Shown: one piece after another, positions 1-64,000 of the stretch
Layout of the letters: the number at the start of each line of letters is the position of its first letter
Position numbering within the stretch: position 1 is the first letter of the stretch
Assembly (NCBI RefSeq): GCF_900155685.1
Contig: NZ_LT732548.1
Span: 4,454,330 to 4,518,329 of the forward strand
Origin: Paenibacillus bouchesdurhonensis
Lineage (GTDB): Bacteria; Bacillota; Bacilli; Paenibacillales; Paenibacillaceae
Direction of reading: 5' to 3'
DNA length: 64,000 nucleotides
Made by a program: the position numbers and the translations under genes
Notes under the pieces: model-generated
Database searches by the model: none
Seen by the model: only the letters and a program-made list of their open reading frames with translations
What the model was told of the DNA's origin: nothing

Positions 1-1276
1 TTCTTGAGACGTACTCATCCAGCGTAACCAGCTTCTTCTCCTTGGAGGAATAGAACATGAGCAGATCCTGCAGATCTTCCTTATGCGTGCCATAGTCGTT
101 GTATACGCCATACTTCAACTGGCGGCCGAAGGAGTCGTAGAATTTCTCGTATTGCTCTCTTTCATCCTTCAGCATGCTTTGCAGCTGTCCCTTGATCTTG
201 TTCTTGATGTTCCGGGCGATCAGCGTCAGCTGACGATCGTGCTGCAGCAGCTCTCTGGATATGTTGAGCGACAGATCCTCGGAATCGACCATCCCTTTGA
301 CGAAACCAAAGTAATCCGGCAGCAGATCGCCGCATTTCTCCATGATCAGTACGCCGTTGGAGTAGAGCTCCAGTCCTTTCTCATATTCTTTCGTGTAGTA
401 ATCAAAAGGTGTATTTTCCGGAATAAATAGGATTGCATTATAAACGACCGCGCCGTCCGCGCTAATATGAATATGCTTCAGCGGCTTGTCGAAGCCGTAG
501 CGCTTCTCATGGTAGAAGTTCTCGTAGTCCTCCACCGTCAGCTCGCTTTTATTTTTACGCCAAATCGGCACCATGCTGTTGATCGTTTGCTCTTCCTTGT
601 ATTCCTCGAACTCGTTCTCGGCGCCTTCTTTAGGACGCTGTCCGGTAACATCCATCTTGATCGGATAGCGGATGAAGTCGGAGTATTTCTTGATAATGGC
701 TCTCAGACGGTACTCCTCCAGGAACTCATCGTACTGATCCTCTTCCGTGTTCTCTTTGATTTTCAGAATAATATCCGTACCTGGCGTCGTTTTCTCAAAC
801 GGAACAATGGTATAACCATCTGCACCTTCCGACTCCCACTTGAAGGCTTGATCGCTTCCGAACGGCTTGCTGATGACGGTTACCACATCGGCTACCATGA
901 ACGCCGAATAGAAGCCTACTCCGAATTGACCGATGATATTGTGCCCGTCCTTCGCTTCGTTCTCTTTCTTGAACGCCAAAGAACCGCTCTTTGCAATGAT
1001 CCCGAGGTTGTTCTCCAGGTCTTCCTCCGTCATACCGATCCCTGTGTCGGAAATCGTGAGCGTGCGGCTGTCCTTGTCCGCTGTTATCTTAATGAAGTAA
1101 TCCTCGCGGTTGAACACGAGATTGTCGTCGGTCAGCGCCTTGTAATATATTTTATCGATCGCATCGCTTGCATTGGAAATAAGCTCTCGAAGAAAAATCT
1201 CTCTTTGCGTATAAATGGAGTTGATCATCATTTCCAACAATCTTTTGGATTCCGCCTGAAACTCTTTCTTTGCCAT
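1..1276 (-). CDS. htpG: Chaperone HtpG (Hsp90 family), 5' part only
   Basis: Cytosolic ATP-dependent chaperone of the Hsp90 family. The minus strand reads open from the ATG at 1276 to the window edge, giving about 425 residues of a protein usually near 620-640, so the C-terminal part lies outside. The GHKL ATPase fold is clear near the N-terminus: [10 protein letters not shown], then SDTGIGMT, then [16 protein letters not shown]. The middle-domain stretch NISRELLQ follows near the edge. An AAAGGAG ribosome site sits about 11 bases before the start. A CIRCE operator and a sigma-A-like promoter lie upstream, so HrcA control is expected. The identity is certain; only the 3' end is missing. Confidence 0.97.
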
Positions 1277-1397
1277 GAATAAATAATCTCCTTTCAAGGG
1301 TTCATTTTGAGGGGGCCTGGTTCCAAATAGAGGCATGCTCACGCCTAATTGTCCAGCTTCATTCACGATACAAGCGCTTACCAGGCTCTCCGCCCTG

Positions 1398-1424
1398 TTA
1401 GCACTCCAATTCACAGAGTGCTAA
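1398..1424. promoter_or_regulatory. CIRCE operator (HrcA binding site) upstream of htpG
   Basis: A perfect inverted repeat, TTAGCACTC, nine spacer bases, GAGTGCTAA, matches the CIRCE consensus with no mismatch. It lies about 120 bases before the htpG start and just downstream of the predicted -10, where HrcA normally represses groESL and dnaK. It predicts class I heat-shock control of htpG here. Confidence 0.95.
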
Positions 1425-1434
1425 TTCTTCCTTT

Positions 1435-1464
1435 TATATACCATATAGTAAAATTTAAAGTCAA
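1435..1464 (-). promoter_or_regulatory. Predicted sigma-A promoter of htpG
   Basis: On the minus strand TTGACT (1459-1464) and TATATA (1435-1440) are 18 bases apart. The transcript would start at about the CIRCE element, which fits repression by HrcA. No experimental start is known. Confidence 0.6.
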
Positions 1465-1484
1465 CCCGTTGTGCTATATATGCG

Positions 1485-1751
1485 TTAACTTATCCGGATT
1501 TCGATCCTCACGACAATTCCTCTGACAACTTGGATATCCGGAAACATGCGTGCAAAAGCAATAGTGATCTCCTCCTGATGTGCAGCGGGCTTAAAGAGCA
1601 GCACCTTCCGTAGATGATAGGGCTCCTTATCAATCAGAACAATTCGTATCTTCCTTGTCTCTCCGGCTTTCTGAAATGCTTGCTGAATAGAGCGGATCGC
1701 ATGTATTCCTGCATATCCCCCGCCTATGACAAGGCATGTTAATTCGTTCAT
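1485..1751 (-). pseudogene. Truncated FAD/NAD-dependent oxidoreductase (NDH-2-like) N-terminus
   Basis: An 88-residue reading frame begins with a dinucleotide-binding Rossmann motif (CLVIGGGYAGIHA), followed by a second strand ending VLIDKEPYH, the typical opening of type II NADH dehydrogenase-like flavoproteins. Those proteins run to about 350-400 residues. Here the frame stops after the first quarter, and the remaining domains are not visible between it and htpG. The ATG at 1751 has a good AAAGGAG site, so a short product could still be made. A longer frame reaching 1877 passes through a terminator and is not favoured. Most likely a decayed gene; a short functional protein cannot be excluded. 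Confidence 0.6.
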
Positions 1752-1813
1752 CTTCCCATCTCCTTTGTGTTGTTTTCCATGTGACGGCAAAGGAGCCGGA
1801 TTTGTGACAAAGC

Positions 1814-1850
1814 AAAAAAAGACGGCTCCCTTAAAGAACCGCCTTTTTTT
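1814..1850 (-). terminator. Intrinsic terminator downstream of the Nfu-like gene
   Basis: On the minus strand an eight-pair stem (arms 1836-1843 and 1821-1828, with G-U pairs) is followed by seven Ts. A T run also follows on the plus strand, so it may act in both directions. It lies between the Nfu-like gene and the oxidoreductase remnant. Confidence 0.75.
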
Positions 1851-1936
1851 GCTTTTACAGCGTAATCGCATTTTCACCTAAAGATAAATCCGTAGGATCA
1901 GACTTACTGTAGGCTTATTGTAAACCATCTTTTCTG

Positions 1937-2206
1937 TTAACCGTAAATCTTCTTGAAGACCTCTTCCGCTTCTGCTAGAATCGCATCCCAATCGGCTTCA
2001 GGCTTTTTGGTAATCGTTACGAAATCTCTCAAACCAAAGATGTTATCAACGCCTTCGATGCTAACTAGCGCGCTTGCAAGCGGATGGTCTGTCGAGTCGC
2101 CGCTCTTGACGGACATACTGCCAGTGCCTTCAAACAACGTCGCACTCGCATTGATCTTCACTGCGTTCGGATTCGGGGTGCCCTGAACATCGACTTCTAT
2201 TGCCAT
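1937..2206 (-). CDS. Nfu/NifU N-terminal domain protein
   Basis: This 89-residue protein starts MAIEVDVQ and carries TPNPNAVKI, the hallmark of the Nfu N-terminal domain, which is linked to Fe-S cluster scaffold or carrier proteins. The C-terminal CxxC domain that binds the cluster in full Nfu proteins is absent, as is usual for the small Bacillota members, so a direct scaffold role is not shown. The ATG at 2206 is preferred over the one at 2227, because the GGAG ribosome site lies between them. It appears monocistronic, with a terminator just downstream. Domain call firm, physiological role uncertain. Confidence 0.85.
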   Translation of the reverse strand: MAIEVDVQGTPNPNAVKINASATLFEGTGSMSVKSGDSTDHPLASALVSIEGVDNIFGLRDFVTITKKPEADWDAILAEAEEVFKKIYG

Positions 2207-2409
2207 TGCTGTATCACTCCTTTCCATTCCCCGCTATTGTAGCATGGTTCACTCGACTTGACGAATGCCCTGAAATAACGTGCTTTGGAGAAACGCCTCT
2301 CACTGCGATCAAGTTGCCCAAGCACCTCGGACACACTTTGTTCATATTGCGTTCATAATTCTGATATATATTTGGAAATGTCATTACAAAAATTTTCGGG
2401 GAGCGTACT

Positions 2410-2802
2410 ATGGTTAATTATAGTAAATGGTTAATCCGCATTGCAGCAGTTTACTCCTTAATCGGCGCATTGATCGGGGCGGATATGGCTGGGCGATATG
2501 ATTATTCTCTGACACCTGCTCACGCCCATATTCTTGTCGTTGGCTGGCTGACCTTGTTCGTCTACGGCATGTTCTACTATATCTTTAAAGAGATTAGTAT
2601 GCTCAAAATCGCCAAACTGCATGTATGGTGCAGCATCATTGGCGGCGGACTCATGCCCTTCGGCATGCTTCTCTATTACAAAATGCAGAACACGGCAACC
2701 CTGCTTTCTTTCATTCTTCCTGCCTGTGTGCTGCTGGTGGCCATCGCCTTGTTCGTTGTTTTATTATTTTTCGATAAAAAGCTGTTCCGCGCCAATAATT
2801 AA
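2410..2802 (+). CDS. Small four-helix membrane protein related to cytochrome oxidase subunit I
   Basis: A 130-residue integral membrane protein with four predicted transmembrane segments (about residues 8-27, 39-60, 70-91 and 97-122). The loop before helix 2 holds TPAHAHILVVGW, whose paired histidines resemble the haem-ligating segment of cbb3-type oxidase subunit I; similar short proteins in Bacillus relatives are annotated this way. It is far too short for a real oxidase subunit (about 450-500 residues), so haem binding is only a possibility. The only convincing plus-strand gene in the window, ending at a strong hairpin shared with the converging lacI-type gene. Confidence 0.7.
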   Translation: MVNYSKWLIRIAAVYSLIGALIGADMAGRYDYSLTPAHAHILVVGWLTLFVYGMFYYIFKEISMLKIAKLHVWCSIIGGGLMPFGMLLYYKMQNTATLLSFILPACVLLVAIALFVVLLFFDKKLFRANN

Positions 2803-2860
2803 AAGTAAATGCGGTTGTCCAGCGGACTACGCGATTTAGTAAATAGCAACTATTATACAT

Positions 2861-2897
2861 AGAGCCCTGTTCTCCCTTGGGAGGGAGACAGGGCTCT
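2861..2897 (+). terminator. Long hairpin between converging genes
   Basis: AGAGCCCTGT and CTCCC pair with GAGGGAG and ACAGGGCTCT around a four-base loop, with one bulged T. This gives about 15 pairs. It lies between the stop at 2802 and the converging regulator gene, so it probably ends transcription from both sides. The downstream T tract is weak on either strand. Confidence 0.7.
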
Positions 2898-2949
2898 TCA
2901 CATTTCGCCGAAGCAAGCTGGTGTACTGCGCTGCTCTATAAGCGAAAAA

Positions 2950-3981
2950 CTAGTTTAAGCGCTTAGTAGAATTCCTGATGACCAGCTCACCGGGAAACGT
3001 TTTATGTGCATGAGTTATTTTCTTATCGATCAAATCGAACAATATTCTAATCGTCTCTTGAGCAATTTCCTCGGTCGGCTGCTTAATGGTCGTAATCGAA
3101 GGATTATAGTAGAAAGAAATGTCCAATCCGTCAAAGCCAACGACCGAATAATCTTCAGGCACCCTGCGGCCGGCTTCGAATATCGCTTTGCAGGCTCCGA
3201 TAGCGAGACTGTCCGAGACGGCATAAATCGCCGTGAACTCTTCACCGGACTGCAGCAGCTCCTTCGTCACCTCATATCCGTTCTCCATCGAGTAGCTGTC
3301 GATATCTTCCCGCATACTGCGCACCAGCCGCTCATTGTATTCAATGCCGTGCTGCTTCAATGCTTTCTTGTATCCTTCATATCTCAATTTACCGATACTT
3401 ACATCGTCCATAGGAGCCGTAATGATCGCAATTTTACGATGCCCCTCATTGCATAAATAGTCAACGATTTTATGGCTCTCTTTCACGTCATCGACCGATA
3501 CGGAGGAATAATCATTAGGATCGAACTCTTCCGTCATGCCGATCGTACTTAACACGAACGGTACGGATAATTGATCCAACTTCTCTTTGGAGTGAGAGAA
3601 ATACCCCCCGAGGAACACGATGCCCTTCAGTCGTTTCTCCTTCTCCAGTTCGATGGCCACTTCAATTTCATCCTGCTTCTCATCAACTCGCTGCAAAATA
3701 AATGAATACTTCTTCCGTTGGATTTCCCTCTCAAACACTTGAATCATCGGGTTGAAAAAAGGGTTGGTAATCCCCTTGATCAGCACCGCAATCGTCTTGG
3801 ACACCGAGCGCTTTAAATTTCTTGCACTGTTATTCGGCACATAATGATTCTCTTTGATGACTTTCATAATCATCGTTTTGGTCTCTTCACTAATGTCCGG
3901 ATGATTATTAATCGCTCGGGAGACCGTAGTTACTCCAACGCCGCACATCTTTGCAATATCTTTAATTGTAATAGAAGCCAT
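2950..3981 (-). CDS. LacI-family transcriptional regulator
   Basis: A 343-residue repressor. The N-terminal helix-turn-helix (ITIKDIAKMCGVGVTTVSRAIN, residues about 4-25) and hinge are typical of LacI/GalR proteins and are followed by a periplasmic-binding-protein-like sugar-sensing domain. The gene lies 111 bases downstream of the ABC transporter genes on the same strand, so it is probably the local regulator. The palindromes before the binding-protein gene at 7347-7401 are the likely targets. An imperfect hairpin at about 4060-4090 may partly separate it from the permeases. The inducing sugar cannot be read from the sequence. Confidence 0.92.
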   Translation of the reverse strand: MASITIKDIAKMCGVGVTTVSRAINNHPDISEETKTMIMKVIKENHYVPNNSARNLKRSVSKTIAVLIKGITNPFFNPMIQVFEREIQRKKYSFILQRVDEKQDEIEVAIELEKEKRLKGIVFLGGYFSHSKEKLDQLSVPFVLSTIGMTEEFDPNDYSSVSVDDVKESHKIVDYLCNEGHRKIAIITAPMDDVSIGKLRYEGYKKALKQHGIEYNERLVRSMREDIDSYSMENGYEVTKELLQSGEEFTAIYAVSDSLAIGACKAIFEAGRRVPEDYSVVGFDGLDISFYYNPSITTIKQPTEEIAQETIRILFDLIDKKITHAHKTFPGELVIRNSTKRLN

Positions 3982-4092
3982 ATTTGTTCTTCCCTTACAT
4001 CGTAATGTAAACTACCACACCGATACATTTGATTAGAATAGCAGTTAAAGTATTAGAAAACAAGGCAGCTTCCATCGAAGAAACGGCGCCTG

Positions 4093-4929
4093 TCAGCCCT
4101 TAACTGCCCCTGCTACGACACCTTCAATAATATACTTCTGGCATAGCAAATAGAATATGACAATCGGTACAATGGCAAGAACCAGCATCGCCATCATAGC
4201 TCCCATATCAATCGAGCCGTAACCGCCTTTCAGATACTGGATCGCAATTGGAATCGTCTTGTATTCGCTGCCGATGACCAGATCGGGCAATAGGTAGTCA
4301 TTCCATACCCACATCACGTTCAAGATCGCGACCGTGATTGCAATCGGTTTAAGGATCGGCAGAACCACTTTGAAGAAGGACTGCGCAGGATTACATCCGT
4401 CGATCATGACCGCTTCTTCAATCTCAATCGGAATGGACTTCACAAATCCACTGAACAGGAAGACAGATAAGCCTGACCCAAAACCTAAATATATAAAGAT
4501 GATGCCAATCGGATTGTCAAGATTCAGTACGTTTGCCGTCTTCGTCATCGTGAACATCACCATTTGAAAAGGCACGATCATCGAGAAGACAAAAATATAG
4601 TATAGCATTTGATTGAATTTCGTCTTTACTCTCGTAATATACCAGGCTGTCATTGACGTAAACAGCACGATGACACCCACGGAGAACACTGTAATAAATA
4701 GCGACATGCCGAATGCTGAGATGAAATCCGTCTTGGCAATACCGCTTGTATAGTTGCTGACTCCCGAGAACGTCTCGCTATTCGGAAATAAGAACGGGGT
4801 GTCGCTGATAAAGAACTTTCCTTTAAAAGAGTTCATCAATACGATTAAAATCGGTGAAATAAAAGCTACGGCTAGAACGAATAAAATAAGAAATATAAGA
4901 GCGTCTGCTCCTTTATTTGTCTTTTGCAT
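4093..4929 (-). CDS. Carbohydrate ABC transporter permease (MalG type)
   Basis: This 278-residue inner-membrane permease of the CUT1 sugar-importer family has six predicted helices. The EAA loop that contacts the ATPase is visible (EEAVMIDGCNPAQSFFKVVLP, near residue 190). The start codon overlaps the stop of the preceding permease gene by one base (TAATG), indicating translational coupling. No ATPase gene is present; as in many Gram-positive bacteria a shared MsmX-type ATPase elsewhere probably energises it. Substrate unknown. Confidence 0.93.
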   Translation of the reverse strand: MQKTNKGADALIFLILFVLAVAFISPILIVLMNSFKGKFFISDTPFLFPNSETFSGVSNYTSGIAKTDFISAFGMSLFITVFSVGVIVLFTSMTAWYITRVKTKFNQMLYYIFVFSMIVPFQMVMFTMTKTANVLNLDNPIGIIFIYLGFGSGLSVFLFSGFVKSIPIEIEEAVMIDGCNPAQSFFKVVLPILKPIAITVAILNVMWVWNDYLLPDLVIGSEYKTIPIAIQYLKGGYGSIDMGAMMAMLVLAIVPIVIFYLLCQKYIIEGVVAGAVKG

Positions 4930-5771
4930 TAGCTCTCAACCTCCTTCCTTCTGGTAATAAGAAGCTGCACCAGCGCAATTAGAGCCACCAGGACAAAGAA
5001 CACAACGGCCTTAGCCTGACCTACGCCTTCCCAACCCGTCTTACCATAGAAGGTGTTGTAAATATCCAATGCCAGCATCGCTGTTTGCTTCGCAGGCGCA
5101 CCTGCAGTCAAAGCCAAGTTCTGGTCGAACAGCTTGAAGGAATTCGACAGTGACAAGAACAAGCATATCGTGATCGATGGCATGACTAGAGGCAGTGTGA
5201 CATTGCGCAGCACTTGGAAACGGGAAGCCCCATCGATCTTCGCTACTTCGATCACGTCTTTAGGAACGTTCTGAATGCCAGCTACATAAATGATCATCAT
5301 ATAACCGATCAGCTGCCAGTTCATTAGCACAACAAGTCCCCAGAAGCCATATTTCGCATCATAGGTTAAGGTGAGATCAAAATTATACAGTACGCCGTTA
5401 ATGATAAGCTGCCAAATGTAACCGAGCACAATCCCGCCGATTAAGTTCGGCATAAAAAACACCGTTCGGAACAGATTCGTGCCCTTCTTGCCACGGGTCA
5501 ACAACATGGCGAGAGTGAAGGCAAACACATTAATTGTTAGTACCGATACCAAGGTGAATTTCACCGTAAACCATAACGCATTCAAAAAATCCTGATTCGA
5601 AAACGCCTTGACGTAATTGCTTAATCCTACCCACTTTGCATCATTCACGGTCGTAAATTCCGTGAAGGACAGATATACACCTAATAAGAAAGGTATGACA
5701 AAAGCTACCGAAAAGGCGATGATCGTTGGCAATGCAAAAAGGGCAAAGTATTTCTTTATCGACTTTTGCAT
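4929..5771 (-). CDS. Carbohydrate ABC transporter permease (MalF type)
   Basis: A 280-residue membrane permease pairing with the MalG-type protein encoded next. Its EAA loop reads IEVAKIDGASRFQVLRNVTLP. The ATG at 5771 is chosen over the one at 5801 because GGAG lies eight bases before it, while the upstream ATG has no ribosome site. It is 118 bases downstream of the solute-binding lipoprotein gene, with a stable hairpin in the gap that could reduce or stabilise expression relative to the binding protein. Confidence 0.93.
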   Translation of the reverse strand: MQKSIKKYFALFALPTIIAFSVAFVIPFLLGVYLSFTEFTTVNDAKWVGLSNYVKAFSNQDFLNALWFTVKFTLVSVLTINVFAFTLAMLLTRGKKGTNLFRTVFFMPNLIGGIVLGYIWQLIINGVLYNFDLTLTYDAKYGFWGLVVLMNWQLIGYMMIIYVAGIQNVPKDVIEVAKIDGASRFQVLRNVTLPLVMPSITICLFLSLSNSFKLFDQNLALTAGAPAKQTAMLALDIYNTFYGKTGWEGVGQAKAVVFFVLVALIALVQLLITRRKEVES

Positions 5772-5840
5772 GTTTTCTTCTCCTATCTCAGTTTTAAACA
5801 TGATGCTATAAATGCCACTTATTCACCGACCATCGTATTG

Positions 5841-5874
5841 GTGCCACTGAGCTGCTTCTTCAGCCCAGTGGCAC
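5841..5874 (-). promoter_or_regulatory. Intercistronic stem-loop between binding protein and permease genes
   Basis: GTGCCACTG (5841-5849) pairs perfectly with CAGTGGCAC (5866-5874). There is no T tract after it on the minus strand. Such hairpins after binding-protein genes are known to protect the upstream message and lower permease expression; that role here is inferred. Confidence 0.55.
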
Positions 5875-5889
5875 CGCCTGCACTAAAAC

Positions 5890-7278
5890 TTATTTAGCCT
5901 TCTCTGCCTTCCAGCTCTCCGTGAATACCTTCACGACTTCATCCCAGGCTTGGTTGCCTTGAACATATTGCAGAAGCGCATCGCCAAACTGATTTTTGAA
6001 TTCCTCGCTTGGGAAGGCTGCGAACGTCCAAGGTACAGAGGTCACGTCCTTCTCCATCCAGGTCATTACTTCTTTAGCCAGTGGATCGGCCGGTTTCTCA
6101 TCTTCATTAAATGTATTGAACGGCGCGATAAATCCTAGCTCTTGCGTAACGTACGCTTTTCCTTTATCGCTGGTGAATAGCCACTCCAGGAATTCGATCG
6201 AAGCTTGCTGTTTCTCAGGGGATACTTTGCTGTTAATGGAGAGGTAGTTCTCTGTGCCGATGGCAAGACCCTGCTTCTCTTCTCCGCTCATGCCCGTGTA
6301 GATCGGCAAGAATTTAATATCCTCGGCTTTAACTACGTTACCGCCTACTTCATTAATTTGTCCCCAAGCCCAGTTCCCGTTCTGAACCATCGCGGCTTGA
6401 CCAAGCGCGAATTCGGCCATGGAGTCGGCTACGGATTTTCCGCCCAGAAGTGCTCCCTTAGTTACCGAATTGTTCGTATACAGGTCAAAAATATTTTTGA
6501 AGTTGTCGCCATATTTGAATTGAACTTCATCTGCTGCCAGACCAGCCATGACTGTATTGTCGAACTCCGTATTATCCTTGAATTCATAATACAGCGGCAG
6601 GTTGGCTAAGTGAGTTTGCCATCTCCACTGCTCGCCTGCACCTAGTGAAGTGGAAGCGAATACACCTTTGATGCCAAGCTGATCCTGCTTCGCTGTCATA
6701 TCTTCCACAACAGCCTTCAGCGTATCGAAGTTATTGATTTCAGATGCTGAAGAAATCGATACTGCCTTGTCCGGCAGGGCAAAATACTTTTGCATAATCG
6801 CGTCATTATAGATGATTCCGTAGCCTTCCACGACGTAAGGAATACCATATACACCATCCTCACTCGTTACAGCAAGGCTCGGATCGGATAAGTAGCTGTA
6901 GAGCTTCGTATCTTTAAGATCCAACGAGTAATCTTTCCAAGCCTGATAGCCTACAGGACCGTTGATTTGGAATATTGTCGGCGCGTCCTTCTTGGAAATT
7001 TCCGATTTCAACTTCGTCTCATAAGTTCCGCTTGCCGCGGTAACAACTTTTACCTTAACACCAGTTTCCGCTTCATACTCCTTAGCGATCTTCTCATAAA
7101 CCTCAGCAATTTCTGGTTTAAAGTTTAAGAAGTAAATCTCTTTAGCTCCACCAGCCGCGCCTTCGCTTTTGCCGCCGTTTTCGCCGGCCGCCGAATTATC
7201 GCTCTTACCGCATGCTGCCAGCACAGTAACCAAAGTGAGTACAAGCATAATTCCTAGCATTTTCTTAAGCTTGTTCAT
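5890..7278 (-). CDS. Sugar ABC transporter substrate-binding lipoprotein
   Basis: A 462-residue family 1 extracellular solute-binding protein. The N-terminus is a lipoprotein signal (KLKKMLGIMLVLTLVTVLAAC) with the lipobox LAAC and Cys23 as the lipid-anchored residue. A flexible Gly/Ser/Asn/Glu-rich linker follows. The mature protein captures a carbohydrate outside the membrane and delivers it to the two permeases encoded downstream. AGAGGGG precedes the ATG. It is first in the operon and directly downstream of the LacI-type operators. The ligand is not identifiable. Confidence 0.93.
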   Translation of the reverse strand: MNKLKKMLGIMLVLTLVTVLAACGKSDNSAAGENGGKSEGAAGGAKEIYFLNFKPEIAEVYEKIAKEYEAETGVKVKVVTAASGTYETKLKSEISKKDAPTIFQINGPVGYQAWKDYSLDLKDTKLYSYLSDPSLAVTSEDGVYGIPYVVEGYGIIYNDAIMQKYFALPDKAVSISSASEINNFDTLKAVVEDMTAKQDQLGIKGVFASTSLGAGEQWRWQTHLANLPLYYEFKDNTEFDNTVMAGLAADEVQFKYGDNFKNIFDLYTNNSVTKGALLGGKSVADSMAEFALGQAAMVQNGNWAWGQINEVGGNVVKAEDIKFLPIYTGMSGEEKQGLAIGTENYLSINSKVSPEKQQASIEFLEWLFTSDKGKAYVTQELGFIAPFNTFNEDEKPADPLAKEVMTWMEKDVTSVPWTFAAFPSEEFKNQFGDALLQYVQGNQAWDEVVKVFTESWKAEKAK

Positions 7279-7346
7279 CGTATAGACCCCTCTTTCGTTA
7301 ATGAAATATCGTTTGTCATGAAAACCTTATGCAATAATCATGATAG

Positions 7347-7372
7347 CGTTTTCGGGAACGTTTCCGAAAACG
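7347..7372. promoter_or_regulatory. Palindromic LacI-type operator
   Basis: CGTTTTCGG (7347-7355) and CCGAAAACG (7364-7372) form a perfect inverted repeat around an eight-base spacer with an AACGTT core, typical of LacI/GalR operators with a central CG. It lies 69-94 bases upstream of the binding-protein start. The regulator encoded at 2950-3981 is the obvious candidate. Confidence 0.75.
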
Positions 7373-7387
7373 TAATCGGAATCCTTA

Positions 7388-7403
7388 TCGGTAACGTTTT
7401 CAA
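7388..7403. promoter_or_regulatory. Second, imperfect LacI-type half-palindrome
   Basis: Another AACGTT core in GGTAACGTTTTC, its centre 36 bases from that of the perfect palindrome. Paired sites at this distance could allow cooperative binding. The assignment rests only on the shared core. Confidence 0.45.
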
Positions 7404-7506
7404 TGACAAGGCTATAGTAGCACATGAAGCCCAAACTTCGCAATCCCATTTCTCGTAATTCAAAAAAAATTACCATTGGAAGTTTTAAACAGGGGGCATC
7501 TAACAA

Positions 7507-7545
7507 AAAGCCGGATCGAAAAATATGGCGTTTCCGTCCGGCTTT
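7507..7545 (-). terminator. Intrinsic terminator of the Ca2+-ATPase gene
   Basis: AAAGCCGGA (7507-7515) pairs with TCCGGCTTT (7537-7545), and on the minus strand the stem runs into TTTTTGTT. It lies about 85 bases beyond the stop codon. The 350-base gap 7279-7628 otherwise holds only the operators described and no gene that I can support. Confidence 0.75.
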
Positions 7546-7628
7546 CTATTTCAAGGGCTCAATGGGCAGCCCCGTTGTAAAATTACAGGTGTTTTTTTGA
7601 GATGTTATGGCTCAGCCGCTCCTTATTC

Positions 7629-10259
7629 CTACGCTTGCTTCGCCGCGCCCATTCGCATGAACACCTTGATAACCTCATTGATGATGAGTGGGATCAAGGC
7701 TAGGCCAATCACAACGCCCCAATCTGCAAGGGACAGGTTGTGGACTTTGAAGGCAGCTGCCAGGAACGGAATGCTGATCGAAGCAAACTGAAGCGCCAAC
7801 CCAGCAATGACCGCACCGACCAACAGCTTGTTAGAGAACAAGCCGACCTGGAAAATCGATTTCGTGTCGCTCCGCTTCGAGAATGAATAGAATAGCTGCG
7901 ATGCGGCAAGTACAACGAAGGCCATCGTTCTTGCATACGTCATCGCCTCTTCGGATATATTCGCCGAGTTCATGCTGAAGCCGTGCTCTCTTAGGCCTAA
8001 GTAGAAGGCAACCAGTGTCAGGGAGCCGATCAGAATACCGCCGAGAATCGCCCGAAATGCTGCACCTCCGGCAAAGAAGCTCTCTTTCGGATTTCTCGGC
8101 TTCCGCTTCATGACATCCTCTTCTCCTGGATCAACGCCAAGCGCAATCGCCGGCAAGGTATCAGTCACAAGGTTCACCCAGAGGATTTGTGTAGCCAAGA
8201 GCGGCAGCGGCCAGAAGAACAGAATTGATGCCAGAATGGCAACTACCTCACCGAAATTACAGGACAGGAGGAAGGTAACGGTCTTGCGAATGTTCGCGTA
8301 AATATTTCTTCCTTGTCGAATAGCATGCACAATGGTGGTGAAGTTGTCATCGGTTAGGATCATATCGCTGGCGCCCTTGGATACGTCGGTGCCGGTAATT
8401 CCCATCGCAACGCCGATATCGGCATTTTTTAGTGAAGGCGCATCATTCACCCCGTCACCGGTCATCGAGACGATATTGCCTTGGGCTTTGTACGCCTTGA
8501 CAATCTTCACTTTGTGCTCGGGCGAGACGCGGGCGAACACACGGATGTTTCTGATTTTCTGAGCAAAAACCTCATCGGAAAGCTCATCAATTTCCGCCCC
8601 CGTCATGCTTTGATCGATCGAGTCGGCAATGCCGAGCTCTTTAGCGATCGCTACGGCCGTGTTCCGGTGGTCACCAGTAATCATAACAGGTGTAATTCCC
8701 GCCATCTTCGCTTCACGGATGGAATCCTTCACTTCAAGTCTCGGCGGGTCAATCATGCCGACAAAGCCAAGTATCGTTAAATCCTGTTCCATCTCATCCG
8801 GAGATAGAAGCTGTTCCGTATCTTTATACGCGGCACCGAGCACCCTCAAGGCATCGTCGGACATGCCTTCAGCTGCATTCAAATATTGCTGCTTTAGTTC
8901 CTCGGTCAGAGGAACAACCTCCCCGCCTACGACCGCAGAGGTGGAGATATTCAGCAGTTGATCGATTGCCCCCTTGGTATGGACGCGGTAGCCCGTTCTC
9001 GTCTTATTTAGCGTAGACATGAGCTTGCGGTCAGAGTCGAAGGGCTTCTCGGAGACTCTCTTATATTCAGCCTCCAGCGATTTCTTTAAAATATTGTTTT
9101 GTTCCCCGTATACGACAAGTGCAACCTCCGTTGGATCCCCCGTGCTTTCCCCGTTCTCATATGTTGCGTCCGAGCAGAGAACGAATGATTTAATCAGCTC
9201 TACTGGAGGCTCGTCACCGAGCGGAGTAGCGGTATAGTACTTCACAACAGTCATTTTATTTTGGGTCAAGGTACCCGTTTTGTCCGAACAAATAATATTG
9301 ACCGAGCCCAGCGTCTCCACGGCAGGAAGCTTCTTCACAATCGCGTTGATCTTCGACATTCTGGTCACGCCAAGGGCGAGGACAATGGCGACGATGGCCG
9401 GCAGCCCTTCCGGGATAGCCGCCACGGCCAAGCTGATCGCGGTCAGGAACAACTCGAACAAATCACGCTTCTGAATAAGACCGATAACAAAAATCAGTAC
9501 GCAGATGCCAATGGCGATGAAGCCCAGTGTCTTGCCAAGCTCTTCTAATTTTTTTTGCAGCGGGGTCAGTTCATGAATGTCCTCATCAAGGATCGTCGCG
9601 ATTTTCCCCATCTCCGTGTTCATCCCGGTAGCCACCGCAATGCCTTCTCCCCTACCATAAGTAACAAGGGTAGACATGAAGGCCATATTGGACATATCTC
9701 CAATCGGTGTCTTGGGATCATCGAGCAGGGTTGAGGCGTCTTTATCCGAAGGGACGGACTCCCCGGTCAGAGCCGATTCCTCAATCTGCAAATTGGCGCT
9801 ATCCAGCAGCCGAAGATCAGCCGGTATGTATCGACCTGCGTCCAGAATGACAATATCCCCGGGAACAATGTCCTCGGAATTAATCTCCTTCACCTCTCCT
9901 TGACGGCGAACGAGCGACCTGGGCGTCGTCATTTGCTGCAAGGCCTCAATGGCCTTCTCCGCCTTATGCTCCTGGAATACACCGATCAGCGCATTAAGCA
10001 GAACGACAGCAAGAATAATGATGGCATCCACATATTCGCCTACGATGAGAGTAACTATTGCTGCGCCCAAGAGCACATAAATGAGCATATCCTTTAACTG
10101 GGCTAAAAATAGAGCAATCATGCTTTTCTTTGGCTTGCCCTTTAGTTTGTTCGGCCCGTGCTGCTCCAGTCTCGTGCGTACTTCTTCCTCAGAAAGCCCC
10201 GCAGCCGGATCGACCTGCAACTCCTCGAGCACTTCTTCCTGTGATTTCGAATGCCACAT
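7629..10259 (-). CDS. P-type calcium-transporting ATPase (SERCA-like)
   Basis: An 876-residue membrane pump of the P2A ATPase family, expected to export Ca2+ using ATP. It has the N-terminal cation-ATPase domain, the TGES actuator motif (ALTGES), the ion-site helix PEGLPA, the phosphorylation motif CSDKTGTLT (aspartate near residue 325), the hinge GDGVNDAPSL and C-terminal membrane helices. The length fits bacterial SERCA-like pumps such as YloB of Bacillus subtilis (about 890). AGAGGTG precedes the ATG at 10259. Transcribed alone, ending at the hairpin at 7507-7545. Ca2+ specificity follows from family resemblance. Confidence 0.93.
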   Translation of the reverse strand: MWHSKSQEEVLEELQVDPAAGLSEEEVRTRLEQHGPNKLKGKPKKSMIALFLAQLKDMLIYVLLGAAIVTLIVGEYVDAIIILAVVLLNALIGVFQEHKAEKAIEALQQMTTPRSLVRRQGEVKEINSEDIVPGDIVILDAGRYIPADLRLLDSANLQIEESALTGESVPSDKDASTLLDDPKTPIGDMSNMAFMSTLVTYGRGEGIAVATGMNTEMGKIATILDEDIHELTPLQKKLEELGKTLGFIAIGICVLIFVIGLIQKRDLFELFLTAISLAVAAIPEGLPAIVAIVLALGVTRMSKINAIVKKLPAVETLGSVNIICSDKTGTLTQNKMTVVKYYTATPLGDEPPVELIKSFVLCSDATYENGESTGDPTEVALVVYGEQNNILKKSLEAEYKRVSEKPFDSDRKLMSTLNKTRTGYRVHTKGAIDQLLNISTSAVVGGEVVPLTEELKQQYLNAAEGMSDDALRVLGAAYKDTEQLLSPDEMEQDLTILGFVGMIDPPRLEVKDSIREAKMAGITPVMITGDHRNTAVAIAKELGIADSIDQSMTGAEIDELSDEVFAQKIRNIRVFARVSPEHKVKIVKAYKAQGNIVSMTGDGVNDAPSLKNADIGVAMGITGTDVSKGASDMILTDDNFTTIVHAIRQGRNIYANIRKTVTFLLSCNFGEVVAILASILFFWPLPLLATQILWVNLVTDTLPAIALGVDPGEEDVMKRKPRNPKESFFAGGAAFRAILGGILIGSLTLVAFYLGLREHGFSMNSANISEEAMTYARTMAFVVLAASQLFYSFSKRSDTKSIFQVGLFSNKLLVGAVIAGLALQFASISIPFLAAAFKVHNLSLADWGVVIGLALIPLIINEVIKVFMRMGAAKQA

Positions 10260-10413
10260 TAGAGAAACACCTCTTATTCTTGATAAAATGCATGTGTTGT
10301 TACCTATATTGTAAACCGAATCGACCAGAAATAATCGATTGGATTATTACTATATACGAGCCAGATCATAATATGTACTCAAAAATCAATCAGGTTATAG
10401 CACAGCCAAAATG

Positions 10414-10447
10414 AAAAAAGGGAAGCTTCCTGAAATGGCAGCTTCCC
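10414..10447 (-). terminator. Intrinsic terminator of the dimethylformamidase-like gene
   Basis: GGGAAGCT (10420-10427) pairs with AGCTTCCC (10440-10447), and on the minus strand the stem is followed by six Ts. It starts about 27 bases after the stop of the gene at 10474. Confidence 0.85.
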
Positions 10448-10473
10448 TGATAACAACATTGACTATTCAAGCA

Positions 10474-12753
10474 CTATATTTTTGCGCCGTTAACCGTAGA
10501 TGCAGGCTTTTCCTTGGTTAACATGTGTTTCAAGACATTTTCAGTAATTATGGCAACGTTATTATCATATTCGTTCCATGGCAGACTTCCTGCCCAGTTG
10601 ATGGATCCTGTTGAGAATACTGCCCCGCCGCCCTCTATATCAAAATAAGTCATATCCGCACGCACCAATGGGTGAGTGCTTCCTCCTTGATTCGGCATCG
10701 TATTAAGCAAATCCTCATGCACAAATTGATAATTATCGTCCAAAGCCACTGATGTGGCAAGCCATAACGTGTGTTGGGGGGTACCATATCCAAGGTCGTA
10801 ACGATCCACCTCGTCACCAGCGGCTCCACCTGATGCATAACCAAAGTCGCCAATAATCTCATTTTCACCGATGCCCTCAAAGATAAATTGTGCTGAAGGA
10901 TGGAAGCTGTCCTCAAGGCGTTTATAACCGCTAGCTGTACCGCCACCTAAAGCAGTTGTGCCGACACCTACTAGACGCTGGGGAACGTAGCCATAGTGGC
11001 GCCAAATGCCCCCCGGTTCCCCCGTAGTACTATGAAAGAGTTCCCCAGGCGGCGAATCAGAAGAACGGGAACCAGCGTTGCCACGCCGTACTTCCAACAA
11101 GTAAGGACGATCCGGATCAAGGCTTGTAACCCAATAAAATCCGTTCCCACCAAGATACATCAGGCGGCCCCCTTCTGCCAAATACTGCTCCAGCGCCTTC
11201 ATCATCGGCCGTGTCCAATATTCAGGGTGGCTGCCAGTGATAATGACTTTATATTGACGAAGCAGTTCAATTCCCTCGTTATGCAAATCCTCGTCCGTTA
11301 CCGCATCGTAACGGTGCCCCTGCCGCTCAAGCCACCCCGTAATATACATGTCCGCCGGAAAATGGCGTACAGCACGCCAATTGGTGTAATTGGGACGAAA
11401 GTTCAACATTGGACGAAGCCTTGACGAAAATTGTACTCCGAAGCCATCACTATGCAAATCGTAAATTGAGCTTCCAAGTTCAGCATGCTCATCCAAATAA
11501 ACATCTTGTGCCGGCAAAACATAATCATCATCTAAATAATCCTGCGCTAGTTTAAACAGCCGCTCATTTGCGTAAGCCAAATACGTGTTCGTTGGCGCTA
11601 AATACAAAGCCTGAGCAGTCGCAGTTCCCCGGGAAGGGCGGACGTAAAAAGGAATGTAATCCACAAAGCCGTCGGCCTCCAGTTGCAATGCGTAGACCCC
11701 GCTTTCTAAGTTCTGCGGTATTTTCCAGGTTATATCCACCTCCCAGCCTGCATCAACGACATCATCATCGTGGAAATGAACAGCAGCATACTGTTCTGGA
11801 GCAATCCGATAATCCACCTGTTCCCCCGTCCAGTTATAACTGGTTACTCCTCGTACGCCACCTTGTCTCAGCATACCAAGATAGCTGCCAGATGATTTGT
11901 CCCAAAGCTTAGTCGAGGATATATCTTTACTGAAATCATAATCAGCAATCATATCAATCTGATCCGCAGCAGAAATACGGCCAGCGGCAAACTCACGTAA
12001 TTGATGCTCGTTAAAATATTTACAGAAGAAACGTGGATTGCTAATTTTGCCGTTATAGTGGCATCTTGTTCTTCCCTTTTTCCCCGGGTCGATATCCGCC
12101 GCAAGCAGGACATGCTCCGTGACAGTTCTGGAATAGTCGAAACCCGCCTTTTCCGTATGGAACTGTAATTCATTTACTTGGCTCCATCCAGTATATCGAT
12201 GTGAGAATAGCATTACAGATTCATTCTGTGCTGAATATTGCACTGCTACGAAATACCATTCCTTCGCAAGCAGCGGCTGATCCGTGACCACACCAGCACT
12301 TTTCCCGCCTGCAGCTTCGAGTGAGAATGCCAATTTTCCATCCCTAGTTAATGACAATCTGGCATAGTCTGTACATTCAGTGGAACATGCAGACCAAATC
12401 GTCTGCTCGTTGTCATATTTCGGAATCGTAGGATAAATCCACATTTGTACTGAGAATTCTCCATCTTGCAGCCATTCTGGCGGTAAAGTCAGTTCAGCAT
12501 ATGAACCAGCTAGCGTTGTTTGTCTTCGTCCTTTATACTCTCCTGCACAATCCGCTGGAATCAGCTTCGTCGGCACTTCAGTTGAATTGTTGGGGTCTGG
12601 CATTCCGCCGCATAGCTTTACAATATTGGCCATATAGACTTCGCTTGCAGTATCAATCATGAAATTGATGTCCTGTCCCGGCTGTACACTAAACTCATCC
12701 GCATAACCGACAATAGTTACAGGTGACGTTGCAGCAGCAGATTGCTCATTCAT
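10474..12753 (-). CDS. N,N-dimethylformamidase large-subunit-like protein
   Basis: The 759 residues match the length of the large (beta) subunit of N,N-dimethylformamidase (about 760), an iron enzyme that hydrolyses dimethylformamide to formate and dimethylamine. The N-terminal third looks like a LamG/concanavalin-like domain (residues about 80-275). The C-terminal part holds TNTYLAY (about 389-395), SSIYDLHSDG (Tyr431) and GSHPEYW (Glu511). As I recall, the iron ligands in the Paracoccus enzyme are two tyrosines and a glutamate at near-equal spacing (399, 440, 521). AAGGAGG precedes the ATG. No gene for the roughly 130-residue small subunit is nearby, so the substrate may be another small amide. 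Confidence 0.75.
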   Translation of the reverse strand: MNEQSAAATSPVTIVGYADEFSVQPGQDINFMIDTASEVYMANIVKLCGGMPDPNNSTEVPTKLIPADCAGEYKGRRQTTLAGSYAELTLPPEWLQDGEFSVQMWIYPTIPKYDNEQTIWSACSTECTDYARLSLTRDGKLAFSLEAAGGKSAGVVTDQPLLAKEWYFVAVQYSAQNESVMLFSHRYTGWSQVNELQFHTEKAGFDYSRTVTEHVLLAADIDPGKKGRTRCHYNGKISNPRFFCKYFNEHQLREFAAGRISAADQIDMIADYDFSKDISSTKLWDKSSGSYLGMLRQGGVRGVTSYNWTGEQVDYRIAPEQYAAVHFHDDDVVDAGWEVDITWKIPQNLESGVYALQLEADGFVDYIPFYVRPSRGTATAQALYLAPTNTYLAYANERLFKLAQDYLDDDYVLPAQDVYLDEHAELGSSIYDLHSDGFGVQFSSRLRPMLNFRPNYTNWRAVRHFPADMYITGWLERQGHRYDAVTDEDLHNEGIELLRQYKVIITGSHPEYWTRPMMKALEQYLAEGGRLMYLGGNGFYWVTSLDPDRPYLLEVRRGNAGSRSSDSPPGELFHSTTGEPGGIWRHYGYVPQRLVGVGTTALGGGTASGYKRLEDSFHPSAQFIFEGIGENEIIGDFGYASGGAAGDEVDRYDLGYGTPQHTLWLATSVALDDNYQFVHEDLLNTMPNQGGSTHPLVRADMTYFDIEGGGAVFSTGSINWAGSLPWNEYDNNVAIITENVLKHMLTKEKPASTVNGAKI

Positions 12754-12820
12754 TATAATTCCTCCTTCAAAATTTTCGAATATTATGTAAAATATGAATT
12801 AGGTACAAATAATTACAAAA

Positions 12821-12848
12821 ATTATACCATATGTATTTGTGTTATGAA
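12821..12848 (-). promoter_or_regulatory. Candidate promoter of the dimethylformamidase-like gene
   Basis: On the minus strand TATAAT (12821-12826) is preceded by TTCATA 16 bases upstream, a poor -35. The same stretch reads CATATGGTA, which fits the sporulation sigma-E/K -10 pattern CATANNNTA, so either vegetative or mother-cell expression is possible. The gap 12754-13057 also holds the hairpin at 12917-12943; I see no gene in it. Confidence 0.4.
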
Positions 12849-12916
12849 TACAGGAAATGGATCTTCCCCCAATAAATTATCGGATATTTTGATATACTGA
12901 TTTTAAAGCATAGCAA

Positions 12917-12943
12917 ATAAGCCTCCATTTAATGGAGGCTTAT
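12917..12943 (-). terminator. Strong hairpin at the end of the tail gene module
   Basis: A perfect 13-base inverted repeat (arms 12917-12929 and 12931-12943, core GCCTCC/GGAGGC). On the minus strand it is followed by TTTGCT only. It lies downstream of the last tail-module reading frames and probably ends that transcript. Confidence 0.55.
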
Positions 12944-13057
12944 GGAATAAGTGGTTTCTTTCTTAATCCGCGTATTACCGCTAGATAAGCGGCTCTTCGC
13001 AGGCACTTTGAGCTGCCCTATAATTAGAACTACCATATATCACCTTTCAGTTTGAAA

Positions 13058-13376
13058 TTATGTTAAAAAAATACGCCTTGTGGCGTTCATTATGGCTATT
13101 CTGCTATTTTCAGTTCCCGAAACTTCCTCGTACCTCTCAGCAGCGAGGTGTTCATAGTTGCAAATATCGACACTCCCTGTATCATTCTTATACACAAAGT
13201 GTCCCGGGTTGGCCACGAGCTCCTGAGCCCCATTTTTTAAGCTTAATGACCTCAGCACACTTTCTAGCGAGAAGTTAACTGATCCTACCATATCTGCAAG
13301 TATGAATAAGGATCGACGTCAAATCTTTAGCTTCGACTGCTTCAACGCAATCCTTGGACTGAAATATTCTAATCAT
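13058..13376 (-). other. Two small overlapping reading frames after the tail fibre gene
   Basis: A 33-codon frame (13275-13376) starts with an ATG preceded by a good GGGGG ribosome site and ends TGCAGATATGG..TAA. A second, 77-codon frame (13058-13291) overlaps its end in another register and lacks a clear ribosome site. I recognise neither. They could be one small tail-associated gene broken by a frameshift, or two accessory genes. They occupy the place where holin and endolysin genes sit in PBSX-type elements, but show no transmembrane segment or hydrolase motif. Confidence 0.3.
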
Positions 13377-13428
13377 CTCTAACCCCCTTCGTTCACTTGG
13401 TAAATAATTTCAACATAACTTTAACCTT

Positions 13429-14424
13429 TTATCCCCATGCTCTAACAACAACGTTATAGATAGTTTTGCTAGAATTTCCAACGTGTCGGTAAAGCAGTAG
13501 GCCATTTAATGGTTCATCGCGATTATAGTTTTCTTTACCGATATATAAATTACCAGGAACCGTATACTGCCACAAATAGTTGTTATATATAGTATGAGAC
13601 AACAGATAGCAAATTCCATAATCCAAATCTGTTGGTGAGTTCTCTAATGGATTTGATTTATAGGTTCCAGTAATCATGGCAATCTTTGGCGTAAAAGGGA
13701 GTTCTAATGTACTACTTACACTCGGATTGATCCTATTTACAGTATATTCGTAGTACAATTTAGGTTCTAGAGCCCCTAGCACCCCGAATATATCAACCTC
13801 GCTCCTTATATTATTAGAATCTAAATCAGAATCTCCCAATATCGTAATTGCGCTACTATAATAACCCGCCGCTTTTGTCTGGTTCGTCGTCCCCGGCGTT
13901 ACAGTACCACCTGAGCCCCGGTTAGGCATGCTCCCGATCAGATTATTTGCACCGGCATTACTAAACGTTCTGCCACTCAACACGTCCGCTGTAACTGCAT
14001 TCCCGGTCGCCTTTACGATAGAATTGAGTTTTGCAATCAACGAATCCCAACTCTCACTCGTGGATGCCGAAATCCCTTTGGCAACAAGCGCGGCAACCAC
14101 TTCCGCTTTTCGCTCATTGCCAAGCTGAAAAGCCGAATCAGCCCTCGCCTGCGCTGTTGCCGCAGCAGTATTAGCCGCGTTCGCCGTAGTTTGCGCTGCT
14201 GTGGCTGCATCATACGCCGAATTTACTGCCCGGGGTGTTGCTGCCAAAGTCTCGCTAGTGCTGTTCGTAGCATTAGAGAGCTTCACGATCCCCGCCTCCG
14301 TTACTGATGCCGAAGGGATTTCGATATGATCCACATCTTCACGCAGTTGATTGATCTCTTCCCCGATCGCATTCATATCCTGAGGTTGAACCGTGCCATT
14401 CAAACTCCAATCTGTCCTCGCCAT
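13429..14424 (-). CDS. Phage tail fibre protein
   Basis: A 331-residue receptor-binding fibre. Residues about 40-70 hold the phage fibre repeat (AGIVKLSNATNS, then ATPRAVNSAYDAA). An Ala/Thr-rich stretch (about 70-95) and a Gly/Thr segment (about 168-185) follow. The C-terminal 110 residues are rich in Tyr and Asn and more A+T-rich at DNA level, as expected for an exchangeable receptor-binding tip. Last recognisable gene of the tail module, three bases after the preceding gene. Target surface unknown. Confidence 0.85.
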   Translation of the reverse strand: MARTDWSLNGTVQPQDMNAIGEEINQLREDVDHIEIPSASVTEAGIVKLSNATNSTSETLAATPRAVNSAYDAATAAQTTANAANTAAATAQARADSAFQLGNERKAEVVAALVAKGISASTSESWDSLIAKLNSIVKATGNAVTADVLSGRTFSNAGANNLIGSMPNRGSGGTVTPGTTNQTKAAGYYSSAITILGDSDLDSNNIRSEVDIFGVLGALEPKLYYEYTVNRINPSVSSTLELPFTPKIAMITGTYKSNPLENSPTDLDYGICYLLSHTIYNNYLWQYTVPGNLYIGKENYNRDEPLNGLLLYRHVGNSSKTIYNVVVRAWG

Positions 14425-14426
14425 CC

Positions 14427-14705
14427 TTACACCTCCTTAGCTTGTACCGTATGCAGCAGAAGAGTATCAGTCGTGATCGGTACATAAACGTTATTGGTTG
14501 TTTTAATGTTGTTATTCGCATCCTTAAGCTCAATTTTCGTAACTAGCGAAACATCGGCGGCTGGGACGATATACTGCATTCCCACGGTTGAACCGGTTAC
14601 TTCCTTTACACTAAAGCTTGTAATCTCAACCGTATCATTCAACACGACCTTTGAAATATTCGCATCAACAAAGCGAGCCACATCATTCAAAAAAGAGCTT
14701 ATCAT
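14427..14705 (-). CDS. Small tail/baseplate-associated protein
   Basis: A 92-residue protein between the YmfQ-like gene and the fibre gene. The ATG at 14705 shares one base with the preceding stop (TGATG), so translation is coupled; a longer upstream frame from 14762 is not favoured because the purine-rich GGAGGTGG site serves the inner start. No catalytic motif or membrane segment is seen. The beta-rich sequence and position suggest a fibre connector or baseplate accessory. I do not recognise a named family. Confidence 0.6.
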   Translation of the reverse strand: MISSFLNDVARFVDANISKVVLNDTVEITSFSVKEVTGSTVGMQYIVPAADVSLVTKIELKDANNNIKTTNNVYVPITTDTLLLHTVQAKEV

Positions 14706-15286
14706 CACTTCACCACCACCTCCGGACCGAAGTCGGCAAATGGTTTTTCTCCCAGCTTCCATTCACCTAATTTATAGTTCCAATAAATTTCCTTACTAGT
14801 GATCCTTTCTTCCAAGCCGAGGACGTCCCCTAAACTGGTTTGCTGCTGATAGATCATGTTCGCAGGCTTTAACATCTTAACCGTATGTTCAACCTCTTTA
14901 AATACGGCTGCATCATCGAGATTGGTTGTAACGTTTAACTTAAAAGCTTGGGGATCTACACTGACAATCGTGAGTCCAGCCCCCACCAAAAAATCGAGCT
15001 GACGCTGCAAATACCGCACAGTAAACGGCGGTTTCGTAGAATACCGATTAATCAGCCGCTTTCGTCTGAACTCTAGCGTTTCTGTGGCAGGGTCGGCCTG
15101 TATGCCTAGAATCTTTTCCCGTCGTTTAATCGCCTGCATCGAAGCACTAACTACGAATTGGTCATCCAATAATTGGTCAACAACCTGCTCCACGCTAATA
15201 AATTCCTGCGACTCCGTCTCAGTCAAATCCACAAAATCCACGACATCATGGTATAAGTCCGGGAGATACTGCATGAATCTATTCAC
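14705..15286 (-). CDS. Baseplate protein, XkdU/YmfQ family
   Basis: A 193-residue protein with the family-typical opening MNRFMQYLPDLYHDVVDF and central segment FRRKRLINRYSTKPPFT. It corresponds to PBSX XkdU (DUF2313), a wedge component connecting the baseplate J protein and the fibres of contractile tails. It overlaps the upstream baseplate J gene by eight bases. Position immediately after the J protein matches the PBSX and skin order exactly. Confidence 0.88.
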   Translation of the reverse strand: MNRFMQYLPDLYHDVVDFVDLTETESQEFISVEQVVDQLLDDQFVVSASMQAIKRREKILGIQADPATETLEFRRKRLINRYSTKPPFTVRYLQRQLDFLVGAGLTIVSVDPQAFKLNVTTNLDDAAVFKEVEHTVKMLKPANMIYQQQTSLGDVLGLEERITSKEIYWNYKLGEWKLGEKPFADFGPEVVVK

Positions 15287-16358
15287 TCAGCGTCACCGTC
15301 CCCATGATTGGGATCTGTTCATCTGTCAAAATGACATTCGCTGCCGCTCCATTCAGCATCGTATGGGTCACATCTACTACACCCTGCACAGTCAAAATGC
15401 GAGATTCGATATGCGCGACGCGAACGATCAGAGATGAGTCATTGGCCCATGCTTGCCGAAGGGATAACAGATAAGCGCTTATCGCCTCTTCAACGTCACT
15501 TTGTACTTGTCCCAAGACGGCCTCGGGAGCTAGCGTCAATGATGCTGTGACATCCATTATGCGCCCCTGGGCACCCGTGATCGTTACCTCGTGACCAATC
15601 GGCGCCAGTCCCAATCCCTGGCCTTGATTTTGTTCTGGATCAATCCTCGTTTGAACTTCGTCTATCAGCGTTTGAGACGGCTGGCTGAAATCGGCTGCGA
15701 GAATTGTCGCCTTCACCGTCCCCCCGCCATTCCATACCGGAAATACTTTAACGCCGCCTACACCGGAAATTTCGTTAATCTTTTTCTTGTAATCCGCGAT
15801 GTTGCCGCCAAAAGGCTGCTCGTTAATCGCATCCATGTACCGCTTCCGCAAAGCTTCATCACTCTCTGCATCCTCTCCCGGTACGAGTACATCCGTCAAT
15901 TCAGCACGAACCAGGCCTGCAACATAATGGATGGGAAGCATTCCCCCATACTCCTGATTGCCGACCACCCCCGGCGTTTCGCATTCTACAACCCACTCGC
16001 CAGTACCGCCCCTGCTGACTGCAACATAATCAAGATCGTTGATCGAGAACCTGGACCCTGCTGGCACATCGATAGGTACGTTGTTGGAGCCATAGAACAA
16101 AGCTTTACGCCTTGCTTTCGTTGCTGGTTCACGGTGAATCCCGAACTCGGCTGTACGCCGTTCCAAATACTCTGCTGTGGCCGTATCGGCGTATGCAAGG
16201 TTGTTGTTTATGTCCAGTTCGATGTACATCTGGGCCAGCTCCGCTGCAGCAGGAGCCAGAGCGTCGTAAATAACTGATCCCTGGCGTTTATCGACATGAT
16301 GGGATACCTTATCTAGCATCCTTTGCAAAATATGTTCATAGGTTTGGTGTTCATACAT
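15279..16358 (-). CDS. Baseplate J-like protein (XkdT)
   Basis: A 359-residue homologue of phage P2 gpJ and PBSX XkdT, forming the wedges of the contractile baseplate. Characteristic pieces include AELAQMYIELDINNNLAYADT near the N-terminus, then GEDAESDEALRKRY and FGGNIADYK in the middle. It overlaps neighbours on both sides by eight bases, a tight structural operon. Full length for the family. Confidence 0.93.
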   Translation of the reverse strand: MYEHQTYEHILQRMLDKVSHHVDKRQGSVIYDALAPAAAELAQMYIELDINNNLAYADTATAEYLERRTAEFGIHREPATKARRKALFYGSNNVPIDVPAGSRFSINDLDYVAVSRGGTGEWVVECETPGVVGNQEYGGMLPIHYVAGLVRAELTDVLVPGEDAESDEALRKRYMDAINEQPFGGNIADYKKKINEISGVGGVKVFPVWNGGGTVKATILAADFSQPSQTLIDEVQTRIDPEQNQGQGLGLAPIGHEVTITGAQGRIMDVTASLTLAPEAVLGQVQSDVEEAISAYLLSLRQAWANDSSLIVRVAHIESRILTVQGVVDVTHTMLNGAAANVILTDEQIPIMGTVTLSE

Positions 16359-16746
16359 TTATTGTCACCTCGCTTTTAAAATCCCCGAAGGTAGAAACTA
16401 CCGTAAACGTGGCTAGCGCTTCATCCCCAGTGATTGTGATTTGCATGTTTTCCACCCCAGATATTCGGTTGTCCGCCAATAGTGCTTCCTTTATAAGACG
16501 ATCTATTTCTGATCGCACATACCCCTGACTTCGCCCCTGCAATCCTGTTAATTCGCTGCCGTAATTCGCATCATAGATAAGATGTGCGAATCGGTCGGTT
16601 TGGAGTATTTTATACACGGCTTGCCTGACTGCATCCAAACCTTCAACCATGCCCGTGCACCGGCCTTTATGAAAATCTATGCCATATGTCCGGCTCGTTT
16701 CCAGGGCCGTCTCAGCCGTCATTAAATTGCCGCCCAACGGTATCAT
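16351..16746 (-). CDS. Baseplate protein, XkdS / gpW-like (DUF2634)
   Basis: A 131-residue protein of the XkdS family, related to the gp25/gpW lysozyme-like baseplate initiators that nucleate sheath assembly. DGLDAVRQAVYKILQTDRFAHLIY-type content (residues about 35-58) and YGSEL are family features. The start overlaps the previous stop by four bases (ATGA). Confidence 0.88.
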   Translation of the reverse strand: MIPLGGNLMTAETALETSRTYGIDFHKGRCTGMVEGLDAVRQAVYKILQTDRFAHLIYDANYGSELTGLQGRSQGYVRSEIDRLIKEALLADNRISGVENMQITITGDEALATFTVVSTFGDFKSEVTINV

Positions 16747-17084
16747 GATCCCACCACCTTATCTAGCACCACATATTGCTGTCCCCCCTGCATTCTTAAC
16801 AGCAAAACACCGTCACCCGCCTTCAGCCCCTCGCGAATAACGATCTTTTCTGTTAACGCATCCTGGGTCGGAATGCCATCTGTGTGATGGCTGTGTTTCA
16901 GATCAATTTCACACCTGGTCAGCTGTTCAGTCAGAACAAAAAAATCCTCATCCAGCAATAAACGCTGATCGACGAGGATTTCCAGGGGCTGTTCTTTGGT
17001 CACTGTACCAAACATGACCGCGACAGGATGCTCTGCTTCATTCAGATTCATGGTGATTTGCTTTATCGCATTGGCTAGACTCAT
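16743..17084 (-). CDS. Tail protein, XkdR family (DUF2577)
   Basis: A 113-residue protein matching PBSX XkdR in size, order and motif: the histidine-containing CEIDLKHSHHTDG near residue 60 and LKAGDGVLLLRMQGGQ near the end, in an OB-fold-like layout. Likely part of the hub or spike region at the end of the inner tube. It overlaps both neighbours by four bases. Confidence 0.85.
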   Translation of the reverse strand: MSLANAIKQITMNLNEAEHPVAVMFGTVTKEQPLEILVDQRLLLDEDFFVLTEQLTRCEIDLKHSHHTDGIPTQDALTEKIVIREGLKAGDGVLLLRMQGGQQYVVLDKVVGS

Positions 17085-18037
17085 TCGATCACCTTCAATT
17101 CAATTTGCAATGTGTATTCTTCGCCGCTGAAACGGTGGGAACATTCCTCAACCAAGTAAAGCTGGTTGATCGCCAATTCCCCGATTTCCATATGGATGTA
17201 GCAGCCAGCACGAACGGACGGATCCCCTAGCGCATCCACCTTCAAACTTTTGGTCTCGCGGTTTTTCAGCTTGATCAACTGATCGAGAAGCTGACGAATT
17301 TGGGCATCATTCATGTTCTCGTCTACTTTTTCGTAATACTGTAGTCTCCCCCATTTCGCCATATTGGCGCTATCCTGAGCGATATGCACATCCCGCTTCT
17401 TGGTGTCCTTGTTGTCACGCACCAATTTGAACTGGTTATACGTTTCGCTGTCGATGCTCTTTTCAAAGCTGAACCCGGTCATCAGACTCCCGTCCCCGAT
17501 AGCTATATCCAGCTTCATGTCCTTTACATTTTGTAAGGCCAGCTTGCCGTAGTCGTCGTAAAACACGTAAATGCTTCCTGTGTTGACCGTTGTGAGTGCT
17601 AGAGCTTTGTCGATGATATCAATAAGCTTCTGACCGTCCTCAATCAGTGTGGGAAGTGCATATTTGGTATCAGCGATATAGCCCCACTTCAACTCGAAGT
17701 CGTTGGCAATCTGCTTGATAATCGCTGCTGCCGTCTTGTTCTTAAATACGTAAGTATCTGTCGTGGTTAAATATCGAATCTGATCATACGCTTTGATCTT
17801 TAGCGTTTCTTCCTGACTCCTGCCGATTGAAAATACATAGCCATAAAAAAGGGGCTTATCATCATACTTCACCGAGACGATGTCCCCGTTTTGAATCAGA
17901 TAGTTACGATCTTGCAGCATCGTAAAATCTAGGCTTCCCGGCTTGCCGACCCTTGATGTTTTCCAGGTTGCATCCGTGACAAGCTCCGATATATCATACA
18001 TACCGCCTTGTTTATCGTCCGTCATCACTTGCAGCAT
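17081..18037 (-). CDS. Tail hub protein, XkdQ-like (gpD family)
   Basis: A 319-residue hub protein like XkdQ/YqbQ, related to P2 gpD and the T4 gp27 ring that joins the tube to the spike. The ATG at 18037 is chosen because GGAGGGG lies just before it; an upstream in-frame start at 18073 lacks such a site. Features include GYVFSIGRSQEETLKIKAYDQ and a C-terminal hub segment. It lies between the LysM protein and the DUF2577 protein as in PBSX. Confidence 0.87.
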   Translation of the reverse strand: MLQVMTDDKQGGMYDISELVTDATWKTSRVGKPGSLDFTMLQDRNYLIQNGDIVSVKYDDKPLFYGYVFSIGRSQEETLKIKAYDQIRYLTTTDTYVFKNKTAAAIIKQIANDFELKWGYIADTKYALPTLIEDGQKLIDIIDKALALTTVNTGSIYVFYDDYGKLALQNVKDMKLDIAIGDGSLMTGFSFEKSIDSETYNQFKLVRDNKDTKKRDVHIAQDSANMAKWGRLQYYEKVDENMNDAQIRQLLDQLIKLKNRETKSLKVDALGDPSVRAGCYIHMEIGELAINQLYLVEECSHRFSGEEYTLQIELKVIE

Positions 18038-18047
18038 GTTACCCCTC

Positions 18048-18725
18048 CTATGGCAGCTTAATAACTTTACCAATGGGCAGCCGTTTTAATTCACTGTCTT
18101 TGATACCGTTCAGTGTTTGTATTTGCTTATATTTACTGCCATCGCCCAGAAATTGTTTAGCCACTTTCCAAAGGTTGTCTCCCGCGACAAGAGTATACGT
18201 TCCAGGCTGTACCCGAGTATCTGCACGCGACGCTGACTGATTCTCAGACAGTACCGTTTCTTTGCCCGTTGCATCCTGCTCGACTTTGACCTTCTTCGCG
18301 GCGTAAAAGCGATATTCTTTAAACGAAAGTTGGTAGTGTATGTCCCCCACAGCGCCGCCTTCTTCACTCCAGCTAAACTTTTCAATGCTCACTGCCATAT
18401 TAATATTCAAATTCGAACCGGTGAGCACCAACCGAACCGGGCGTTTTTTACTTCGCCAATCTTCAATTCTATCAATGTAATAAGCCGGCCTGAACATAGC
18501 GCTGCGCTCAACATTAACCCCCGGAAACCAACTTGCTGGGAATAAGCTTTCAAAAGCAATTTCTTTCAGCTTCATATTCTTGATGACGTTAATTTCGCCT
18601 AACATAGATATATCGTATGTCTTACTATCCCCGCTGGATTGAACCTCAATTTTACCCGGAAGCACCGGGAATTCTATGGCTTCGGCTCCATTGTTGAATG
18701 ACAGGGTGAGAGTGTATTTATCCAC
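18048..18725 (-). CDS. LysM-domain tail protein, XkdP-like
   Basis: A 225-residue protein. The first 135 residues are a baseplate or tail-tube-adaptor fold, and the C-terminus is a LysM module (YTLVAGDNLWKVAKQFLG, then LNGIKD) that binds peptidoglycan or anchors the hub. It equals XkdP of PBSX in order. It sits between the tape measure and hub genes. Confidence 0.9.
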   Translation of the reverse strand: MDKYTLTLSFNNGAEAIEFPVLPGKIEVQSSGDSKTYDISMLGEINVIKNMKLKEIAFESLFPASWFPGVNVERSAMFRPAYYIDRIEDWRSKKRPVRLVLTGSNLNINMAVSIEKFSWSEEGGAVGDIHYQLSFKEYRFYAAKKVKVEQDATGKETVLSENQSASRADTRVQPGTYTLVAGDNLWKVAKQFLGDGSKYKQIQTLNGIKDSELKRLPIGKVIKLP

Positions 18726-18751
18726 GGATCCCCCCCCTTTCTACCTTTAAT

Positions 18752-20653
18752 TTAAGCGTATATTCTCGACGCACTCGATGCTATTTCTTCTTCCAATGTA
18801 ACTGCAATTTGCGATATGATCGAATCCAAATCTGCTCCATGGTTAATATCCCCGGTGCTAACGGATACGGTAGGTGTTAGCGTTACAAAGTTTTGGATGG
18901 ACTTCATTTCTGCCAGCTCACGCATCGTTTTGAGGTCTTCACTACTGATGTCCACCTTGTCTTCAATTTTTCCAACACTACCCACTTTATCAACTTTGTC
19001 AATGGATGCTGCAGGCACACCGGTTTGACTGAACAAAGAGGCGCTAGATCCCCTAGGGCCGCCTTTCGCTTCTTCATCGGCTTGTTGTTTTGCTCTATTC
19101 GCAGCCCTGTCCGCCATCATATCCGACAACTTTTGATCTCGTTCCTGTGCCTTTTTCGCAGCTCTCGCATAGGCTTCGTCTTTTTCAGTGCCAGCAAAAT
19201 CAGCGATCTTGCCAGCTATATCCTCCATGTTAAACTTCCCTTGTAACGCAAACGTTGACCCAGTAACCCTGTCTATCAGGCTTAATATGACATTTATACC
19301 ATTGATGATGTTATTGATTACATGGTCAAACAATTTCCCGATCGTTTGCGACCAAACAATAAAGGGTACCATCATCCATTCAACCAACTGCCAGAAATAC
19401 GCCGGAAGCTGATCAAATATATTCAGAATAAAGTTCCACGCTCGCATAACACCAGCTACAAAATTGTCGTTGGTTGTCCACAATTTATAGAGGATCAAAA
19501 TTAAGGATGCAATCAAAGTTATGATTAAAACGATGGGATTAGCGTTCATGATCGCATTCCATAGCGCCTGGGCTGTGGCTGCAATCCTTGTAGCTATCGT
19601 GCTCCAGTTTATCGCTAAGGTTAACCCCGCGATCGCTGCTGCCAGCCCCCATACAATCGGGCCGAGAAGGGACCAATTTTCAGAGAAGAAGCTAAAGACT
19701 TGAGCTGCATACTCAACTAGTTGAATCATCCACGATACTGCCTCGGATATGCCCACTGCTAATCCATCCAGAAAATTTGCCACGGCATCAGACTGCAAGT
19801 AAGTGGTTAACAAGACTACCAGTTCAGTAATTCTTGCTAATGGGCCTCCTGCTTCCCCTAAGCTCCCGACCCAGCCTTTAATGATATTGTCGAGAACGGT
19901 CATCGCACCACCAAAGGTCACCGGCATGTCCTCGAACATCTTGTCAATGTCTCCCGATTGTTTCTGAAAGGCCTTAACAAATTGATCGGCTGTAAGCTGA
20001 TCGTTAGCTGCCATTTGCATTAATTCTCCACCGGAAATTCCTAATCCACCCGATAATATCTGCATCATGGCCGGGGCAGTATCCAAAAGGTGGCGGAGTT
20101 CATCCCCTTGCACAACCCCATCTCCCAACGTTTGGGACATTTGCTGCATAGCATTTTCAGCATCTGCTGCTGAAACTCCACTAATCACTAGAGATTTATT
20201 GAATTTATCCGTGAAATCAAGCAAATCATCATTGTTCTTAAATAAACCTTGCGTACCTACTCCAAGCTTAGTTATGAGTCCGGCTGTTGCACTATAACTC
20301 GTCCTGGTTCTATTGGCTATATCTAAAACTTGCTGCTGTAACCCAGCCTGGGTGCGCAAACCATCATTAGCAAAAGCTAAACGGGCGTTGGTATTAGCCA
20401 TGTCATCGGATATCGCCATGGCACCACCGATCACCCCCCCTAGTTTTTGGGCAAGTTTCACCCCCTTGGCTATAACACCAAATACAAGACTTTTAACTGA
20501 GGATTCCGTTTGCTTCAAGCCATTGTTAATAGTTATATTTGCATCGTTTAATGTGGTGTTGATTTGCTGGTAATTGTTGTTGATTACCTGTGTCATATGA
20601 ATAATCTTCTGGTAATTGTTAATCATGTTCAGAGTCGCTTGCACTGTTGCCAT
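18752..20653 (-). CDS. Tail tape measure protein
   Basis: A 633-residue tape measure that sets tail length and occupies the tube lumen. N-terminal coiled-coil heptads (residues 1-60, rich in Asn and Gln), the conserved tape-measure domain (about 70-270: VQGDELRHLL, then LTADQFVKAF) and two hydrophobic segments near residues 340-400 are visible, with a charged Lys/Glu/Ala helix near 500-545. The ATG at 20653 follows an AAGGTG site; an in-frame TTG further up is less likely. At about 1.5 Angstrom per residue the tail would be near 95 nm, short compared with most myophages (estimate from family rule). Confidence 0.92.
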   Translation of the reverse strand: MATVQATLNMINNYQKIIHMTQVINNNYQQINTTLNDANITINNGLKQTESSVKSLVFGVIAKGVKLAQKLGGVIGGAMAISDDMANTNARLAFANDGLRTQAGLQQQVLDIANRTRTSYSATAGLITKLGVGTQGLFKNNDDLLDFTDKFNKSLVISGVSAADAENAMQQMSQTLGDGVVQGDELRHLLDTAPAMMQILSGGLGISGGELMQMAANDQLTADQFVKAFQKQSGDIDKMFEDMPVTFGGAMTVLDNIIKGWVGSLGEAGGPLARITELVVLLTTYLQSDAVANFLDGLAVGISEAVSWMIQLVEYAAQVFSFFSENWSLLGPIVWGLAAAIAGLTLAINWSTIATRIAATAQALWNAIMNANPIVLIITLIASLILILYKLWTTNDNFVAGVMRAWNFILNIFDQLPAYFWQLVEWMMVPFIVWSQTIGKLFDHVINNIINGINVILSLIDRVTGSTFALQGKFNMEDIAGKIADFAGTEKDEAYARAAKKAQERDQKLSDMMADRAANRAKQQADEEAKGGPRGSSASLFSQTGVPAASIDKVDKVGSVGKIEDKVDISSEDLKTMRELAEMKSIQNFVTLTPTVSVSTGDINHGADLDSIISQIAVTLEEEIASSASRIYA

Positions 20654-20684
20654 TTTGTATTTCACCTTCTTTCGAAGCAAATAA

Positions 20685-20858
20685 CTATCTCTTCATTTTT
20701 TTCGCCGCTTTATCTTCCGCTGCAACCCTTTCATCAATGCAAGCCATAACAAAAGCCCTCTCTTCTCTAGAAAGGGCTAAAAACTCACTGGGCCATTTAT
20801 GAAACTTGTGGAGGGCATAGTAAGCATAATTCGCCTCACTGTCGCCCTCCCTGATTAG
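20685..20858 (-). CDS. Tail assembly chaperone: -1 frameshift extension
   Basis: These 57 codons lie in the -1 frame relative to the chaperone gene and are entered through the slippery heptamer A AAA AAC. The sequence begins LIREGDSEANYAYYALHKF, contains WPSEFLALSREERAFVM and ends in a Lys/Ala-rich tail before TAG. The frame has no usable start of its own, and the Trp-Pro-x-Glu-Phe and Arg-Glu-Glu-Arg-Ala segment looks like the T-type extension of frameshifted chaperones (lambda gpGT model, also known for PBSX-like tails). The fused product would be about 191 residues and bridges tube protein and tape measure. Confidence 0.85.
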   Translation of the reverse strand, partial: LIREGDSEANYAYYALHKFHKWPSEFLALSREERAFVMACIDERVAAEDKAAKKMKR

Positions 20859-20864
20859 TTTTTT
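20810..20864 (-). promoter_or_regulatory. Programmed -1 ribosomal frameshift signal
   Basis: The heptamer AAAAAAC (20858-20864) is in the correct register (GCA AAA AAC) two codons before the chaperone stop. Seven bases later GGAGGGC (20844-20850) can pair with GCCCTCC (20810-20816) over a 27-base loop. Slippery site, spacer and stem match the classical -1 signal. Confidence 0.85.
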
Positions 20865-21262
20865 GCTTCTTCCACCAGATCCTCCATCCCAACATCAAAA
20901 CCGCTCAGGCGTTGGATGTGTTCAGCAAGCGTTGCAAGCTCACCGGGCAACAACACTTTATTTACATATTGCTCAGGAGTGGAACAACCAAGTTTGCTAA
21001 TGGACTCCGCATCTTTAAAGTCAGGTACTAGCGTATTATTGATGACAGATGTGGTGTTAAACTGCTGTGCATTAAACTCTACCTTCCCTTTTTTATGAAT
21101 GATGGTAGAACGTTTGCGAAGCTCCTCAAAATCAGGACCTGTCATGGCCTTAATCTTGAACTTTAACAGATTTCCCTCTGCATCTTTAAAGCGCTTGGAC
21201 ACGGTCACTTCTTCCGTCAAACCATCAATAGGGTTAGCATTCAAAAATTCTTGCAAGCTCAT
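20855..21262 (-). CDS. Tail assembly chaperone (XkdN-like), zero-frame product
   Basis: A 135-residue chaperone that coats the tape measure during tube polymerisation and is absent from mature tails. The protein starts MSLQEFLNANPIDGLTEEV and includes FKIKAMTGPDFEELRKR, typical of XkdN-type chaperones. The gene ends in the slippery sequence described at 20810-20864, so two products are expected, this short one in excess. It lies between tube and tape measure genes as the family requires. Confidence 0.9.
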   Translation of the reverse strand: MSLQEFLNANPIDGLTEEVTVSKRFKDAEGNLLKFKIKAMTGPDFEELRKRSTIIHKKGKVEFNAQQFNTTSVINNTLVPDFKDAESISKLGCSTPEQYVNKVLLPGELATLAEHIQRLSGFDVGMEDLVEEAKN

Positions 21263-21283
21263 ATCGTTTCCCTCTTTCTATCA

Positions 21284-21742
21284 TTAAATAGTATTAAACA
21301 TATCCGGCATGTCCACATCCTCAAATGTGAACGGAATTTCCTCTTCCAGCATATCGTCGCTGGTGGCATCAAATTTGGAGAGGAGCAGACTATCGACATT
21401 GCAGTTTTTAAGCACAATTGTTTGCTTCCCCGCAGCACTCCCCGGTTGCTCGTTGACCATCATCAAATCAAACCAAAAATCCTCACCTGTTTTAATATAG
21501 TTGATCATCAATTCCCTAAACATCGACGTTACATAATAGACCGTCAGTGTACCAGTGCCTTTCCATCCAGCAGCACGCTGTGGCGTATTCGTTTTACCGA
21601 GCACAGGCACATCCACTTTGTTTTTCTCAGCAGTGGCCTCCCCGGTCTTACCGTAGAGCAATTCCTCCACCCGTCCGTTGATGGTTACAAAAGCTCGTGC
21701 AGTCTTGCCGCTAATGGCATCTTTAACATTAAAAACTCCCAT
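21284..21742 (-). CDS. Tail tube protein (XkdM)
   Basis: A 152-residue inner tube protein of the XkdM family (DUF2001). The N-terminal ISGKTARAFVTINGRVEEL and the pair GWKGTGTLTVYYVTS and FEDVDMP are characteristic. It polymerises into the rigid tube driven through the target envelope by sheath contraction. It is 15 bases after the sheath gene. Confidence 0.92.
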   Translation of the reverse strand: MGVFNVKDAISGKTARAFVTINGRVEELLYGKTGEATAEKNKVDVPVLGKTNTPQRAAGWKGTGTLTVYYVTSMFRELMINYIKTGEDFWFDLMMVNEQPGSAAGKQTIVLKNCNVDSLLLSKFDATSDDMLEEEIPFTFEDVDMPDMFNTI

Positions 21743-21757
21743 TGTTGAACCCCTCCC

Positions 21758-23083
21758 TTAACGTACTGTGACACTGATATAAATTTTTTCGACGCTATCC
21801 ACGACTTGAATCCAAAGATTAATTCCAATGGAATCTGAATCCTTGCCCGGCAAAACTTCAATATCCTTTTGAGAATCAAAATTTTGGATCGCACCTATAG
21901 CCTGCAGGCTCTCGAGATAAGAGATCGCTTCAGCTTTAAACAGATTTCGCCCGTCGGCATCATTGGATACCTTGCCAAGGAAATGCTGTTTGAACACTCT
22001 GGATATATCATTAGCAATGGCGTCCAAGGTGCGAATAATCCGGTTTTTGCTAAATGGCTTCCCCCGGTCCATCGTAAATGTCTTAAGTGTATTAATATCC
22101 TGCACAATTCGTGCCTGGCCGTTATCGACAGTAAGCACCATTTCGCCGTTACTAATCGCCTGAACAAGCTCAGTCTTTGTATATTTCGGTGACACATCGA
22201 CTGCGTTAGGAATCACCGCATAAGTCAACGATTGGTTGACGTTAGCAGCTGCTTCCATAGCTGCAATCTCCCATACCAGATAGGTCGGTTCTACCGTTAA
22301 GCCATCAGCGGTCACAATACCGTTTTTCAGGCTAATTACACCTTCATGATCCGCTTCAGGATAGTTGCACAGTACAGTCTGAAACTTCTTCCCCTCGTTC
22401 TCCCGGAGACGCTTGGTATAAGCCGTTGCGAGTGATTTAATGACACTATCTTCTGTAGGCACCGCCAACACCTCAAATTCCTCCGCCTCAAAGGCTGCAA
22501 GGGCTGCAGTATATTCCCCAGCTCCGCCAGAACCGTCCGCCCCGCCCTCCAGGGAGGTCACAGCAGTGTCTGTCAATACGCCTGTACCGCTAAAGTCCAC
22601 AAAGTCATTGGATACGAGATCCTCTGCTTTTTCGACCATCTGGACATCCACTTCCTCCTGATCCACATACGTGATGACATTAAAAAAGCCCAGCATATCT
22701 ATGTTGGACTGGATCGAAACTTTCAGATCATTTCCTCGCGGGCCGCCGTATTTAGCCGTCGCGGTCAAACTACCTGACACGGCGCTTGCCTTCACTGCCC
22801 CGTTTGCTCCTAAGCGATAAATCAATACCTTATTAACATGGGAAAGTGCCGCGGCAATATGCCTGATCCGTGGGTCGACTGCATGAAACCCGATAGCAGC
22901 TAACGAGTTCTGCATAAATGTGCTTGCTTCAAGTGTCGTGATTCCTTCTTTCCCCCAAGGCAGATGAGCGGGAACCGCCAATATACCTCGTTCTCCTAAT
23001 TTACCAAGTGCCTGTGCTTCAGATTTGAAATTAATGTATACATCAGGCAATACTTTATTTTGTGTAGTCCAAGTGCCGCCCAT
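21758..23083 (-). CDS. Contractile tail sheath protein (XkdK)
   Basis: This 441-residue sheath subunit is the defining component of a contractile tail. The start MGGTWTTQNKVLPDVYINF and the C-terminal region with FSKNRIIRTLDAIANDISRVF match the XkdK/YqbK family and the full length is retained. The gene begins one base after the preceding small gene. Nothing suggests inactivation. Confidence 0.94.
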   Translation of the reverse strand: MGGTWTTQNKVLPDVYINFKSEAQALGKLGERGILAVPAHLPWGKEGITTLEASTFMQNSLAAIGFHAVDPRIRHIAAALSHVNKVLIYRLGANGAVKASAVSGSLTATAKYGGPRGNDLKVSIQSNIDMLGFFNVITYVDQEEVDVQMVEKAEDLVSNDFVDFSGTGVLTDTAVTSLEGGADGSGGAGEYTAALAAFEAEEFEVLAVPTEDSVIKSLATAYTKRLRENEGKKFQTVLCNYPEADHEGVISLKNGIVTADGLTVEPTYLVWEIAAMEAAANVNQSLTYAVIPNAVDVSPKYTKTELVQAISNGEMVLTVDNGQARIVQDINTLKTFTMDRGKPFSKNRIIRTLDAIANDISRVFKQHFLGKVSNDADGRNLFKAEAISYLESLQAIGAIQNFDSQKDIEVLPGKDSDSIGINLWIQVVDSVEKIYISVTVR

Positions 23084-23278
23084 TTATTTCACCTCTCTGT
23101 TCATAAATTGTTCTACTAGCTGTTTCGCTTGTGCGATCGAATAAGTCTTGTAATCCTCCAGCACAATGCTAAGGATATCTCGATCAACACCTTGCCATTG
23201 CTCAGATTGCACAAATTGTTCCTTCGTAAAGCGAGCTGCATTCGCCTTTTGCTTTGTATCTTCTTCTTTTTTAGCCAT
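23084..23278 (-). CDS. Small conserved tail-module protein
   Basis: A 64-residue, mostly helical, lysine-rich protein with AARFTKEQFVQSEQW and a C-terminal amphipathic helix. Proteins of this size and opening commonly precede the sheath gene in PBSX-like modules; their role is not known to me. The start overlaps the previous gene by eight bases and has a GGAGGGG site ten bases upstream. Confidence 0.75.
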   Translation of the reverse strand: MAKKEEDTKQKANAARFTKEQFVQSEQWQGVDRDILSIVLEDYKTYSIAQAKQLVEQFMNREVK

Positions 23279-23708
23279 AATTTAAGTACCCCTCCTGCTC
23301 GAGTGTTTGCATTTTTGGCATTTCCGGCTTCGGCTTCCACAGCCAATAGTTATAATCCACGAAGAAATGTAATGTCTGATCATTAACTTCATGCTTCATA
23401 TTAATCCCCCGGTATATTTCGCCATCGATCTCTACTGTCGCTAGCGCATCATAGAGTATTTCTGCGGTTGCATGAGCCTTTTCGTTGTATTGCGGCCCTG
23501 TCGGGAAAAAGGTAATGTCGAAGGTATGAGTGCGGTGATAGCGCCTGCCCAGTTCTTGTATTTGTGATGTTGTCAGCATTTGAACCATGAAATATGGTCT
23601 TTCCAGGCCCTGCTCACTCTCTTCGTCATAGACTGTTATGCCAGGAAATGCTTCCGCCAGAGCGTCTGCGATTCCCTTACGAATGCGATTTGAACTTACT
23701 TTGTTCAT
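23271..23708 (-). CDS. Tail terminator-like protein
   Basis: A 145-residue protein beginning MNKVSSNRIRKGIADALAEAF, with ERPYFMVQML and FDITFFPTG, the pattern of tail terminator/tail-completion proteins of PBSX-like phages (DUF6838 type). It would cap the tube and sheath; in a complete phage this is where the head joins. The ATG at 23708 has an AAAGGGG site; an upstream ATG at 23729 lacks one. First structural gene of the module. Confidence 0.75.
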   Translation of the reverse strand: MNKVSSNRIRKGIADALAEAFPGITVYDEESEQGLERPYFMVQMLTTSQIQELGRRYHRTHTFDITFFPTGPQYNEKAHATAEILYDALATVEIDGEIYRGINMKHEVNDQTLHFFVDYNYWLWKPKPEMPKMQTLEQEGYLNYG

Positions 23709-23754
23709 AGCAGCACCCCTTTCTGCCATTCTCGCGTTGATTTTCTTCGTAAAT

Positions 23755-23779
23755 AAAAAAAGACCGATATACTTCGGTC
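23755..23779 (-). terminator. Intrinsic terminator in the tail operon leader
   Basis: GACCGA (23762-23767) pairs with TCGGTC (23774-23779), followed on the minus strand by seven Ts. It stands between the small reading frame at 23790 and the first tail gene, so transcription of the tail genes from upstream has to pass it. Confidence 0.7.
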
Positions 23780-23789
23780 ATGAGTATGC

Positions 23790-23864
23790 CTAATCCATTC
23801 GCAATTCGGGCGGCATAGGGGTATTAGGCGGCAAATCAGCTAATCTTTCCTGCAGTGCGTTCAT
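23790..23864 (-). CDS. Small 24-codon reading frame in the tail leader
   Basis: ATG at 23864 directly follows an unusually long purine tract (AAAGGAGGAGGAGGAGG), so initiation should be strong. The peptide is MNALQERLADLPPNTPMPPE followed by LRMD, proline-rich at the end. An in-frame ATG at 23894 would add ten residues but has no ribosome site. It lies between two intrinsic terminators. I do not recognise it; a leader peptide or small regulator are both possible. Confidence 0.45.
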   Translation of the reverse strand: MNALQERLADLPPNTPMPPELRMD

Positions 23865-23922
23865 AGCCTCCTCCTCCTCCTTTCGATCGTCCATCGTGAG
23901 CGGAAATTGATCTTACCACAAC

Positions 23923-23947
23923 AAAAAAAGCCGGCAAAATTGCCAGC
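23923..23947 (-). terminator. Intrinsic terminator, promoter-proximal
   Basis: GCCGGCAA (23930-23937) pairs with TTGCCAGC (23940-23947) with one wobble, and seven Ts follow on the minus strand. A TATAAT lies only about 60 bases upstream, so it can produce a short RNA. Confidence 0.75.
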
Positions 23948-23998
23948 CATGACATCAAGTGTCTGCCCTTTTGTGGTGTCCATGAATCTAATTCCCAC
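23923..23998 (-). ncRNA. Candidate short leader or small RNA upstream of the tail genes
   Basis: A minus-strand TATAAT at 24005-24010 would start transcription near 23998, and the terminator at 23923-23947 would stop it after about 75 bases. It may be an attenuated leader of the tail operon or an independent small RNA. The region 23709-24155 otherwise holds the 24-codon frame and the second terminator; nothing else is supported. Confidence 0.35.
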
Positions 23999-24004
23999 AC
24001 TATC

Positions 24005-24032
24005 ATTATAGCCCGGTTATTTTGGCAAAGTC
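24005..24032 (-). promoter_or_regulatory. Candidate promoter for the tail module leader
   Basis: TATAAT (24005-24010) is a perfect -10 on the minus strand. The best -35 upstream (CGACTT, 17 bases away) is poor, suggesting an activator or alternative recognition. It points towards the tail genes. Confidence 0.45.
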
Positions 24033-24155
24033 GGACAGGCTTTGGTCAAGGAGCGGACAGGTTGCGGCCTTTGATTTGTATCATATGAATCAGGATACTC
24101 TCAACTATATGTACTCATTCCGCATAAATTGGGCCCTGCGCTAACAATCTTAGCC

Positions 24156-24404
24156 CTAACCATATTTACTTTTAATTATCCAATCTGTTAAACTTCCGAC
24201 ACTTCGAAGTGAATCCAAGGCCAGATCTTCTTCATCAACGGTAAAATCAAATCGTCTTTCTAACTCCGCCAGTAATCTGATCATTGTCATCGAATCCAGA
24301 ATACCCGAGCTGCCAATCAGTTCGGTATCTATATCAGCCTCCGGCAGCCCAAGTACTAAATGAATAGCCTCCAATATTCCCTCTTGAACTTGTATACGCT
24401 CCAT
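24156..24404 (-). CDS. Stand-alone acyl carrier protein (second ACP)
   Basis: An 82-residue carrier protein. The phosphopantetheine attachment serine is Ser38 in GILDSMTMIRLL. It is four bases after the FkbH-like gene, so it is most likely the acceptor of a glyceryl or related three-carbon unit loaded by that enzyme. It is distinct in sequence from the ACP at 59654, which has the FkbJ-type NSLF motif. Last gene of the short operon 24156-27118. Confidence 0.88.
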   Translation of the reverse strand: MERIQVQEGILEAIHLVLGLPEADIDTELIGSSGILDSMTMIRLLAELERRFDFTVDEEDLALDSLRSVGSLTDWIIKSKYG

Positions 24405-24408
24405 ACCT

Positions 24409-25449
24409 TTATTCTCCTATCTCAAGCCAGTCAAATGTTCTGCTTGAAAGCGGCAGCTCTAGTTGATAGTTAATGTACTCCTTATCTCCCTGCTCCTTTA
24501 GCTTACTGAAACCAAGCATTTCCAATAGCAAACGAGCAGGCAAATTACGTTCCTTTCGGGCCAGGAGGCAATGCATCTCCCTAACCTGAGGCCATTTTAG
24601 CACTAGACGCCTTAGTACAGTATATAAAAATGCCGCAGCCACTCCACGCCCTTCAATTCGGCAGGAAACACAGAACAGCCTGATTTCTATTGTGCTTCCC
24701 TTAAGAGCGATAAAGCAGGTGCCAATCAAGCCATGATCTCCAAAACGATCCTTCAATCTCGCTACATAAATAATATGTTGCTTCCACTGGCAAAATGCTT
24801 CAACAAACGGGCGGTCAATACGCTCCAGCAGGCTATTCATCTGATTGGTTCGACGCGATAACTCAACAATTCGCGCATAATCGCCAGGACTGGCCTGTTG
24901 TATCTGAAGTACCATTTGGCATTCCTTCAAAAACTGTTCGCGGCTGCCTTGAAATACTTTTGCCGCTGCTTCACGCTGCTGCCGTGCATTCATATAATGT
25001 CTGCGGTTTGCAGACTCCTCTGTTACATCCCTAACCTGAAGCTCGGGATAATTAGGCAGCTCTAAATAATGCTGCGCATCATAGGTGCGCACCTGGGGAT
25101 AGTAATAATTCATTTCAAACCGCTCAAATGAATCATTATCCACGAATGCCAGCGCCTCCAAGCCAATATTCAGTTCCATGGCTATCTGCTTCAAGCTTAT
25201 CGCCTTAGAATTAAAATGGCATTGCAAAGATACAAAATATTGGGCTATGCCCAGTTTCTCCAGCTTGCTAACCACCTGGTCAAGTCTGTTGCGGCTTGCG
25301 ATACTATGTAAAATACCGCGATGATCCAATTCGGCCAGCACCAGTTCTATACCTGGACGCAATATAATATTGTCGGCATCCTCCCTTAAGATGCCTTCCC
25401 AGATCGTATCATCCAAATCCCAAACAATGCATTTAATCATCTGACTCAC
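24409..25449 (-). CDS. FkbH-like HAD-IIIC protein (second copy)
   Basis: A 346-residue FkbH-type enzyme. The HAD nucleophile motif is WDLDDTIWEG (DxDxT), and the C-terminal acyl-transfer part has the conserved cysteine in VSCRIEGRGV. Characterised relatives take 1,3-bisphosphoglycerate and load a glyceryl group on an ACP. The adjacent ACP gene is the likely partner. GTG at 25449 is the chosen start; it overlaps the GNAT gene by 17 bases and has GGAG ten bases upstream. The oxidising enzymes that would turn glyceryl into hydroxymalonyl are not in this operon but occur at 58-62 kb. Confidence 0.88.
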   Translation of the reverse strand: MSQMIKCIVWDLDDTIWEGILREDADNIILRPGIELVLAELDHRGILHSIASRNRLDQVVSKLEKLGIAQYFVSLQCHFNSKAISLKQIAMELNIGLEALAFVDNDSFERFEMNYYYPQVRTYDAQHYLELPNYPELQVRDVTEESANRRHYMNARQQREAAAKVFQGSREQFLKECQMVLQIQQASPGDYARIVELSRRTNQMNSLLERIDRPFVEAFCQWKQHIIYVARLKDRFGDHGLIGTCFIALKGSTIEIRLFCVSCRIEGRGVAAAFLYTVLRRLVLKWPQVREMHCLLARKERNLPARLLLEMLGFSKLKEQGDKEYINYQLELPLSSRTFDWLEIGE

Positions 25450-25891
25450 TTACCGACAGCTCCATCGTTAGATGCATGGGCCTGAAGCCATACTTCTTAT
25501 ACAGCAGACGCATCGGTAAATTTTCGACATGCACCTTACCGACAATGTGCTCTACCTGTTCCCTGCGGCAATAAGCTATTCCTTCTTCAAATAGCTCTTC
25601 CACATAACGGGTTCCTCGCAAGTCTGGAGCAATATAGAAGCTTTTAAAGTTGGCATACTTTTCCTTCGTAATCGAATTTTCACGTGGCGTGATCCACATC
25701 CAGCCGCCAATACTCTCATCTACCTCAAGGATAAGCATGCCTTTCCGTTCATTTTGGCTAGCCTTCTCAAGCTTTTTAATATGAAACTGCGGGTCAATTA
25801 CAGCATCGCGCCCAAATGAAATAACAGAGATTTCAATTTCAATTTGAGCCACCTGTACTATATCATGATGTTCCATCACCCGGATCGGCAT
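25433..25891 (-). CDS. GNAT-family N-acetyltransferase
   Basis: A 152-residue acetyltransferase. The acetyl-CoA binding stretch reads SFYIAPDLRGTRYVEELF (about residues 85-105) and a C-terminal LLYKKYGF motif completes the GNAT fold. In zwittermicin-type and related clusters N-acetylation of the product's free amine gives self-resistance, and the mature product predicted here would carry such an amine. A tailoring role on the polyamine or carrier-bound unit of this operon is equally possible. The ribosome site is weak. Confidence 0.8.
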   Translation of the reverse strand: MPIRVMEHHDIVQVAQIEIEISVISFGRDAVIDPQFHIKKLEKASQNERKGMLILEVDESIGGWMWITPRENSITKEKYANFKSFYIAPDLRGTRYVEELFEEGIAYCRREQVEHIVGKVHVENLPMRLLYKKYGFRPMHLTMELSVSESDD

Positions 25892-25927
25892 TTCCTAAAG
25901 ACCCCATTCTCTATGATTTGTATTGGT

Positions 25928-27118
25928 TTATGTTCCTCTCTTCTGAATAAGCTCGAAAGTACTATGCCGACAATTCGGACAACCATCCTGCTTCAATTGT
26001 TCTATCGTCTGCCATTGCAGTTGATAGCCTACCTGGCAAATTTGACTGCATTCTTTACATTGATAAGAACGAATTGTGCGTTTGACTTCCCCCGTATAAA
26101 TGGCATCTTTATACTCAGAAGCGATTCTTTCCTTAATCTCTGCAGTTGATTGCAGCACAATCATTTGACTCGTGTTACCGATAATTTCCGCACCAATATA
26201 TTCGTTAAAGCGGGGTAACACGCTTGTTACCAGCAAGCCCATTTCCGTTATTGATCGCTGCATTTCCAATGTAAAGTCAGGGGATTTATGAGCAAAGGAC
26301 AGAAAGATCGGTAATCCTACATCCGGCTTCAACAACTGGATAGCTCTAGACAAAAACAGATTCATTCCAGGAAGCGTATATGGGGGATCGGTAAATACAC
26401 AATCAAACTGATGCATAAAATCCTGAGGAAGCTGGACACGGAAGTCCATTTCATAGCAAACAATTGGCAAATCTTCATGCTCAGCCAAATAATTGATATA
26501 GCTGATAATACGCTTATCAATTTCAAAGACATGAATACGAGAATTGGACTTATGAGGGTTCTGACGATACAACTCCTTAAGCAGAAATGCGAGTGAAACG
26601 CTGACAAGATCATCATCGCCCAAGCACACAATATCCCTGCCAATCAATACGCCGTTCCGCAATGCAAGCACCGCTCGCTTCATACTTGTCTCCAGCGTGC
26701 AAGAGGATTGATCAATCGTTACATCTACTTGTGGTCTCCCCGCAAAGATCGCCTCAAGCTTGCCCATCAGTTCATGCAATTCCTTGCGTAAATCTTCCAT
26801 CCCTCCTGGCTGCCAGTTGCCCCGCATTAAGCGTTGATACATGTCACGATCCAAGGCTCCAAATCCCATAGTGTATTCAATCAACCGTGTTCCCCGCAAG
26901 GTGCATTTAACTCCCCGTCCCTGCTCAATAATTCCCGCTTTAATAAATTCTTTCTTGATCGCGGCAACAATCGGCAAAGGCAGAAGGGTTTTTCGCGCTA
27001 TATCCTTAGTAGATATGCCAGGTTTAAAATATATATCCAGTAAAATATTTTCAATGACCTTCTTGCCGTCCTTTATCGATACCTGAGAATATATTGAATC
27101 GATCGCCTCATTGTTCAT
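25928..27118 (-). CDS. BpsA-like branched polyamine synthase (aminopropyltransferase) with zinc ribbon
   Basis: A 396-residue protein resembling N4-bis(aminopropyl)spermidine synthase, which transfers aminopropyl groups from decarboxylated S-adenosylmethionine to a polyamine. It has an N-terminal winged-helix domain (1-80), the GDDD motif at 167-170 and DPPY at 244-247, the two catalytic signatures of BpsA. A C-terminal extension of about 45 residues carries CKEC (354-357) and CPNC (380-383), a probable zinc ribbon not expected in the archaeal enzyme. First gene of the short operon, after the PKS terminator. The acceptor may be a free polyamine or the cluster product. Confidence 0.82.
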   Translation of the reverse strand: MNNEAIDSIYSQVSIKDGKKVIENILLDIYFKPGISTKDIARKTLLPLPIVAAIKKEFIKAGIIEQGRGVKCTLRGTRLIEYTMGFGALDRDMYQRLMRGNWQPGGMEDLRKELHELMGKLEAIFAGRPQVDVTIDQSSCTLETSMKRAVLALRNGVLIGRDIVCLGDDDLVSVSLAFLLKELYRQNPHKSNSRIHVFEIDKRIISYINYLAEHEDLPIVCYEMDFRVQLPQDFMHQFDCVFTDPPYTLPGMNLFLSRAIQLLKPDVGLPIFLSFAHKSPDFTLEMQRSITEMGLLVTSVLPRFNEYIGAEIIGNTSQMIVLQSTAEIKERIASEYKDAIYTGEVKRTIRSYQCKECSQICQVGYQLQWQTIEQLKQDGCPNCRHSTFELIQKRGT

Positions 27119-27266
27119 AGATCAGCCATCCTCCTAACCTCTAGGAAAAGCCAGTCATCTCAGCCGCAAAAGTCTTGGTTTGGAATTCCCTATATTTTTT
27201 TACTTATGTTTAATAGCCTATTTGTTAGTATTTACTATTTTATTTAATATAATCCCATAAATTCTA

Positions 27267-27314
27267 TAAAAAAACAAGACATCAGCTATCAGTCAGAACT
27301 GATCGGCTGATGTC
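27267..27314 (-). terminator. Intrinsic terminator of the NRPS/PKS operon
   Basis: GACATCAGC (27278-27286) pairs perfectly with GCTGATGTC (27306-27314), and TTGTTTTTTT follows on the minus strand. It begins 22 bases after the last megasynthase stop and separates that operon from the BpsA operon. The A+T-rich gap to 27119 shows no convincing -35/-10 pair. Confidence 0.9.
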
Positions 27315-27335
27315 CATGGCCTGCATACTTCAACG

Positions 27336-30300
27336 CTAATCCATTACAGAAACCTGAATAAATGGACTGAGCTGTTTTATCGTCCGATATTTAAACAAAT
27401 GCTGACTCTCCATAAGCAACCCCTGTTTCTCCATCTCAATTTCTACTTGGATTGCATAAAGAGAGTTGCCTCCCAAATGAAAGAAGTCATCATCTACTCC
27501 AATCTTCTTAACAGCTAGTATCCTCTCCCATATTTGCACCAATGCCTCTTCGATTTCGTTGTCAGGCGCGCAATATAAAGCTCTTGTGATCTGCCCGCCC
27601 GTTTCTAAAGGCAGCTGCAGAAGCCTGCTAGCAGCTGCATACCGCAATGGTTGCAGCTGACAGCGATGCAACTGCTTTTCCCAACCTGTTACAAGAGCTT
27701 CCCGTTCCAACTGATTTGCTTGTTGTTCCAATGCAGCTAACTCCGTCAACGTATCGTATACCGTATTTCTACCTCTCTCACTGTCTCTCTTTTCCTTCAT
27801 CGCTTCAGGATCAGCTTCACTTGATAAAGGTGCATTATAGATGCATGTCGTCCCTTTCAGCTTATCGGGGATATCCTCGACTTTTTGACGGAACAGCAGC
27901 GTCTCCCCTGGCTCATCTGTATGAAGCCATGAACCACTGATCAGAAAATCCAGCATAGGCACATTCCTGCCAGTCTTCATGTACGCAGCTTCAAGATAAT
28001 TGATTCCCTCCTCCAGGAAATAAGGCTTCAAAGCGCTAAGCACCGCTTGTTCAACTCCTCTGCCGAGCACCCGACAGCTCAACAGAAATGCATCCAAATA
28101 CAATGTATCCTTATTCCTTCTAGTAATCACCGCACCGGACAATCCATAACTGCCAAAGCGGTCAGCCGCCTCGACAGCCCAGCATATCGTGTCGGGCTGG
28201 TTCAATAAAGCATATAATTCGGCTTCCGTATAACGGGTAGCTTGTAGTGTAAACTGATTAATTCGCTGCGTAAGCTGAGCAATCCGTGGAAGCTGCTCCG
28301 CCCGAACCCGATTTACGCTAACGACCAGCTTCAACTCATTAAGAAAATGTTGCAGCGACGGTAAAGAAGCCTTTGCCTTTAAACGTTCTCGTTCCGTAAT
28401 ATATCTGCTTGTTCTTTGCTTGTCCTCCTCTGTTACCCGGAAACGATCCAGCGCCCATAGATGCTCCAAGAACGGACCCAATTCCCGTTCCTGAGGCAGC
28501 TGAAGCGTAAGCACCTCTGGACATCGGGCCTGTACCTCGGCACACTCCAGTTCGTTATCATCAATAAATACGAAGGTGTCGAGACCTACGCCTATTTCTT
28601 CAGCCAACTGCTGCAAATTATGAGATTTCGCTTGCCAATTTAGCCGCCAAGCCACAAAGTGCTCTTTGCTCAGCAGCATATCAGGATGGCTTTCAAACAC
28701 CTGCCACACATCCTGTTCGTTATTTTTACTCACGAGCACAAGGAGCATTCCCTCCTGTTGTTTGGACAATAGAAATTGCTGCAGCATGCGGCTGGATTCT
28801 TGGATCTGCACCCCATCACAACCATCCTCGCCACAAACGCCCTGCCACAAAGTATTATCGCAATCCACCGCAATCACTTTAAATGGATGCCCCTGCCATG
28901 CCAACAAATGCCGGGCAGCAAATGTACCCATTACTGCATTAAATTGCGGTGTAAACGGTAAATGGGCCGCCTGATCGCCTACCGCATCATAACGCTCGGT
29001 TACAGCATACATTCGATCCGCTTGTCTAAAATCAATAACGTGAATCGGATGAAGCTTCCCAAGCTTTTCAAGCTCCTCTTTCCATCGATCATTCAAGTAC
29101 TCCAGATAGCTGATCATTTCTGAAGAGAATGACGCTGGTGCCGTTACAGGCAGCACGCCTGCAAACAATGGCGTATCCCGACGGTTAGCAGCGGATATTG
29201 CCTCTATTAGTTCACTCAACACATGCTCCATCTTCACCCGCTGGTCTGCTTCCGATGATTCATCAGCCAGCAGCCAATCCTCAAACCGGACAAGCAGCAT
29301 TCCTGCTCCTTCGGTTGTAGAAAGCAGGCTATCTGGATCCAGAAGCTCCTGGAATACCTGATTGTACGGTGCAAATCGAACATCAATTCTTGTTCCGAAC
29401 TGTTTGCCCCACCAATCAAGGTAAGGCTGGATTGGATCAGCAGTAAAAGTTGCCGCGACCACGAGTTCTAGAGCCGGTTCAGGCACGATATTCTGTTGCT
29501 TTGCAGCCAATGCCTGATGCTCCTCTTCCGTTAATACTCTGATATCTCCCAGCGTGCGGTTTGGCTCGCTCAGCACCAAATCGATCAGCCTGATCAAATG
29601 ATCCATCAGCCCAACCATCGTATCCTCGATAAACAATGCCGTATTATACTGAAGGGCACAGAGTAAACCGCCATCGTCCGCATAGCCGATATCCAGCTTG
29701 AAATCAAGCTTGGAAATTCCTTTAGTAATTTCATAGTTCTCAAATGTGAGGCCTTCAGCCATCAGTACGGTGTCCTCATCAAATTCATTATGAAAGATCA
29801 TCATCGTATCAAACAGCGGGTTACGTCCACGTGTCAGTCTGGTAGTCAGCTTCTCCACCATTCGATCAAACGGATAATCCTGGTTCTCATAGGCACTCAT
29901 TATTGTCTCGTTCAAGGACAGCAATTGATCCAGAACCGTTTGCTGCGGCTCAAGACTAACTCGTATCGGTAGGAAATTGGTGAACATACCGATCAACGAC
30001 TCCACATCTGCATGACGCCGGCCCGCTACCAGGGAGCCGACAATCAAATTCTGCTGTCCTGTATACTTGTGCAGCACAATCGTATATAAATGAAATAACA
30101 GTACATTAATCGTGACATTCTGTGATCTAGCAACCTTGTCAAGACGCTCTGCAACCTCTTTAGAAATTCTTCGCTTATGCACTCGGCCTGCAAAGGATTG
30201 AAACTCCGGCCGCTCGAAATCCGTTGGCATATGAAGGAGAGGAAGCTCAGTGCGGAGTTGGTTCAGCCAGTATTCCTCCTGCTTCTGAAGCAAATTCCCT

Positions 30301-33300
30301 TCTAGCAAATCATGCTGCCATTCGGCATAATCTTTATATTGAATCCGCAGCGGCGATAATTCCTTACCAGCATATAAGTCACTAAACTCCTTAATAAATA
30401 CATTCATAGATGAACCGTCAGATACAATATTGTGCATATCCATCAAGAGCACATGCTTTTCAGGTGCAAGCTGTACTAGAGCGGCACGAATGAGCGGAGC
30501 TTGCCCTAGATCAAATGGCTGTATGAAGCCGCGCACGACCTGCTGCATATCCTCTTCATTAGCTTCTAGACGTGCAATTTTAAACTCAAAGCTATCGTGC
30601 ACTTGCTGCATCGGTTCGCCATTGATCATGTGGAATGACGTTCGCATATTTTCATGCCGTTGAATAAGCTTGATATATGCCTGTTCAAACCGATCAGCGT
30701 CCACTCTGCCAGTTACCGTTAACGCCATCGGCATATTATAGGTCGTCATTTGACCAATTTGCTGGTGAATAAGGAACGTGCGCTTTTGTGCAGAGGAAAG
30801 TCGATAATAGGGCTTGGGTTCCACCGGTTTGATCGCCAAATACTTCTTTTGATCAAGCTGGCTAATATACTGGGCAAGTTCCTGAATTGTCGGATAGGCA
30901 AAAATATCGGACAAAGCCAGCTCGACATGAAGCTCCTTATGAATTCTAGCAATAAGACTCGTTGCTTTTAAAGAATGGCCTCCTATTTCAAAGAAATCCT
31001 CATTAATCCCGATCTCCTCAATGCCAAACATATCCTGCCATATCTGGACTAGCGTCTTCTCCACAGGATTGCGCGGTGCTGCTTTGTCACCCGCGGCTTT
31101 CCTAGATGTATAAGCTCCCGGTGATTTCTTTACAAGGGCAAAGCCTTCTCCTGCTGCGCCTGTTCTTGATGCTCTTGTTGCAGCTTCGTTTCCTGATGCA
31201 GACCGGGTTTCGTGATGAATAATTCGTACTCCCCCATCCTCCAGCCAGAATCGCCCACGCTCAAATGGATAAGTCGGCAGAGGAATACGATACCTCAATT
31301 CCTCTTTATATAGCCCTCTCCAATCGGGCTTAACGCCGGCGCCCCACAGGCGGCCAACCTGTGTAAGCAAATGCGCCATATCCGGAACTGCCTGCTTTGG
31401 ATGGCGCAGCAAATGCACCATCACCTTATTTTCTCTATTTTGCATGTTGGCAAATGAGGTAAGGGCATTTCCACCCCCCAGTTCGATTAACGCGGCATCC
31501 CACTCGTTCAGCAATGTAGCTAATCCATCGGCAAATCGAACAGGGCAGCGAAGATGTCTTGCCCAATACGCCGGACTTGTCGCTTCCTCATCACGAATCC
31601 ATGTCCCGGTTACATTGGAAATAAACGGCTTAGTCGGCCTATTCAATGTCAGCCTGCCTACTTCTTCTTCATACTTCTTCAAAATCGGATCCATCATAGC
31701 CGAATGAAATGCGTGTGATGTATGAAGCTTGCGACAATCATGGCCTTGGGCTTCAAGCTTTGCAGCCAGACTATCAATTGCTTCATGCGTACCTGATACC
31801 ACGCACATGGAAGGAGCATTGACAGCTGCAAGAGCCAGATCCTCCGAGAGCAGCGGAAGCAGCTCCTGCTCACTAAGCGGAACACTAAGCATCGCTCCGC
31901 TCGGTTGACTCTGCATAAGCTGACCTCGAACCACAACAAGGCTAAGCGCATCTTTTAGCGAGAAAACACCGGATATGCAGGCGGCAACATATTCACCAAT
32001 ACTATGGCCAATCATCGCCTGAGGAGTGAAGCCCCATTCCAGCATCATTCTGGCGATCGCATATTCTACAATGAAGATAACCGGCTGGGCAACATCCGTC
32101 TGATTGATAGCATTGTGATCTATCTGCTCCTCTATAGGCGGGTACAATGCTTGCTTTACCCGCTTGGCGGCCTCATCAGACAGCAGTTCCAGACAGCGCT
32201 TAACCTCATCACGGAATATGGGTACCTTCTCGTACAATTCCCGCCCCATTTCAACATACTGCGAACCTTGACCAGAAAACATAAATACAATCGGTCTGTC
32301 ATCCGACTCTGCTAAATGATTGTATACTTCAGGTGCATCCGGATCGGCCAGCAGTGCAGCAGCCTCCTCCGTACTTGTGCAAACCAAGGAGCGGCGATAG
32401 GGGAAGGAAGCACGGCCGACCTGCAAGGTATAAGCCATATCCTTAAGAGATACCTCAGGGTTCTCACGGATATAATTACTAAGCCGTCTCGCCATTCGGT
32501 CAAGCGCCGCTTCTGAACGTGCCGAGATCGTAATCAATTCGGCTGATTGATCTGAAGCGATTCTTTCCGTCATGGGCGCTTCTTCCAAAACAACGTGTGC
32601 ATTGGTTCCGCCGATCCCAAAGGAGCTGACGCCAGCACGCAGAGGATATCGATCATTTGTCCAAGCCTTTAATTGATTGTTTACATAAAAGGGACTGTTC
32701 ACAAAATCTATTTTGGGATTCGGGCTCTGGTAGTGCAGCGTTGGCGGCATTGCCTTGTGTACTAGGGCCAGCACTGCTTTAATAAGTCCTGCTACCCCGG
32801 CTGCATTATTGAGATGTCCAATGTTCGATTTGACAGAACCAATCCCGCAATATTGTCTCTGATCTGTCTGAAAGGCCGTCTTTAATGCTTCAATTTCTAT
32901 TGGATCACCGAGAGTGGTTCCTGTACCGTGCGCTTCAATGTAGCTAATACTCTCCGGTTCTACCTCTGCCACATGATGCGCAGCCCGAATAACGGAGACT
33001 TGACCCGTCGTGCTGGGGGCCGAATATCCTACCTTACGATTTCCATCATTATTAATTGCCGAGCCTTTAATTATCGCAAAAACATGATCCCCATCCTCCA
33101 GAGCATCCTCTAGCGTCTTTAGTACAACCATCCCTGCGCCGTCCCCAAATACTGTACCAGCCGCCTGTTCATCGAAGGCCCGGCAATGTCCATCAGGAGA
33201 ATTAATCATACCCTCCTGATAGAAGTAGCCATTTTTTCTCGGCAACTGAATAGACACACCTCCAGCCAGAGCTATGCTGCATTCCCCGCTCAATAAGGCC

Positions 33301-33887
33301 TGGCAGGCTAAATGCACAGCAACAAGCGAGGTGGAGCACGCTGTCTGTACAGTAAAGCTCGGTCCTTTTAAATTCAATTTATAGGACACCAATGTTGCTA
33401 AATAATCCCGTAGATTCAACATAGCTGTCTCAAGGGTAGCAGATTCCTCAGAACCCCCCAGACCTTTAAACGCTCGCATGAACCAGTGGGAGTTAAACGC
33501 AGCTCCCGTGTACAAGCCGATTGCTCCTTTATAAGTCTTCGGATCATAGCCAGCCTGCTCCAGAGCCTCCCACGAGCATTCATGAAGAAGCCTGAATTGG
33601 GGATCCATAACCTCCGCTTCCCGCGGAGTATAATCGAAGAATTCTGGATCAAACAGGTCAATATCCTCAAGTATCCCCTTTGCCTTAACATAATTAGGAT
33701 GACGGATGATCTCTGGATCAATGCCTTCTGCCAATAACTCTTCGTCCGTAAAAAAGGAAATACTCGCTTTGCCGCTGCGCAGATTATCCCAATATTCCTG
33801 CAGGTTTCTTGCGCCTGGAAACCTTCCTGACATGCCAATTATGGCGATCTCTGATCCGGTATATTCCATTTCCCTCTTTACGCTCAT
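27336..33887 (-). CDS. Hybrid PKS-NRPS: KS-AT-ACP-C-FkbH-PCP
   Basis: 2183 residues. KS with TACSTSL near 183; malonyl-type AT (GHSIGEY near 629, HAFH near 729); carrier GGHSL near 971; condensation-like domain near 1020-1450 whose catalytic motif reads MHNIVSDG, with Asn replacing the second His; a linker of the SGNH-like type that precedes large FkbH domains; FkbH domain with DCDNTLWQG near 1676 and SCRVLGRG near 1939; final carrier GGNSL near 2142. There is no KR, A or thioesterase. It is the last assembly-line gene, so this KS-AT-ACP should add the fourth ketide to leucine without reduction. The C-FkbH-PCP tail stands where a release domain would be expected. Start overlaps the previous stop by four bases. 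Confidence 0.92.
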   Translation of the reverse strand: MSVKREMEYTGSEIAIIGMSGRFPGARNLQEYWDNLRSGKASISFFTDEELLAEGIDPEIIRHPNYVKAKGILEDIDLFDPEFFDYTPREAEVMDPQFRLLHECSWEALEQAGYDPKTYKGAIGLYTGAAFNSHWFMRAFKGLGGSEESATLETAMLNLRDYLATLVSYKLNLKGPSFTVQTACSTSLVAVHLACQALLSGECSIALAGGVSIQLPRKNGYFYQEGMINSPDGHCRAFDEQAAGTVFGDGAGMVVLKTLEDALEDGDHVFAIIKGSAINNDGNRKVGYSAPSTTGQVSVIRAAHHVAEVEPESISYIEAHGTGTTLGDPIEIEALKTAFQTDQRQYCGIGSVKSNIGHLNNAAGVAGLIKAVLALVHKAMPPTLHYQSPNPKIDFVNSPFYVNNQLKAWTNDRYPLRAGVSSFGIGGTNAHVVLEEAPMTERIASDQSAELITISARSEAALDRMARRLSNYIRENPEVSLKDMAYTLQVGRASFPYRRSLVCTSTEEAAALLADPDAPEVYNHLAESDDRPIVFMFSGQGSQYVEMGRELYEKVPIFRDEVKRCLELLSDEAAKRVKQALYPPIEEQIDHNAINQTDVAQPVIFIVEYAIARMMLEWGFTPQAMIGHSIGEYVAACISGVFSLKDALSLVVVRGQLMQSQPSGAMLSVPLSEQELLPLLSEDLALAAVNAPSMCVVSGTHEAIDSLAAKLEAQGHDCRKLHTSHAFHSAMMDPILKKYEEEVGRLTLNRPTKPFISNVTGTWIRDEEATSPAYWARHLRCPVRFADGLATLLNEWDAALIELGGGNALTSFANMQNRENKVMVHLLRHPKQAVPDMAHLLTQVGRLWGAGVKPDWRGLYKEELRYRIPLPTYPFERGRFWLEDGGVRIIHHETRSASGNEAATRASRTGAAGEGFALVKKSPGAYTSRKAAGDKAAPRNPVEKTLVQIWQDMFGIEEIGINEDFFEIGGHSLKATSLIARIHKELHVELALSDIFAYPTIQELAQYISQLDQKKYLAIKPVEPKPYYRLSSAQKRTFLIHQQIGQMTTYNMPMALTVTGRVDADRFEQAYIKLIQRHENMRTSFHMINGEPMQQVHDSFEFKIARLEANEEDMQQVVRGFIQPFDLGQAPLIRAALVQLAPEKHVLLMDMHNIVSDGSSMNVFIKEFSDLYAGKELSPLRIQYKDYAEWQHDLLEGNLLQKQEEYWLNQLRTELPLLHMPTDFERPEFQSFAGRVHKRRISKEVAERLDKVARSQNVTINVLLFHLYTIVLHKYTGQQNLIVGSLVAGRRHADVESLIGMFTNFLPIRVSLEPQQTVLDQLLSLNETIMSAYENQDYPFDRMVEKLTTRLTRGRNPLFDTMMIFHNEFDEDTVLMAEGLTFENYEITKGISKLDFKLDIGYADDGGLLCALQYNTALFIEDTMVGLMDHLIRLIDLVLSEPNRTLGDIRVLTEEEHQALAAKQQNIVPEPALELVVAATFTADPIQPYLDWWGKQFGTRIDVRFAPYNQVFQELLDPDSLLSTTEGAGMLLVRFEDWLLADESSEADQRVKMEHVLSELIEAISAANRRDTPLFAGVLPVTAPASFSSEMISYLEYLNDRWKEELEKLGKLHPIHVIDFRQADRMYAVTERYDAVGDQAAHLPFTPQFNAVMGTFAARHLLAWQGHPFKVIAVDCDNTLWQGVCGEDGCDGVQIQESSRMLQQFLLSKQQEGMLLVLVSKNNEQDVWQVFESHPDMLLSKEHFVAWRLNWQAKSHNLQQLAEEIGVGLDTFVFIDDNELECAEVQARCPEVLTLQLPQERELGPFLEHLWALDRFRVTEEDKQRTSRYITERERLKAKASLPSLQHFLNELKLVVSVNRVRAEQLPRIAQLTQRINQFTLQATRYTEAELYALLNQPDTICWAVEAADRFGSYGLSGAVITRRNKDTLYLDAFLLSCRVLGRGVEQAVLSALKPYFLEEGINYLEAAYMKTGRNVPMLDFLISGSWLHTDEPGETLLFRQKVEDIPDKLKGTTCIYNAPLSSEADPEAMKEKRDSERGRNTVYDTLTELAALEQQANQLEREALVTGWEKQLHRCQLQPLRYAAASRLLQLPLETGGQITRALYCAPDNEIEEALVQIWERILAVKKIGVDDDFFHLGGNSLYAIQVEIEMEKQGLLMESQHLFKYRTIKQLSPFIQVSVMD

Positions 33888-36800
33888 TGCAAGACCTCCC
33901 CTTTGCGTCTTTTTTGCCTCTGCTCCTGCTGGCGTTTTTTCCCTTTGGCTACTGTATCGATCAACTGATGCTCCATCTCTGCCTCTTCCGCCTCAATTTC
34001 TTCGCTTTTGCCCAACCGCTGGGCAAGAGCATGAATCGTTGGATAAGTAAACATATCTACTACTGCAAGACTTTCATTTAGAGCTTCGTTTAATTTTCCA
34101 GTCACTTGAATCATATCTAGGGAGCTAGCACCCAAATCAAAGAAATTATCATGAATTCCTACTTGATCAATTCGAAAGAACTGCTTCCACACCTCGGCAA
34201 TCGTCTTCTCGATTTGATTTCGAGGCGCAACATAGGCACTCGTCAAATCCGGCCGTTCAAAAGTCGCACCTGCCCGATTGTTCTCCTGCTTCCTGCCGGC
34301 ATGGTAAATCCATTGATCAATTCTCGCTTGGAGATTTCCTGTAGAAACGATGATTTGATGACTGTCACAGGGGGCGTATACATAGCTGAAAAGCTTCGGT
34401 GCCTCGGCAGGCGTAATAGCCAAATCAACCAATGTCTCGCCGATCGTTGAACGGTGTTCCTCCCAAAATTCCCAAGCATCCCAGTTAATGCACAGCCACT
34501 TTGTATCGCTCGTCTGATTCTGCCTGCGGGCAAAGGCATCCATGTACAGGTTCGCCGCTGAATAGGCGCTGAACCCAAGTCCGCCAAGCACACTCGCAAT
34601 CGATGAGAACAAGACGCAGATATCCGGCTTTTTATCGTCTATGAACCGCGACAATATTTGCAGTCCCTTCACCTTGGCATTAAACTGCTCATCCAGCTGT
34701 GATTCGCCAATATTCTCAATCGCCCGGAATGATTCGCTTCCCGGCAAGCCTGCCGCCTGCACTACACCGTTTAAACCACCATATTGGGAATCAATAAACT
34801 CAAACACCGCTGCCATATCTGCCTCATCAGATAAATCGGCCTGTACATAAGTGACCTCAGCGCCGAACTGCTCCAGCCGCTGAACGCTTCTGATTTTTCG
34901 AACCAGCGGATGCTCCTCCCCATATTCACCCAGATAATGCTCATATTCTTCACGGGCAGGGAATGAAGAACGCCCTGTCAGAATTAGTCTGGCCTTAAAA
35001 TGCTGAGCTAGATATTGAGCCGTCAGCATACCGATCCCGCCAAGTCCTCCTGTAATCAAGTACACGCCACCTTCGCAAAACGGCATTCGCTCGCTGCTGA
35101 TCGACTGATGAAGAGCCATCGGCTTGTAGTCTTGTACCCAACGATATGAACCGCGGTAAGCAATCTGGCGATCTTCCGCCGGTGCCGCAAGCTCAGCAAG
35201 TAATTGGCTAACCATTCGTTTTCTGCGGTTTTCATTATTCGGCAGATCAATATCAATGCTCACACATGTCATACTGCTGTATTCCTGCTGAATCACCATA
35301 CATGGGCCGAGCAGCGTGATTTTGCCTGGAGCAAGCCGCTCTTGCCCTGTAACCTCCTGCATATTCGTGGATACAACAGCTAGGCGAACCTCTTGGATCT
35401 CCTTTTTCTTATTCAGTGCTTGTGCCAAATAAATCAAGCTGTAATAGCCTAACTTCTGCTGTTCCCAATCGGCTTTAGACTCATTAGGCAAAATGCCATC
35501 CGCTTCAGCTTTTTCAGGTGTAACATTCCACAAATGGACTACCTGATCTGGCACAAAGCTTTGCTGCCCCAGCTCGTCTAAAAGCTGTGTATAATGCTCA
35601 GAAACCTCAGGGACAATCGTAAACACATCATTCTCCAGCTTCTTAAATCCACTGCCTGCCTTAACCACAACAATACGATGGCCTTCTTCTTTTGCCCGCT
35701 GCGCCAATGCCTCGGCAATCAAACAATTATCTGCAAAAATCAACATATGAAGTGGCTTCGTAATCGAAGAATGATTGAGCATGGCTCGTTTCCAGCCAGG
35801 ATAATAGAACCACTCCTCCATATTCGGGTTCTTACCATTCGGCCGCGCCGCAGTGAGATGTTCCTTCTCAAGAGAAGAGGACGGGGTCTCAAGCCAGAAG
35901 CGTTGCCGCTCCATCGGATAGGTGGGCAATTCAACACGTCTGCGACGCTCGTGTTGATAATAGCTAGTCCAATCCATATGCGCACCAGCCGTCCACAGCT
36001 TTCCAAGCCTTTGCAGAAGGTGCGCTGAATCAGCAGTCGCTTCTTGGGGATGTCTCAGTACATTGACAACTACTCGCTCTCTGGAAGCAGCAATATGTTT
36101 CCGTACAAAGGTGCTTAGCGCATTTCCCGGCCCTACCTCCACAAATACCGTTCTAGGCTGGCTTAATAATTCATCCAGCCCATCCGCAAAGCGTACCGTT
36201 GACCGCAGGTGCTGAACCCAGTAATCTGCATCCACGGCTTGTTCGGCGGTAATCCATGTCCCTGTTACATTCGAAATGAAAGGGATCATTGGCTTCTCTA
36301 ACGAAATAGCACGTACACGGCTTGCAAATTCGTCCAGCATGGGCTCCATCATATAAGAATGGAATGCATGCGATGTATGGAGCAATCGATTGGCGATGCC
36401 CTTACTCTCCAGGAGACGGGCAAATGCCTCGACCTTCGGAATTTCTCCTGACACAACACATAAGGCTGAGCTGTTGACTGCGGCTAAATCCAATCCCTCT
36501 GGCAGCGATGCAAGCAGTTCATCCTCGGGCATAGCTACGCTGAGCATCGAACCGGGAGCCATGGCTCGCATCAGCCGTCCTCGAAGTGCAACAAGCTCCA
36601 AAGCCTCCTCCAGCTTAAATACCCCCGCTAGACAAGCAGCCGTATATTCTCCAATGCTGTGTCCCAGCATAGCTTCGGGAGTCACCCCCCAGTTCATGAG
36701 CAATCTGGACAGTGCATACTCCATAATGAAGAGTACAGGCTGAGCGATATCCGTTCTCATCAAAAGCTCTTCCCGCTCTGCCATCAACGACGGATTATCC

Positions 36801-39800
36801 TCGAACAGAACCTTGCGTAGATCAAACTCCATAAAGGTCTGAGCCAGCTCCATGCAGTGGTCAAGCTCCTTGCGAAATACAGGCTCCTCCTGGTAGAGTC
36901 CCCTCCCCATATTGACGTACTGAGAGCCTTGACCCGGGAACATAAACACAACCGAACGCGACTCCAGCCCCGTGTGCTCCTCATGGATCACGCCGGAATC
37001 CGATGAGGTCAGTATATTTACCGCTTCCTGCACATCCTTGCACAGAAATGCAGTCCTCCACTCAAATGCCTTTCTTCCAACCTGAAGTGTGTAGGCCACA
37101 TCTGCGAGATTGGCATCCGGCCGTTCCATCAAGTAATCGGCCAGTCGGCTCTTGACTGCCTGTAAGGCTGTTGGTGTTCTTGCGGACAAAAGCAGCAGCT
37201 TATCTGTTTTCCCCTCATCGGATGCTTCAATTAAAGGCGCTTCCTCCAAAATGACGTGAGCATTCGTCCCACCGATACCAAAGGAGCTTACGCCGGAACG
37301 AAGCGGATAATGTTCACTCTCCCATGGTGTCAGCTCGGTATTTACAACAAATGGAGTGTCTGCAAAATTAATTTTTGAATTCGCGTGTTCAAAATGAAGA
37401 GTCGGGGGGATCTGTCTCTCTTTTAGGGCAAGCACTGTTTTAATAAATCCAGCCGCACCTGCGGCGCTATTCAAATGTCCCACATTGCTCTTGACTGAGC
37501 CAATACGGCAAAACCCGGTTTTCGCGGTTTGGAAGGCCTCTTTCAAAGCCTCTATTTCAATGGGATCTCCCATAGGTGTACCTGTCCCATGCGCTTCCAC
37601 ATACGTAATACTCTCCAGGTCAACTCCCGCCATATGCTGCGCTGCGCGAATGACATCTGTCTGACCTTTGGTGCTGGGAGCGGTAAAGCCTACCTTGCGA
37701 GTCCCATCATTGTTCAGGCCGAAGCCTTTGATTACAGCATGGATCACATCGCCGTCTTCGATTGCATTGCGAAGCCTTTTTAGAATAACTACCCCTACTC
37801 CATCCCCAAACACCGTTCCAGCCGCTTTCTCATCAAAGGCTCGGCAATGGCCGTCAGGAGATTGAATCATCCCCTCTTCATACATATATCCGCTCTTGTG
37901 AGGAACCGTAACCGTCGAACCACCGGCGAGCGCAATATCGCAAGAACCTGCCAGCAGCGCCTGAGAAGCCATCACAATATTGACCAAAGAAGTAGAGCAT
38001 GCTGTCTGCATCGAAATACTTGGGCCGCGAAGGTTCAGCTTATACGAAAGCTGCGTGCTGAAAAACTCCCTATCATTAAGCAGCATAGCGCTAAATCGTT
38101 CAGCCCCGCCCAGTCCTGCTGCAAAACGGGATACCCACTCCAGATTTGGGGTTGCTCCAGCATATACACCTATCGATCCCGAATAAGTATCCGGGTTATA
38201 ACCGGCTGCCTCGAGCGCTTCCCATGCGCTTTCGTGGAACAAGCGAAGCTGTGGATCCATCAGCTCAGCCTCCCGGGCCGAATATCCAAAAAATGCGGCA
38301 TCAAACTGATCGTAGCCGTTTAGTGCCCCCCTGGCTTTTACATAGGACGGATGCGCAATAAGCTGCGGATCTATTCCTTCAGCTATCAATTCCTCCTCAG
38401 TAAAAAAAGTTATAGACTCTACGCCACCGGATAAATTACGCCAAAATTCCTCAAGATTATCCGCTCCCGGGAACCTGGCCGCCATGCCAATCACGGCGAT
38501 TTCCTGACCATGATAGTCACCTGTCCGAATAGATTCACTCGCTGCTTGGTTCAGCTCTGGGCAACTTGCCTGCACGTTTTTTATTTCCGATGGCTTCTTA
38601 CTATCCACTGTTGTTGCCTCTCGCAAATGCCTAGCAAGGACGCGCGCGGAAGGGTAGGTATACAAACTCACCACCGGAATCTCTTGATCCAGCGCCCCGG
38701 TTAATTTGTCAGCAATTTGCGAAACATCAAGTGAGCTGGCTCCAATTTCAAAGAGATTATCGTTAACCCCCAGCTCCGTAAACCCAAAATGCTCCTTAAC
38801 CGTATCCGATATGATTTGCTCGATCGCTGAAACCGTCAGCATCCGCAGCTTATCTGACGTTGCTCCTATATTGCCGCTTGAATTCGACTGCACTTCCCGG
38901 CGGGCAGAAGAAGCCCTGTTAATAAGCCCTCCTACAGGCAAATCTACAGCAAATCTCCGCTTGGCAAATGGATACGTCGGCAGGGGAATCCGGCAACGTC
39001 TTTCGTCTGCATAATAGCCAGACCAATCAATTTTGACGCCAGCAGCCCACATTTGACCAAGTCGTTGCAGTAAAAATGTATCATCTGCCGTCTGCTCCTC
39101 TGGCTGCCGCACAAGGGGAATAAATTCATGCCCGTTTTGGGCCTCCCCGTCCGACTGTCCCGCTATAGAACCGTCCAAGTCATTGCCCAGCCCTATGCTG
39201 ACAATGACTTGCCTTCCTTTAAGCAGCCCGGCTGCATGATCAACAGGCCGGACTCTGGCTTGAAGCTGATGCACCCAATAAGCGGGAGAAGTAGCTTCTT
39301 CTGCGGTAATCCAGGCTCCTGTAATAGTTGATATATAAGGAATGCTTGGAGCTGATAGGGAAATTTGATTCACTTTATTAGAAAATATTTGCAAGTCTGA
39401 ATCCGTGAAGGCCGACGAGCCTTCCTCGAATGATTGCCCAGCGCTGCCTGGTTTCTCCTCAAGCTGTGAATTGCCAGGCCCGGCCCCATTAGTCTGAGCG
39501 TTCAGCAAGCGGCTGCGCAGCATAAGAAGTTCAAGTGCGTCCTCGAGTTTTAACACGCCTGCCAATACTGCCGATACATATTCCCCGGCATAATAGCCCA
39601 GCATAGCCTGAGGCTGTATTCCCCAGAACATCAACAGCTTGGCCAGCGCATATTCAAAAGCAAATAGCGCAAGCTGCCCGCTCTCTGATCGAACAGGCTT
39701 GGCGTCGTTGCCATCGAATTCCACACTTACTTCCGCATTTGTCTCTTCCCCGTGAGAAGCAGCCGTGCCCGAATTTTCGTTCCCATCGCTGCGAAACAGC

Positions 39801-41536
39801 TGCCTTCTGAGATCATCCCCTCCCCTGGAAATAATGAACTCACAGCACCGATCCAGCTCCTGCCGAAAGATGGGCTCCGCCTGATATAAGCCCAGCCCCA
39901 TATTCACGTATTCCGAGCCCTGACCCGGGAATAGAAAAGCAACTTTGGCCTGCTCCTGTGTCCTTTCGCCAGTCCCTCCCTTGTTATCTGTCGCCGCCTG
40001 CGCCAGCAGTTGCAAAGCGTCCTCGTTGTCACTGCAAACCAAAGCTCGCCGATATTGAAATTTTTTTCGTCCCGTTTGCAGTGTATAAGCTACATCCGCC
40101 AAATCGATCTCACGGTGGTGCCGTAAATATTCAGCGAGATTATGCGCGGCCTGCTTCAATCCAGCCTCCGTAGCTGCCGACAGTACCATCAGCTTGGCGG
40201 AACGGCTCGCTGACCCCTTGCGTTGCACGGGGGCTTCCTCCAATACAACATGCGCATTCGTTCCCCCGATGCCAAAAGAACTGACTCCAGCACGAAGAGA
40301 TCCATCAGCTCTATCCCAAGAGGTGAGTTTGGTATTGACAACGAAAGGAGAATTGGCGAAATCAATTTTAGGATTGGGCCGTTGAAAGTGCAGTGTAGGC
40401 GGAATCTGTTTATGTTTTAGCATAAGCACCGTCTTGATAAAGCCGGCCACTCCTGCTGCAGCATCCAAATGACCAATGTTTGATTTAATGGAACCGATGC
40501 GACAGCTGCCTTGAGAGCTGCCCTCAAAAGCAAGCTGAAGTGCTTCCACCTCAATCGGATCGCCTAATGATGTTCCCGTGCCGTGAGCCTCAATATAACC
40601 GATACTCTCGGGGGGCACCTCCGCCATCTGATGCGCACTGCGGACAACCTCTACCTGGCCCACTGTGCTTGGCGCTGTGTAGCCAACTTTGCGATTGCCG
40701 TCATTATTAATGGCAGAGCCCTTCACAATGGCATGGATTGTATCCCCGTCCGCCAATGCATCGCTAAGCCGTTTAAGCACAACGATGCCAATGCCATCGC
40801 CAAACAAGGTGCCGTTGGCTTCAGCATCAAATGGGCGGCAGTGTCCATCAGGGGATTGAATCATCCCTTCCTGGTACAGGTATCCTGTTGTTCGAGGAAG
40901 ATTAATCGACACTCCGCCAGCTAAAGCCATATCGCATTCTCCGCCCAGCAATCCTTGACATGCAAGGTGAATGGCAACAAGTGAGGTCGAGCAAGCGGTT
41001 TGGACGCTTACGCTCGGGCCTTTTAAATTTAATTTATATGAAATACGTGTCGTAAAAGAAGGATTATTTAGTTGCAGGATTTGAAAATGATCACTGGAAT
41101 GTCTCGCCGCCATAGCTTGACCGGCTACCCAGTACGTATTCGAAGAGGCCCCTGCGTAAACGCCGACCAACTTTTCCTCAGAGTCAGGGCTGTAACCAGC
41201 ATTTTCAAGGGCTTGCCAGGCACATTCATGAAATAATCGAACCTGCGGATCCAGAAGCTCCGCTTCCCGCGGTGTATAGTCGAAAAATGATTCATCAAAT
41301 GATTCTACATCCTCCAGCATGGCTTTAGCCTTCACATATTGAGGATGCTTGAGCATTTCCAGATCAACTCCGCCAGCCTGCAGCTCCTCATCTGTAAAAA
41401 AAGTAATCGATTCCTTCCCGTCCCGCAGATTTTCCCAAAATTCCTCAATATTTTCAGCTCCAGGGAAGCGTCCGGCCATCCCGACAACGGCAATTTCCAA
41501 CCCGTTACCTTCGTACATTTTATTATTCATACTCAT
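33884..41536 (-). CDS. Bimodular PKS: KS-AT(degenerate)-ACP-KS-AT-KR-ACP
   Basis: 2550 residues. First module: KS with TACSTSL near 182; an AT-like region in which GHSxG is GYYAG (near 647) and the small subdomain with the HAFH motif is replaced by a short polar linker; ACP serine in GASSL near 933; no KR. Second module: KS (cysteine near 1178), intact malonyl AT (GHSIGEY near 1627, HAFH near 1722), KR with GGLGGIG near 2165 and SAYSAANLYMD, ACP GASSL near 2472. These are read as ketide extensions 2 (unreduced) and 3 (reduced). The first module needs malonyl from another AT. A basic tail (KGKKRQQEQRQKRRKGE) may be a docking element. Confidence 0.93.
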   Translation of the reverse strand: MSMNNKMYEGNGLEIAVVGMAGRFPGAENIEEFWENLRDGKESITFFTDEELQAGGVDLEMLKHPQYVKAKAMLEDVESFDESFFDYTPREAELLDPQVRLFHECAWQALENAGYSPDSEEKLVGVYAGASSNTYWVAGQAMAARHSSDHFQILQLNNPSFTTRISYKLNLKGPSVSVQTACSTSLVAIHLACQGLLGGECDMALAGGVSINLPRTTGYLYQEGMIQSPDGHCRPFDAEANGTLFGDGIGIVVLKRLSDALADGDTIHAIVKGSAINNDGNRKVGYTAPSTVGQVEVVRSAHQMAEVPPESIGYIEAHGTGTSLGDPIEVEALQLAFEGSSQGSCRIGSIKSNIGHLDAAAGVAGFIKTVLMLKHKQIPPTLHFQRPNPKIDFANSPFVVNTKLTSWDRADGSLRAGVSSFGIGGTNAHVVLEEAPVQRKGSASRSAKLMVLSAATEAGLKQAAHNLAEYLRHHREIDLADVAYTLQTGRKKFQYRRALVCSDNEDALQLLAQAATDNKGGTGERTQEQAKVAFLFPGQGSEYVNMGLGLYQAEPIFRQELDRCCEFIISRGGDDLRRQLFRSDGNENSGTAASHGEETNAEVSVEFDGNDAKPVRSESGQLALFAFEYALAKLLMFWGIQPQAMLGYYAGEYVSAVLAGVLKLEDALELLMLRSRLLNAQTNGAGPGNSQLEEKPGSAGQSFEEGSSAFTDSDLQIFSNKVNQISLSAPSIPYISTITGAWITAEEATSPAYWVHQLQARVRPVDHAAGLLKGRQVIVSIGLGNDLDGSIAGQSDGEAQNGHEFIPLVRQPEEQTADDTFLLQRLGQMWAAGVKIDWSGYYADERRCRIPLPTYPFAKRRFAVDLPVGGLINRASSARREVQSNSSGNIGATSDKLRMLTVSAIEQIISDTVKEHFGFTELGVNDNLFEIGASSLDVSQIADKLTGALDQEIPVVSLYTYPSARVLARHLREATTVDSKKPSEIKNVQASCPELNQAASESIRTGDYHGQEIAVIGMAARFPGADNLEEFWRNLSGGVESITFFTEEELIAEGIDPQLIAHPSYVKARGALNGYDQFDAAFFGYSAREAELMDPQLRLFHESAWEALEAAGYNPDTYSGSIGVYAGATPNLEWVSRFAAGLGGAERFSAMLLNDREFFSTQLSYKLNLRGPSISMQTACSTSLVNIVMASQALLAGSCDIALAGGSTVTVPHKSGYMYEEGMIQSPDGHCRAFDEKAAGTVFGDGVGVVILKRLRNAIEDGDVIHAVIKGFGLNNDGTRKVGFTAPSTKGQTDVIRAAQHMAGVDLESITYVEAHGTGTPMGDPIEIEALKEAFQTAKTGFCRIGSVKSNVGHLNSAAGAAGFIKTVLALKERQIPPTLHFEHANSKINFADTPFVVNTELTPWESEHYPLRSGVSSFGIGGTNAHVILEEAPLIEASDEGKTDKLLLLSARTPTALQAVKSRLADYLMERPDANLADVAYTLQVGRKAFEWRTAFLCKDVQEAVNILTSSDSGVIHEEHTGLESRSVVFMFPGQGSQYVNMGRGLYQEEPVFRKELDHCMELAQTFMEFDLRKVLFEDNPSLMAEREELLMRTDIAQPVLFIMEYALSRLLMNWGVTPEAMLGHSIGEYTAACLAGVFKLEEALELVALRGRLMRAMAPGSMLSVAMPEDELLASLPEGLDLAAVNSSALCVVSGEIPKVEAFARLLESKGIANRLLHTSHAFHSYMMEPMLDEFASRVRAISLEKPMIPFISNVTGTWITAEQAVDADYWVQHLRSTVRFADGLDELLSQPRTVFVEVGPGNALSTFVRKHIAASRERVVVNVLRHPQEATADSAHLLQRLGKLWTAGAHMDWTSYYQHERRRRVELPTYPMERQRFWLETPSSSLEKEHLTAARPNGKNPNMEEWFYYPGWKRAMLNHSSITKPLHMLIFADNCLIAEALAQRAKEEGHRIVVVKAGSGFKKLENDVFTIVPEVSEHYTQLLDELGQQSFVPDQVVHLWNVTPEKAEADGILPNESKADWEQQKLGYYSLIYLAQALNKKKEIQEVRLAVVSTNMQEVTGQERLAPGKITLLGPCMVIQQEYSSMTCVSIDIDLPNNENRRKRMVSQLLAELAAPAEDRQIAYRGSYRWVQDYKPMALHQSISSERMPFCEGGVYLITGGLGGIGMLTAQYLAQHFKARLILTGRSSFPAREEYEHYLGEYGEEHPLVRKIRSVQRLEQFGAEVTYVQADLSDEADMAAVFEFIDSQYGGLNGVVQAAGLPGSESFRAIENIGESQLDEQFNAKVKGLQILSRFIDDKKPDICVLFSSIASVLGGLGFSAYSAANLYMDAFARRQNQTSDTKWLCINWDAWEFWEEHRSTIGETLVDLAITPAEAPKLFSYVYAPCDSHQIIVSTGNLQARIDQWIYHAGRKQENNRAGATFERPDLTSAYVAPRNQIEKTIAEVWKQFFRIDQVGIHDNFFDLGASSLDMIQVTGKLNEALNESLAVVDMFTYPTIHALAQRLGKSEEIEAEEAEMEHQLIDTVAKGKKRQQEQRQKRRKGEVLQ

Positions 41537-41620
41537 TTTGTCACCGCCTTCACGTTTCTCCTACTCCAGATACGGTTAGTTTGCTTCGCCTCTTCCCATC
41601 AGATCGATCATCCTGCAGCT

Positions 41621-44600
41621 TTACTTCCGATCACGCCTGTTTAGTCGCTGCTTTAACCTGCTTTTTCCCTCACTGATTTGCTCTGAACGATCAACCGTTT
41701 GCTCCGGAGGTTCTGCTCCAGTAACAGTTCTCCTGATTAGCTCAGCTAATGAATGAATCGTTGAATGACTGAACATGTCCACGACCGATACTTCCATATG
41801 CAGTGCTTTCTTTAACTTCGTATTCATTTGAATCATATCCAGTGAGGTTGCGCCCAGTTCAAAGAAATTGTCGTGCAGTCCCAGCTCATCAGCACCAAGA
41901 TATTCTCCCCACAATCGGGAAATCAACTGCTCCAGCTCATCTCCAGCAGGAATCTGAACCCGAACCTCCCTTTCATGAGAGGCTTGAGAACCGACCTTAT
42001 TTCCTTCTTTCATCAAGGAATGTAACGAAGCTTCCCGCGCCTTCTCCATTCGGATAGATAAATCCGTTGTAGACACCAATACTTGCGGCAGGCGACTGCT
42101 TAACGCTTGGCGAAAAACAGCAACACCTTCCTCCGGCAGCAAGTGTGCACTGGCGCCCGGGTTTATTTGCTCAGCTGATGCCTGTATTGCCGATACTTGC
42201 ATTTGCTCCCCGCTTGCGCTTCCAACTTGCACCTTGGCCTCAGCTTCATGAATAGCTGGTGGTTGATCCCGGGTTATTGCAGTCTCCTGCTCCGCAGCAG
42301 CCATTCCAACTTCCTTCCATCCATCCCAATTTATTGAAGTCACATGCGCAGCAATACTCCCCTGCTTGCGATAAGCATAGCTATCGAGATATGCATTAGC
42401 AGCACAATACCCTGCTTGACCTATCGCACCAAGCACACTAACCAATGAAGAGCACAAAACCAGGAAATCAAGCTGCCTTCCTCCCGTAAGTGCTTGTCCC
42501 AGCACTCTTTCCAGCACCTGCGTGCCCTTGACCTTGGCAGCCATTGCCCGCTGCTCAAGCTCCGGTGTACGCCGTTGGATCAACGCTCCATCCGCCGTTC
42601 CCGCTGCATGAATGACGCCGTGTATAGTTCCAAAACGAACCATAGCCTGATTTACAACCTGTTCCATCTGCTGCTGGTCGGATACGTCTGCACTGCACAC
42701 GAGCACCTCAGCGCCATATTCTTCAAGCGCGGCCAGCTTGCTCATCTTGGATGCTAACTCATGGTCACCGTTATTCATCTTTGCGGGGTTCCGCCAATCC
42801 GGCTCATTCGGCACCGAACGGCCGGTCAATACCAGCTTTGCCTTTACCGTTTTGGCCAAATACTCTGCTAAGGTAAGACCAATTCCGCCCAAGCCTCCGG
42901 TTATCAAATAAACTCCCTGTTCTCGAAATCTCATATTTGCAGAAGCATTGACTTCAGGCACCGGAATAAACTTCTGTACCCAGCGATAATTGCCGCGATA
43001 AGCAACGACCATATCATTGGACGCTGAGACGAATTCTCTATGCAAGCTGTCCAGTAACGCTTGCCGGCGATTCCTGGCGGCAGATGCTTTATCTGACGGA
43101 ATATCAATATCAATGCTGTGGCACTTTACATTGGGGTATTCCTGCGGAATCACAAGGCATGCGCCAAGCACGGACGCCTGCTCCGGTCTTAGCTCCTCTT
43201 CCCCTGTTACCTCCTGCATCGTCGCCGTTGCCACATAAAGCTTCAGTTCCTCTTGAATTCCACGCCGTCCTATAGCCTTAGCAAGAGCAAGCAAACTGTA
43301 ATAGCCACACTCAAACGTACGCTGACTTCGGATCAATTCCAGATCGCCTGTACTGCTTAGTTCGGCTGTATCCCCCGATTCAACAAGCTCGCTTGCCTCT
43401 ATCTCCCCTGGCGTTAACCAGGCATGAATAATGGAACCAAGCTGCTGACCGGAAGCTGATAGCTCCTGCAGCAAACGGTCATAATGCTCCGCATCTCCCG
43501 GCGCAATCCGGTAAGTATCGGCATCCAGCCGGGCAAACGAAGCGGAGGGATGAACTACGGTAACTTTCGCACCCTCCTGTCTTAATCGTTCCACGAGTTG
43601 TACTCCAAGCCCCTCCTCAGGAATAAAGGCAACCCAGTGCTGCTTAGAGGATGGTCTGGCAGGCTCCTGCTCCAATATCGAACGTTCCCAGGCCGGCGTA
43701 TACAGCCACTCTCCAACCGTCGCTTTTTTTACAGCCGATTTATTGCGCTGCGCATCTGATACGGAAAGAGACTTGCCTTGAAATCCCTGCTTTAAAATGT
43801 CGATTTCACGTGGCGGATCTACCCAATATTGCCGTCGTTCAAAAGGATAAGTTGGCAATGCTGTCCGCAGACGGCGTTCATTAGCATAGTACGATCTCCA
43901 GTCAATACGAGCTCCGGCTAGCCATAACCGCCCTAGCTGCTGCAGTAAATACTCGCTGTCATTAATCTGATTTTTAGGATGACGAACTAGACTTACAACT
44001 TGATGACCTGCTCCTTTGCCAGGATGACGCCGCACAAATGCACTAAGGGCATTGCCGGGACCTACTTCAACAAACACTGCCTTGTCATCCTTCAAGAGCT
44101 CCCCAAGCCCATCGGCAAATCGTACCGTTCCCCGCAAATGCCTCGACCAGTATTCGGCCGATCCTGCCTCTTCACTGGAAATCCAAGTGCCAGTAACATT
44201 CGAAATATACGGAATTGTCGGCTTATGCAAATCAATCGAGTGAAACTGCTGGATGAATGGCTCCATCACAGGCTCCATCATGGAAGAATGAAATGCATGC
44301 GAGGTATGCAGCCTCGAAATAGCTTCACCCTGCTCCATCAGCAATTTTTCCAATTTCTCGATGTCCTCAATTGTTCCGGATACCACGCACAACGCCGTCC
44401 CATTGACCGCAGCTACGGACAAGCGCTCATGCAGCAGCGGAGCCAGATCCTGCTCAGACAGCCGCACACTGAGCATCGCGCCTGCGGGAGCGCTGTGCAT
44501 CAGCTGCCCCCTTGCGATGACCAGCCCCAAAGCATCCTCAAGCGTCATCACCCCGGAGAGGCAAGCCGCCACATATTCGCCTACACTATGCCCAATCATC

Positions 44601-46483
44601 GCGCTTGGCTGAAGTCCCCAGCGCATTAATTGCCGAGCCAGCGCATACGAGAAAATAAATAACGCCGGCTGCGTTATATCCGTCTGCTCCAAACGCTTCC
44701 CCGCATCAGGCGCCTGTTCTCCGGAAGGATATAAAATATGTTTCAAATCCACATTCATTTTACTTTGAGCAAGCTCCAGGCACTGATCCACCTTCTCGCG
44801 AAAATATGATTCCTGCTCGTATAAATCCAACCCCATATTCACGTACTGCGCGCCCTGTCCTGGGAACATAAACACCAGCCTCGGCTGAGTCGTATCGCAT
44901 ACCTCCGTGATTACGCGGTCGGCAGGCCGACTTGCCAGCTGGCTGCACGCCTCCTTTGATGTGGAAGCCACAAGCATGCGCCGATGACGAAAAGAACGCC
45001 GTCCGGCCTGGAGTGTAAATGCGACATCCGCAAGCGGTGCATTCGGATGCGTCCGCAGATATTCCAAGAAACGTGCCGTCGCCAGCTCTAGGCCAGCTTC
45101 TGTCCGAGCCGACAGCAGCAACAGCTTCGCTTCCCTGCCTTCATCGCCACTCTTAGCTGCCGGCGCTTCCTCAAGCACCACATGCACATTGGTACCACCT
45201 ATGCCAAAGGAGCTAACCCCTGCCCGTAGTGGATAATTCTCGTTCTGCCAAGTCGTCAGCTCGGTGTTCACCACAAAGGGACTGTTCGCAAAATCGATTT
45301 TCGGATTAGGCTGTTCAAAATGCAGACTTGGCGGCAGCTTTTTATGCTGCAGAGATAGCACTGTCTTCATAAATGCAGCAACACCAGCAGCACTATTCAA
45401 ATGTCCGATATTGGTCTTCACCGAGCCTATTTGGCAATAGCCCTTCTTCTCTGTCTGAAAAGCAAGCTTCAGCGCTTCTATTTCCACAGGATCCCCTAAG
45501 GTTGTTCCTGTGCCATGGGCTTCAATATAGCTAATGCTCTCCGGCGAGACACGCGCCATTCGCTGGGCTGCGCGAATCACCTCGGCCTGCCCTTCTATGC
45601 TTGGAGCCGAATAAGCCATCTTGCGCGTTCCGTCATTATTTGCGGCCGAGCCTTTAACCACTGCATATATGCAATCGCCATCCGCAAGTGCCTGCTTCAA
45701 CGTCTTTAATACAACAACTCCCGCGCCTTCCCCGCCAATCGTGCCCTTGGCCTTGGCATCAAATGCCCGGCAGTGACCGTCCGGAGAACTAATCATTCCC
45801 TCCTCATGCAGATAGCCTTCCGTTCGCGGCACCGTCACTGTAGCACCGCCAGCCAAAGCGATCTTGCACTCACCCGTTAACAGCGATCTGCAAGCCAAAT
45901 GTATAGCCAGCAGCGAAGTAGAGCATGCGGAATCAACGTTAACGCTGGGCCCCTTTAAATTAAGCTTATGAGCGATCCGCGTACTCAAAAAATCCTTATC
46001 CGATAAAGCCAATGCCGCAAATTGCTCAGCCATACTGTCGCTTCGGGAGAGCATAGCCACCATTTGCCAATAAATGCTCGCTGAAGCCCCTGCAAACAGG
46101 CCGATCGAACCGGACGTTTGCTCCGGATCATATCCGGCATGCTCTAATGCTTCCCATGCAACCTCATGAAATAGACGAATCTGAGGATCTATCACCTCGG
46201 CTTCGCGCGGCGTATACTCAAAAAAGTCGGAATCAAACCATTCAGCATCCGGGACGAGCGCCTTTGCCCTTATATAACGCGGATTCTGTATCAGTTCTGG
46301 AGCTATTCCCGCCGAAGCGAGTTCTTCATCCGAGAAAAAATGTACCGATTCCTTGCCGCTTTTCAAGTTCTCCCAATATTCATCGATGTTGCGGGCTTCC
46401 GGAAACCTTCCCGCCATCCCTATTACGGCGATTTCCAGCCCGCTATACGCTTGTGCTGCTGGTACATTTCGGCTGTCAGGCAT
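41621..46483 (-). CDS. PKS module: KS-AT-KR-ACP
   Basis: 1620 residues. KS with SACSTSL near 186; AT of malonyl type (GHSVGEY near 631, HAFH near 731); KR with ITGGLGGIG near 1193 and the catalytic tyrosine in AGYCAANAYLD near 1361; ACP serine in GATSLDM near 1546. It takes leucyl from the NRPS module encoded just before and makes a beta-hydroxy chain, the hydroxyl later needed for lactone closure in an isocoumarin. The start overlaps the NRPS stop by eight bases with GGAGGG upstream. A basic C-terminal tail suggests a docking helix. An 84-base gap follows before the next PKS gene. Confidence 0.93.
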   Translation of the reverse strand: MPDSRNVPAAQAYSGLEIAVIGMAGRFPEARNIDEYWENLKSGKESVHFFSDEELASAGIAPELIQNPRYIRAKALVPDAEWFDSDFFEYTPREAEVIDPQIRLFHEVAWEALEHAGYDPEQTSGSIGLFAGASASIYWQMVAMLSRSDSMAEQFAALALSDKDFLSTRIAHKLNLKGPSVNVDSACSTSLLAIHLACRSLLTGECKIALAGGATVTVPRTEGYLHEEGMISSPDGHCRAFDAKAKGTIGGEGAGVVVLKTLKQALADGDCIYAVVKGSAANNDGTRKMAYSAPSIEGQAEVIRAAQRMARVSPESISYIEAHGTGTTLGDPVEIEALKLAFQTEKKGYCQIGSVKTNIGHLNSAAGVAAFMKTVLSLQHKKLPPSLHFEQPNPKIDFANSPFVVNTELTTWQNENYPLRAGVSSFGIGGTNVHVVLEEAPAAKSGDEGREAKLLLLSARTEAGLELATARFLEYLRTHPNAPLADVAFTLQAGRRSFRHRRMLVASTSKEACSQLASRPADRVITEVCDTTQPRLVFMFPGQGAQYVNMGLDLYEQESYFREKVDQCLELAQSKMNVDLKHILYPSGEQAPDAGKRLEQTDITQPALFIFSYALARQLMRWGLQPSAMIGHSVGEYVAACLSGVMTLEDALGLVIARGQLMHSAPAGAMLSVRLSEQDLAPLLHERLSVAAVNGTALCVVSGTIEDIEKLEKLLMEQGEAISRLHTSHAFHSSMMEPVMEPFIQQFHSIDLHKPTIPYISNVTGTWISSEEAGSAEYWSRHLRGTVRFADGLGELLKDDKAVFVEVGPGNALSAFVRRHPGKGAGHQVVSLVRHPKNQINDSEYLLQQLGRLWLAGARIDWRSYYANERRLRTALPTYPFERRQYWVDPPREIDILKQGFQGKSLSVSDAQRNKSAVKKATVGEWLYTPAWERSILEQEPARPSSKQHWVAFIPEEGLGVQLVERLRQEGAKVTVVHPSASFARLDADTYRIAPGDAEHYDRLLQELSASGQQLGSIIHAWLTPGEIEASELVESGDTAELSSTGDLELIRSQRTFECGYYSLLALAKAIGRRGIQEELKLYVATATMQEVTGEEELRPEQASVLGACLVIPQEYPNVKCHSIDIDIPSDKASAARNRRQALLDSLHREFVSASNDMVVAYRGNYRWVQKFIPVPEVNASANMRFREQGVYLITGGLGGIGLTLAEYLAKTVKAKLVLTGRSVPNEPDWRNPAKMNNGDHELASKMSKLAALEEYGAEVLVCSADVSDQQQMEQVVNQAMVRFGTIHGVIHAAGTADGALIQRRTPELEQRAMAAKVKGTQVLERVLGQALTGGRQLDFLVLCSSLVSVLGAIGQAGYCAANAYLDSYAYRKQGSIAAHVTSINWDGWKEVGMAAAEQETAITRDQPPAIHEAEAKVQVGSASGEQMQVSAIQASAEQINPGASAHLLPEEGVAVFRQALSSRLPQVLVSTTDLSIRMEKAREASLHSLMKEGNKVGSQASHEREVRVQIPAGDELEQLISRLWGEYLGADELGLHDNFFELGATSLDMIQMNTKLKKALHMEVSVVDMFSHSTIHSLAELIRRTVTGAEPPEQTVDRSEQISEGKSRLKQRLNRRDRK

Positions 46484-49112
46484 CCGTATTTCCCTCCAGT
46501 ATGAGCATGGTCTGCTCCATCATTTCAAAGCCTTCATCCATTTGCTCGTGATTTGCCATATCAACAGGTTGCTGCTCATCCCCGCGGTCGAGGCGCTGCA
46601 GATACCCACCGAGCGCTGCTATCGTTGTATACTGAAACAGCGAAGGCACCGGAATATCATAGCCAAACGTTTCGTTCAACCTGTTGACCACCTGAACAAG
46701 CTGAAATGAATTCCCCCCCAGATCAAAGAAGGTATCATGTACACTTAATCTGGCTTCACCAATTCCCAATATCTCCGCCCAAATCCGCACCAGTGTACCC
46801 TCGATTTCACCACGTGGCGCAACGTATTCCTTCCCAGTATGAACATTTTCCCTTGGATCAGGTAAGCCTCTCGTATCCAGCTTGCCATTAGCCGTTACAG
46901 GAAACTGCTCCAAATAAACAAAATAAGCTGGAATCATATAACTCGGCAATTTCGCAAGCAAGCTGGCTCGCAGTTCAGAAGCAGACACACCGGGCATCCC
47001 GGTATAATACGCACAAAGCATATTTTGACCAGCCTCATCCTCGCGAACAAGAACGATGGCTTCATGGACACCGTCATACTGTCGCAAATGCATTTCTATC
47101 TCGCCTGGCTCGATACGGTATCCTCGCACCTTCACCTGGTCATCCTGCCGTCCCCAATATTCGAGCATGCCATTCGGAAGCCAGCGTCCCTGATCGCCTG
47201 TGCGATACAGCCGTTCATTCGGCAGGAATGGATGCTGTACAAACTTGGCCTCCGTCAGCTCCGGTCGGCCCAGATAACCCCTGGCGAGCCCTGCACCGGC
47301 TACACAAATCTCACCAGGCACACCTGGAGGCAGCAGTTGAAGCTGCTGATCCAATATATAAACCTGAAGATTGTCAATAGGCCGTCCAATTGGAATTACC
47401 CCGTCGGCTTCAGTCACTTCAACGAAAGTGGTGACAACTGTATTCTCGGTTGGCCCATAATTGTTAAAGAGACGATAGCGTCCCGGTTTAACTCGCTTCA
47501 GACGTTCCCCTCCCGTGAGCAGTATCCGCAGCGCGCTTTCCTCCGGCTGTTCCAATTCCATGAATTGCTCACACATCATCGTGGGCAGAAAGGCAATCGT
47601 AATCCCCTGCTCAGCAAAATATAATCCCAGTTTCCGCGCATCCAGGCGAATTTCAGGCGGAACGATATGAATCGAAGCCCCTGCAAGCAGGTGGGGAAAC
47701 ACTTCCCACACCGACGCATCAAAGCCAAATCCGGCATATTTAATGCCTCGATCAGCTGCTGTCACCTCAAAAGCATGATTATGCCAATAGGACAAATTCG
47801 TCAGAGAACGATGCTCAATCATGACACCTTTGGGCTGTCCGGTGGAGCCGGAGGTATAGATAACGTACGCCAAATCAGCCGCCGAGCTATTTCCCCCCAA
47901 ATTATCTACCGACTCACTGAAGCCCTGGGGATCATCAAGAAACAATCCCGGATGGCTGCCTAATTTATCTGAAAGCTGCTGTTGTGTAAGTACAACCTTT
48001 ACACCGCTGTCCTCCAAAATATATTGAATCCGATCATGCGGATAATCCGGATCTAGCGGCAAAAACGCCCCGCCAGCCTTCATCACCCCCAGCATTCCGA
48101 CGATCATTTCAGCAGAGGGAGTTAGCAATAGACCGACAATGTCCCCTGCTTCAATACCTTCTTTACATAGCACCCTCGCTACCTGATTCGCTTTTTCATT
48201 CAGCTCCCGATAAGTCACTGCGCCTTCTGAACTGACCACGGCCAGCGCTTCAGGACTCCGCTCTGCCTGCTCCTCAAACAACTGGTGTATAGTTTGTTCC
48301 CACGGATAATCTACTGTATCTCCGGCGAATGATTGCAGCAGTTGTTCCCTCTCTCCCGGCAGCAAAATTTCTAATCGCGTTAATGGCACATCCGGATTTG
48401 CCAGAGCCTCCTGCAGGAGCTGGATATAACGAGAAATGATCCTTGTCATCGTCTTACGCTGATACAATTCGGCATTATATTGAAGCTCACCCTCAATACC
48501 ATTAGCATCAGTTCTAAAGAGGTAGAATAAGGTTTTCCACCTTATGTTTTTTAAAAAACGCTCTTCCTGAATATTGGACAGGAGCAGCGCCACCTCAAAT
48601 AGGGGGTGAGCCAGTTGATCATCCAACGGCATCGCAAACTGCCGGGCGATCAGCTCCATCGGGTAGCTCTGATGCTCTACCGCTGCTACAACCGTCTCCT
48701 GCATGTTTAAAAGGCATTGCCGGAATGTGATCCCGGCCTCCATCCTTGCCCTCAAAGGAAGCACTGTGTTAATAAAGTCCGCTTCCTCCCGCTGCCGGTA
48801 GATAGGAGTTCCTACCACAACATCGCTGCGATTTGTCATACGGCTTAGTAAAGCAGCAAGTCCAGCAGCCAATACAACATGAAGCTTGGAGTCTGAATTT
48901 CCGCTTACCTTTACAAGGCGCTCCGACAACTCCTTTGGGAAGCGCAGAGCAGCTTTCTCCACGGTAACTCCGGTTGCATGAGGATAATCAGAAAGGAAGC
49001 CCCCCTTCTCAAAATCACCAGATAAGGCTGTTAACCAAAAATCCCGTTCTTTGCTTTTTTGCGATGCAGCTATCGCCAATCTGTCCATATGATATTCTGA
49101 CCCTGCTGTCAT
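46476..49112 (-). CDS. NRPS module: partial C-A(Leu)-PCP
   Basis: 878 residues from the ATG at 49112, chosen for its GGGAGG site; an upstream frame reaching 49211 would overlap the previous gene. The N-terminal 265 residues resemble only the C-terminal lobe of a condensation domain and lack HHxxxDG. The adenylation domain has YTSGSTGQPKG near 415; the specificity residues read D-A-W-F-L-G-N-V-V-K, the textbook leucine code. The carrier serine is in GGNSFQL near 799. The preceding protein ends in a complete C domain, which presumably forms the bond to this leucine. Confidence 0.92.
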   Translation of the reverse strand: MTAGSEYHMDRLAIAASQKSKERDFWLTALSGDFEKGGFLSDYPHATGVTVEKAALRFPKELSERLVKVSGNSDSKLHVVLAAGLAALLSRMTNRSDVVVGTPIYRQREEADFINTVLPLRARMEAGITFRQCLLNMQETVVAAVEHQSYPMELIARQFAMPLDDQLAHPLFEVALLLSNIQEERFLKNIRWKTLFYLFRTDANGIEGELQYNAELYQRKTMTRIISRYIQLLQEALANPDVPLTRLEILLPGEREQLLQSFAGDTVDYPWEQTIHQLFEEQAERSPEALAVVSSEGAVTYRELNEKANQVARVLCKEGIEAGDIVGLLLTPSAEMIVGMLGVMKAGGAFLPLDPDYPHDRIQYILEDSGVKVVLTQQQLSDKLGSHPGLFLDDPQGFSESVDNLGGNSSAADLAYVIYTSGSTGQPKGVMIEHRSLTNLSYWHNHAFEVTAADRGIKYAGFGFDASVWEVFPHLLAGASIHIVPPEIRLDARKLGLYFAEQGITIAFLPTMMCEQFMELEQPEESALRILLTGGERLKRVKPGRYRLFNNYGPTENTVVTTFVEVTEADGVIPIGRPIDNLQVYILDQQLQLLPPGVPGEICVAGAGLARGYLGRPELTEAKFVQHPFLPNERLYRTGDQGRWLPNGMLEYWGRQDDQVKVRGYRIEPGEIEMHLRQYDGVHEAIVLVREDEAGQNMLCAYYTGMPGVSASELRASLLAKLPSYMIPAYFVYLEQFPVTANGKLDTRGLPDPRENVHTGKEYVAPRGEIEGTLVRIWAEILGIGEARLSVHDTFFDLGGNSFQLVQVVNRLNETFGYDIPVPSLFQYTTIAALGGYLQRLDRGDEQQPVDMANHEQMDEGFEMMEQTMLILEGNTDA

Positions 49113-49143
49113 ACCTAAACCTCCCTTTAAGATGCCAACCGGT

Positions 49144-52100
49144 CTATAATTCGAACTCCCCCTGGGCGCTCGCAAGAAACACAGGCTCCGGCTCAGCCAG
49201 GTGATGCTCAATAGCGATATCTTTCAATTGAATCGACGGATTTTTTAATACGCTAGTTACGATATCCTCCATGTACTTGGCAAACCGTTCGATCGTTTCC
49301 CGCCGGAACAGGCTCGTGCTGTATTCAAGCTTAAAGGATAGATACTCCCCATCCTCTTCAGCAATCAATGAAAGATCAAAATGAGCGGCGTCATGTACAT
49401 AGGAGAAGGGATGCAAGGCCAATCCAGGAATGCTCATATCTGGGTTTTGCATGTTTTGCATAGCAAAAACAACATCAAAAATCGGATTACGTGCCAGCTC
49501 CCGTTCCTTGCCAAGCCCCTGCACCATTTCCTCGAACTGGTATTCCTGATTCGCGAATGCCTCCAGCGTTGTTGCCCGCACCGCTTGAAGCAGCTCGATA
49601 AAGCTCATTTCAACATTTAGTCGAATACGAATAGGCAGCATATTGACGAATTTTCCGATAATTAGCTGCAATGCCTGCTGCTTGCGGCCAGCAATCGGCG
49701 TGCCGATGATGATATCGTCCTGTACAGACAGCTTTGCCAGCAGTAGATTAAACACCGCCAGCAAGGCCATAAACAGGGTGACATCCTCCTTTAGGCAAAG
49801 CGATTTCAAGGCCTCAACTCTGGACTCATCCAGCGCAAACTCGATCCGGCTTCCCCGAAAACTTCTCATTGCCGGGCGAGGGTAGTCCGTCCGCAGAGAC
49901 AACGTTGGAGCATCCGCCAACTGCTGAAGCCAGTAATCTCCTTGTTTCTTCATCGCTTCCGTCACCATCACTTTGTTCTGCCATTCCGAAAAATCTTTAT
50001 ATTGCAATGTCAATTCAGGCAATGCTCTACCGCCATACAAGGCCATAAAATCATTCACAAAAATATCCTGTGACAATCCGTCAGAGACAATATGGTGCAT
50101 ATCGACCATAAGCATATGCCGCTTATCTCCGAGCTTCAGTAGTCCGGCCCTCATTAGCGGCGCACGGCCTAAGTCAAACGGGCGAACAAATCGTTCTATT
50201 GCCTCACGGATTCGCTCCCCTTCCTCTAATTCACAATCCGGGTAATTCTCCGTGGTAAAGTCCGCAGACTCCATCTCAAACGGAACCGTAGGGTGAATTC
50301 TTTGCATAGGCTTGCCATTAACCGGTTCAAATGAGGTTCGCAGACTCTCGTGACGCTCTATTAACCTTCTAAAAACAGCAGCCAGCCGTTCAGGATCCAA
50401 AGAACCTTCCAGAATCCCTGCCACGATTTCGTTATATCCTGTATGCTCTTTGCCCATTTGCTGAATCAAATACAATCGCTTCTGTGCTGACGACAGCTCG
50501 TAATAGGCCTGTTCCTGTGCCGGCTCTATATCAAAATAGTCACTCTGCTCCGCTGACTCAATATAATTAGACAACTGGCGTATCGTGGACATATTAAAGA
50601 AGTCAGGCAGACTGATTTCAACCCGCAATTCCTTGTGAATAGCCGTTACCACTGTGATGGCCTTTAGCGAATCGCCGCCAAGCTCAAAAAAGTCATCATG
50701 CACGCCAATTGATTCAATCCGGAACAATCGCTCCCAAATTCCACATAATTGACGCTCAGTATCGGTAGCCGGTGTTTCATATTCCCCGGACAGTGCCGGC
50801 CTAGCATAATAAATCTCGTCGCCTGCCGGTAGAGTGGAGTAGCTATCCTGAGCTTCTCGTTTAACCCACTTTTTAATCCGATTCTGCAAGTCTCCAGTCG
50901 AAATAACAAGCTGGTTAACTTCACCAACGGTGAACAATCGTCTAAACAGTTCCACCCCTTCTTCAGGCACAATAAGCAATTCCGAGATGGATGCTCGGTT
51001 ACCGGCCTGTCCGCGAATCGTCTGCTCCTCTTGAAGCTGCCAGCCATCCCAATTTATACATGTCCATGGCACCCGACTTCGCCGATTATAATCATGAACA
51101 TAAGCATCCATGAAATGGTTTGCTGCTGAATATGCTACGAAACCCAAGCCACCCAGCATCGGAGATAATGAAGAGGTCAGCAGGCAGAAATCCAGCTCCT
51201 TATCTGTGAGAACTTGCTCCAGCACTAGCAGCCCATACAATTTGGCGCTGAAGTGCTGCTCGCATAGCATTTCATCCGTCTCCTCCAGCATGCTGAATGC
51301 GGCATCCCCAGTCATGCCTGCGGCATGAATAACTCCATGAATCGAACCGAATTCAGCTTCTGCTGCTGCAATTGCCGACTGCATCTGACTTAAGTCAGCA
51401 GCTTCGGCACGTAGAACAAGTACTTCCGCTCCTTCCTGCTCGAGCTGGTACAGCCTACGGATTTGCTTGCTTACACTGTCATCTTCCTCATGGGTATTAA
51501 GCCATTCCTCCCAAGATTCACGCGCAGGGAACGAGGAGCGGCTCGTAAGCACCAGCTTCGCTTGGACACTCTTGGCAAGATAACTGCCGAGCACCTGGCC
51601 GATATAACCAAGACCGCCAGTAATCAGATAAACGCCGCCTTGTCGCAATCCCGGGGTATTCTCTGTTGGTTCAGCCACTCTGATTGGTTCATAATCAAGC
51701 ACCCATCGTTGATTGTCACGATAAGCAGTGGCCAGCTCAAACCTCATGGAGCGTAATTCCTCCAGCAAACGATCCAATAGTTTATCTCGCTGCCAGCTTC
51801 CTTCCTTCGGCAGGAGAACATCGATGCTGCTGCACTGCATAAAGGGCAGCTCCTGTGGAATAACACGGCATGGCCCTAGTACTGTTGCCTTCTCAGGATA
51901 TAAGGCCTCTTCTCCCGCAACAGCTTGCATGCTGCTGCTTAAAACCCACAAATGAACGTCTGCTCCATCGCTGTACTGCTTCATTGCTTTGGCCGTATAT
52001 AACAAGCTGTAGAAACCCAATTCCTGGGTTGTTCGCAGCCATATCGAATGGTCGTCGAAGGCATTGCGCTCCCTAATTCCCCATGTATGCAGCAGCCTTG

Positions 52101-55100
52101 TTGGCATCAGCCCCTTCACTTGCAAATCGGCAAACAGCTTCTTATAGTGCTCCTCGACCTGAGGATTTAAAATATAATTTGCAGCTCCAGCCTCCATAAA
52201 ATGCTCACCGGGGCTGACCGTGATAACCTGTGAAGCTAGCCCTGCGATTCGATCAGTCAGTTCCCGGCCAAAGCTTGAAGCGCCAGAATCGCAACACTGG
52301 TTCACATCATCGATCGTATTTGCCTCATTTAGAAACACAAGCCAGCAATGGGAATTTGCACTTGCACTCTGGCGCTCACCCTCACTTAAAGTTGGCCTAG
52401 GGATGGGTAACTTCCTCCAAGTTGGGGAATAGAACCAGTCTGCCATGTCCGGCAGCTTGCCGAGCTTCTCATGCTCTTGGCGCCCTCCCGTTCCGATCAG
52501 AGCTACGGCTTGCGGTTTCATGCCAGCCTGTTCATCAAGCCAGTAACGTTGCCGCGCAAAGGAATATCCCGGTAAAGCTACGATCGTACGGAAGCTACGA
52601 TGAAATGCCTTCCATTGAACGGGCAGCCCATACATCCATAATCTTCCGATCCGATTGACTAGTAATCCAACATCCGAAGCCTCACGCTGGGCTGGACGTA
52701 TAAGATTAACCGCCTGCTGTCCACGATTTGTATTCAGATGACGACGCACAAGCACCGTTAGATCCTGACCTGGCCCAATTTCTATAAACAAGCGGTCAGT
52801 CTGCTGGGCAAGCCGGGCGATTCCTTCAGCAAAACGTACCGTATCTGTCATATGGCGAATCCAATAATCCGGATCCGTTGCTTCCTCCGCCGTAATCCAT
52901 CCCCCTGTCGTGGTCGATACGTAGGGAATCATCGGAGGTTGAAGTTTCACCTTGCGAACCGCCGCAGCAAACGGCTCAATCACTGCCTGAAGCAAGGAGG
53001 AATGACCTGCTGTTGATACAGGCAATCTCATACACATAAGCTTATGCGTCCTCAAGGTCTGCTCCAGTGCCGTTATTTCGTCATCTGTGCCCGCAACGAT
53101 ACAGGATTCCCCATTCACGACCCCCAAAGATAAAGAGCCGCTTAAGAATGGTTTCAACTTGTCCTCGGTTAAAGGGACACTGAGCATAGCTCCAGCCGGC
53201 GCTGACTGCATCAGCTCGCCGCGCAGTATAATCAGCTTCATTGCTTCTTCCAGGCTCATGACCTTTGCCAGGCAAGCGGCAGCGTACTCGCCAAAGCTAT
53301 AACCAATCATTGCTTCCGGCTTGATTCCCCATACTAGGAGAAGACGGGCAAGCGAATACTGAAGTATGAATATCGCAGGCTGAATATATCTCGTCTGTGT
53401 CAGATGCTCAGCAGCTAGTTCATGATTTTCGGACGGATATATCATCTCCTTTAAATCCTCGCCTGTGATTTCCCGATATAGTGCAAAACAATGATCCATT
53501 TCCGCACGAAAGACTGGCTCTTCCTCGTACAAGCCCGCCCCCATATGGATATACTGAGAACCTTGCCCAGAAAACATGAACACCGCTGATTTCCGAGCAT
53601 CTCTCGTTACATAAGACAGCACTTTACGTTCATCAAAGCCTGTTTTGTGATTTACAGGCGTTAAGGCCTCAATCGCTTCCGCAGTAGACTCACAACAAAG
53701 CATGCGTCGATATTTGAAATGCCTGCGGCCATTTTGCAAGGTGTAGGCCACATCAGCAAGCGCTTCACTCCGATTTTTCTGTAAATAAGCAACTAAGCTT
53801 CCCGTTATTTCGTCAAGCGCGGCCGGGCTCTGAGCAGACAAGACCAGCAGTTGCGCATCCCTTTCTCCCTCTGCTGCCTCATATACAGGAGCCTCCTCCA
53901 CAATGACATGCGCATTAGTACCGCCAATTCCGAAGGAACTGACCCCCGCCCGTAAAGGATGTGCCCCCCGTTCCCACTTTGTAAGCTCACTGTTTACGAT
54001 AAATGGGCTGTCTGAAAAATTAATATTGGGATTTGGCGTCTCAAAATGGAGGCTTGGCGGAATTTGTTTATACCGCAAAGCGAGAGCCGTCTTAATTAAA
54101 CCTGCTACCCCTGCTGCGGCATCGAGATGTCCTATATTGGTCTTCACGGATCCAATCCGGCAAAACCCTTTCTTGCTTGTATGGAATGCCTTAGTTAAGG
54201 CTTCGATTTCTATGGGGTCGCCGAGCGTAGTTCCTGAACCATGCGCCTCAACATAAGTAATCGACTCAGCTGGAACCCGAGCCGCTTTCAATGCCTTGGC
54301 AATGGCATCAGCCTGTCCTTGAACGCTTGGTGCTGTAAAGCCGACCTTACGGCTCCCGTCATTGTTAATGGCTGAGCCTTTAATGACGGCATAAATCTGA
54401 TCGCCGTTTGCAATTGCCGCATCAAGCGATTTAAGTGCCACAAACGCAACCCCGTCGCCGCCAATCGTACCCTTAGCCTTGGCATCAAACGTCCGGCAAT
54501 GTCCATCTGGTGATTTCACCATTCCCTCCTGATACAAATAGCCGGATTTATGGGGCAGCACAATGGAAGCACCGCCCGCCAATGCCATTTCGCAATCGCC
54601 ATTCAAAATGGATTGGCATGCAAGATGCACAGCGACCAATGACGTGGAACAGGCAGTTTGCAGGCTGATGGCAGGCCCCTTCAAATTCAGCTTATGCGAT
54701 ATGCGTGTACTCACCGTATAGGAGTCATTCAGAGAGTCCACCTCAAACATATCTGACAAGCTTCCATGCAAACGATCCGATAACTGAGACAGCCAGTGAA
54801 AATTATTCGTAACTCCGGCAAATAGACCAATTGTGGAGTCCGAGCGCTCCGGATCACATCCCGCATCCTCTAGGGCATGCCAAGCGCATTCATGCAAGAG
54901 GCGAATTTGCGGATCCATCATGGCCGCCTGATCAGGAGTGTATCCGAAGAAGGCAGGATCAAATTGATCCATATCGTCCAATACGCCCTTCGCCTTGACA
55001 AACTCAGGCCGCTTCATCAATTCCCGATCAAATCCATACTCGGCTAATTCATTCTCTGTAAAAAAAGAGATACTTTCCTTCCCTTGCACTAAATTATTCC

Positions 55101-58100
55101 AGAATGCATCGATATCTCGCGCGCCGGGAAACCTGCCGGCCATCCCAATGATGGCAATATCCTGACGGATTGCCCCGGCAGAAGCGGTCTGTCCGTTTAT
55201 CCCCTCCACTGCAGCTTGCTCAGAATTTAAACCCTGGCTCTCCATTTCACCTGCATCAAAGGCAAGACTCTCAACTGGTTCAGTTAAATGCTCCGCGAGT
55301 TCGTGAATGGTCGGATAGTGAAACAAGGTCACAATCGCTATTTCCCGCTGTAGCAGGCGCTGCAGCATACTTTGTAGTTGAATAAGATTAATAGAATTGC
55401 CGCCAATCTCAAAATACTTATCATGAATGCTTACGTTCTCCAGACCTAATACCGATTTCCATGCCTGTGCAATCAATTGCTCCATTTCTGTTGTCGGGGT
55501 TATCGTATCTGGATTATTCCGAAGCTGCTGCTCAGGCTCCGGAAGAGACTTGCGATCCAGCTTCCCGTTTGGGGTAAGCGGAATTCGTTCCAGATATATG
55601 AAATAGGATGGAATGGCGTAGTCGGGCAATTTCTCCATCAGATAAGCTCGCAGGGATGCGGCAGGTGCCTGCTCTGTAGCAACGACATAAGCGCAAAGCT
55701 CTGTTTGTTCTCCACGCTTCCAGGTCGTAACAGCACTTTCTTGAATGAAAGGATGCTGAAGAAGAACGTTCTCAATTTCCCCTGTTTCGATGCGGTGCCC
55801 TCGAATCTTCACCTGATTATCTATCCGTCCCAAATATTCAACCTGACCATCCGAACGCCATCGCGCCATATCGCCTGTCTTGTACATCATTCCTTTTCCC
55901 CGGAAGCGATCCCATACAAATCGCTCTGCTGTAAGCTCTGGCTGATTCAAATAGCCACGTGCAACACCATCGCCGCCTACAACCAATTCACCCGGAATTC
56001 CAATGGGCATAAGCTGGCCATGACGATCAACGATATACACTGTCGAATTATGGATGGGTGAGCCGATGGGAACCTGCTCGCTATATTCCCGATCAATTCG
56101 GAAGCAGGTTGAAATCACCGTATTCTCGGTAGGTCCGTATGCATTCCAGATTGTCAGCTTCGGACAGGCTCGTCTAACAGCCTCAATATGCTTGGGCGAT
56201 AATACATCTCCGCCAACGACTAAATGCCGCATCCCGTTAAACATCTCCGGACGCTGCTGTGCCATTTGATTAAATAATGCCGGTGTAAGCAAGCCTGTTG
56301 AAATATTCTGCGCATGCAAATAGTTATCGAGCCTAGCCGGATCCAACAAAGTATGTTTATCGGCAATATGCAAGCTTGCCCCGTTCAATAACGCCCCAAA
56401 CACTTCAAAGGTAAGCGCATCAAAACCGATGGCTCCAGCCTGCAGCATCCGATCCTGCGGCACAATCTGTACATAGTTCGTATTGCAGACCAAACGTATA
56501 ATGTTCCGATGGGTTACGACAACCCCCTTGGGTGTGCCCGTAGAGCCTGAGGTATACATTACATAGGCCGGCTCAGTAGAATCATTTAAATGAACATCCA
56601 AGTTCCCTGCCTCACCCTGCTCTAGCAAAGTGCTGTCTAGTAAATGCACCTCTGCCTCTCCAGGTATATGCTTAGCGAGCTCTGGCAAGGCCAGCACCAG
56701 CACCACTTGCCCATTGCTCAGCATATATTCGATTCGTTCGCTGGGCTGAGCCGGGTCAAGAGGTAAATACGCGCCACCGGCCTTGAGTACGCCAAAAATG
56801 GCTGCAACCATTTCCGTGGATCTCCCTACCATAAGGCCGACGATCTGTCCCTGCTGAAAACCATTTTGCTGCAGTAAATGAGCAATCCGATTGGCTTGCT
56901 CATTTAGTTCGCTGTACGAATATGACTTCTGCCCATCGGAAACAGCAATCTGGTCGGGATACAGCTGCGCCCAATCCTCGAACAATTCATGAACCAGCTT
57001 CTCGTCGGGATATTCAACGGCCGTTTGATTAAACTGACGAATCCGTTGCTCTTCCTCCGGCAATAGAAGACTTAAATCCTGAAGCCTCGCACCCTCATCA
57101 GTTCCATTTTGACTAGCAAAGGAAATAATTTGCTCCAATATGTAGAGATAGCAATGAGCCAATCTCTCGATCCATTCTTTATTATAGGCTTCCGTATTGT
57201 AGACAAAGGACATCTCCAGCTCTGCTGTCATTTGAATCCGCAGCGTCAGATCAAATTCCGTTTCTTCTTCAGACCGATGTGAAGCAATCGCAAGCGTTCC
57301 TGACAAGTCAGTTAAAGCTTTGTCCAAAGGATAGTTCTCTATAACCACAAGCGAATCGAACGGATTGCCCCCTGTCCGCAGCCCTGCGTAAGCCTTAATA
57401 TCCGCGAGGGATGTTCCTGAATGCTCCTCTCGAACGTAAATAGAGCGATTGACTTGGCCTACAAGCTCAGACAAGCTGGATTCTGGACATGCCCGCATTC
57501 TGAAAGGGAGAGTGTTAATAAACAGACCGACCATCCGGTCGATATTTGAGATTGATGCATTTCGCCCGGACACCGTCGTCCCGAACATGACATCATCACT
57601 GTTGGTATAATACTGCAGCAAAATTCCCCACGCAGTATAAAAGAGAGCCGCCTGCGTCACTTCCTTATCCTGGGCATACCGTTGTATCTCTTTCATAAAT
57701 GAACTATCTCTAAACTGGTTATAGACAGAAACCTCCGTTTGATGTCCGGAATTCACTTTATGTTTTGGCATCGGAAGCGGTTTATTGCCTAACTCTTGCA
57801 AGTAATTTCTCCAATAGCTCTCCTGCTCCGGCTTATTCTGCTGCAGCATAGACACAAGCTGCTGCAACCGAGGTTTCCCCAGCAGCTCAGGCACCAATCC
57901 CTGCTGTAAGCTGTGATAAGCCTCCAGCCATTCCTTCAGTACTATGCCAGTGCTCCAGCCATCGAACAAAATATGATGGAAGCTCATGAGCATTGTATGT
58001 CTCCGCTCTGTCCGTTTAAACAACGTAATACGGAACGGCACCTCATCCAGTCTGAATTTCTCCGCTTTATCCGCCTGAATTGCTTCCGAAATGAGTTGAG

Positions 58101-58425
58101 CCTGCTTCGTCTCATCCTCATGGGTATAATTCAGAAAGCGAATGGCAGGGCGATGCCGCTTCAGTACAATTTGAACAGGTTGGCTGACTTCTTCCCATCG
58201 GAACACTACACGCAGCGCCTCATTAGCCTCTACTACATGCAGCCACGACTGTTCGAACAAAGCAGCTTCGATTTCCCCAATAATTTCCAACTCAATCAGT
58301 TCTACATATTGCGTAGTATCAGGATTCTTTAAATATTGAAGCAGCATCCCCGACTGCATCGGAGTCAAGGCCAAAACATCCTCAACATTGCTTCTGTCCA
58401 GCTTCTGAGATTCTCCCACACTCAC
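49144..58425 (-). CDS. Hybrid NRPS-PKS: C-A-PCP-KS-AT-KR-PCP-C
   Basis: 3093 residues. C domain with HHILFDG at 150-156; A domain (TSGSTGTPKG near 627) with extracted code D-A-F-L-V-G-A-V-I-K, hydrophobic and nearest to aliphatic/aromatic types; carrier near 1010; KS (TACSTSL near 1260); AT with GYSFG near 1708 and TAGH near 1807 instead of GHSxG and HAFH; KR (TGGLGYIG near 2268, AYSAAN near 2433); carrier GGDSL near 2585; terminal C with HHIVSDG near 2780. It would extend an amino acid by one hydroxymalonyl unit, reduce it, and pass it to leucine. A full N-terminal C domain means an upstream NRPS, beyond the right edge, feeds it. GTG start. Confidence 0.93.
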   Translation of the reverse strand: MSVGESQKLDRSNVEDVLALTPMQSGMLLQYLKNPDTTQYVELIELEIIGEIEAALFEQSWLHVVEANEALRVVFRWEEVSQPVQIVLKRHRPAIRFLNYTHEDETKQAQLISEAIQADKAEKFRLDEVPFRITLFKRTERRHTMLMSFHHILFDGWSTGIVLKEWLEAYHSLQQGLVPELLGKPRLQQLVSMLQQNKPEQESYWRNYLQELGNKPLPMPKHKVNSGHQTEVSVYNQFRDSSFMKEIQRYAQDKEVTQAALFYTAWGILLQYYTNSDDVMFGTTVSGRNASISNIDRMVGLFINTLPFRMRACPESSLSELVGQVNRSIYVREEHSGTSLADIKAYAGLRTGGNPFDSLVVIENYPLDKALTDLSGTLAIASHRSEEETEFDLTLRIQMTAELEMSFVYNTEAYNKEWIERLAHCYLYILEQIISFASQNGTDEGARLQDLSLLLPEEEQRIRQFNQTAVEYPDEKLVHELFEDWAQLYPDQIAVSDGQKSYSYSELNEQANRIAHLLQQNGFQQGQIVGLMVGRSTEMVAAIFGVLKAGGAYLPLDPAQPSERIEYMLSNGQVVLVLALPELAKHIPGEAEVHLLDSTLLEQGEAGNLDVHLNDSTEPAYVMYTSGSTGTPKGVVVTHRNIIRLVCNTNYVQIVPQDRMLQAGAIGFDALTFEVFGALLNGASLHIADKHTLLDPARLDNYLHAQNISTGLLTPALFNQMAQQRPEMFNGMRHLVVGGDVLSPKHIEAVRRACPKLTIWNAYGPTENTVISTCFRIDREYSEQVPIGSPIHNSTVYIVDRHGQLMPIGIPGELVVGGDGVARGYLNQPELTAERFVWDRFRGKGMMYKTGDMARWRSDGQVEYLGRIDNQVKIRGHRIETGEIENVLLQHPFIQESAVTTWKRGEQTELCAYVVATEQAPAASLRAYLMEKLPDYAIPSYFIYLERIPLTPNGKLDRKSLPEPEQQLRNNPDTITPTTEMEQLIAQAWKSVLGLENVSIHDKYFEIGGNSINLIQLQSMLQRLLQREIAIVTLFHYPTIHELAEHLTEPVESLAFDAGEMESQGLNSEQAAVEGINGQTASAGAIRQDIAIIGMAGRFPGARDIDAFWNNLVQGKESISFFTENELAEYGFDRELMKRPEFVKAKGVLDDMDQFDPAFFGYTPDQAAMMDPQIRLLHECAWHALEDAGCDPERSDSTIGLFAGVTNNFHWLSQLSDRLHGSLSDMFEVDSLNDSYTVSTRISHKLNLKGPAISLQTACSTSLVAVHLACQSILNGDCEMALAGGASIVLPHKSGYLYQEGMVKSPDGHCRTFDAKAKGTIGGDGVAFVALKSLDAAIANGDQIYAVIKGSAINNDGSRKVGFTAPSVQGQADAIAKALKAARVPAESITYVEAHGSGTTLGDPIEIEALTKAFHTSKKGFCRIGSVKTNIGHLDAAAGVAGLIKTALALRYKQIPPSLHFETPNPNINFSDSPFIVNSELTKWERGAHPLRAGVSSFGIGGTNAHVIVEEAPVYEAAEGERDAQLLVLSAQSPAALDEITGSLVAYLQKNRSEALADVAYTLQNGRRHFKYRRMLCCESTAEAIEALTPVNHKTGFDERKVLSYVTRDARKSAVFMFSGQGSQYIHMGAGLYEEEPVFRAEMDHCFALYREITGEDLKEMIYPSENHELAAEHLTQTRYIQPAIFILQYSLARLLLVWGIKPEAMIGYSFGEYAAACLAKVMSLEEAMKLIILRGELMQSAPAGAMLSVPLTEDKLKPFLSGSLSLGVVNGESCIVAGTDDEITALEQTLRTHKLMCMRLPVSTAGHSSLLQAVIEPFAAAVRKVKLQPPMIPYVSTTTGGWITAEEATDPDYWIRHMTDTVRFAEGIARLAQQTDRLFIEIGPGQDLTVLVRRHLNTNRGQQAVNLIRPAQREASDVGLLVNRIGRLWMYGLPVQWKAFHRSFRTIVALPGYSFARQRYWLDEQAGMKPQAVALIGTGGRQEHEKLGKLPDMADWFYSPTWRKLPIPRPTLSEGERQSASANSHCWLVFLNEANTIDDVNQCCDSGASSFGRELTDRIAGLASQVITVSPGEHFMEAGAANYILNPQVEEHYKKLFADLQVKGLMPTRLLHTWGIRERNAFDDHSIWLRTTQELGFYSLLYTAKAMKQYSDGADVHLWVLSSSMQAVAGEEALYPEKATVLGPCRVIPQELPFMQCSSIDVLLPKEGSWQRDKLLDRLLEELRSMRFELATAYRDNQRWVLDYEPIRVAEPTENTPGLRQGGVYLITGGLGYIGQVLGSYLAKSVQAKLVLTSRSSFPARESWEEWLNTHEEDDSVSKQIRRLYQLEQEGAEVLVLRAEAADLSQMQSAIAAAEAEFGSIHGVIHAAGMTGDAAFSMLEETDEMLCEQHFSAKLYGLLVLEQVLTDKELDFCLLTSSLSPMLGGLGFVAYSAANHFMDAYVHDYNRRSRVPWTCINWDGWQLQEEQTIRGQAGNRASISELLIVPEEGVELFRRLFTVGEVNQLVISTGDLQNRIKKWVKREAQDSYSTLPAGDEIYYARPALSGEYETPATDTERQLCGIWERLFRIESIGVHDDFFELGGDSLKAITVVTAIHKELRVEISLPDFFNMSTIRQLSNYIESAEQSDYFDIEPAQEQAYYELSSAQKRLYLIQQMGKEHTGYNEIVAGILEGSLDPERLAAVFRRLIERHESLRTSFEPVNGKPMQRIHPTVPFEMESADFTTENYPDCELEEGERIREAIERFVRPFDLGRAPLMRAGLLKLGDKRHMLMVDMHHIVSDGLSQDIFVNDFMALYGGRALPELTLQYKDFSEWQNKVMVTEAMKKQGDYWLQQLADAPTLSLRTDYPRPAMRSFRGSRIEFALDESRVEALKSLCLKEDVTLFMALLAVFNLLLAKLSVQDDIIIGTPIAGRKQQALQLIIGKFVNMLPIRIRLNVEMSFIELLQAVRATTLEAFANQEYQFEEMVQGLGKERELARNPIFDVVFAMQNMQNPDMSIPGLALHPFSYVHDAAHFDLSLIAEEDGEYLSFKLEYSTSLFRRETIERFAKYMEDIVTSVLKNPSIQLKDIAIEHHLAEPEPVFLASAQGEFEL

Positions 58426-58479
58426 CCGTCCTTTCTGATACCGATCTTGTGCCGCCTGCTACCAGTTCAATGCATCCTG

Positions 58480-59649
58480 CTATTGGTTCACTGTATACCG
58501 TTTTTTCATCCCATATTTCCGCAATCCATATTGAGAAATGACCTGCTGCTGAATCTGACTCGTGCCTTCGATAATTTCCAGCACTCTGGCATCCCGAAAC
58601 AACCGCTCAGCCGGATAGTCACTATGACAGCCATTACCTCCATGGACTTGCACATTATCATTCGTTACCTCTACTGCAGCCTTCGACGTAAAATACTTGG
58701 CAATCGTCGTTTCATGAATGGCCTCCGCATCGCCAATACGGCGCAACTCTCCCGCGCTCAGGCACAGAGTACGAGCGGCATGTACCTTGGTTACCGCATC
58801 GCCGATCATTCCTTTGATCAATTGAAAATGATGCAGCTTCTCTCCAAACTGTGAACGGGATCTGGAGTAGGACGCCATTGACTCAAGCGCTTCAACCGCG
58901 ATAGCCGCACCCGCCCAGGCAATACTGTAACGACCATGATCCAGCGCAGTGGAGACAATATAAGTAAAACCGCCCCCCACATTACCTAGCACATTCTCCT
59001 CTGGAACCTCTACCTCATTAAATTCAATTTCAGCAAGATGCGCCGCTCTATTGCCGAGCATCCCCTGCAATGGCTTCACATCTACTCCCCTACGGTCGCT
59101 CTCGACGAAAAAGGCGGTTATTTGTCCAGACAAATCCACGGCAATGACTACAAAGAAATCAGCTATGCCAGCAAGAGTAATCCATTTCTTCTTGCCATTT
59201 AAAATAAATCTGTTGCCTTCATGCCGATAAGTGGTTTGTACGCTTTTGGCATCCGAGCCAACGTTGGGTTCCGATAAAGCAAACGCCCCTAGCTTCTCTG
59301 CCTTCGCCATCTGCGGAAGCCAATAGCTTTTTTGTTCCTCGGTTCCAAAACGCAGAATGGTCTCGCCGAGCAGCGAGGTTTGCACGGTCAGCATAGCTCT
59401 GGTGTTGCTGCAGGCCTTGCCAATTTGCTCAGTGAACAGACCATAGGCCACCGGATCAAGGCCCAAGCCGCCATATTTCACTGGCCAACTGGCTCCCAAA
59501 TAACCTAATGACCCCATACGTTGAATTAGATTACGGGGAAGCTCTCCGCTAGCATCGATCAAACCCGCCTGTGGACGAACCTCCTCGGCGGCGAACTGCT
59601 TGGCTTCTTCAATAATTGAAGCAGCAGAAGTGCATGTATGAGCATTCAC
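58480..59649 (-). CDS. Acyl-CoA dehydrogenase-like flavoenzyme of the hydroxymalonyl-ACP set
   Basis: 389 residues, full length for the family. FAD-binding stretches FALSEPNVGSDAKSV and KKWITLAGIADFFVV, and the C-terminal catalytic glutamate region VLEIIEGTSQIQQ, are intact. In zwittermicin and FK520-type pathways the equivalent enzyme (ZmaE, FkbI) oxidises the three-carbon unit held on an ACP rather than a CoA ester. Its place next to ACP, FkbH and a 3-hydroxyacyl-CoA dehydrogenase supports that role. GTG start after a GGAGGTG site. Confidence 0.9.
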   Translation of the reverse strand: MNAHTCTSAASIIEEAKQFAAEEVRPQAGLIDASGELPRNLIQRMGSLGYLGASWPVKYGGLGLDPVAYGLFTEQIGKACSNTRAMLTVQTSLLGETILRFGTEEQKSYWLPQMAKAEKLGAFALSEPNVGSDAKSVQTTYRHEGNRFILNGKKKWITLAGIADFFVVIAVDLSGQITAFFVESDRRGVDVKPLQGMLGNRAAHLAEIEFNEVEVPEENVLGNVGGGFTYIVSTALDHGRYSIAWAGAAIAVEALESMASYSRSRSQFGEKLHHFQLIKGMIGDAVTKVHAARTLCLSAGELRRIGDAEAIHETTIAKYFTSKAAVEVTNDNVQVHGGNGCHSDYPAERLFRDARVLEIIEGTSQIQQQVISQYGLRKYGMKKRYTVNQ

Positions 59650-59653
59650 CGGC

Positions 59654-59905
59654 TTACACCTCCTGCTTATGCTTGCCGATGAGCCTTACAATGCTGTTTA
59701 AGGTACTAAAATTCGCAATATCCAAATCCTCATTTGCAACTGTAATGCCGAACTCCTGCTCAATATAACCAAGCAATTTCATCGCAAACAAGGAATTCAC
59801 AAACCCCATTTGGAATATGTTATCATCGTCCGTGAACACAGCTTCGTCCTCAAATACAATCAGGTTGCTCTCAATAAAATTCCGGATTTTTTCCTTCATC
59901 TCCAT
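59654..59905 (-). CDS. Acyl carrier protein for extender-unit synthesis (FkbJ/ZmaD type)
   Basis: 83 residues. Ser38 in GFVNSLFAMKLL is the phosphopantetheine site; the NSLF form is typical of ACPs that carry glyceryl and then hydroxy- or methoxymalonyl units. Five bases after the FkbH gene and four before the dehydrogenase gene. The loaded ACP should donate its unit to the atypical AT of the 49144-58425 protein. Confidence 0.92.
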   Translation of the reverse strand: MEMKEKIRNFIESNLIVFEDEAVFTDDDNIFQMGFVNSLFAMKLLGYIEQEFGITVANEDLDIANFSTLNSIVRLIGKHKQEV

Positions 59906-59910
59906 ATCGG

Positions 59911-60975
59911 TTACCCCTTTCTCCCTGAAACCGTCACCTTAACTTCAATGTAAGGCGGAAACGGCTGAATTTGCCTTAAGTTATTTTCAAATACGATATT
60001 TCCTTGACCATCATTTGCGATTTCTGCAAAGTCAGCGAAACGATAGGTGATATACATCATCCTGTTCCGGTCGGTCTGCTTAAAATCAGCACGCAGCACC
60101 TTACCTTCATTTTTTGCCTGCTGCATAATATAAGTCAGCATAACGGTGCCGACACCCCGCGACATAACCCGGCAAGACATCAACAGCAGCTTCAGATGCC
60201 AGTGGTCTTCCTTAAGTTCAATGAGTGCAAGGCCAATTTTCCCATAGGAACCGTATTTATCCGTTAATTCACAGACTAGCAATAAAAAGTCCGGAGATTG
60301 CCTGATTCGATCCAGCTCTTCATAGCTGAATGTATAGCCCGTTGTATTGAGCTGGTTCGTGCGAAGCGTCAGTTCTTCCGCCCGTTTTAAATCCTCCTCC
60401 ATCGCCTCGCTGATCATAAATCGCATCTCCAGCGAGCGCAAAAACTCCTCTTGCGGCCCCCGAAACTCAGCTTCCTCCTGCTTCCTTTGGATATCCTCCA
60501 GATACATAACACGCCGCCGTTTAGAATCTTCAGTAATGAATCGGGGATTTAGACGGGGATGATCGATAAGCGTCAAATAGTCGTCTGCATGAATGCATTC
60601 TACCTCGGGATGCACGCTCCTTACCTCATCAAGCTCGAAAGGCTGATCATCGATAAACAGAAGTGTATCCTTGCCAATGTTCAAGTTGCTGTAAATACTT
60701 TCAATCGAGCTGGATTTGGCGTTCCAGTTGATTTCGGGATATAGAAAAAATTCTTCAATGCCCAGCTCCCGCAATTTGTTCATCGCATGATCTCGATCAT
60801 TTCTGCTGGCAATGGAATGCAGTATACCTCGGGAATCTAGCGTGGCAAGAATATCCCTCATATTCGGCCTCAGCTCTACCTCATTGGATTCCAGCAAAAT
60901 GCCATTCCACATCGTATGATCCAGATCCCATACGATGCATTTGATCTCCTTCGGCTTCTTCGGCTCCTTATTCAC
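59911..60975 (-). CDS. FkbH-like glyceryl-ACP synthase
   Basis: 354 residues from the GTG at 60975, which has GGGAGGG six bases upstream; a TTG at 61005 lacks one. HAD motif WDLDHTMWNGILLE with the DxDxT nucleophile, and cysteine in LLMSCRVMSRGVG in the acyl-transfer part. It dephosphorylates 1,3-bisphosphoglycerate-derived glyceryl and places it on the neighbouring ACP, the first step to hydroxymalonyl-ACP. No O-methyltransferase is nearby, so the unit probably stays hydroxymalonyl rather than methoxymalonyl. Confidence 0.92.
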   Translation of the reverse strand: MNKEPKKPKEIKCIVWDLDHTMWNGILLESNEVELRPNMRDILATLDSRGILHSIASRNDRDHAMNKLRELGIEEFFLYPEINWNAKSSSIESIYSNLNIGKDTLLFIDDQPFELDEVRSVHPEVECIHADDYLTLIDHPRLNPRFITEDSKRRRVMYLEDIQRKQEEAEFRGPQEEFLRSLEMRFMISEAMEEDLKRAEELTLRTNQLNTTGYTFSYEELDRIRQSPDFLLLVCELTDKYGSYGKIGLALIELKEDHWHLKLLLMSCRVMSRGVGTVMLTYIMQQAKNEGKVLRADFKQTDRNRMMYITYRFADFAEIANDGQGNIVFENNLRQIQPFPPYIEVKVTVSGRKG

Positions 60976-60988
60976 GAAATGCCCTCCC

Positions 60989-61843
60989 TTACAAACGATA
61001 TTCAAAAAAGCCTTTCCCAGCTTTCTTCCCTAAATACCCGGCATCCACCATTTTCACAAGCAGCGGACAAGGCCGGAATTTGGGGTCTTTGTAACTGTCA
61101 TAAAGCACATTAAGTGAATAAAGAATCGTATCCAAGCCAATGAGGTCACATGTAGCCAGCGGCCCCATTTTATGTTCAAACCCAAGACGAAAGATTTTGT
61201 CCACATCCTGCGGCTCAGCTACCTTGTCCTGAATCAGCCAAACGCACTCATTGATCATCTGCATCAGCACGCGGTTCGTAACGAAGCCTGGAAAATCATT
61301 GACGACAACCGGCACCTTATCGAAGGACTGCAGGAATTCCTTGCCTATGCGGATCGTCTCTTCGGAAGTGTGTTCTCCGCGGATCACCTCGACCAGCTTC
61401 TTCATCGGAACCGGGTTCATAAAATGCATGCCAATCACTCTCTCGGGTCTCGGCATAAGCGCGCCAATTTTAGTTATCGAGACACAGCTTGTATTGGCTG
61501 CATAATAGACATCCATCCCACATACCTCTGCCAGTTCAAGATATACTTTCTTCTTCATGTCCCAATCTTCGGTAATATTCTCGATAACAAACTGTGTTTC
61601 TCCGAACTTGTCATAGCTTGTCGTAAAGGTTATTCGCTCGATCACTTCCTCCAGAGAAAGCTGTTTGGTCTTCGGCTTCACCATCTTTAACAGGCGAAAT
61701 TCAGACTGGATCTTCTCCTTTGCCCGCCGTACGGCTGCTTCGTCGATATCCTTGAGGATCACCTTATATCCGTTGCAAGCCAAATCTAGGGCAACATCAC
61801 TCCCCATTACTCCGGCCCCAACAACGCCAACAGTTTGAATCAT
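60989..61843 (-). CDS. 3-hydroxyacyl-CoA dehydrogenase-like enzyme of the hydroxymalonyl-ACP set
   Basis: 284 residues from the ATG at 61843, which overlaps the thioesterase stop (ATGA) and has AAAGGAG nine bases upstream. N-terminal NAD-binding motif VGVVGAGVMGSDVA, conserved MHFMNPVPMKKLVEVI and NDFPGFVTNRVLM. In zwittermicin-type pathways this enzyme (ZmaG) oxidises glyceryl-ACP. Otherwise it looks like an ordinary 3-hydroxybutyryl-CoA dehydrogenase; the role rests on gene context. Confidence 0.9.
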   Translation of the reverse strand: MIQTVGVVGAGVMGSDVALDLACNGYKVILKDIDEAAVRRAKEKIQSEFRLLKMVKPKTKQLSLEEVIERITFTTSYDKFGETQFVIENITEDWDMKKKVYLELAEVCGMDVYYAANTSCVSITKIGALMPRPERVIGMHFMNPVPMKKLVEVIRGEHTSEETIRIGKEFLQSFDKVPVVVNDFPGFVTNRVLMQMINECVWLIQDKVAEPQDVDKIFRLGFEHKMGPLATCDLIGLDTILYSLNVLYDSYKDPKFRPCPLLVKMVDAGYLGKKAGKGFFEYRL

Positions 61844-62577
61844 AATCCACGGCTCCTTTCTGGTGAACATAATACTGGATTGCAAAGTACTTGATGAATT
61901 AGGGAAACTACCTGTTCAGTCTGCTCATTGATGAAAAAATGGCCGCCTTGAAACGAATAAACCTGGCAGGACTTGCTGCTATATCTCGCCCATTCCGATA
62001 GCACGTAGTCTTCTGTAGCCGGATCATCAATTCCATTTAATACAGAAATGTCGCAATGAATTAAATCGGGCTTGCTTGTAAATGCATGTGTTTCTATCAG
62101 TTCTAAATCTCTGCGCAGGACCGGCAAGAAGAGCTGAATAAGCTCCTCTCTTTCAAACAATTCCTCCTCAGTACCGCCAAATTGCTTGATTTCCTGCTGC
62201 AAACGCTCATCTGACAGTAAGTGAAGAACATTATTTTTCTTAGCATGAGGCGGGTAGGTTCCCGAAACGAAAAGATGAGCTGGCTCCCGCTTTAAACGCT
62301 GCTTAGTCATATGAGCCAGCTCATAGGCAATTAATGCTCCCATACTGTGGCCAAACAAAAGGAATGGTATATCGTCTTCTATGCTAGATTCCAATTGGCT
62401 GTAGAGATCCTCAAGCATCTCATGCATACTTAGGTAATGAGATTCCGCCATCCTTCTGCCTCGAGCAGCAAGTTCCAGTGGGTGTATTTCAATGTCTTCA
62501 TGCAAATAACGCTTCCAACGATGGTAGACCGTTGCTGAGCCGCCTGCATAAGGCAAGCAAAAGAGCTTAAATTTCAC
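61840..62577 (-). CDS. Type II thioesterase (external editing)
   Basis: 245 residues with the alpha/beta-hydrolase nucleophile elbow GHSMG (Ser78), the early FCLPYAGGS segment, and a late GGHFF histidine motif. Type II enzymes of this sort clear misprimed or stalled acyl groups from NRPS/PKS carriers. Because no thioesterase domain is fused to the last module, it could also help release. GTG start directly after the stop of the preceding gene, with an AAGGAGGTG site. Confidence 0.92.
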   Translation of the reverse strand: MKFKLFCLPYAGGSATVYHRWKRYLHEDIEIHPLELAARGRRMAESHYLSMHEMLEDLYSQLESSIEDDIPFLLFGHSMGALIAYELAHMTKQRLKREPAHLFVSGTYPPHAKKNNVLHLLSDERLQQEIKQFGGTEEELFEREELIQLFLPVLRRDLELIETHAFTSKPDLIHCDISVLNGIDDPATEDYVLSEWARYSSKSCQVYSFQGGHFFINEQTEQVVSLIHQVLCNPVLCSPERSRGL

Positions 62578-64000
62578 TTATTTCACCTCCTTAGCCACAT
62601 TCAACTCCCTCACGTTGTTATATGATTTATTAGAGAAGTGCTCTTTGAAAGGAAACAAACAAACCACCGCAATATAAACCAATAACAGCAGTCCTATGAA
62701 GTAAATTCCAGCCAATGCCCAAATAACGGTAGACGGTGCCCAGACTGCGACTACTTCCAAAGGCAAACCTGAAAATAAAAATTGGGTGAGCTTGCTTATG
62801 CCCCAGTAATACAGAATGAAAAGTACGAACACGAGGGCAAGCTTCAGCCAGTCTCTGCTGCTTAAGGGAATATAACCCCTTTGCTCGTGTCTTAGCTGTA
62901 TGAATATCCGGATCACTCCCAGCAGCAGCCCAAGAATAAGAAGCCCTATAGCAGTGATGGCCCCCATGGCAATCCGATCAAGCTGTGGATAGAAATCAGC
63001 TTCTGCATGCGGCATTGGCTCCTCTGTAAACATGCTGACAAGGCCTTTTCCTATATGAAAGGTATAGGCCGAATTAATATTGGCGAGTACACCTACTCCT
63101 AACTTTTCATCTGGCCGCAGAATAATGTAGGAGGAATAATTTGGGTTAGAGCCTTGATGCAACCATTCGTTCCCTTGAGGCGACACGAACCAGCCTGCCG
63201 CATAATAATTTCCGTCCTGATCCTGCTGAGCCATCGTACCAGGATCATGAGAGCGATCCAGAATAGTTCGATAGGACGGGAGTACATCTTCGCTTCCTAG
63301 CTGAAGCAATAGCCAACGCCCAATATCATCGGCATTGGATAACAAATAGCCTGCCGGAGTATTCCCTCTGTATATGGGGGCTGAAAACCGGTGCGGAGAG
63401 CCTAATGAAATTTTATAGCCTTGTGCCACTCCCTTGTCATTGTTCAGTTCCGATACAGGTACTGTGTGATTCAATCCCAGCTCCTGAAGCATTTTCAGCA
63501 TGTACTGCTCATAGGTCATTCCCGAGAGCTGCTGAATGACAAGTCCGAGAACATCATAATTAATCGTGGCGTATTCATAGCTTTCTCCAGGACGAGAAGC
63601 AAGCTCGTTCCCCGCGATCCCCCGGACCGTTCGCTCCAGTGCCTCTTCGCTTGCATCAATGGGAATAGAAGCCAGGGAAGCAAAGGGCACCCCGCTGGTA
63701 TGGTGCAAGAATTGAGCGATTGTTACATTTACGGGCACCCCTTCATATTTCAACTCCAGCCAAGGCAAGTAACGAGTTACCGGAGCATCCAGACTTAGAA
63801 CGCCTTGCTCCTCCAATTGGAGTATCGCTAAGCCCGTAAATGCCTTGGTCGTCGAACCCAATTCAAATAAAGTAGAATTAGTAACTGGAATATCCTGTTC
63901 AAAATCAGCCAGGCCAAATCCTTTAGAATAGACCACCTCGTCCCCGCGAACAATTACAACTGCTGCGCCTGGGCTATGAGACTTCTCCAGCTGAGTTTCA
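62578..64000 (-). CDS. ClbP-like membrane serine peptidase (prodrug activator), 5' end missing
   Basis: At least 473 codons, open to the window edge. The beta-lactamase/class C fold is seen from SPGAAVVIVRG onward: STTK (SxxK nucleophile), the second motif YAT in YATINYDVLG where YxN is usual, and HQG near WLHQGSNPNYSS. Three C-terminal transmembrane helices follow (about 340-362, 382-404, 412-440 of the visible part). This domain plan matches ClbP, ZmaM and XcnG, which act outside the membrane and remove an N-acyl-D-Asn cap. The context supports it. The export signal should lie beyond 64000. Confidence 0.85.
   Translation of the reverse strand, partial: ETQLEKSHSPGAAVVIVRGDEVVYSKGFGLADFEQDIPVTNSTLFELGSTTKAFTGLAILQLEEQGVLSLDAPVTRYLPWLELKYEGVPVNVTIAQFLHHTSGVPFASLASIPIDASEEALERTVRGIAGNELASRPGESYEYATINYDVLGLVIQQLSGMTYEQYMLKMLQELGLNHTVPVSELNNDKGVAQGYKISLGSPHRFSAPIYRGNTPAGYLLSNADDIGRWLLLQLGSEDVLPSYRTILDRSHDPGTMAQQDQDGNYYAAGWFVSPQGNEWLHQGSNPNYSSYIILRPDEKLGVGVLANINSAYTFHIGKGLVSMFTEEPMPHAEADFYPQLDRIAMGAITAIGLLILGLLLGVIRIFIQLRHEQRGYIPLSSRDWLKLALVFVLFILYYWGISKLTQFLFSGLPLEVVAVWAPSTVIWALAGIYFIGLLLLVYIAVVCLFPFKEHFSNKSYNNVRELNVAKEVK

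Follow-up and report, generated by a model that had tools for sequence, protein, structure and literature searches.

Which product does the hybrid NRPS-PKS assembly line of Paenibacillus bouchesdurhonensis make, and how much of its gene cluster lies in the window (the whole stretch of 64,000 nucleotides analysed here)? In our overall best explanation, the window very probably holds the larger part of a complete amicoumacin-type cluster of 18 genes, with all parts listed here on the minus strand (Table 1). The initial annotation had predicted a leucine-linked 8-hydroxy-3,4-dihydroisocoumarin of the amicoumacin/xenocoumacin type. This class assignment is supported by the grouping of the ketosynthases (KSs), the ami gene order and mass bookkeeping, whereas the two named compounds fared less well. 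The product is predicted not to be amicoumacin A, because module 2 lacks an Asn code, and it is probably no xenocoumacin. Xenocoumacin carries Arg at module 2. The cluster thus read appears to be a Paenibacillus-type version of the amicoumacin family, in which module 2 probably takes a different amino acid.

The amicoumacin cluster amiA-O is known from B. subtilis 1779, B. inaquosorum KCTC 13429, and B. safensis CB729. For comparison we used the cluster of genome G324, whose proteins are equal in size to those of the published CB729 cluster in 8 of 15 cases and within 10 aa in the rest. Its identification as an amicoumacin-type reference is based on protein sizes, gene order, and protein families; the A domain at its Leu position (DAQDLGAVQK) has no textbook Leu code, which counts against it. 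Twelve genes have ami counterparts (amiA, amiB, and amiD-M) in conserved order, with identities to G324 of 33-64% across matched genes. At each of the five positions, the KS groups with its positional counterparts from G324 and G634, with supports of 1.0, 0.969, 0.975, 0.986, and a weak 0.581. The groups M3, M5, M6, and M7 contain copies from L013/L014 under other labels and were read from the tree; in an earlier, incomplete tree, M5 was broken by a KS of G588 inside it, and other copies had been missed by the motif search. The full cluster, including AmiA-like and BtrH_N-type proteins, was found in G000, G126, G092, G055, G047, and P. profundus YoMME, and G288 has all of it except the HCDH gene, which is missing between its neighbours. 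The surroundings were read for six of the 13 further loci returned by one relative search. In a plasmid search with NP2, all matches listed were below 60% identity; the best of these reached about 37-41% and, where annotated, were ordinary NRPSs.

Table 1 Cluster features in the window, by position.
Feature	Position	Strand	Remark
Amidohydrolase, N,N-dimethylformamidase / N-acyl-beta-phenylalanine acylase family	10474..12753	-	PF20254; structures 1.8e-142, 1e-111
Second stand-alone ACP (ACP2)	24156..24404	-	conserved with cluster
Second stand-alone FkbH (FkbH2)	24409..25449	-	TIGR01686 1.6e-62
GNAT acyltransferase	25433..25891	-	
BpsA-like protein (branched-polyamine synthase family), first cassette gene	25928..27118	-	PF01861 1.7e-42
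PK5 (AmiM-like), KS-AT-ACP (fourth extension, no KR), then C*-FkbH-PCP	27336..33887	-	
Terminal PCP of PK5	27378..27575	-	GGNSL
FkbH domain fused in PK5	27918..29450	-	DCDNT and SCR motifs
C*, terminal C-like domain	29508..30806	-	HHxxxDG replaced by HNIVSDG
PK4 (AmiL-like), KS-(degenerate AT)-ACP + KS-AT-KR-ACP, second and third extensions	33884..41536	-	
Degenerate AT, second post-Leu extension	38957..39937	-	Pfam match positions 2-127 of 319 only
PK3 (AmiK-like), KS-AT-KR-ACP, first post-Leu extension	41621..46483	-	
NP2 (AmiJ-like), C-terminal half of C domain, A (Leu), PCP	46476..49112	-	
NP1 (AmiI-like), C-A-PCP-KS-AT-KR-ACP-C	49144..58425	-	
Module 2 A domain (in NP1)	55546..56982	-	code DAFLVGAVIK, hydrophobic type
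Acyl-CoA dehydrogenase family (AmiH-like), hydroxymalonyl-ACP pathway	58480..59649	-	
Stand-alone acyl carrier protein (AmiG-like)	59654..59905	-	
FkbH glyceryltransferase/phosphatase (AmiF-like), hydroxymalonyl-ACP pathway	59911..61005	-	TIGR01686 6e-82
HCDH, 3-hydroxyacyl-CoA dehydrogenase family (AmiE-like), hydroxymalonyl-ACP pathway	60989..61885	-	62% to G324
Type II thioesterase (AmiD-like)	61840..62577	-	Pfam Thioesterase; conserved in cluster
AmiB/XcnG/ClbP-like serine peptidase	62578..63999, past window end (523 aa total)	-	Pfam Beta-lactamase 2e-57

The central part of the line was read much as before. The Leu code D-A-W-F-L-G-N-V-V-K of NP2 was recovered likewise, its final K being assumed. 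The proposed alternation of modules with and without a ketoreductase (KR, none, KR, none) after Leu holds, since PK3 and the second half of PK4 show both KR matches and the TGGxGxxG motif and the first half of PK4 and PK5 show neither; seven other clusters compared have the identical motif pattern. Four extensions after Leu were likewise found, but the initial annotation had missed that one AT is degenerate and that PK5 runs on for about 1170 aa beyond its ACP as C-FkbH-PCP.

Upstream of Leu, an AmiA-like starter protein lies just to the right of the window (L090:200-4702, 1500 aa, C-A(Asn)-PCP-C/E-type, with two condensation-type domains). Its A domain code, DLTKIGEVGK (Asn), is the same in 8 of 8 clusters, and we infer an N-acyl-D-Asn NRPS, including the acyl cap and the D-configuration. 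In G324 and G634 this Asn code is also that of module 2, whereas the module 2 code found here does not predict the incorporation of Asn by which amicoumacin A is recognized. The hydroxymalonyl genes claimed earlier (HCDH, FkbH, ACP, and acyl-CoA dehydrogenase) were all found, as was a corresponding AT in the module that precedes Leu; this AT of NP1, whose motif GYSFG is common to G324 and G634, is taken as the hydroxymalonyl type. The peptidase proved ClbP-like, as proposed: it matched ClbP structures at 2.5e-52, with Protein flp as the best match (1.6e-60), is 39% identical to its G324 counterpart, and has SxxK and three hydrophobic C-terminal segments, as in membrane peptidases of the ClbP/AmiB type. 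We take it to remove the N-acyl-D-Asn prodrug cap.

From these parts we propose the following pathway. N-acyl-D-Asn would cap the chain at its start, and a hydrophobic amino acid plus hydroxymalonate would form a 4-amino-2,3-dihydroxy acid joined to Leu by an amide bond. Leu and four malonates would then undergo aldol cyclisation (C8a on C4a) with dehydration at C6, lactonisation on C3-O would yield the 8-hydroxy-3,4-dihydroisocoumarin, and the peptidase would cleave the cap once the compound is exported. The expected free product would be an amicoumacin analogue without the carboxamide side chain, for example of m/z 423.249 with Leu/Ile or 409.233 with Val. If Asn is placed at module 2 instead, this calculation arrives at m/z 424.21, in agreement with the published mass of amicoumacin A. 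The amicoumacin-class compounds PM-94128 and Y-05460M-A contain a hydrophobic amino-dihydroxy acid of the kind predicted for this line.

One point against this pathway is the tail of PK5, which suggests a glyceryl step, while atom bookkeeping leaves no atoms for glycerate in amicoumacin A. As in a C-FkbH-T module, the tail has an FkbH domain in which the motifs are present and, after it, a carrier protein that has its Ser; the tail motifs are retained in 13 of 13 clusters examined. The C domain, in contrast, has HNxxxDG instead of the canonical HHxxxDG in all 13, G324 included. The presence of the same tail in G324 rules out that it is unique to the cluster described here. A vestigial tail is unlikely as well: in three pairs, dN/dS was 0.035-0.17 for C*, FkbH, and PCP (0.10-0.17 for FkbH alone), similar to other domains and compared to 0.39 in the degenerate AT. 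The linker between FkbH and PCP gave 0.15-0.38 and intact ATs 0.07-0.22. These data point to C*-FkbH-PCP as a working end module, the role of which is unexplained. Our preferred role would be a glycerate-assisted release, in which the acyl chain meets glyceryl-S-PCP ahead of lactonisation. Within the set of papers searched, none brought together an FkbH domain, an NRPS, and amicoumacin.

Next to PK5, a cassette encodes the BpsA-like protein, the GNAT, FkbH2, and ACP2. The BpsA-like protein matched the structures of a predicted methyltransferase (7.7e-24) and of N4-bis(aminopropyl)spermidine synthase (1.3e-22), while a structure search with the GNAT returned no solved relative at E 0.001. That these genes are unrelated neighbours is ruled out, because P. 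profundus and all six genomes of the comparison retain them with the cluster; the cassette was also found apart from any match to the NRPS/PKS proteins of the window. The eighteenth cluster gene encodes the amidohydrolase, here separated from the cluster by an inserted phage-tail block but adjoining ACP2 in G288, G092, G055, G047, and P. profundus (62-71% identity). GNAT and amidohydrolase could form an acylation/deacylation switch, the former acylating and the latter deacylating the free amine as self-protection. For the kinase AmiN, there was no match in the seven Paenibacillus-type stretches, among which an AmiO-like phosphatase occurs only beside the clusters of G288 and P. profundus.

Three other explanations were weighed against a functional dihydroisocoumarin line. 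A related but different class, such as a zwittermicin-like or other hydroxymalonate NRPS-PKS product without an isocoumarin, is extremely unlikely. Hydroxymalonyl genes are common to other clusters, and antiSMASH labelled the CB729 amicoumacin cluster as zwittermicin A, so that labels overlap in this group. However, the KSs group by position with those of G324 and outside the hydroxymalonate clusters sampled (G588, G349, G106, and G626), the KSs of G588 being sisters of two position groups, and both the KR pattern and the module count are the same as in G324. Only slightly less improbable is a decaying cluster, in which the degenerate AT of PK4 would leave the strain without product. Active-site motifs searched for in this AT were not found, they are lost in G000 and G126, and the domain shows the weakest purifying selection among all domains compared, with a dN/dS of 0.39 between G000 and G126 versus 0.10 and 0.11 in two pairs with an intact copy. 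This value is still below 1, and all other domains and genes compared between G000 and G126 gave 0.03-0.25; the line therefore stayed under selection if the AT was lost before these two split, as their shared truncation suggests. Moreover, the AT is nearly gone in G324, and CB729 is reported to make amicoumacins with an AmiL of almost the same length (2410 vs 2416 aa). The module would be loaded by an adjacent AT within the line or by FabD, presumably the single AT-family protein outside the cluster in G126 and G324 (312 or 316 aa). As there is just this one protein in each, a second PKS cluster of the genome serving the module with the degenerate AT is not needed.

The remaining alternative, rather unlikely but less so than the other two, is that the dihydroisocoumarin is only a breakdown product and that tail and cassette actually make a glycerate ester, or else a further conjugate of the glyceryl/aminopropyl kind. 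It would account for the conservation of the tail motifs in all clusters examined, the purifying selection seen across three pairs, and the second FkbH/ACP and GNAT in the six fully compared Paenibacillus-type clusters and in P. profundus. Against it stand the amicoumacin-type G324, which has the same tail although amicoumacin A contains no glycerate, the accessible portions of the amicoumacin literature, which name no glycerate, and the catalytic His of C*, which is Asn, unlike the HH of a Niallia C-FkbH protein. Returning to the dihydroisocoumarin as the product, we tentatively suggest that in Gram-positive amicoumacin-type lines the conserved C*(HN)-FkbH-PCP might release or cyclise the polyketide via PCP-bound glyceryl, an overlooked glycerate-dependent step. 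The Paenibacillus Bps-GNAT-FkbH-ACP cassette and amidohydrolase might additionally attach an acyl group, perhaps glycerate, to the free amine and remove it again, as self-protection in place of the Bacillus kinase/phosphatase.

Overall, the locus offers a putative example of an amicoumacin-type line with changed module 2 specificity and draws attention to a terminal module that is conserved but not listed in the figure legend of the published ami pathway. It also provides candidate genes for the P. profundus isocoumarin antibiotic. P. profundus SI 79 is a reported maker of such an antibiotic, a class of which PM-94128 and Y-05460M-A are cited as members; the strain carrying the same cluster is YoMME, while the report concerns SI 79. 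According to a 2025 study, antiSMASH did not reveal isocoumarin antibiotic genes in P. profundus M4.5.

Compared with the Bacillus ami cluster, as represented by G324, the line shares the gene order (A, B, D-M), the module order, the Asn-type starter code, the KR pattern, the hydroxymalonyl genes, the ClbP-type peptidase, the half C domain ahead of the Leu-position A domain, and the C*-FkbH-PCP tail. It differs in that DAFLVGAVIK replaces the Asn code of module 2, the Leu code is canonical, and Bps-GNAT-FkbH2-ACP2 and the amidohydrolase are added. The xenocoumacin cluster and the X. bovienii amicoumacin cluster have homologous genes in a published table, but there AmiL-M is one protein of 3419 aa, unlike the separate PK4 and PK5 described here; judged by size only, this protein is too short to include the tail, which we infer to be absent from the Xenorhabdus clusters. 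In the C-FkbH-T modules of vioprolide and cystomanamide, FkbH likewise replaces the A domain and loads glycerate on the carrier protein. In vioprolide, this FkbH lies in module 2, near the start of the line, with the C domain forming an ester, whereas here the corresponding unit is terminal and carries HN.

We compared the hybrid NRPS-PKS cluster, which is encoded on the minus strand and lies mostly inside the window (see table), gene by gene with amicoumacin (ami) clusters. An acyl-CoA dehydrogenase search of 398 genomes evenly sampled from the class matched 268 at E 1e-50, and among the 15 loci listed, two of the six surroundings read beside those of P. bouchesdurhonensis (G000) and G126, another genome with this Paenibacillus-type cluster, were ami-type (G324 and G634). 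The G324 cluster encodes proteins of 1489, 513, 326, 244, 285, 357, 89, 390, 3029, 893, 1501, 2416, 2136, 335 and 468 aa, the last two matching phosphotransferase and alkaline phosphatase families. Since these sizes compare with the AmiA-O table of B. safensis CB729 (1489, 513, 326, 236, 285, 350, 90, 380, 3029, 889, 1500, 2410, 2136, 335 and 468 aa; PMC12366304), and in view of gene order and families, we take it as a Bacillus amicoumacin cluster. Twelve proteins of the window cluster matched it in conserved order with 33-64% identity. A relative of AmiC is present in G634; BLAST detected none in the Paenibacillus-type stretches.

A tree was built from 60 KS domains, to which eight clusters contributed five each, P. 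profundus as well as P. apiarius four, and four other hydroxymalonate clusters 12 in total. All five positions grouped across clusters with supports of 1.0, 0.969, 0.975, 0.986 and 0.581, the weak value belonging to the first KS after Leu. KSs of G588 were sisters of two positional groups; in an incomplete tree, one of them fell within the weak group. The initial annotation had read an amicoumacin-class line from the NP2 code DAWFLGNVVK and the KR pattern of the modules following Leu. Both proved exact on re-reading, and the match to G324 and the positional KS grouping support the class, so that the cluster very likely belongs to the dihydroisocoumarin (amicoumacin) family.

Features of the cluster and its surroundings, in order of transcription for the core genes (numbered 1-15 inside the window; the eighteenth gene counts the two beyond the right edge), with related loci
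Feature	Content	Position	Strand
Genes 1-6	ClbP-like peptidase, type II thioesterase, HCDH, FkbH, ACP, acyl-CoA dehydrogenase		-
Gene 7, NP1 (AmiI counterpart)	C-A-PCP-KS-AT-KR-ACP-C		-
Gene 8, NP2 (AmiJ)	half C-A-PCP		-
Gene 9, PK3 (AmiK)	KS-AT-KR-ACP		-
Gene 10, PK4 (AmiL)	KS-(AT)-ACP-KS-AT-KR-ACP		-
Gene 11, PK5 (AmiM)	KS-AT-ACP-C-FkbH-PCP		-
Genes 12-15	BpsA-like protein, GNAT, second FkbH, second ACP		-
AmiA-like NRPS	1500 aa	directly beyond right window edge	
336-aa gene	BtrH_N match weak and below cut-off	directly beyond right window edge	
Eighteenth gene	amidohydrolase family	window 10474-12753	-
Contractile-tail block	tail terminator, sheath, tape measure, LysM, YqbQ-like, baseplate J, Gp48, fibre	window 13429-23729	
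P. profundus YoMME cluster	BtrH_N-type gene to second ACP	NZ_JAJNBZ010000001.1, 296.0-341.2 kb	
Niallia taxi cluster	small megaplasmid cluster	L198:13008-24713	
Second PKS cluster of G000	15 KS matches	G000:C7 2.90-2.99 Mb	

With a final K assumed in all A-domain codes, the starter domain reads DLTKIGEVGK (Asn-type) in 8/8 clusters, and module 2 of G324 and G634 carries the identical code. In 11 Paenibacillus-type clusters, module 2 reads DAFLVGAVIK (n = 7), DAFLIGAVIK (n = 3, including P. profundus) or DAFLYGATVK (n = 1, G288), which we take to specify a hydrophobic residue without naming a single amino acid. NP1 identity between G000 and G324 drops to 25-28% at residues 600-800, from 39% upstream and 56% downstream, a dip that fits replacement of the specificity subdomain. 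At the Leu position, all six Paenibacillus-type clusters read carry DAWFLGNVVK. G324 and G634 have DAQDLGAVQK, yet the residue in amicoumacin is Leu; the code alone is therefore not decisive.

After its ACP, PK5 continues into a C-type domain (C*), an FkbH domain and a PCP, which form a conserved end module. This tail occurs in 13/13 clusters examined (8/8 including G324, plus 5/5 further named genomes), in all of which HN replaces HH in C*, FkbH keeps DCD(N/H)T and SCR, and the carrier keeps GG(N/S/T)SL. The dN/dS of the three domains is 0.09-0.14 for G000 versus G126 and 0.035-0.17 over three pairs. A C*-FkbH query (E 1e-120) matched seven of 398 class genomes, covering both domains in four, all ami-type (G000, G126, G324 and G634), and a single domain in three; among 299 phylum genomes it matched G000 and G324, and among 72,556 plasmid records one, from Niallia taxi, reached at least 80% query coverage. 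In contrast to the ami-type tails, the latter has HH in its C domain and a different neighbourhood. Its small cluster encodes thioesterase-like, adenylating-enzyme-like and AT-like proteins and a 2338-aa protein with C-terminal C(HH)-FkbH-PCP, and possibly makes an acyl-glycerate ester. Another hydroxymalonate NRPS-PKS cluster, in G588 (L165-L167), encodes a 4055-aa protein with FkbH about 1000 aa past a canonical C motif.

The AmiL-M fusion of X. bovienii (3419 aa) is 1237 aa shorter than AmiL (2514 aa) plus AmiM (2142 aa) of B. subtilis BSXE-1601, approximately the tail length, and thus appears to be tail-less. The legend of the published ami pathway does not list an FkbH domain. A review describes FkbH domains that replace A domains and load glycerate in the vioprolide and cystomanamide lines, and the gladiofungin chain is described as terminated by a glycerol-derived unit via another enzyme. 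We infer that the tail may serve glycerate-assisted release.

Active-site motifs are gone from the first AT of PK4 in G000 and G126, and in G324 this domain can hardly be recognised (22 bits, below cut-off). The motifs are retained in 10/13 clusters (G288, G092, G055, G047, G634, L013, L014, L015, L018 and L019). The dN/dS of this region is 0.39 for G000 versus G126, compared to 0.10 and 0.11 for two pairs with an intact AT and 0.07 to 0.22 for other, intact ATs. Since amicoumacin production is reported for CB729 (PMC12366304), whose AmiL is close in length to the G324 protein, the loss is probably tolerated. Elsewhere in G000, a second large PKS cluster, with separate AT matches at its ends, is probably trans-AT.

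PK5 is followed by a Bps-GNAT-FkbH2-ACP2 cassette (genes 12-15) in G000, G126, G288, G092, G055, G047 and P. profundus, and adjoins Bps in four other named genomes. Bps matched in 37 of 296 genomes of the order. Six of 20 matches with short flanks read belong to this NRPS-PKS cluster; among the 14 outside it, nine adjoin GNAT and FkbH, one only a GNAT piece, and four neither. Where 11-20 kb were read in 16 genomes without a match to the window NRPS/PKS proteins, nine had the four genes in order (L116-L123 and L129). A 660-691-aa ORF lies upstream in seven of these nine; in L116, the only one tested, it matched MutS_V, and that cassette also adjoins a CAAX protease and an EF-G-binding (FusB-like) protein. 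The cassette genes show dN/dS values of 0.05-0.17 for G000 versus G126.

Directly after ACP2, a gene of 767-848 aa is present in G288, G092, G055, G047 and P. profundus, where it adjoins the YoMME cluster. Its window counterpart, the eighteenth gene (62-71% identity), has N,N-dimethylformamidase (1.8e-142) and N-acetyl-beta-phenylalanine acylase (1e-111) as full-length relatives. In G000 and G126 it is separated from ACP2 by the contractile-tail block (sheath 98.6% identical), four proteins of which have relatives only in G126 among the retrieved clusters, arguing for an insertion in this lineage. By analogy to AmiN/AmiO, published as an off/on switch, and to the inactivation of amicoumacin by the N-acetyltransferase AmiS in X. 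bovienii, we hypothesize that GNAT might acylate and the amidohydrolase deacylate the free amine of the product; such a switch would not account for Bps. An AmiN counterpart was found only in G634, besides the G324 reference. The only AmiO relatives beside the cluster (38-40% to G324) are those of G288 and P. profundus, so that the Paenibacillus forms differ among themselves; both relatives sit past the eighteenth gene (L136 and L197), and the retrieved stretches of these two genomes yielded no AmiN kinase relative. G288 (L136-L139) also has no HCDH gene between thioesterase and the hydroxymalonyl-pathway FkbH; a 45% relative lies past the cluster end on the opposite strand.

P. profundus SI 79 is described as producing an isocoumarin antibiotic and a glyceryl heptapeptide. 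A 2025 study on strain M4.5 reports no known-type isocoumarin cluster by antiSMASH and names two candidate PKS-NRPS regions: 1.1, which spans 81.1 kb and is labelled zwittermicin A with low similarity, and 28.1, of 58.3 kb. The CB729 amicoumacin cluster is likewise labelled zwittermicin, in a region of 80.95 kb (PMC12366304), and label and published size suggest that region 1.1 may be the counterpart of the window cluster. For the product predicted initially, the class is supported, but its detail has to be corrected, as the module-2 code reads as hydrophobic-type and not Asn. An atom count that places Asn in module 2 yields C20H29N3O7 (m/z 424.208; 424 reported for amicoumacin A), whereas Leu/Ile there gives C22H34N2O6 (m/z 423.249), Val m/z 409.233 and Phe m/z 457.233. 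Hydrophobic variants of the amicoumacin type are represented by PM-94128 and Y-05460M-A.
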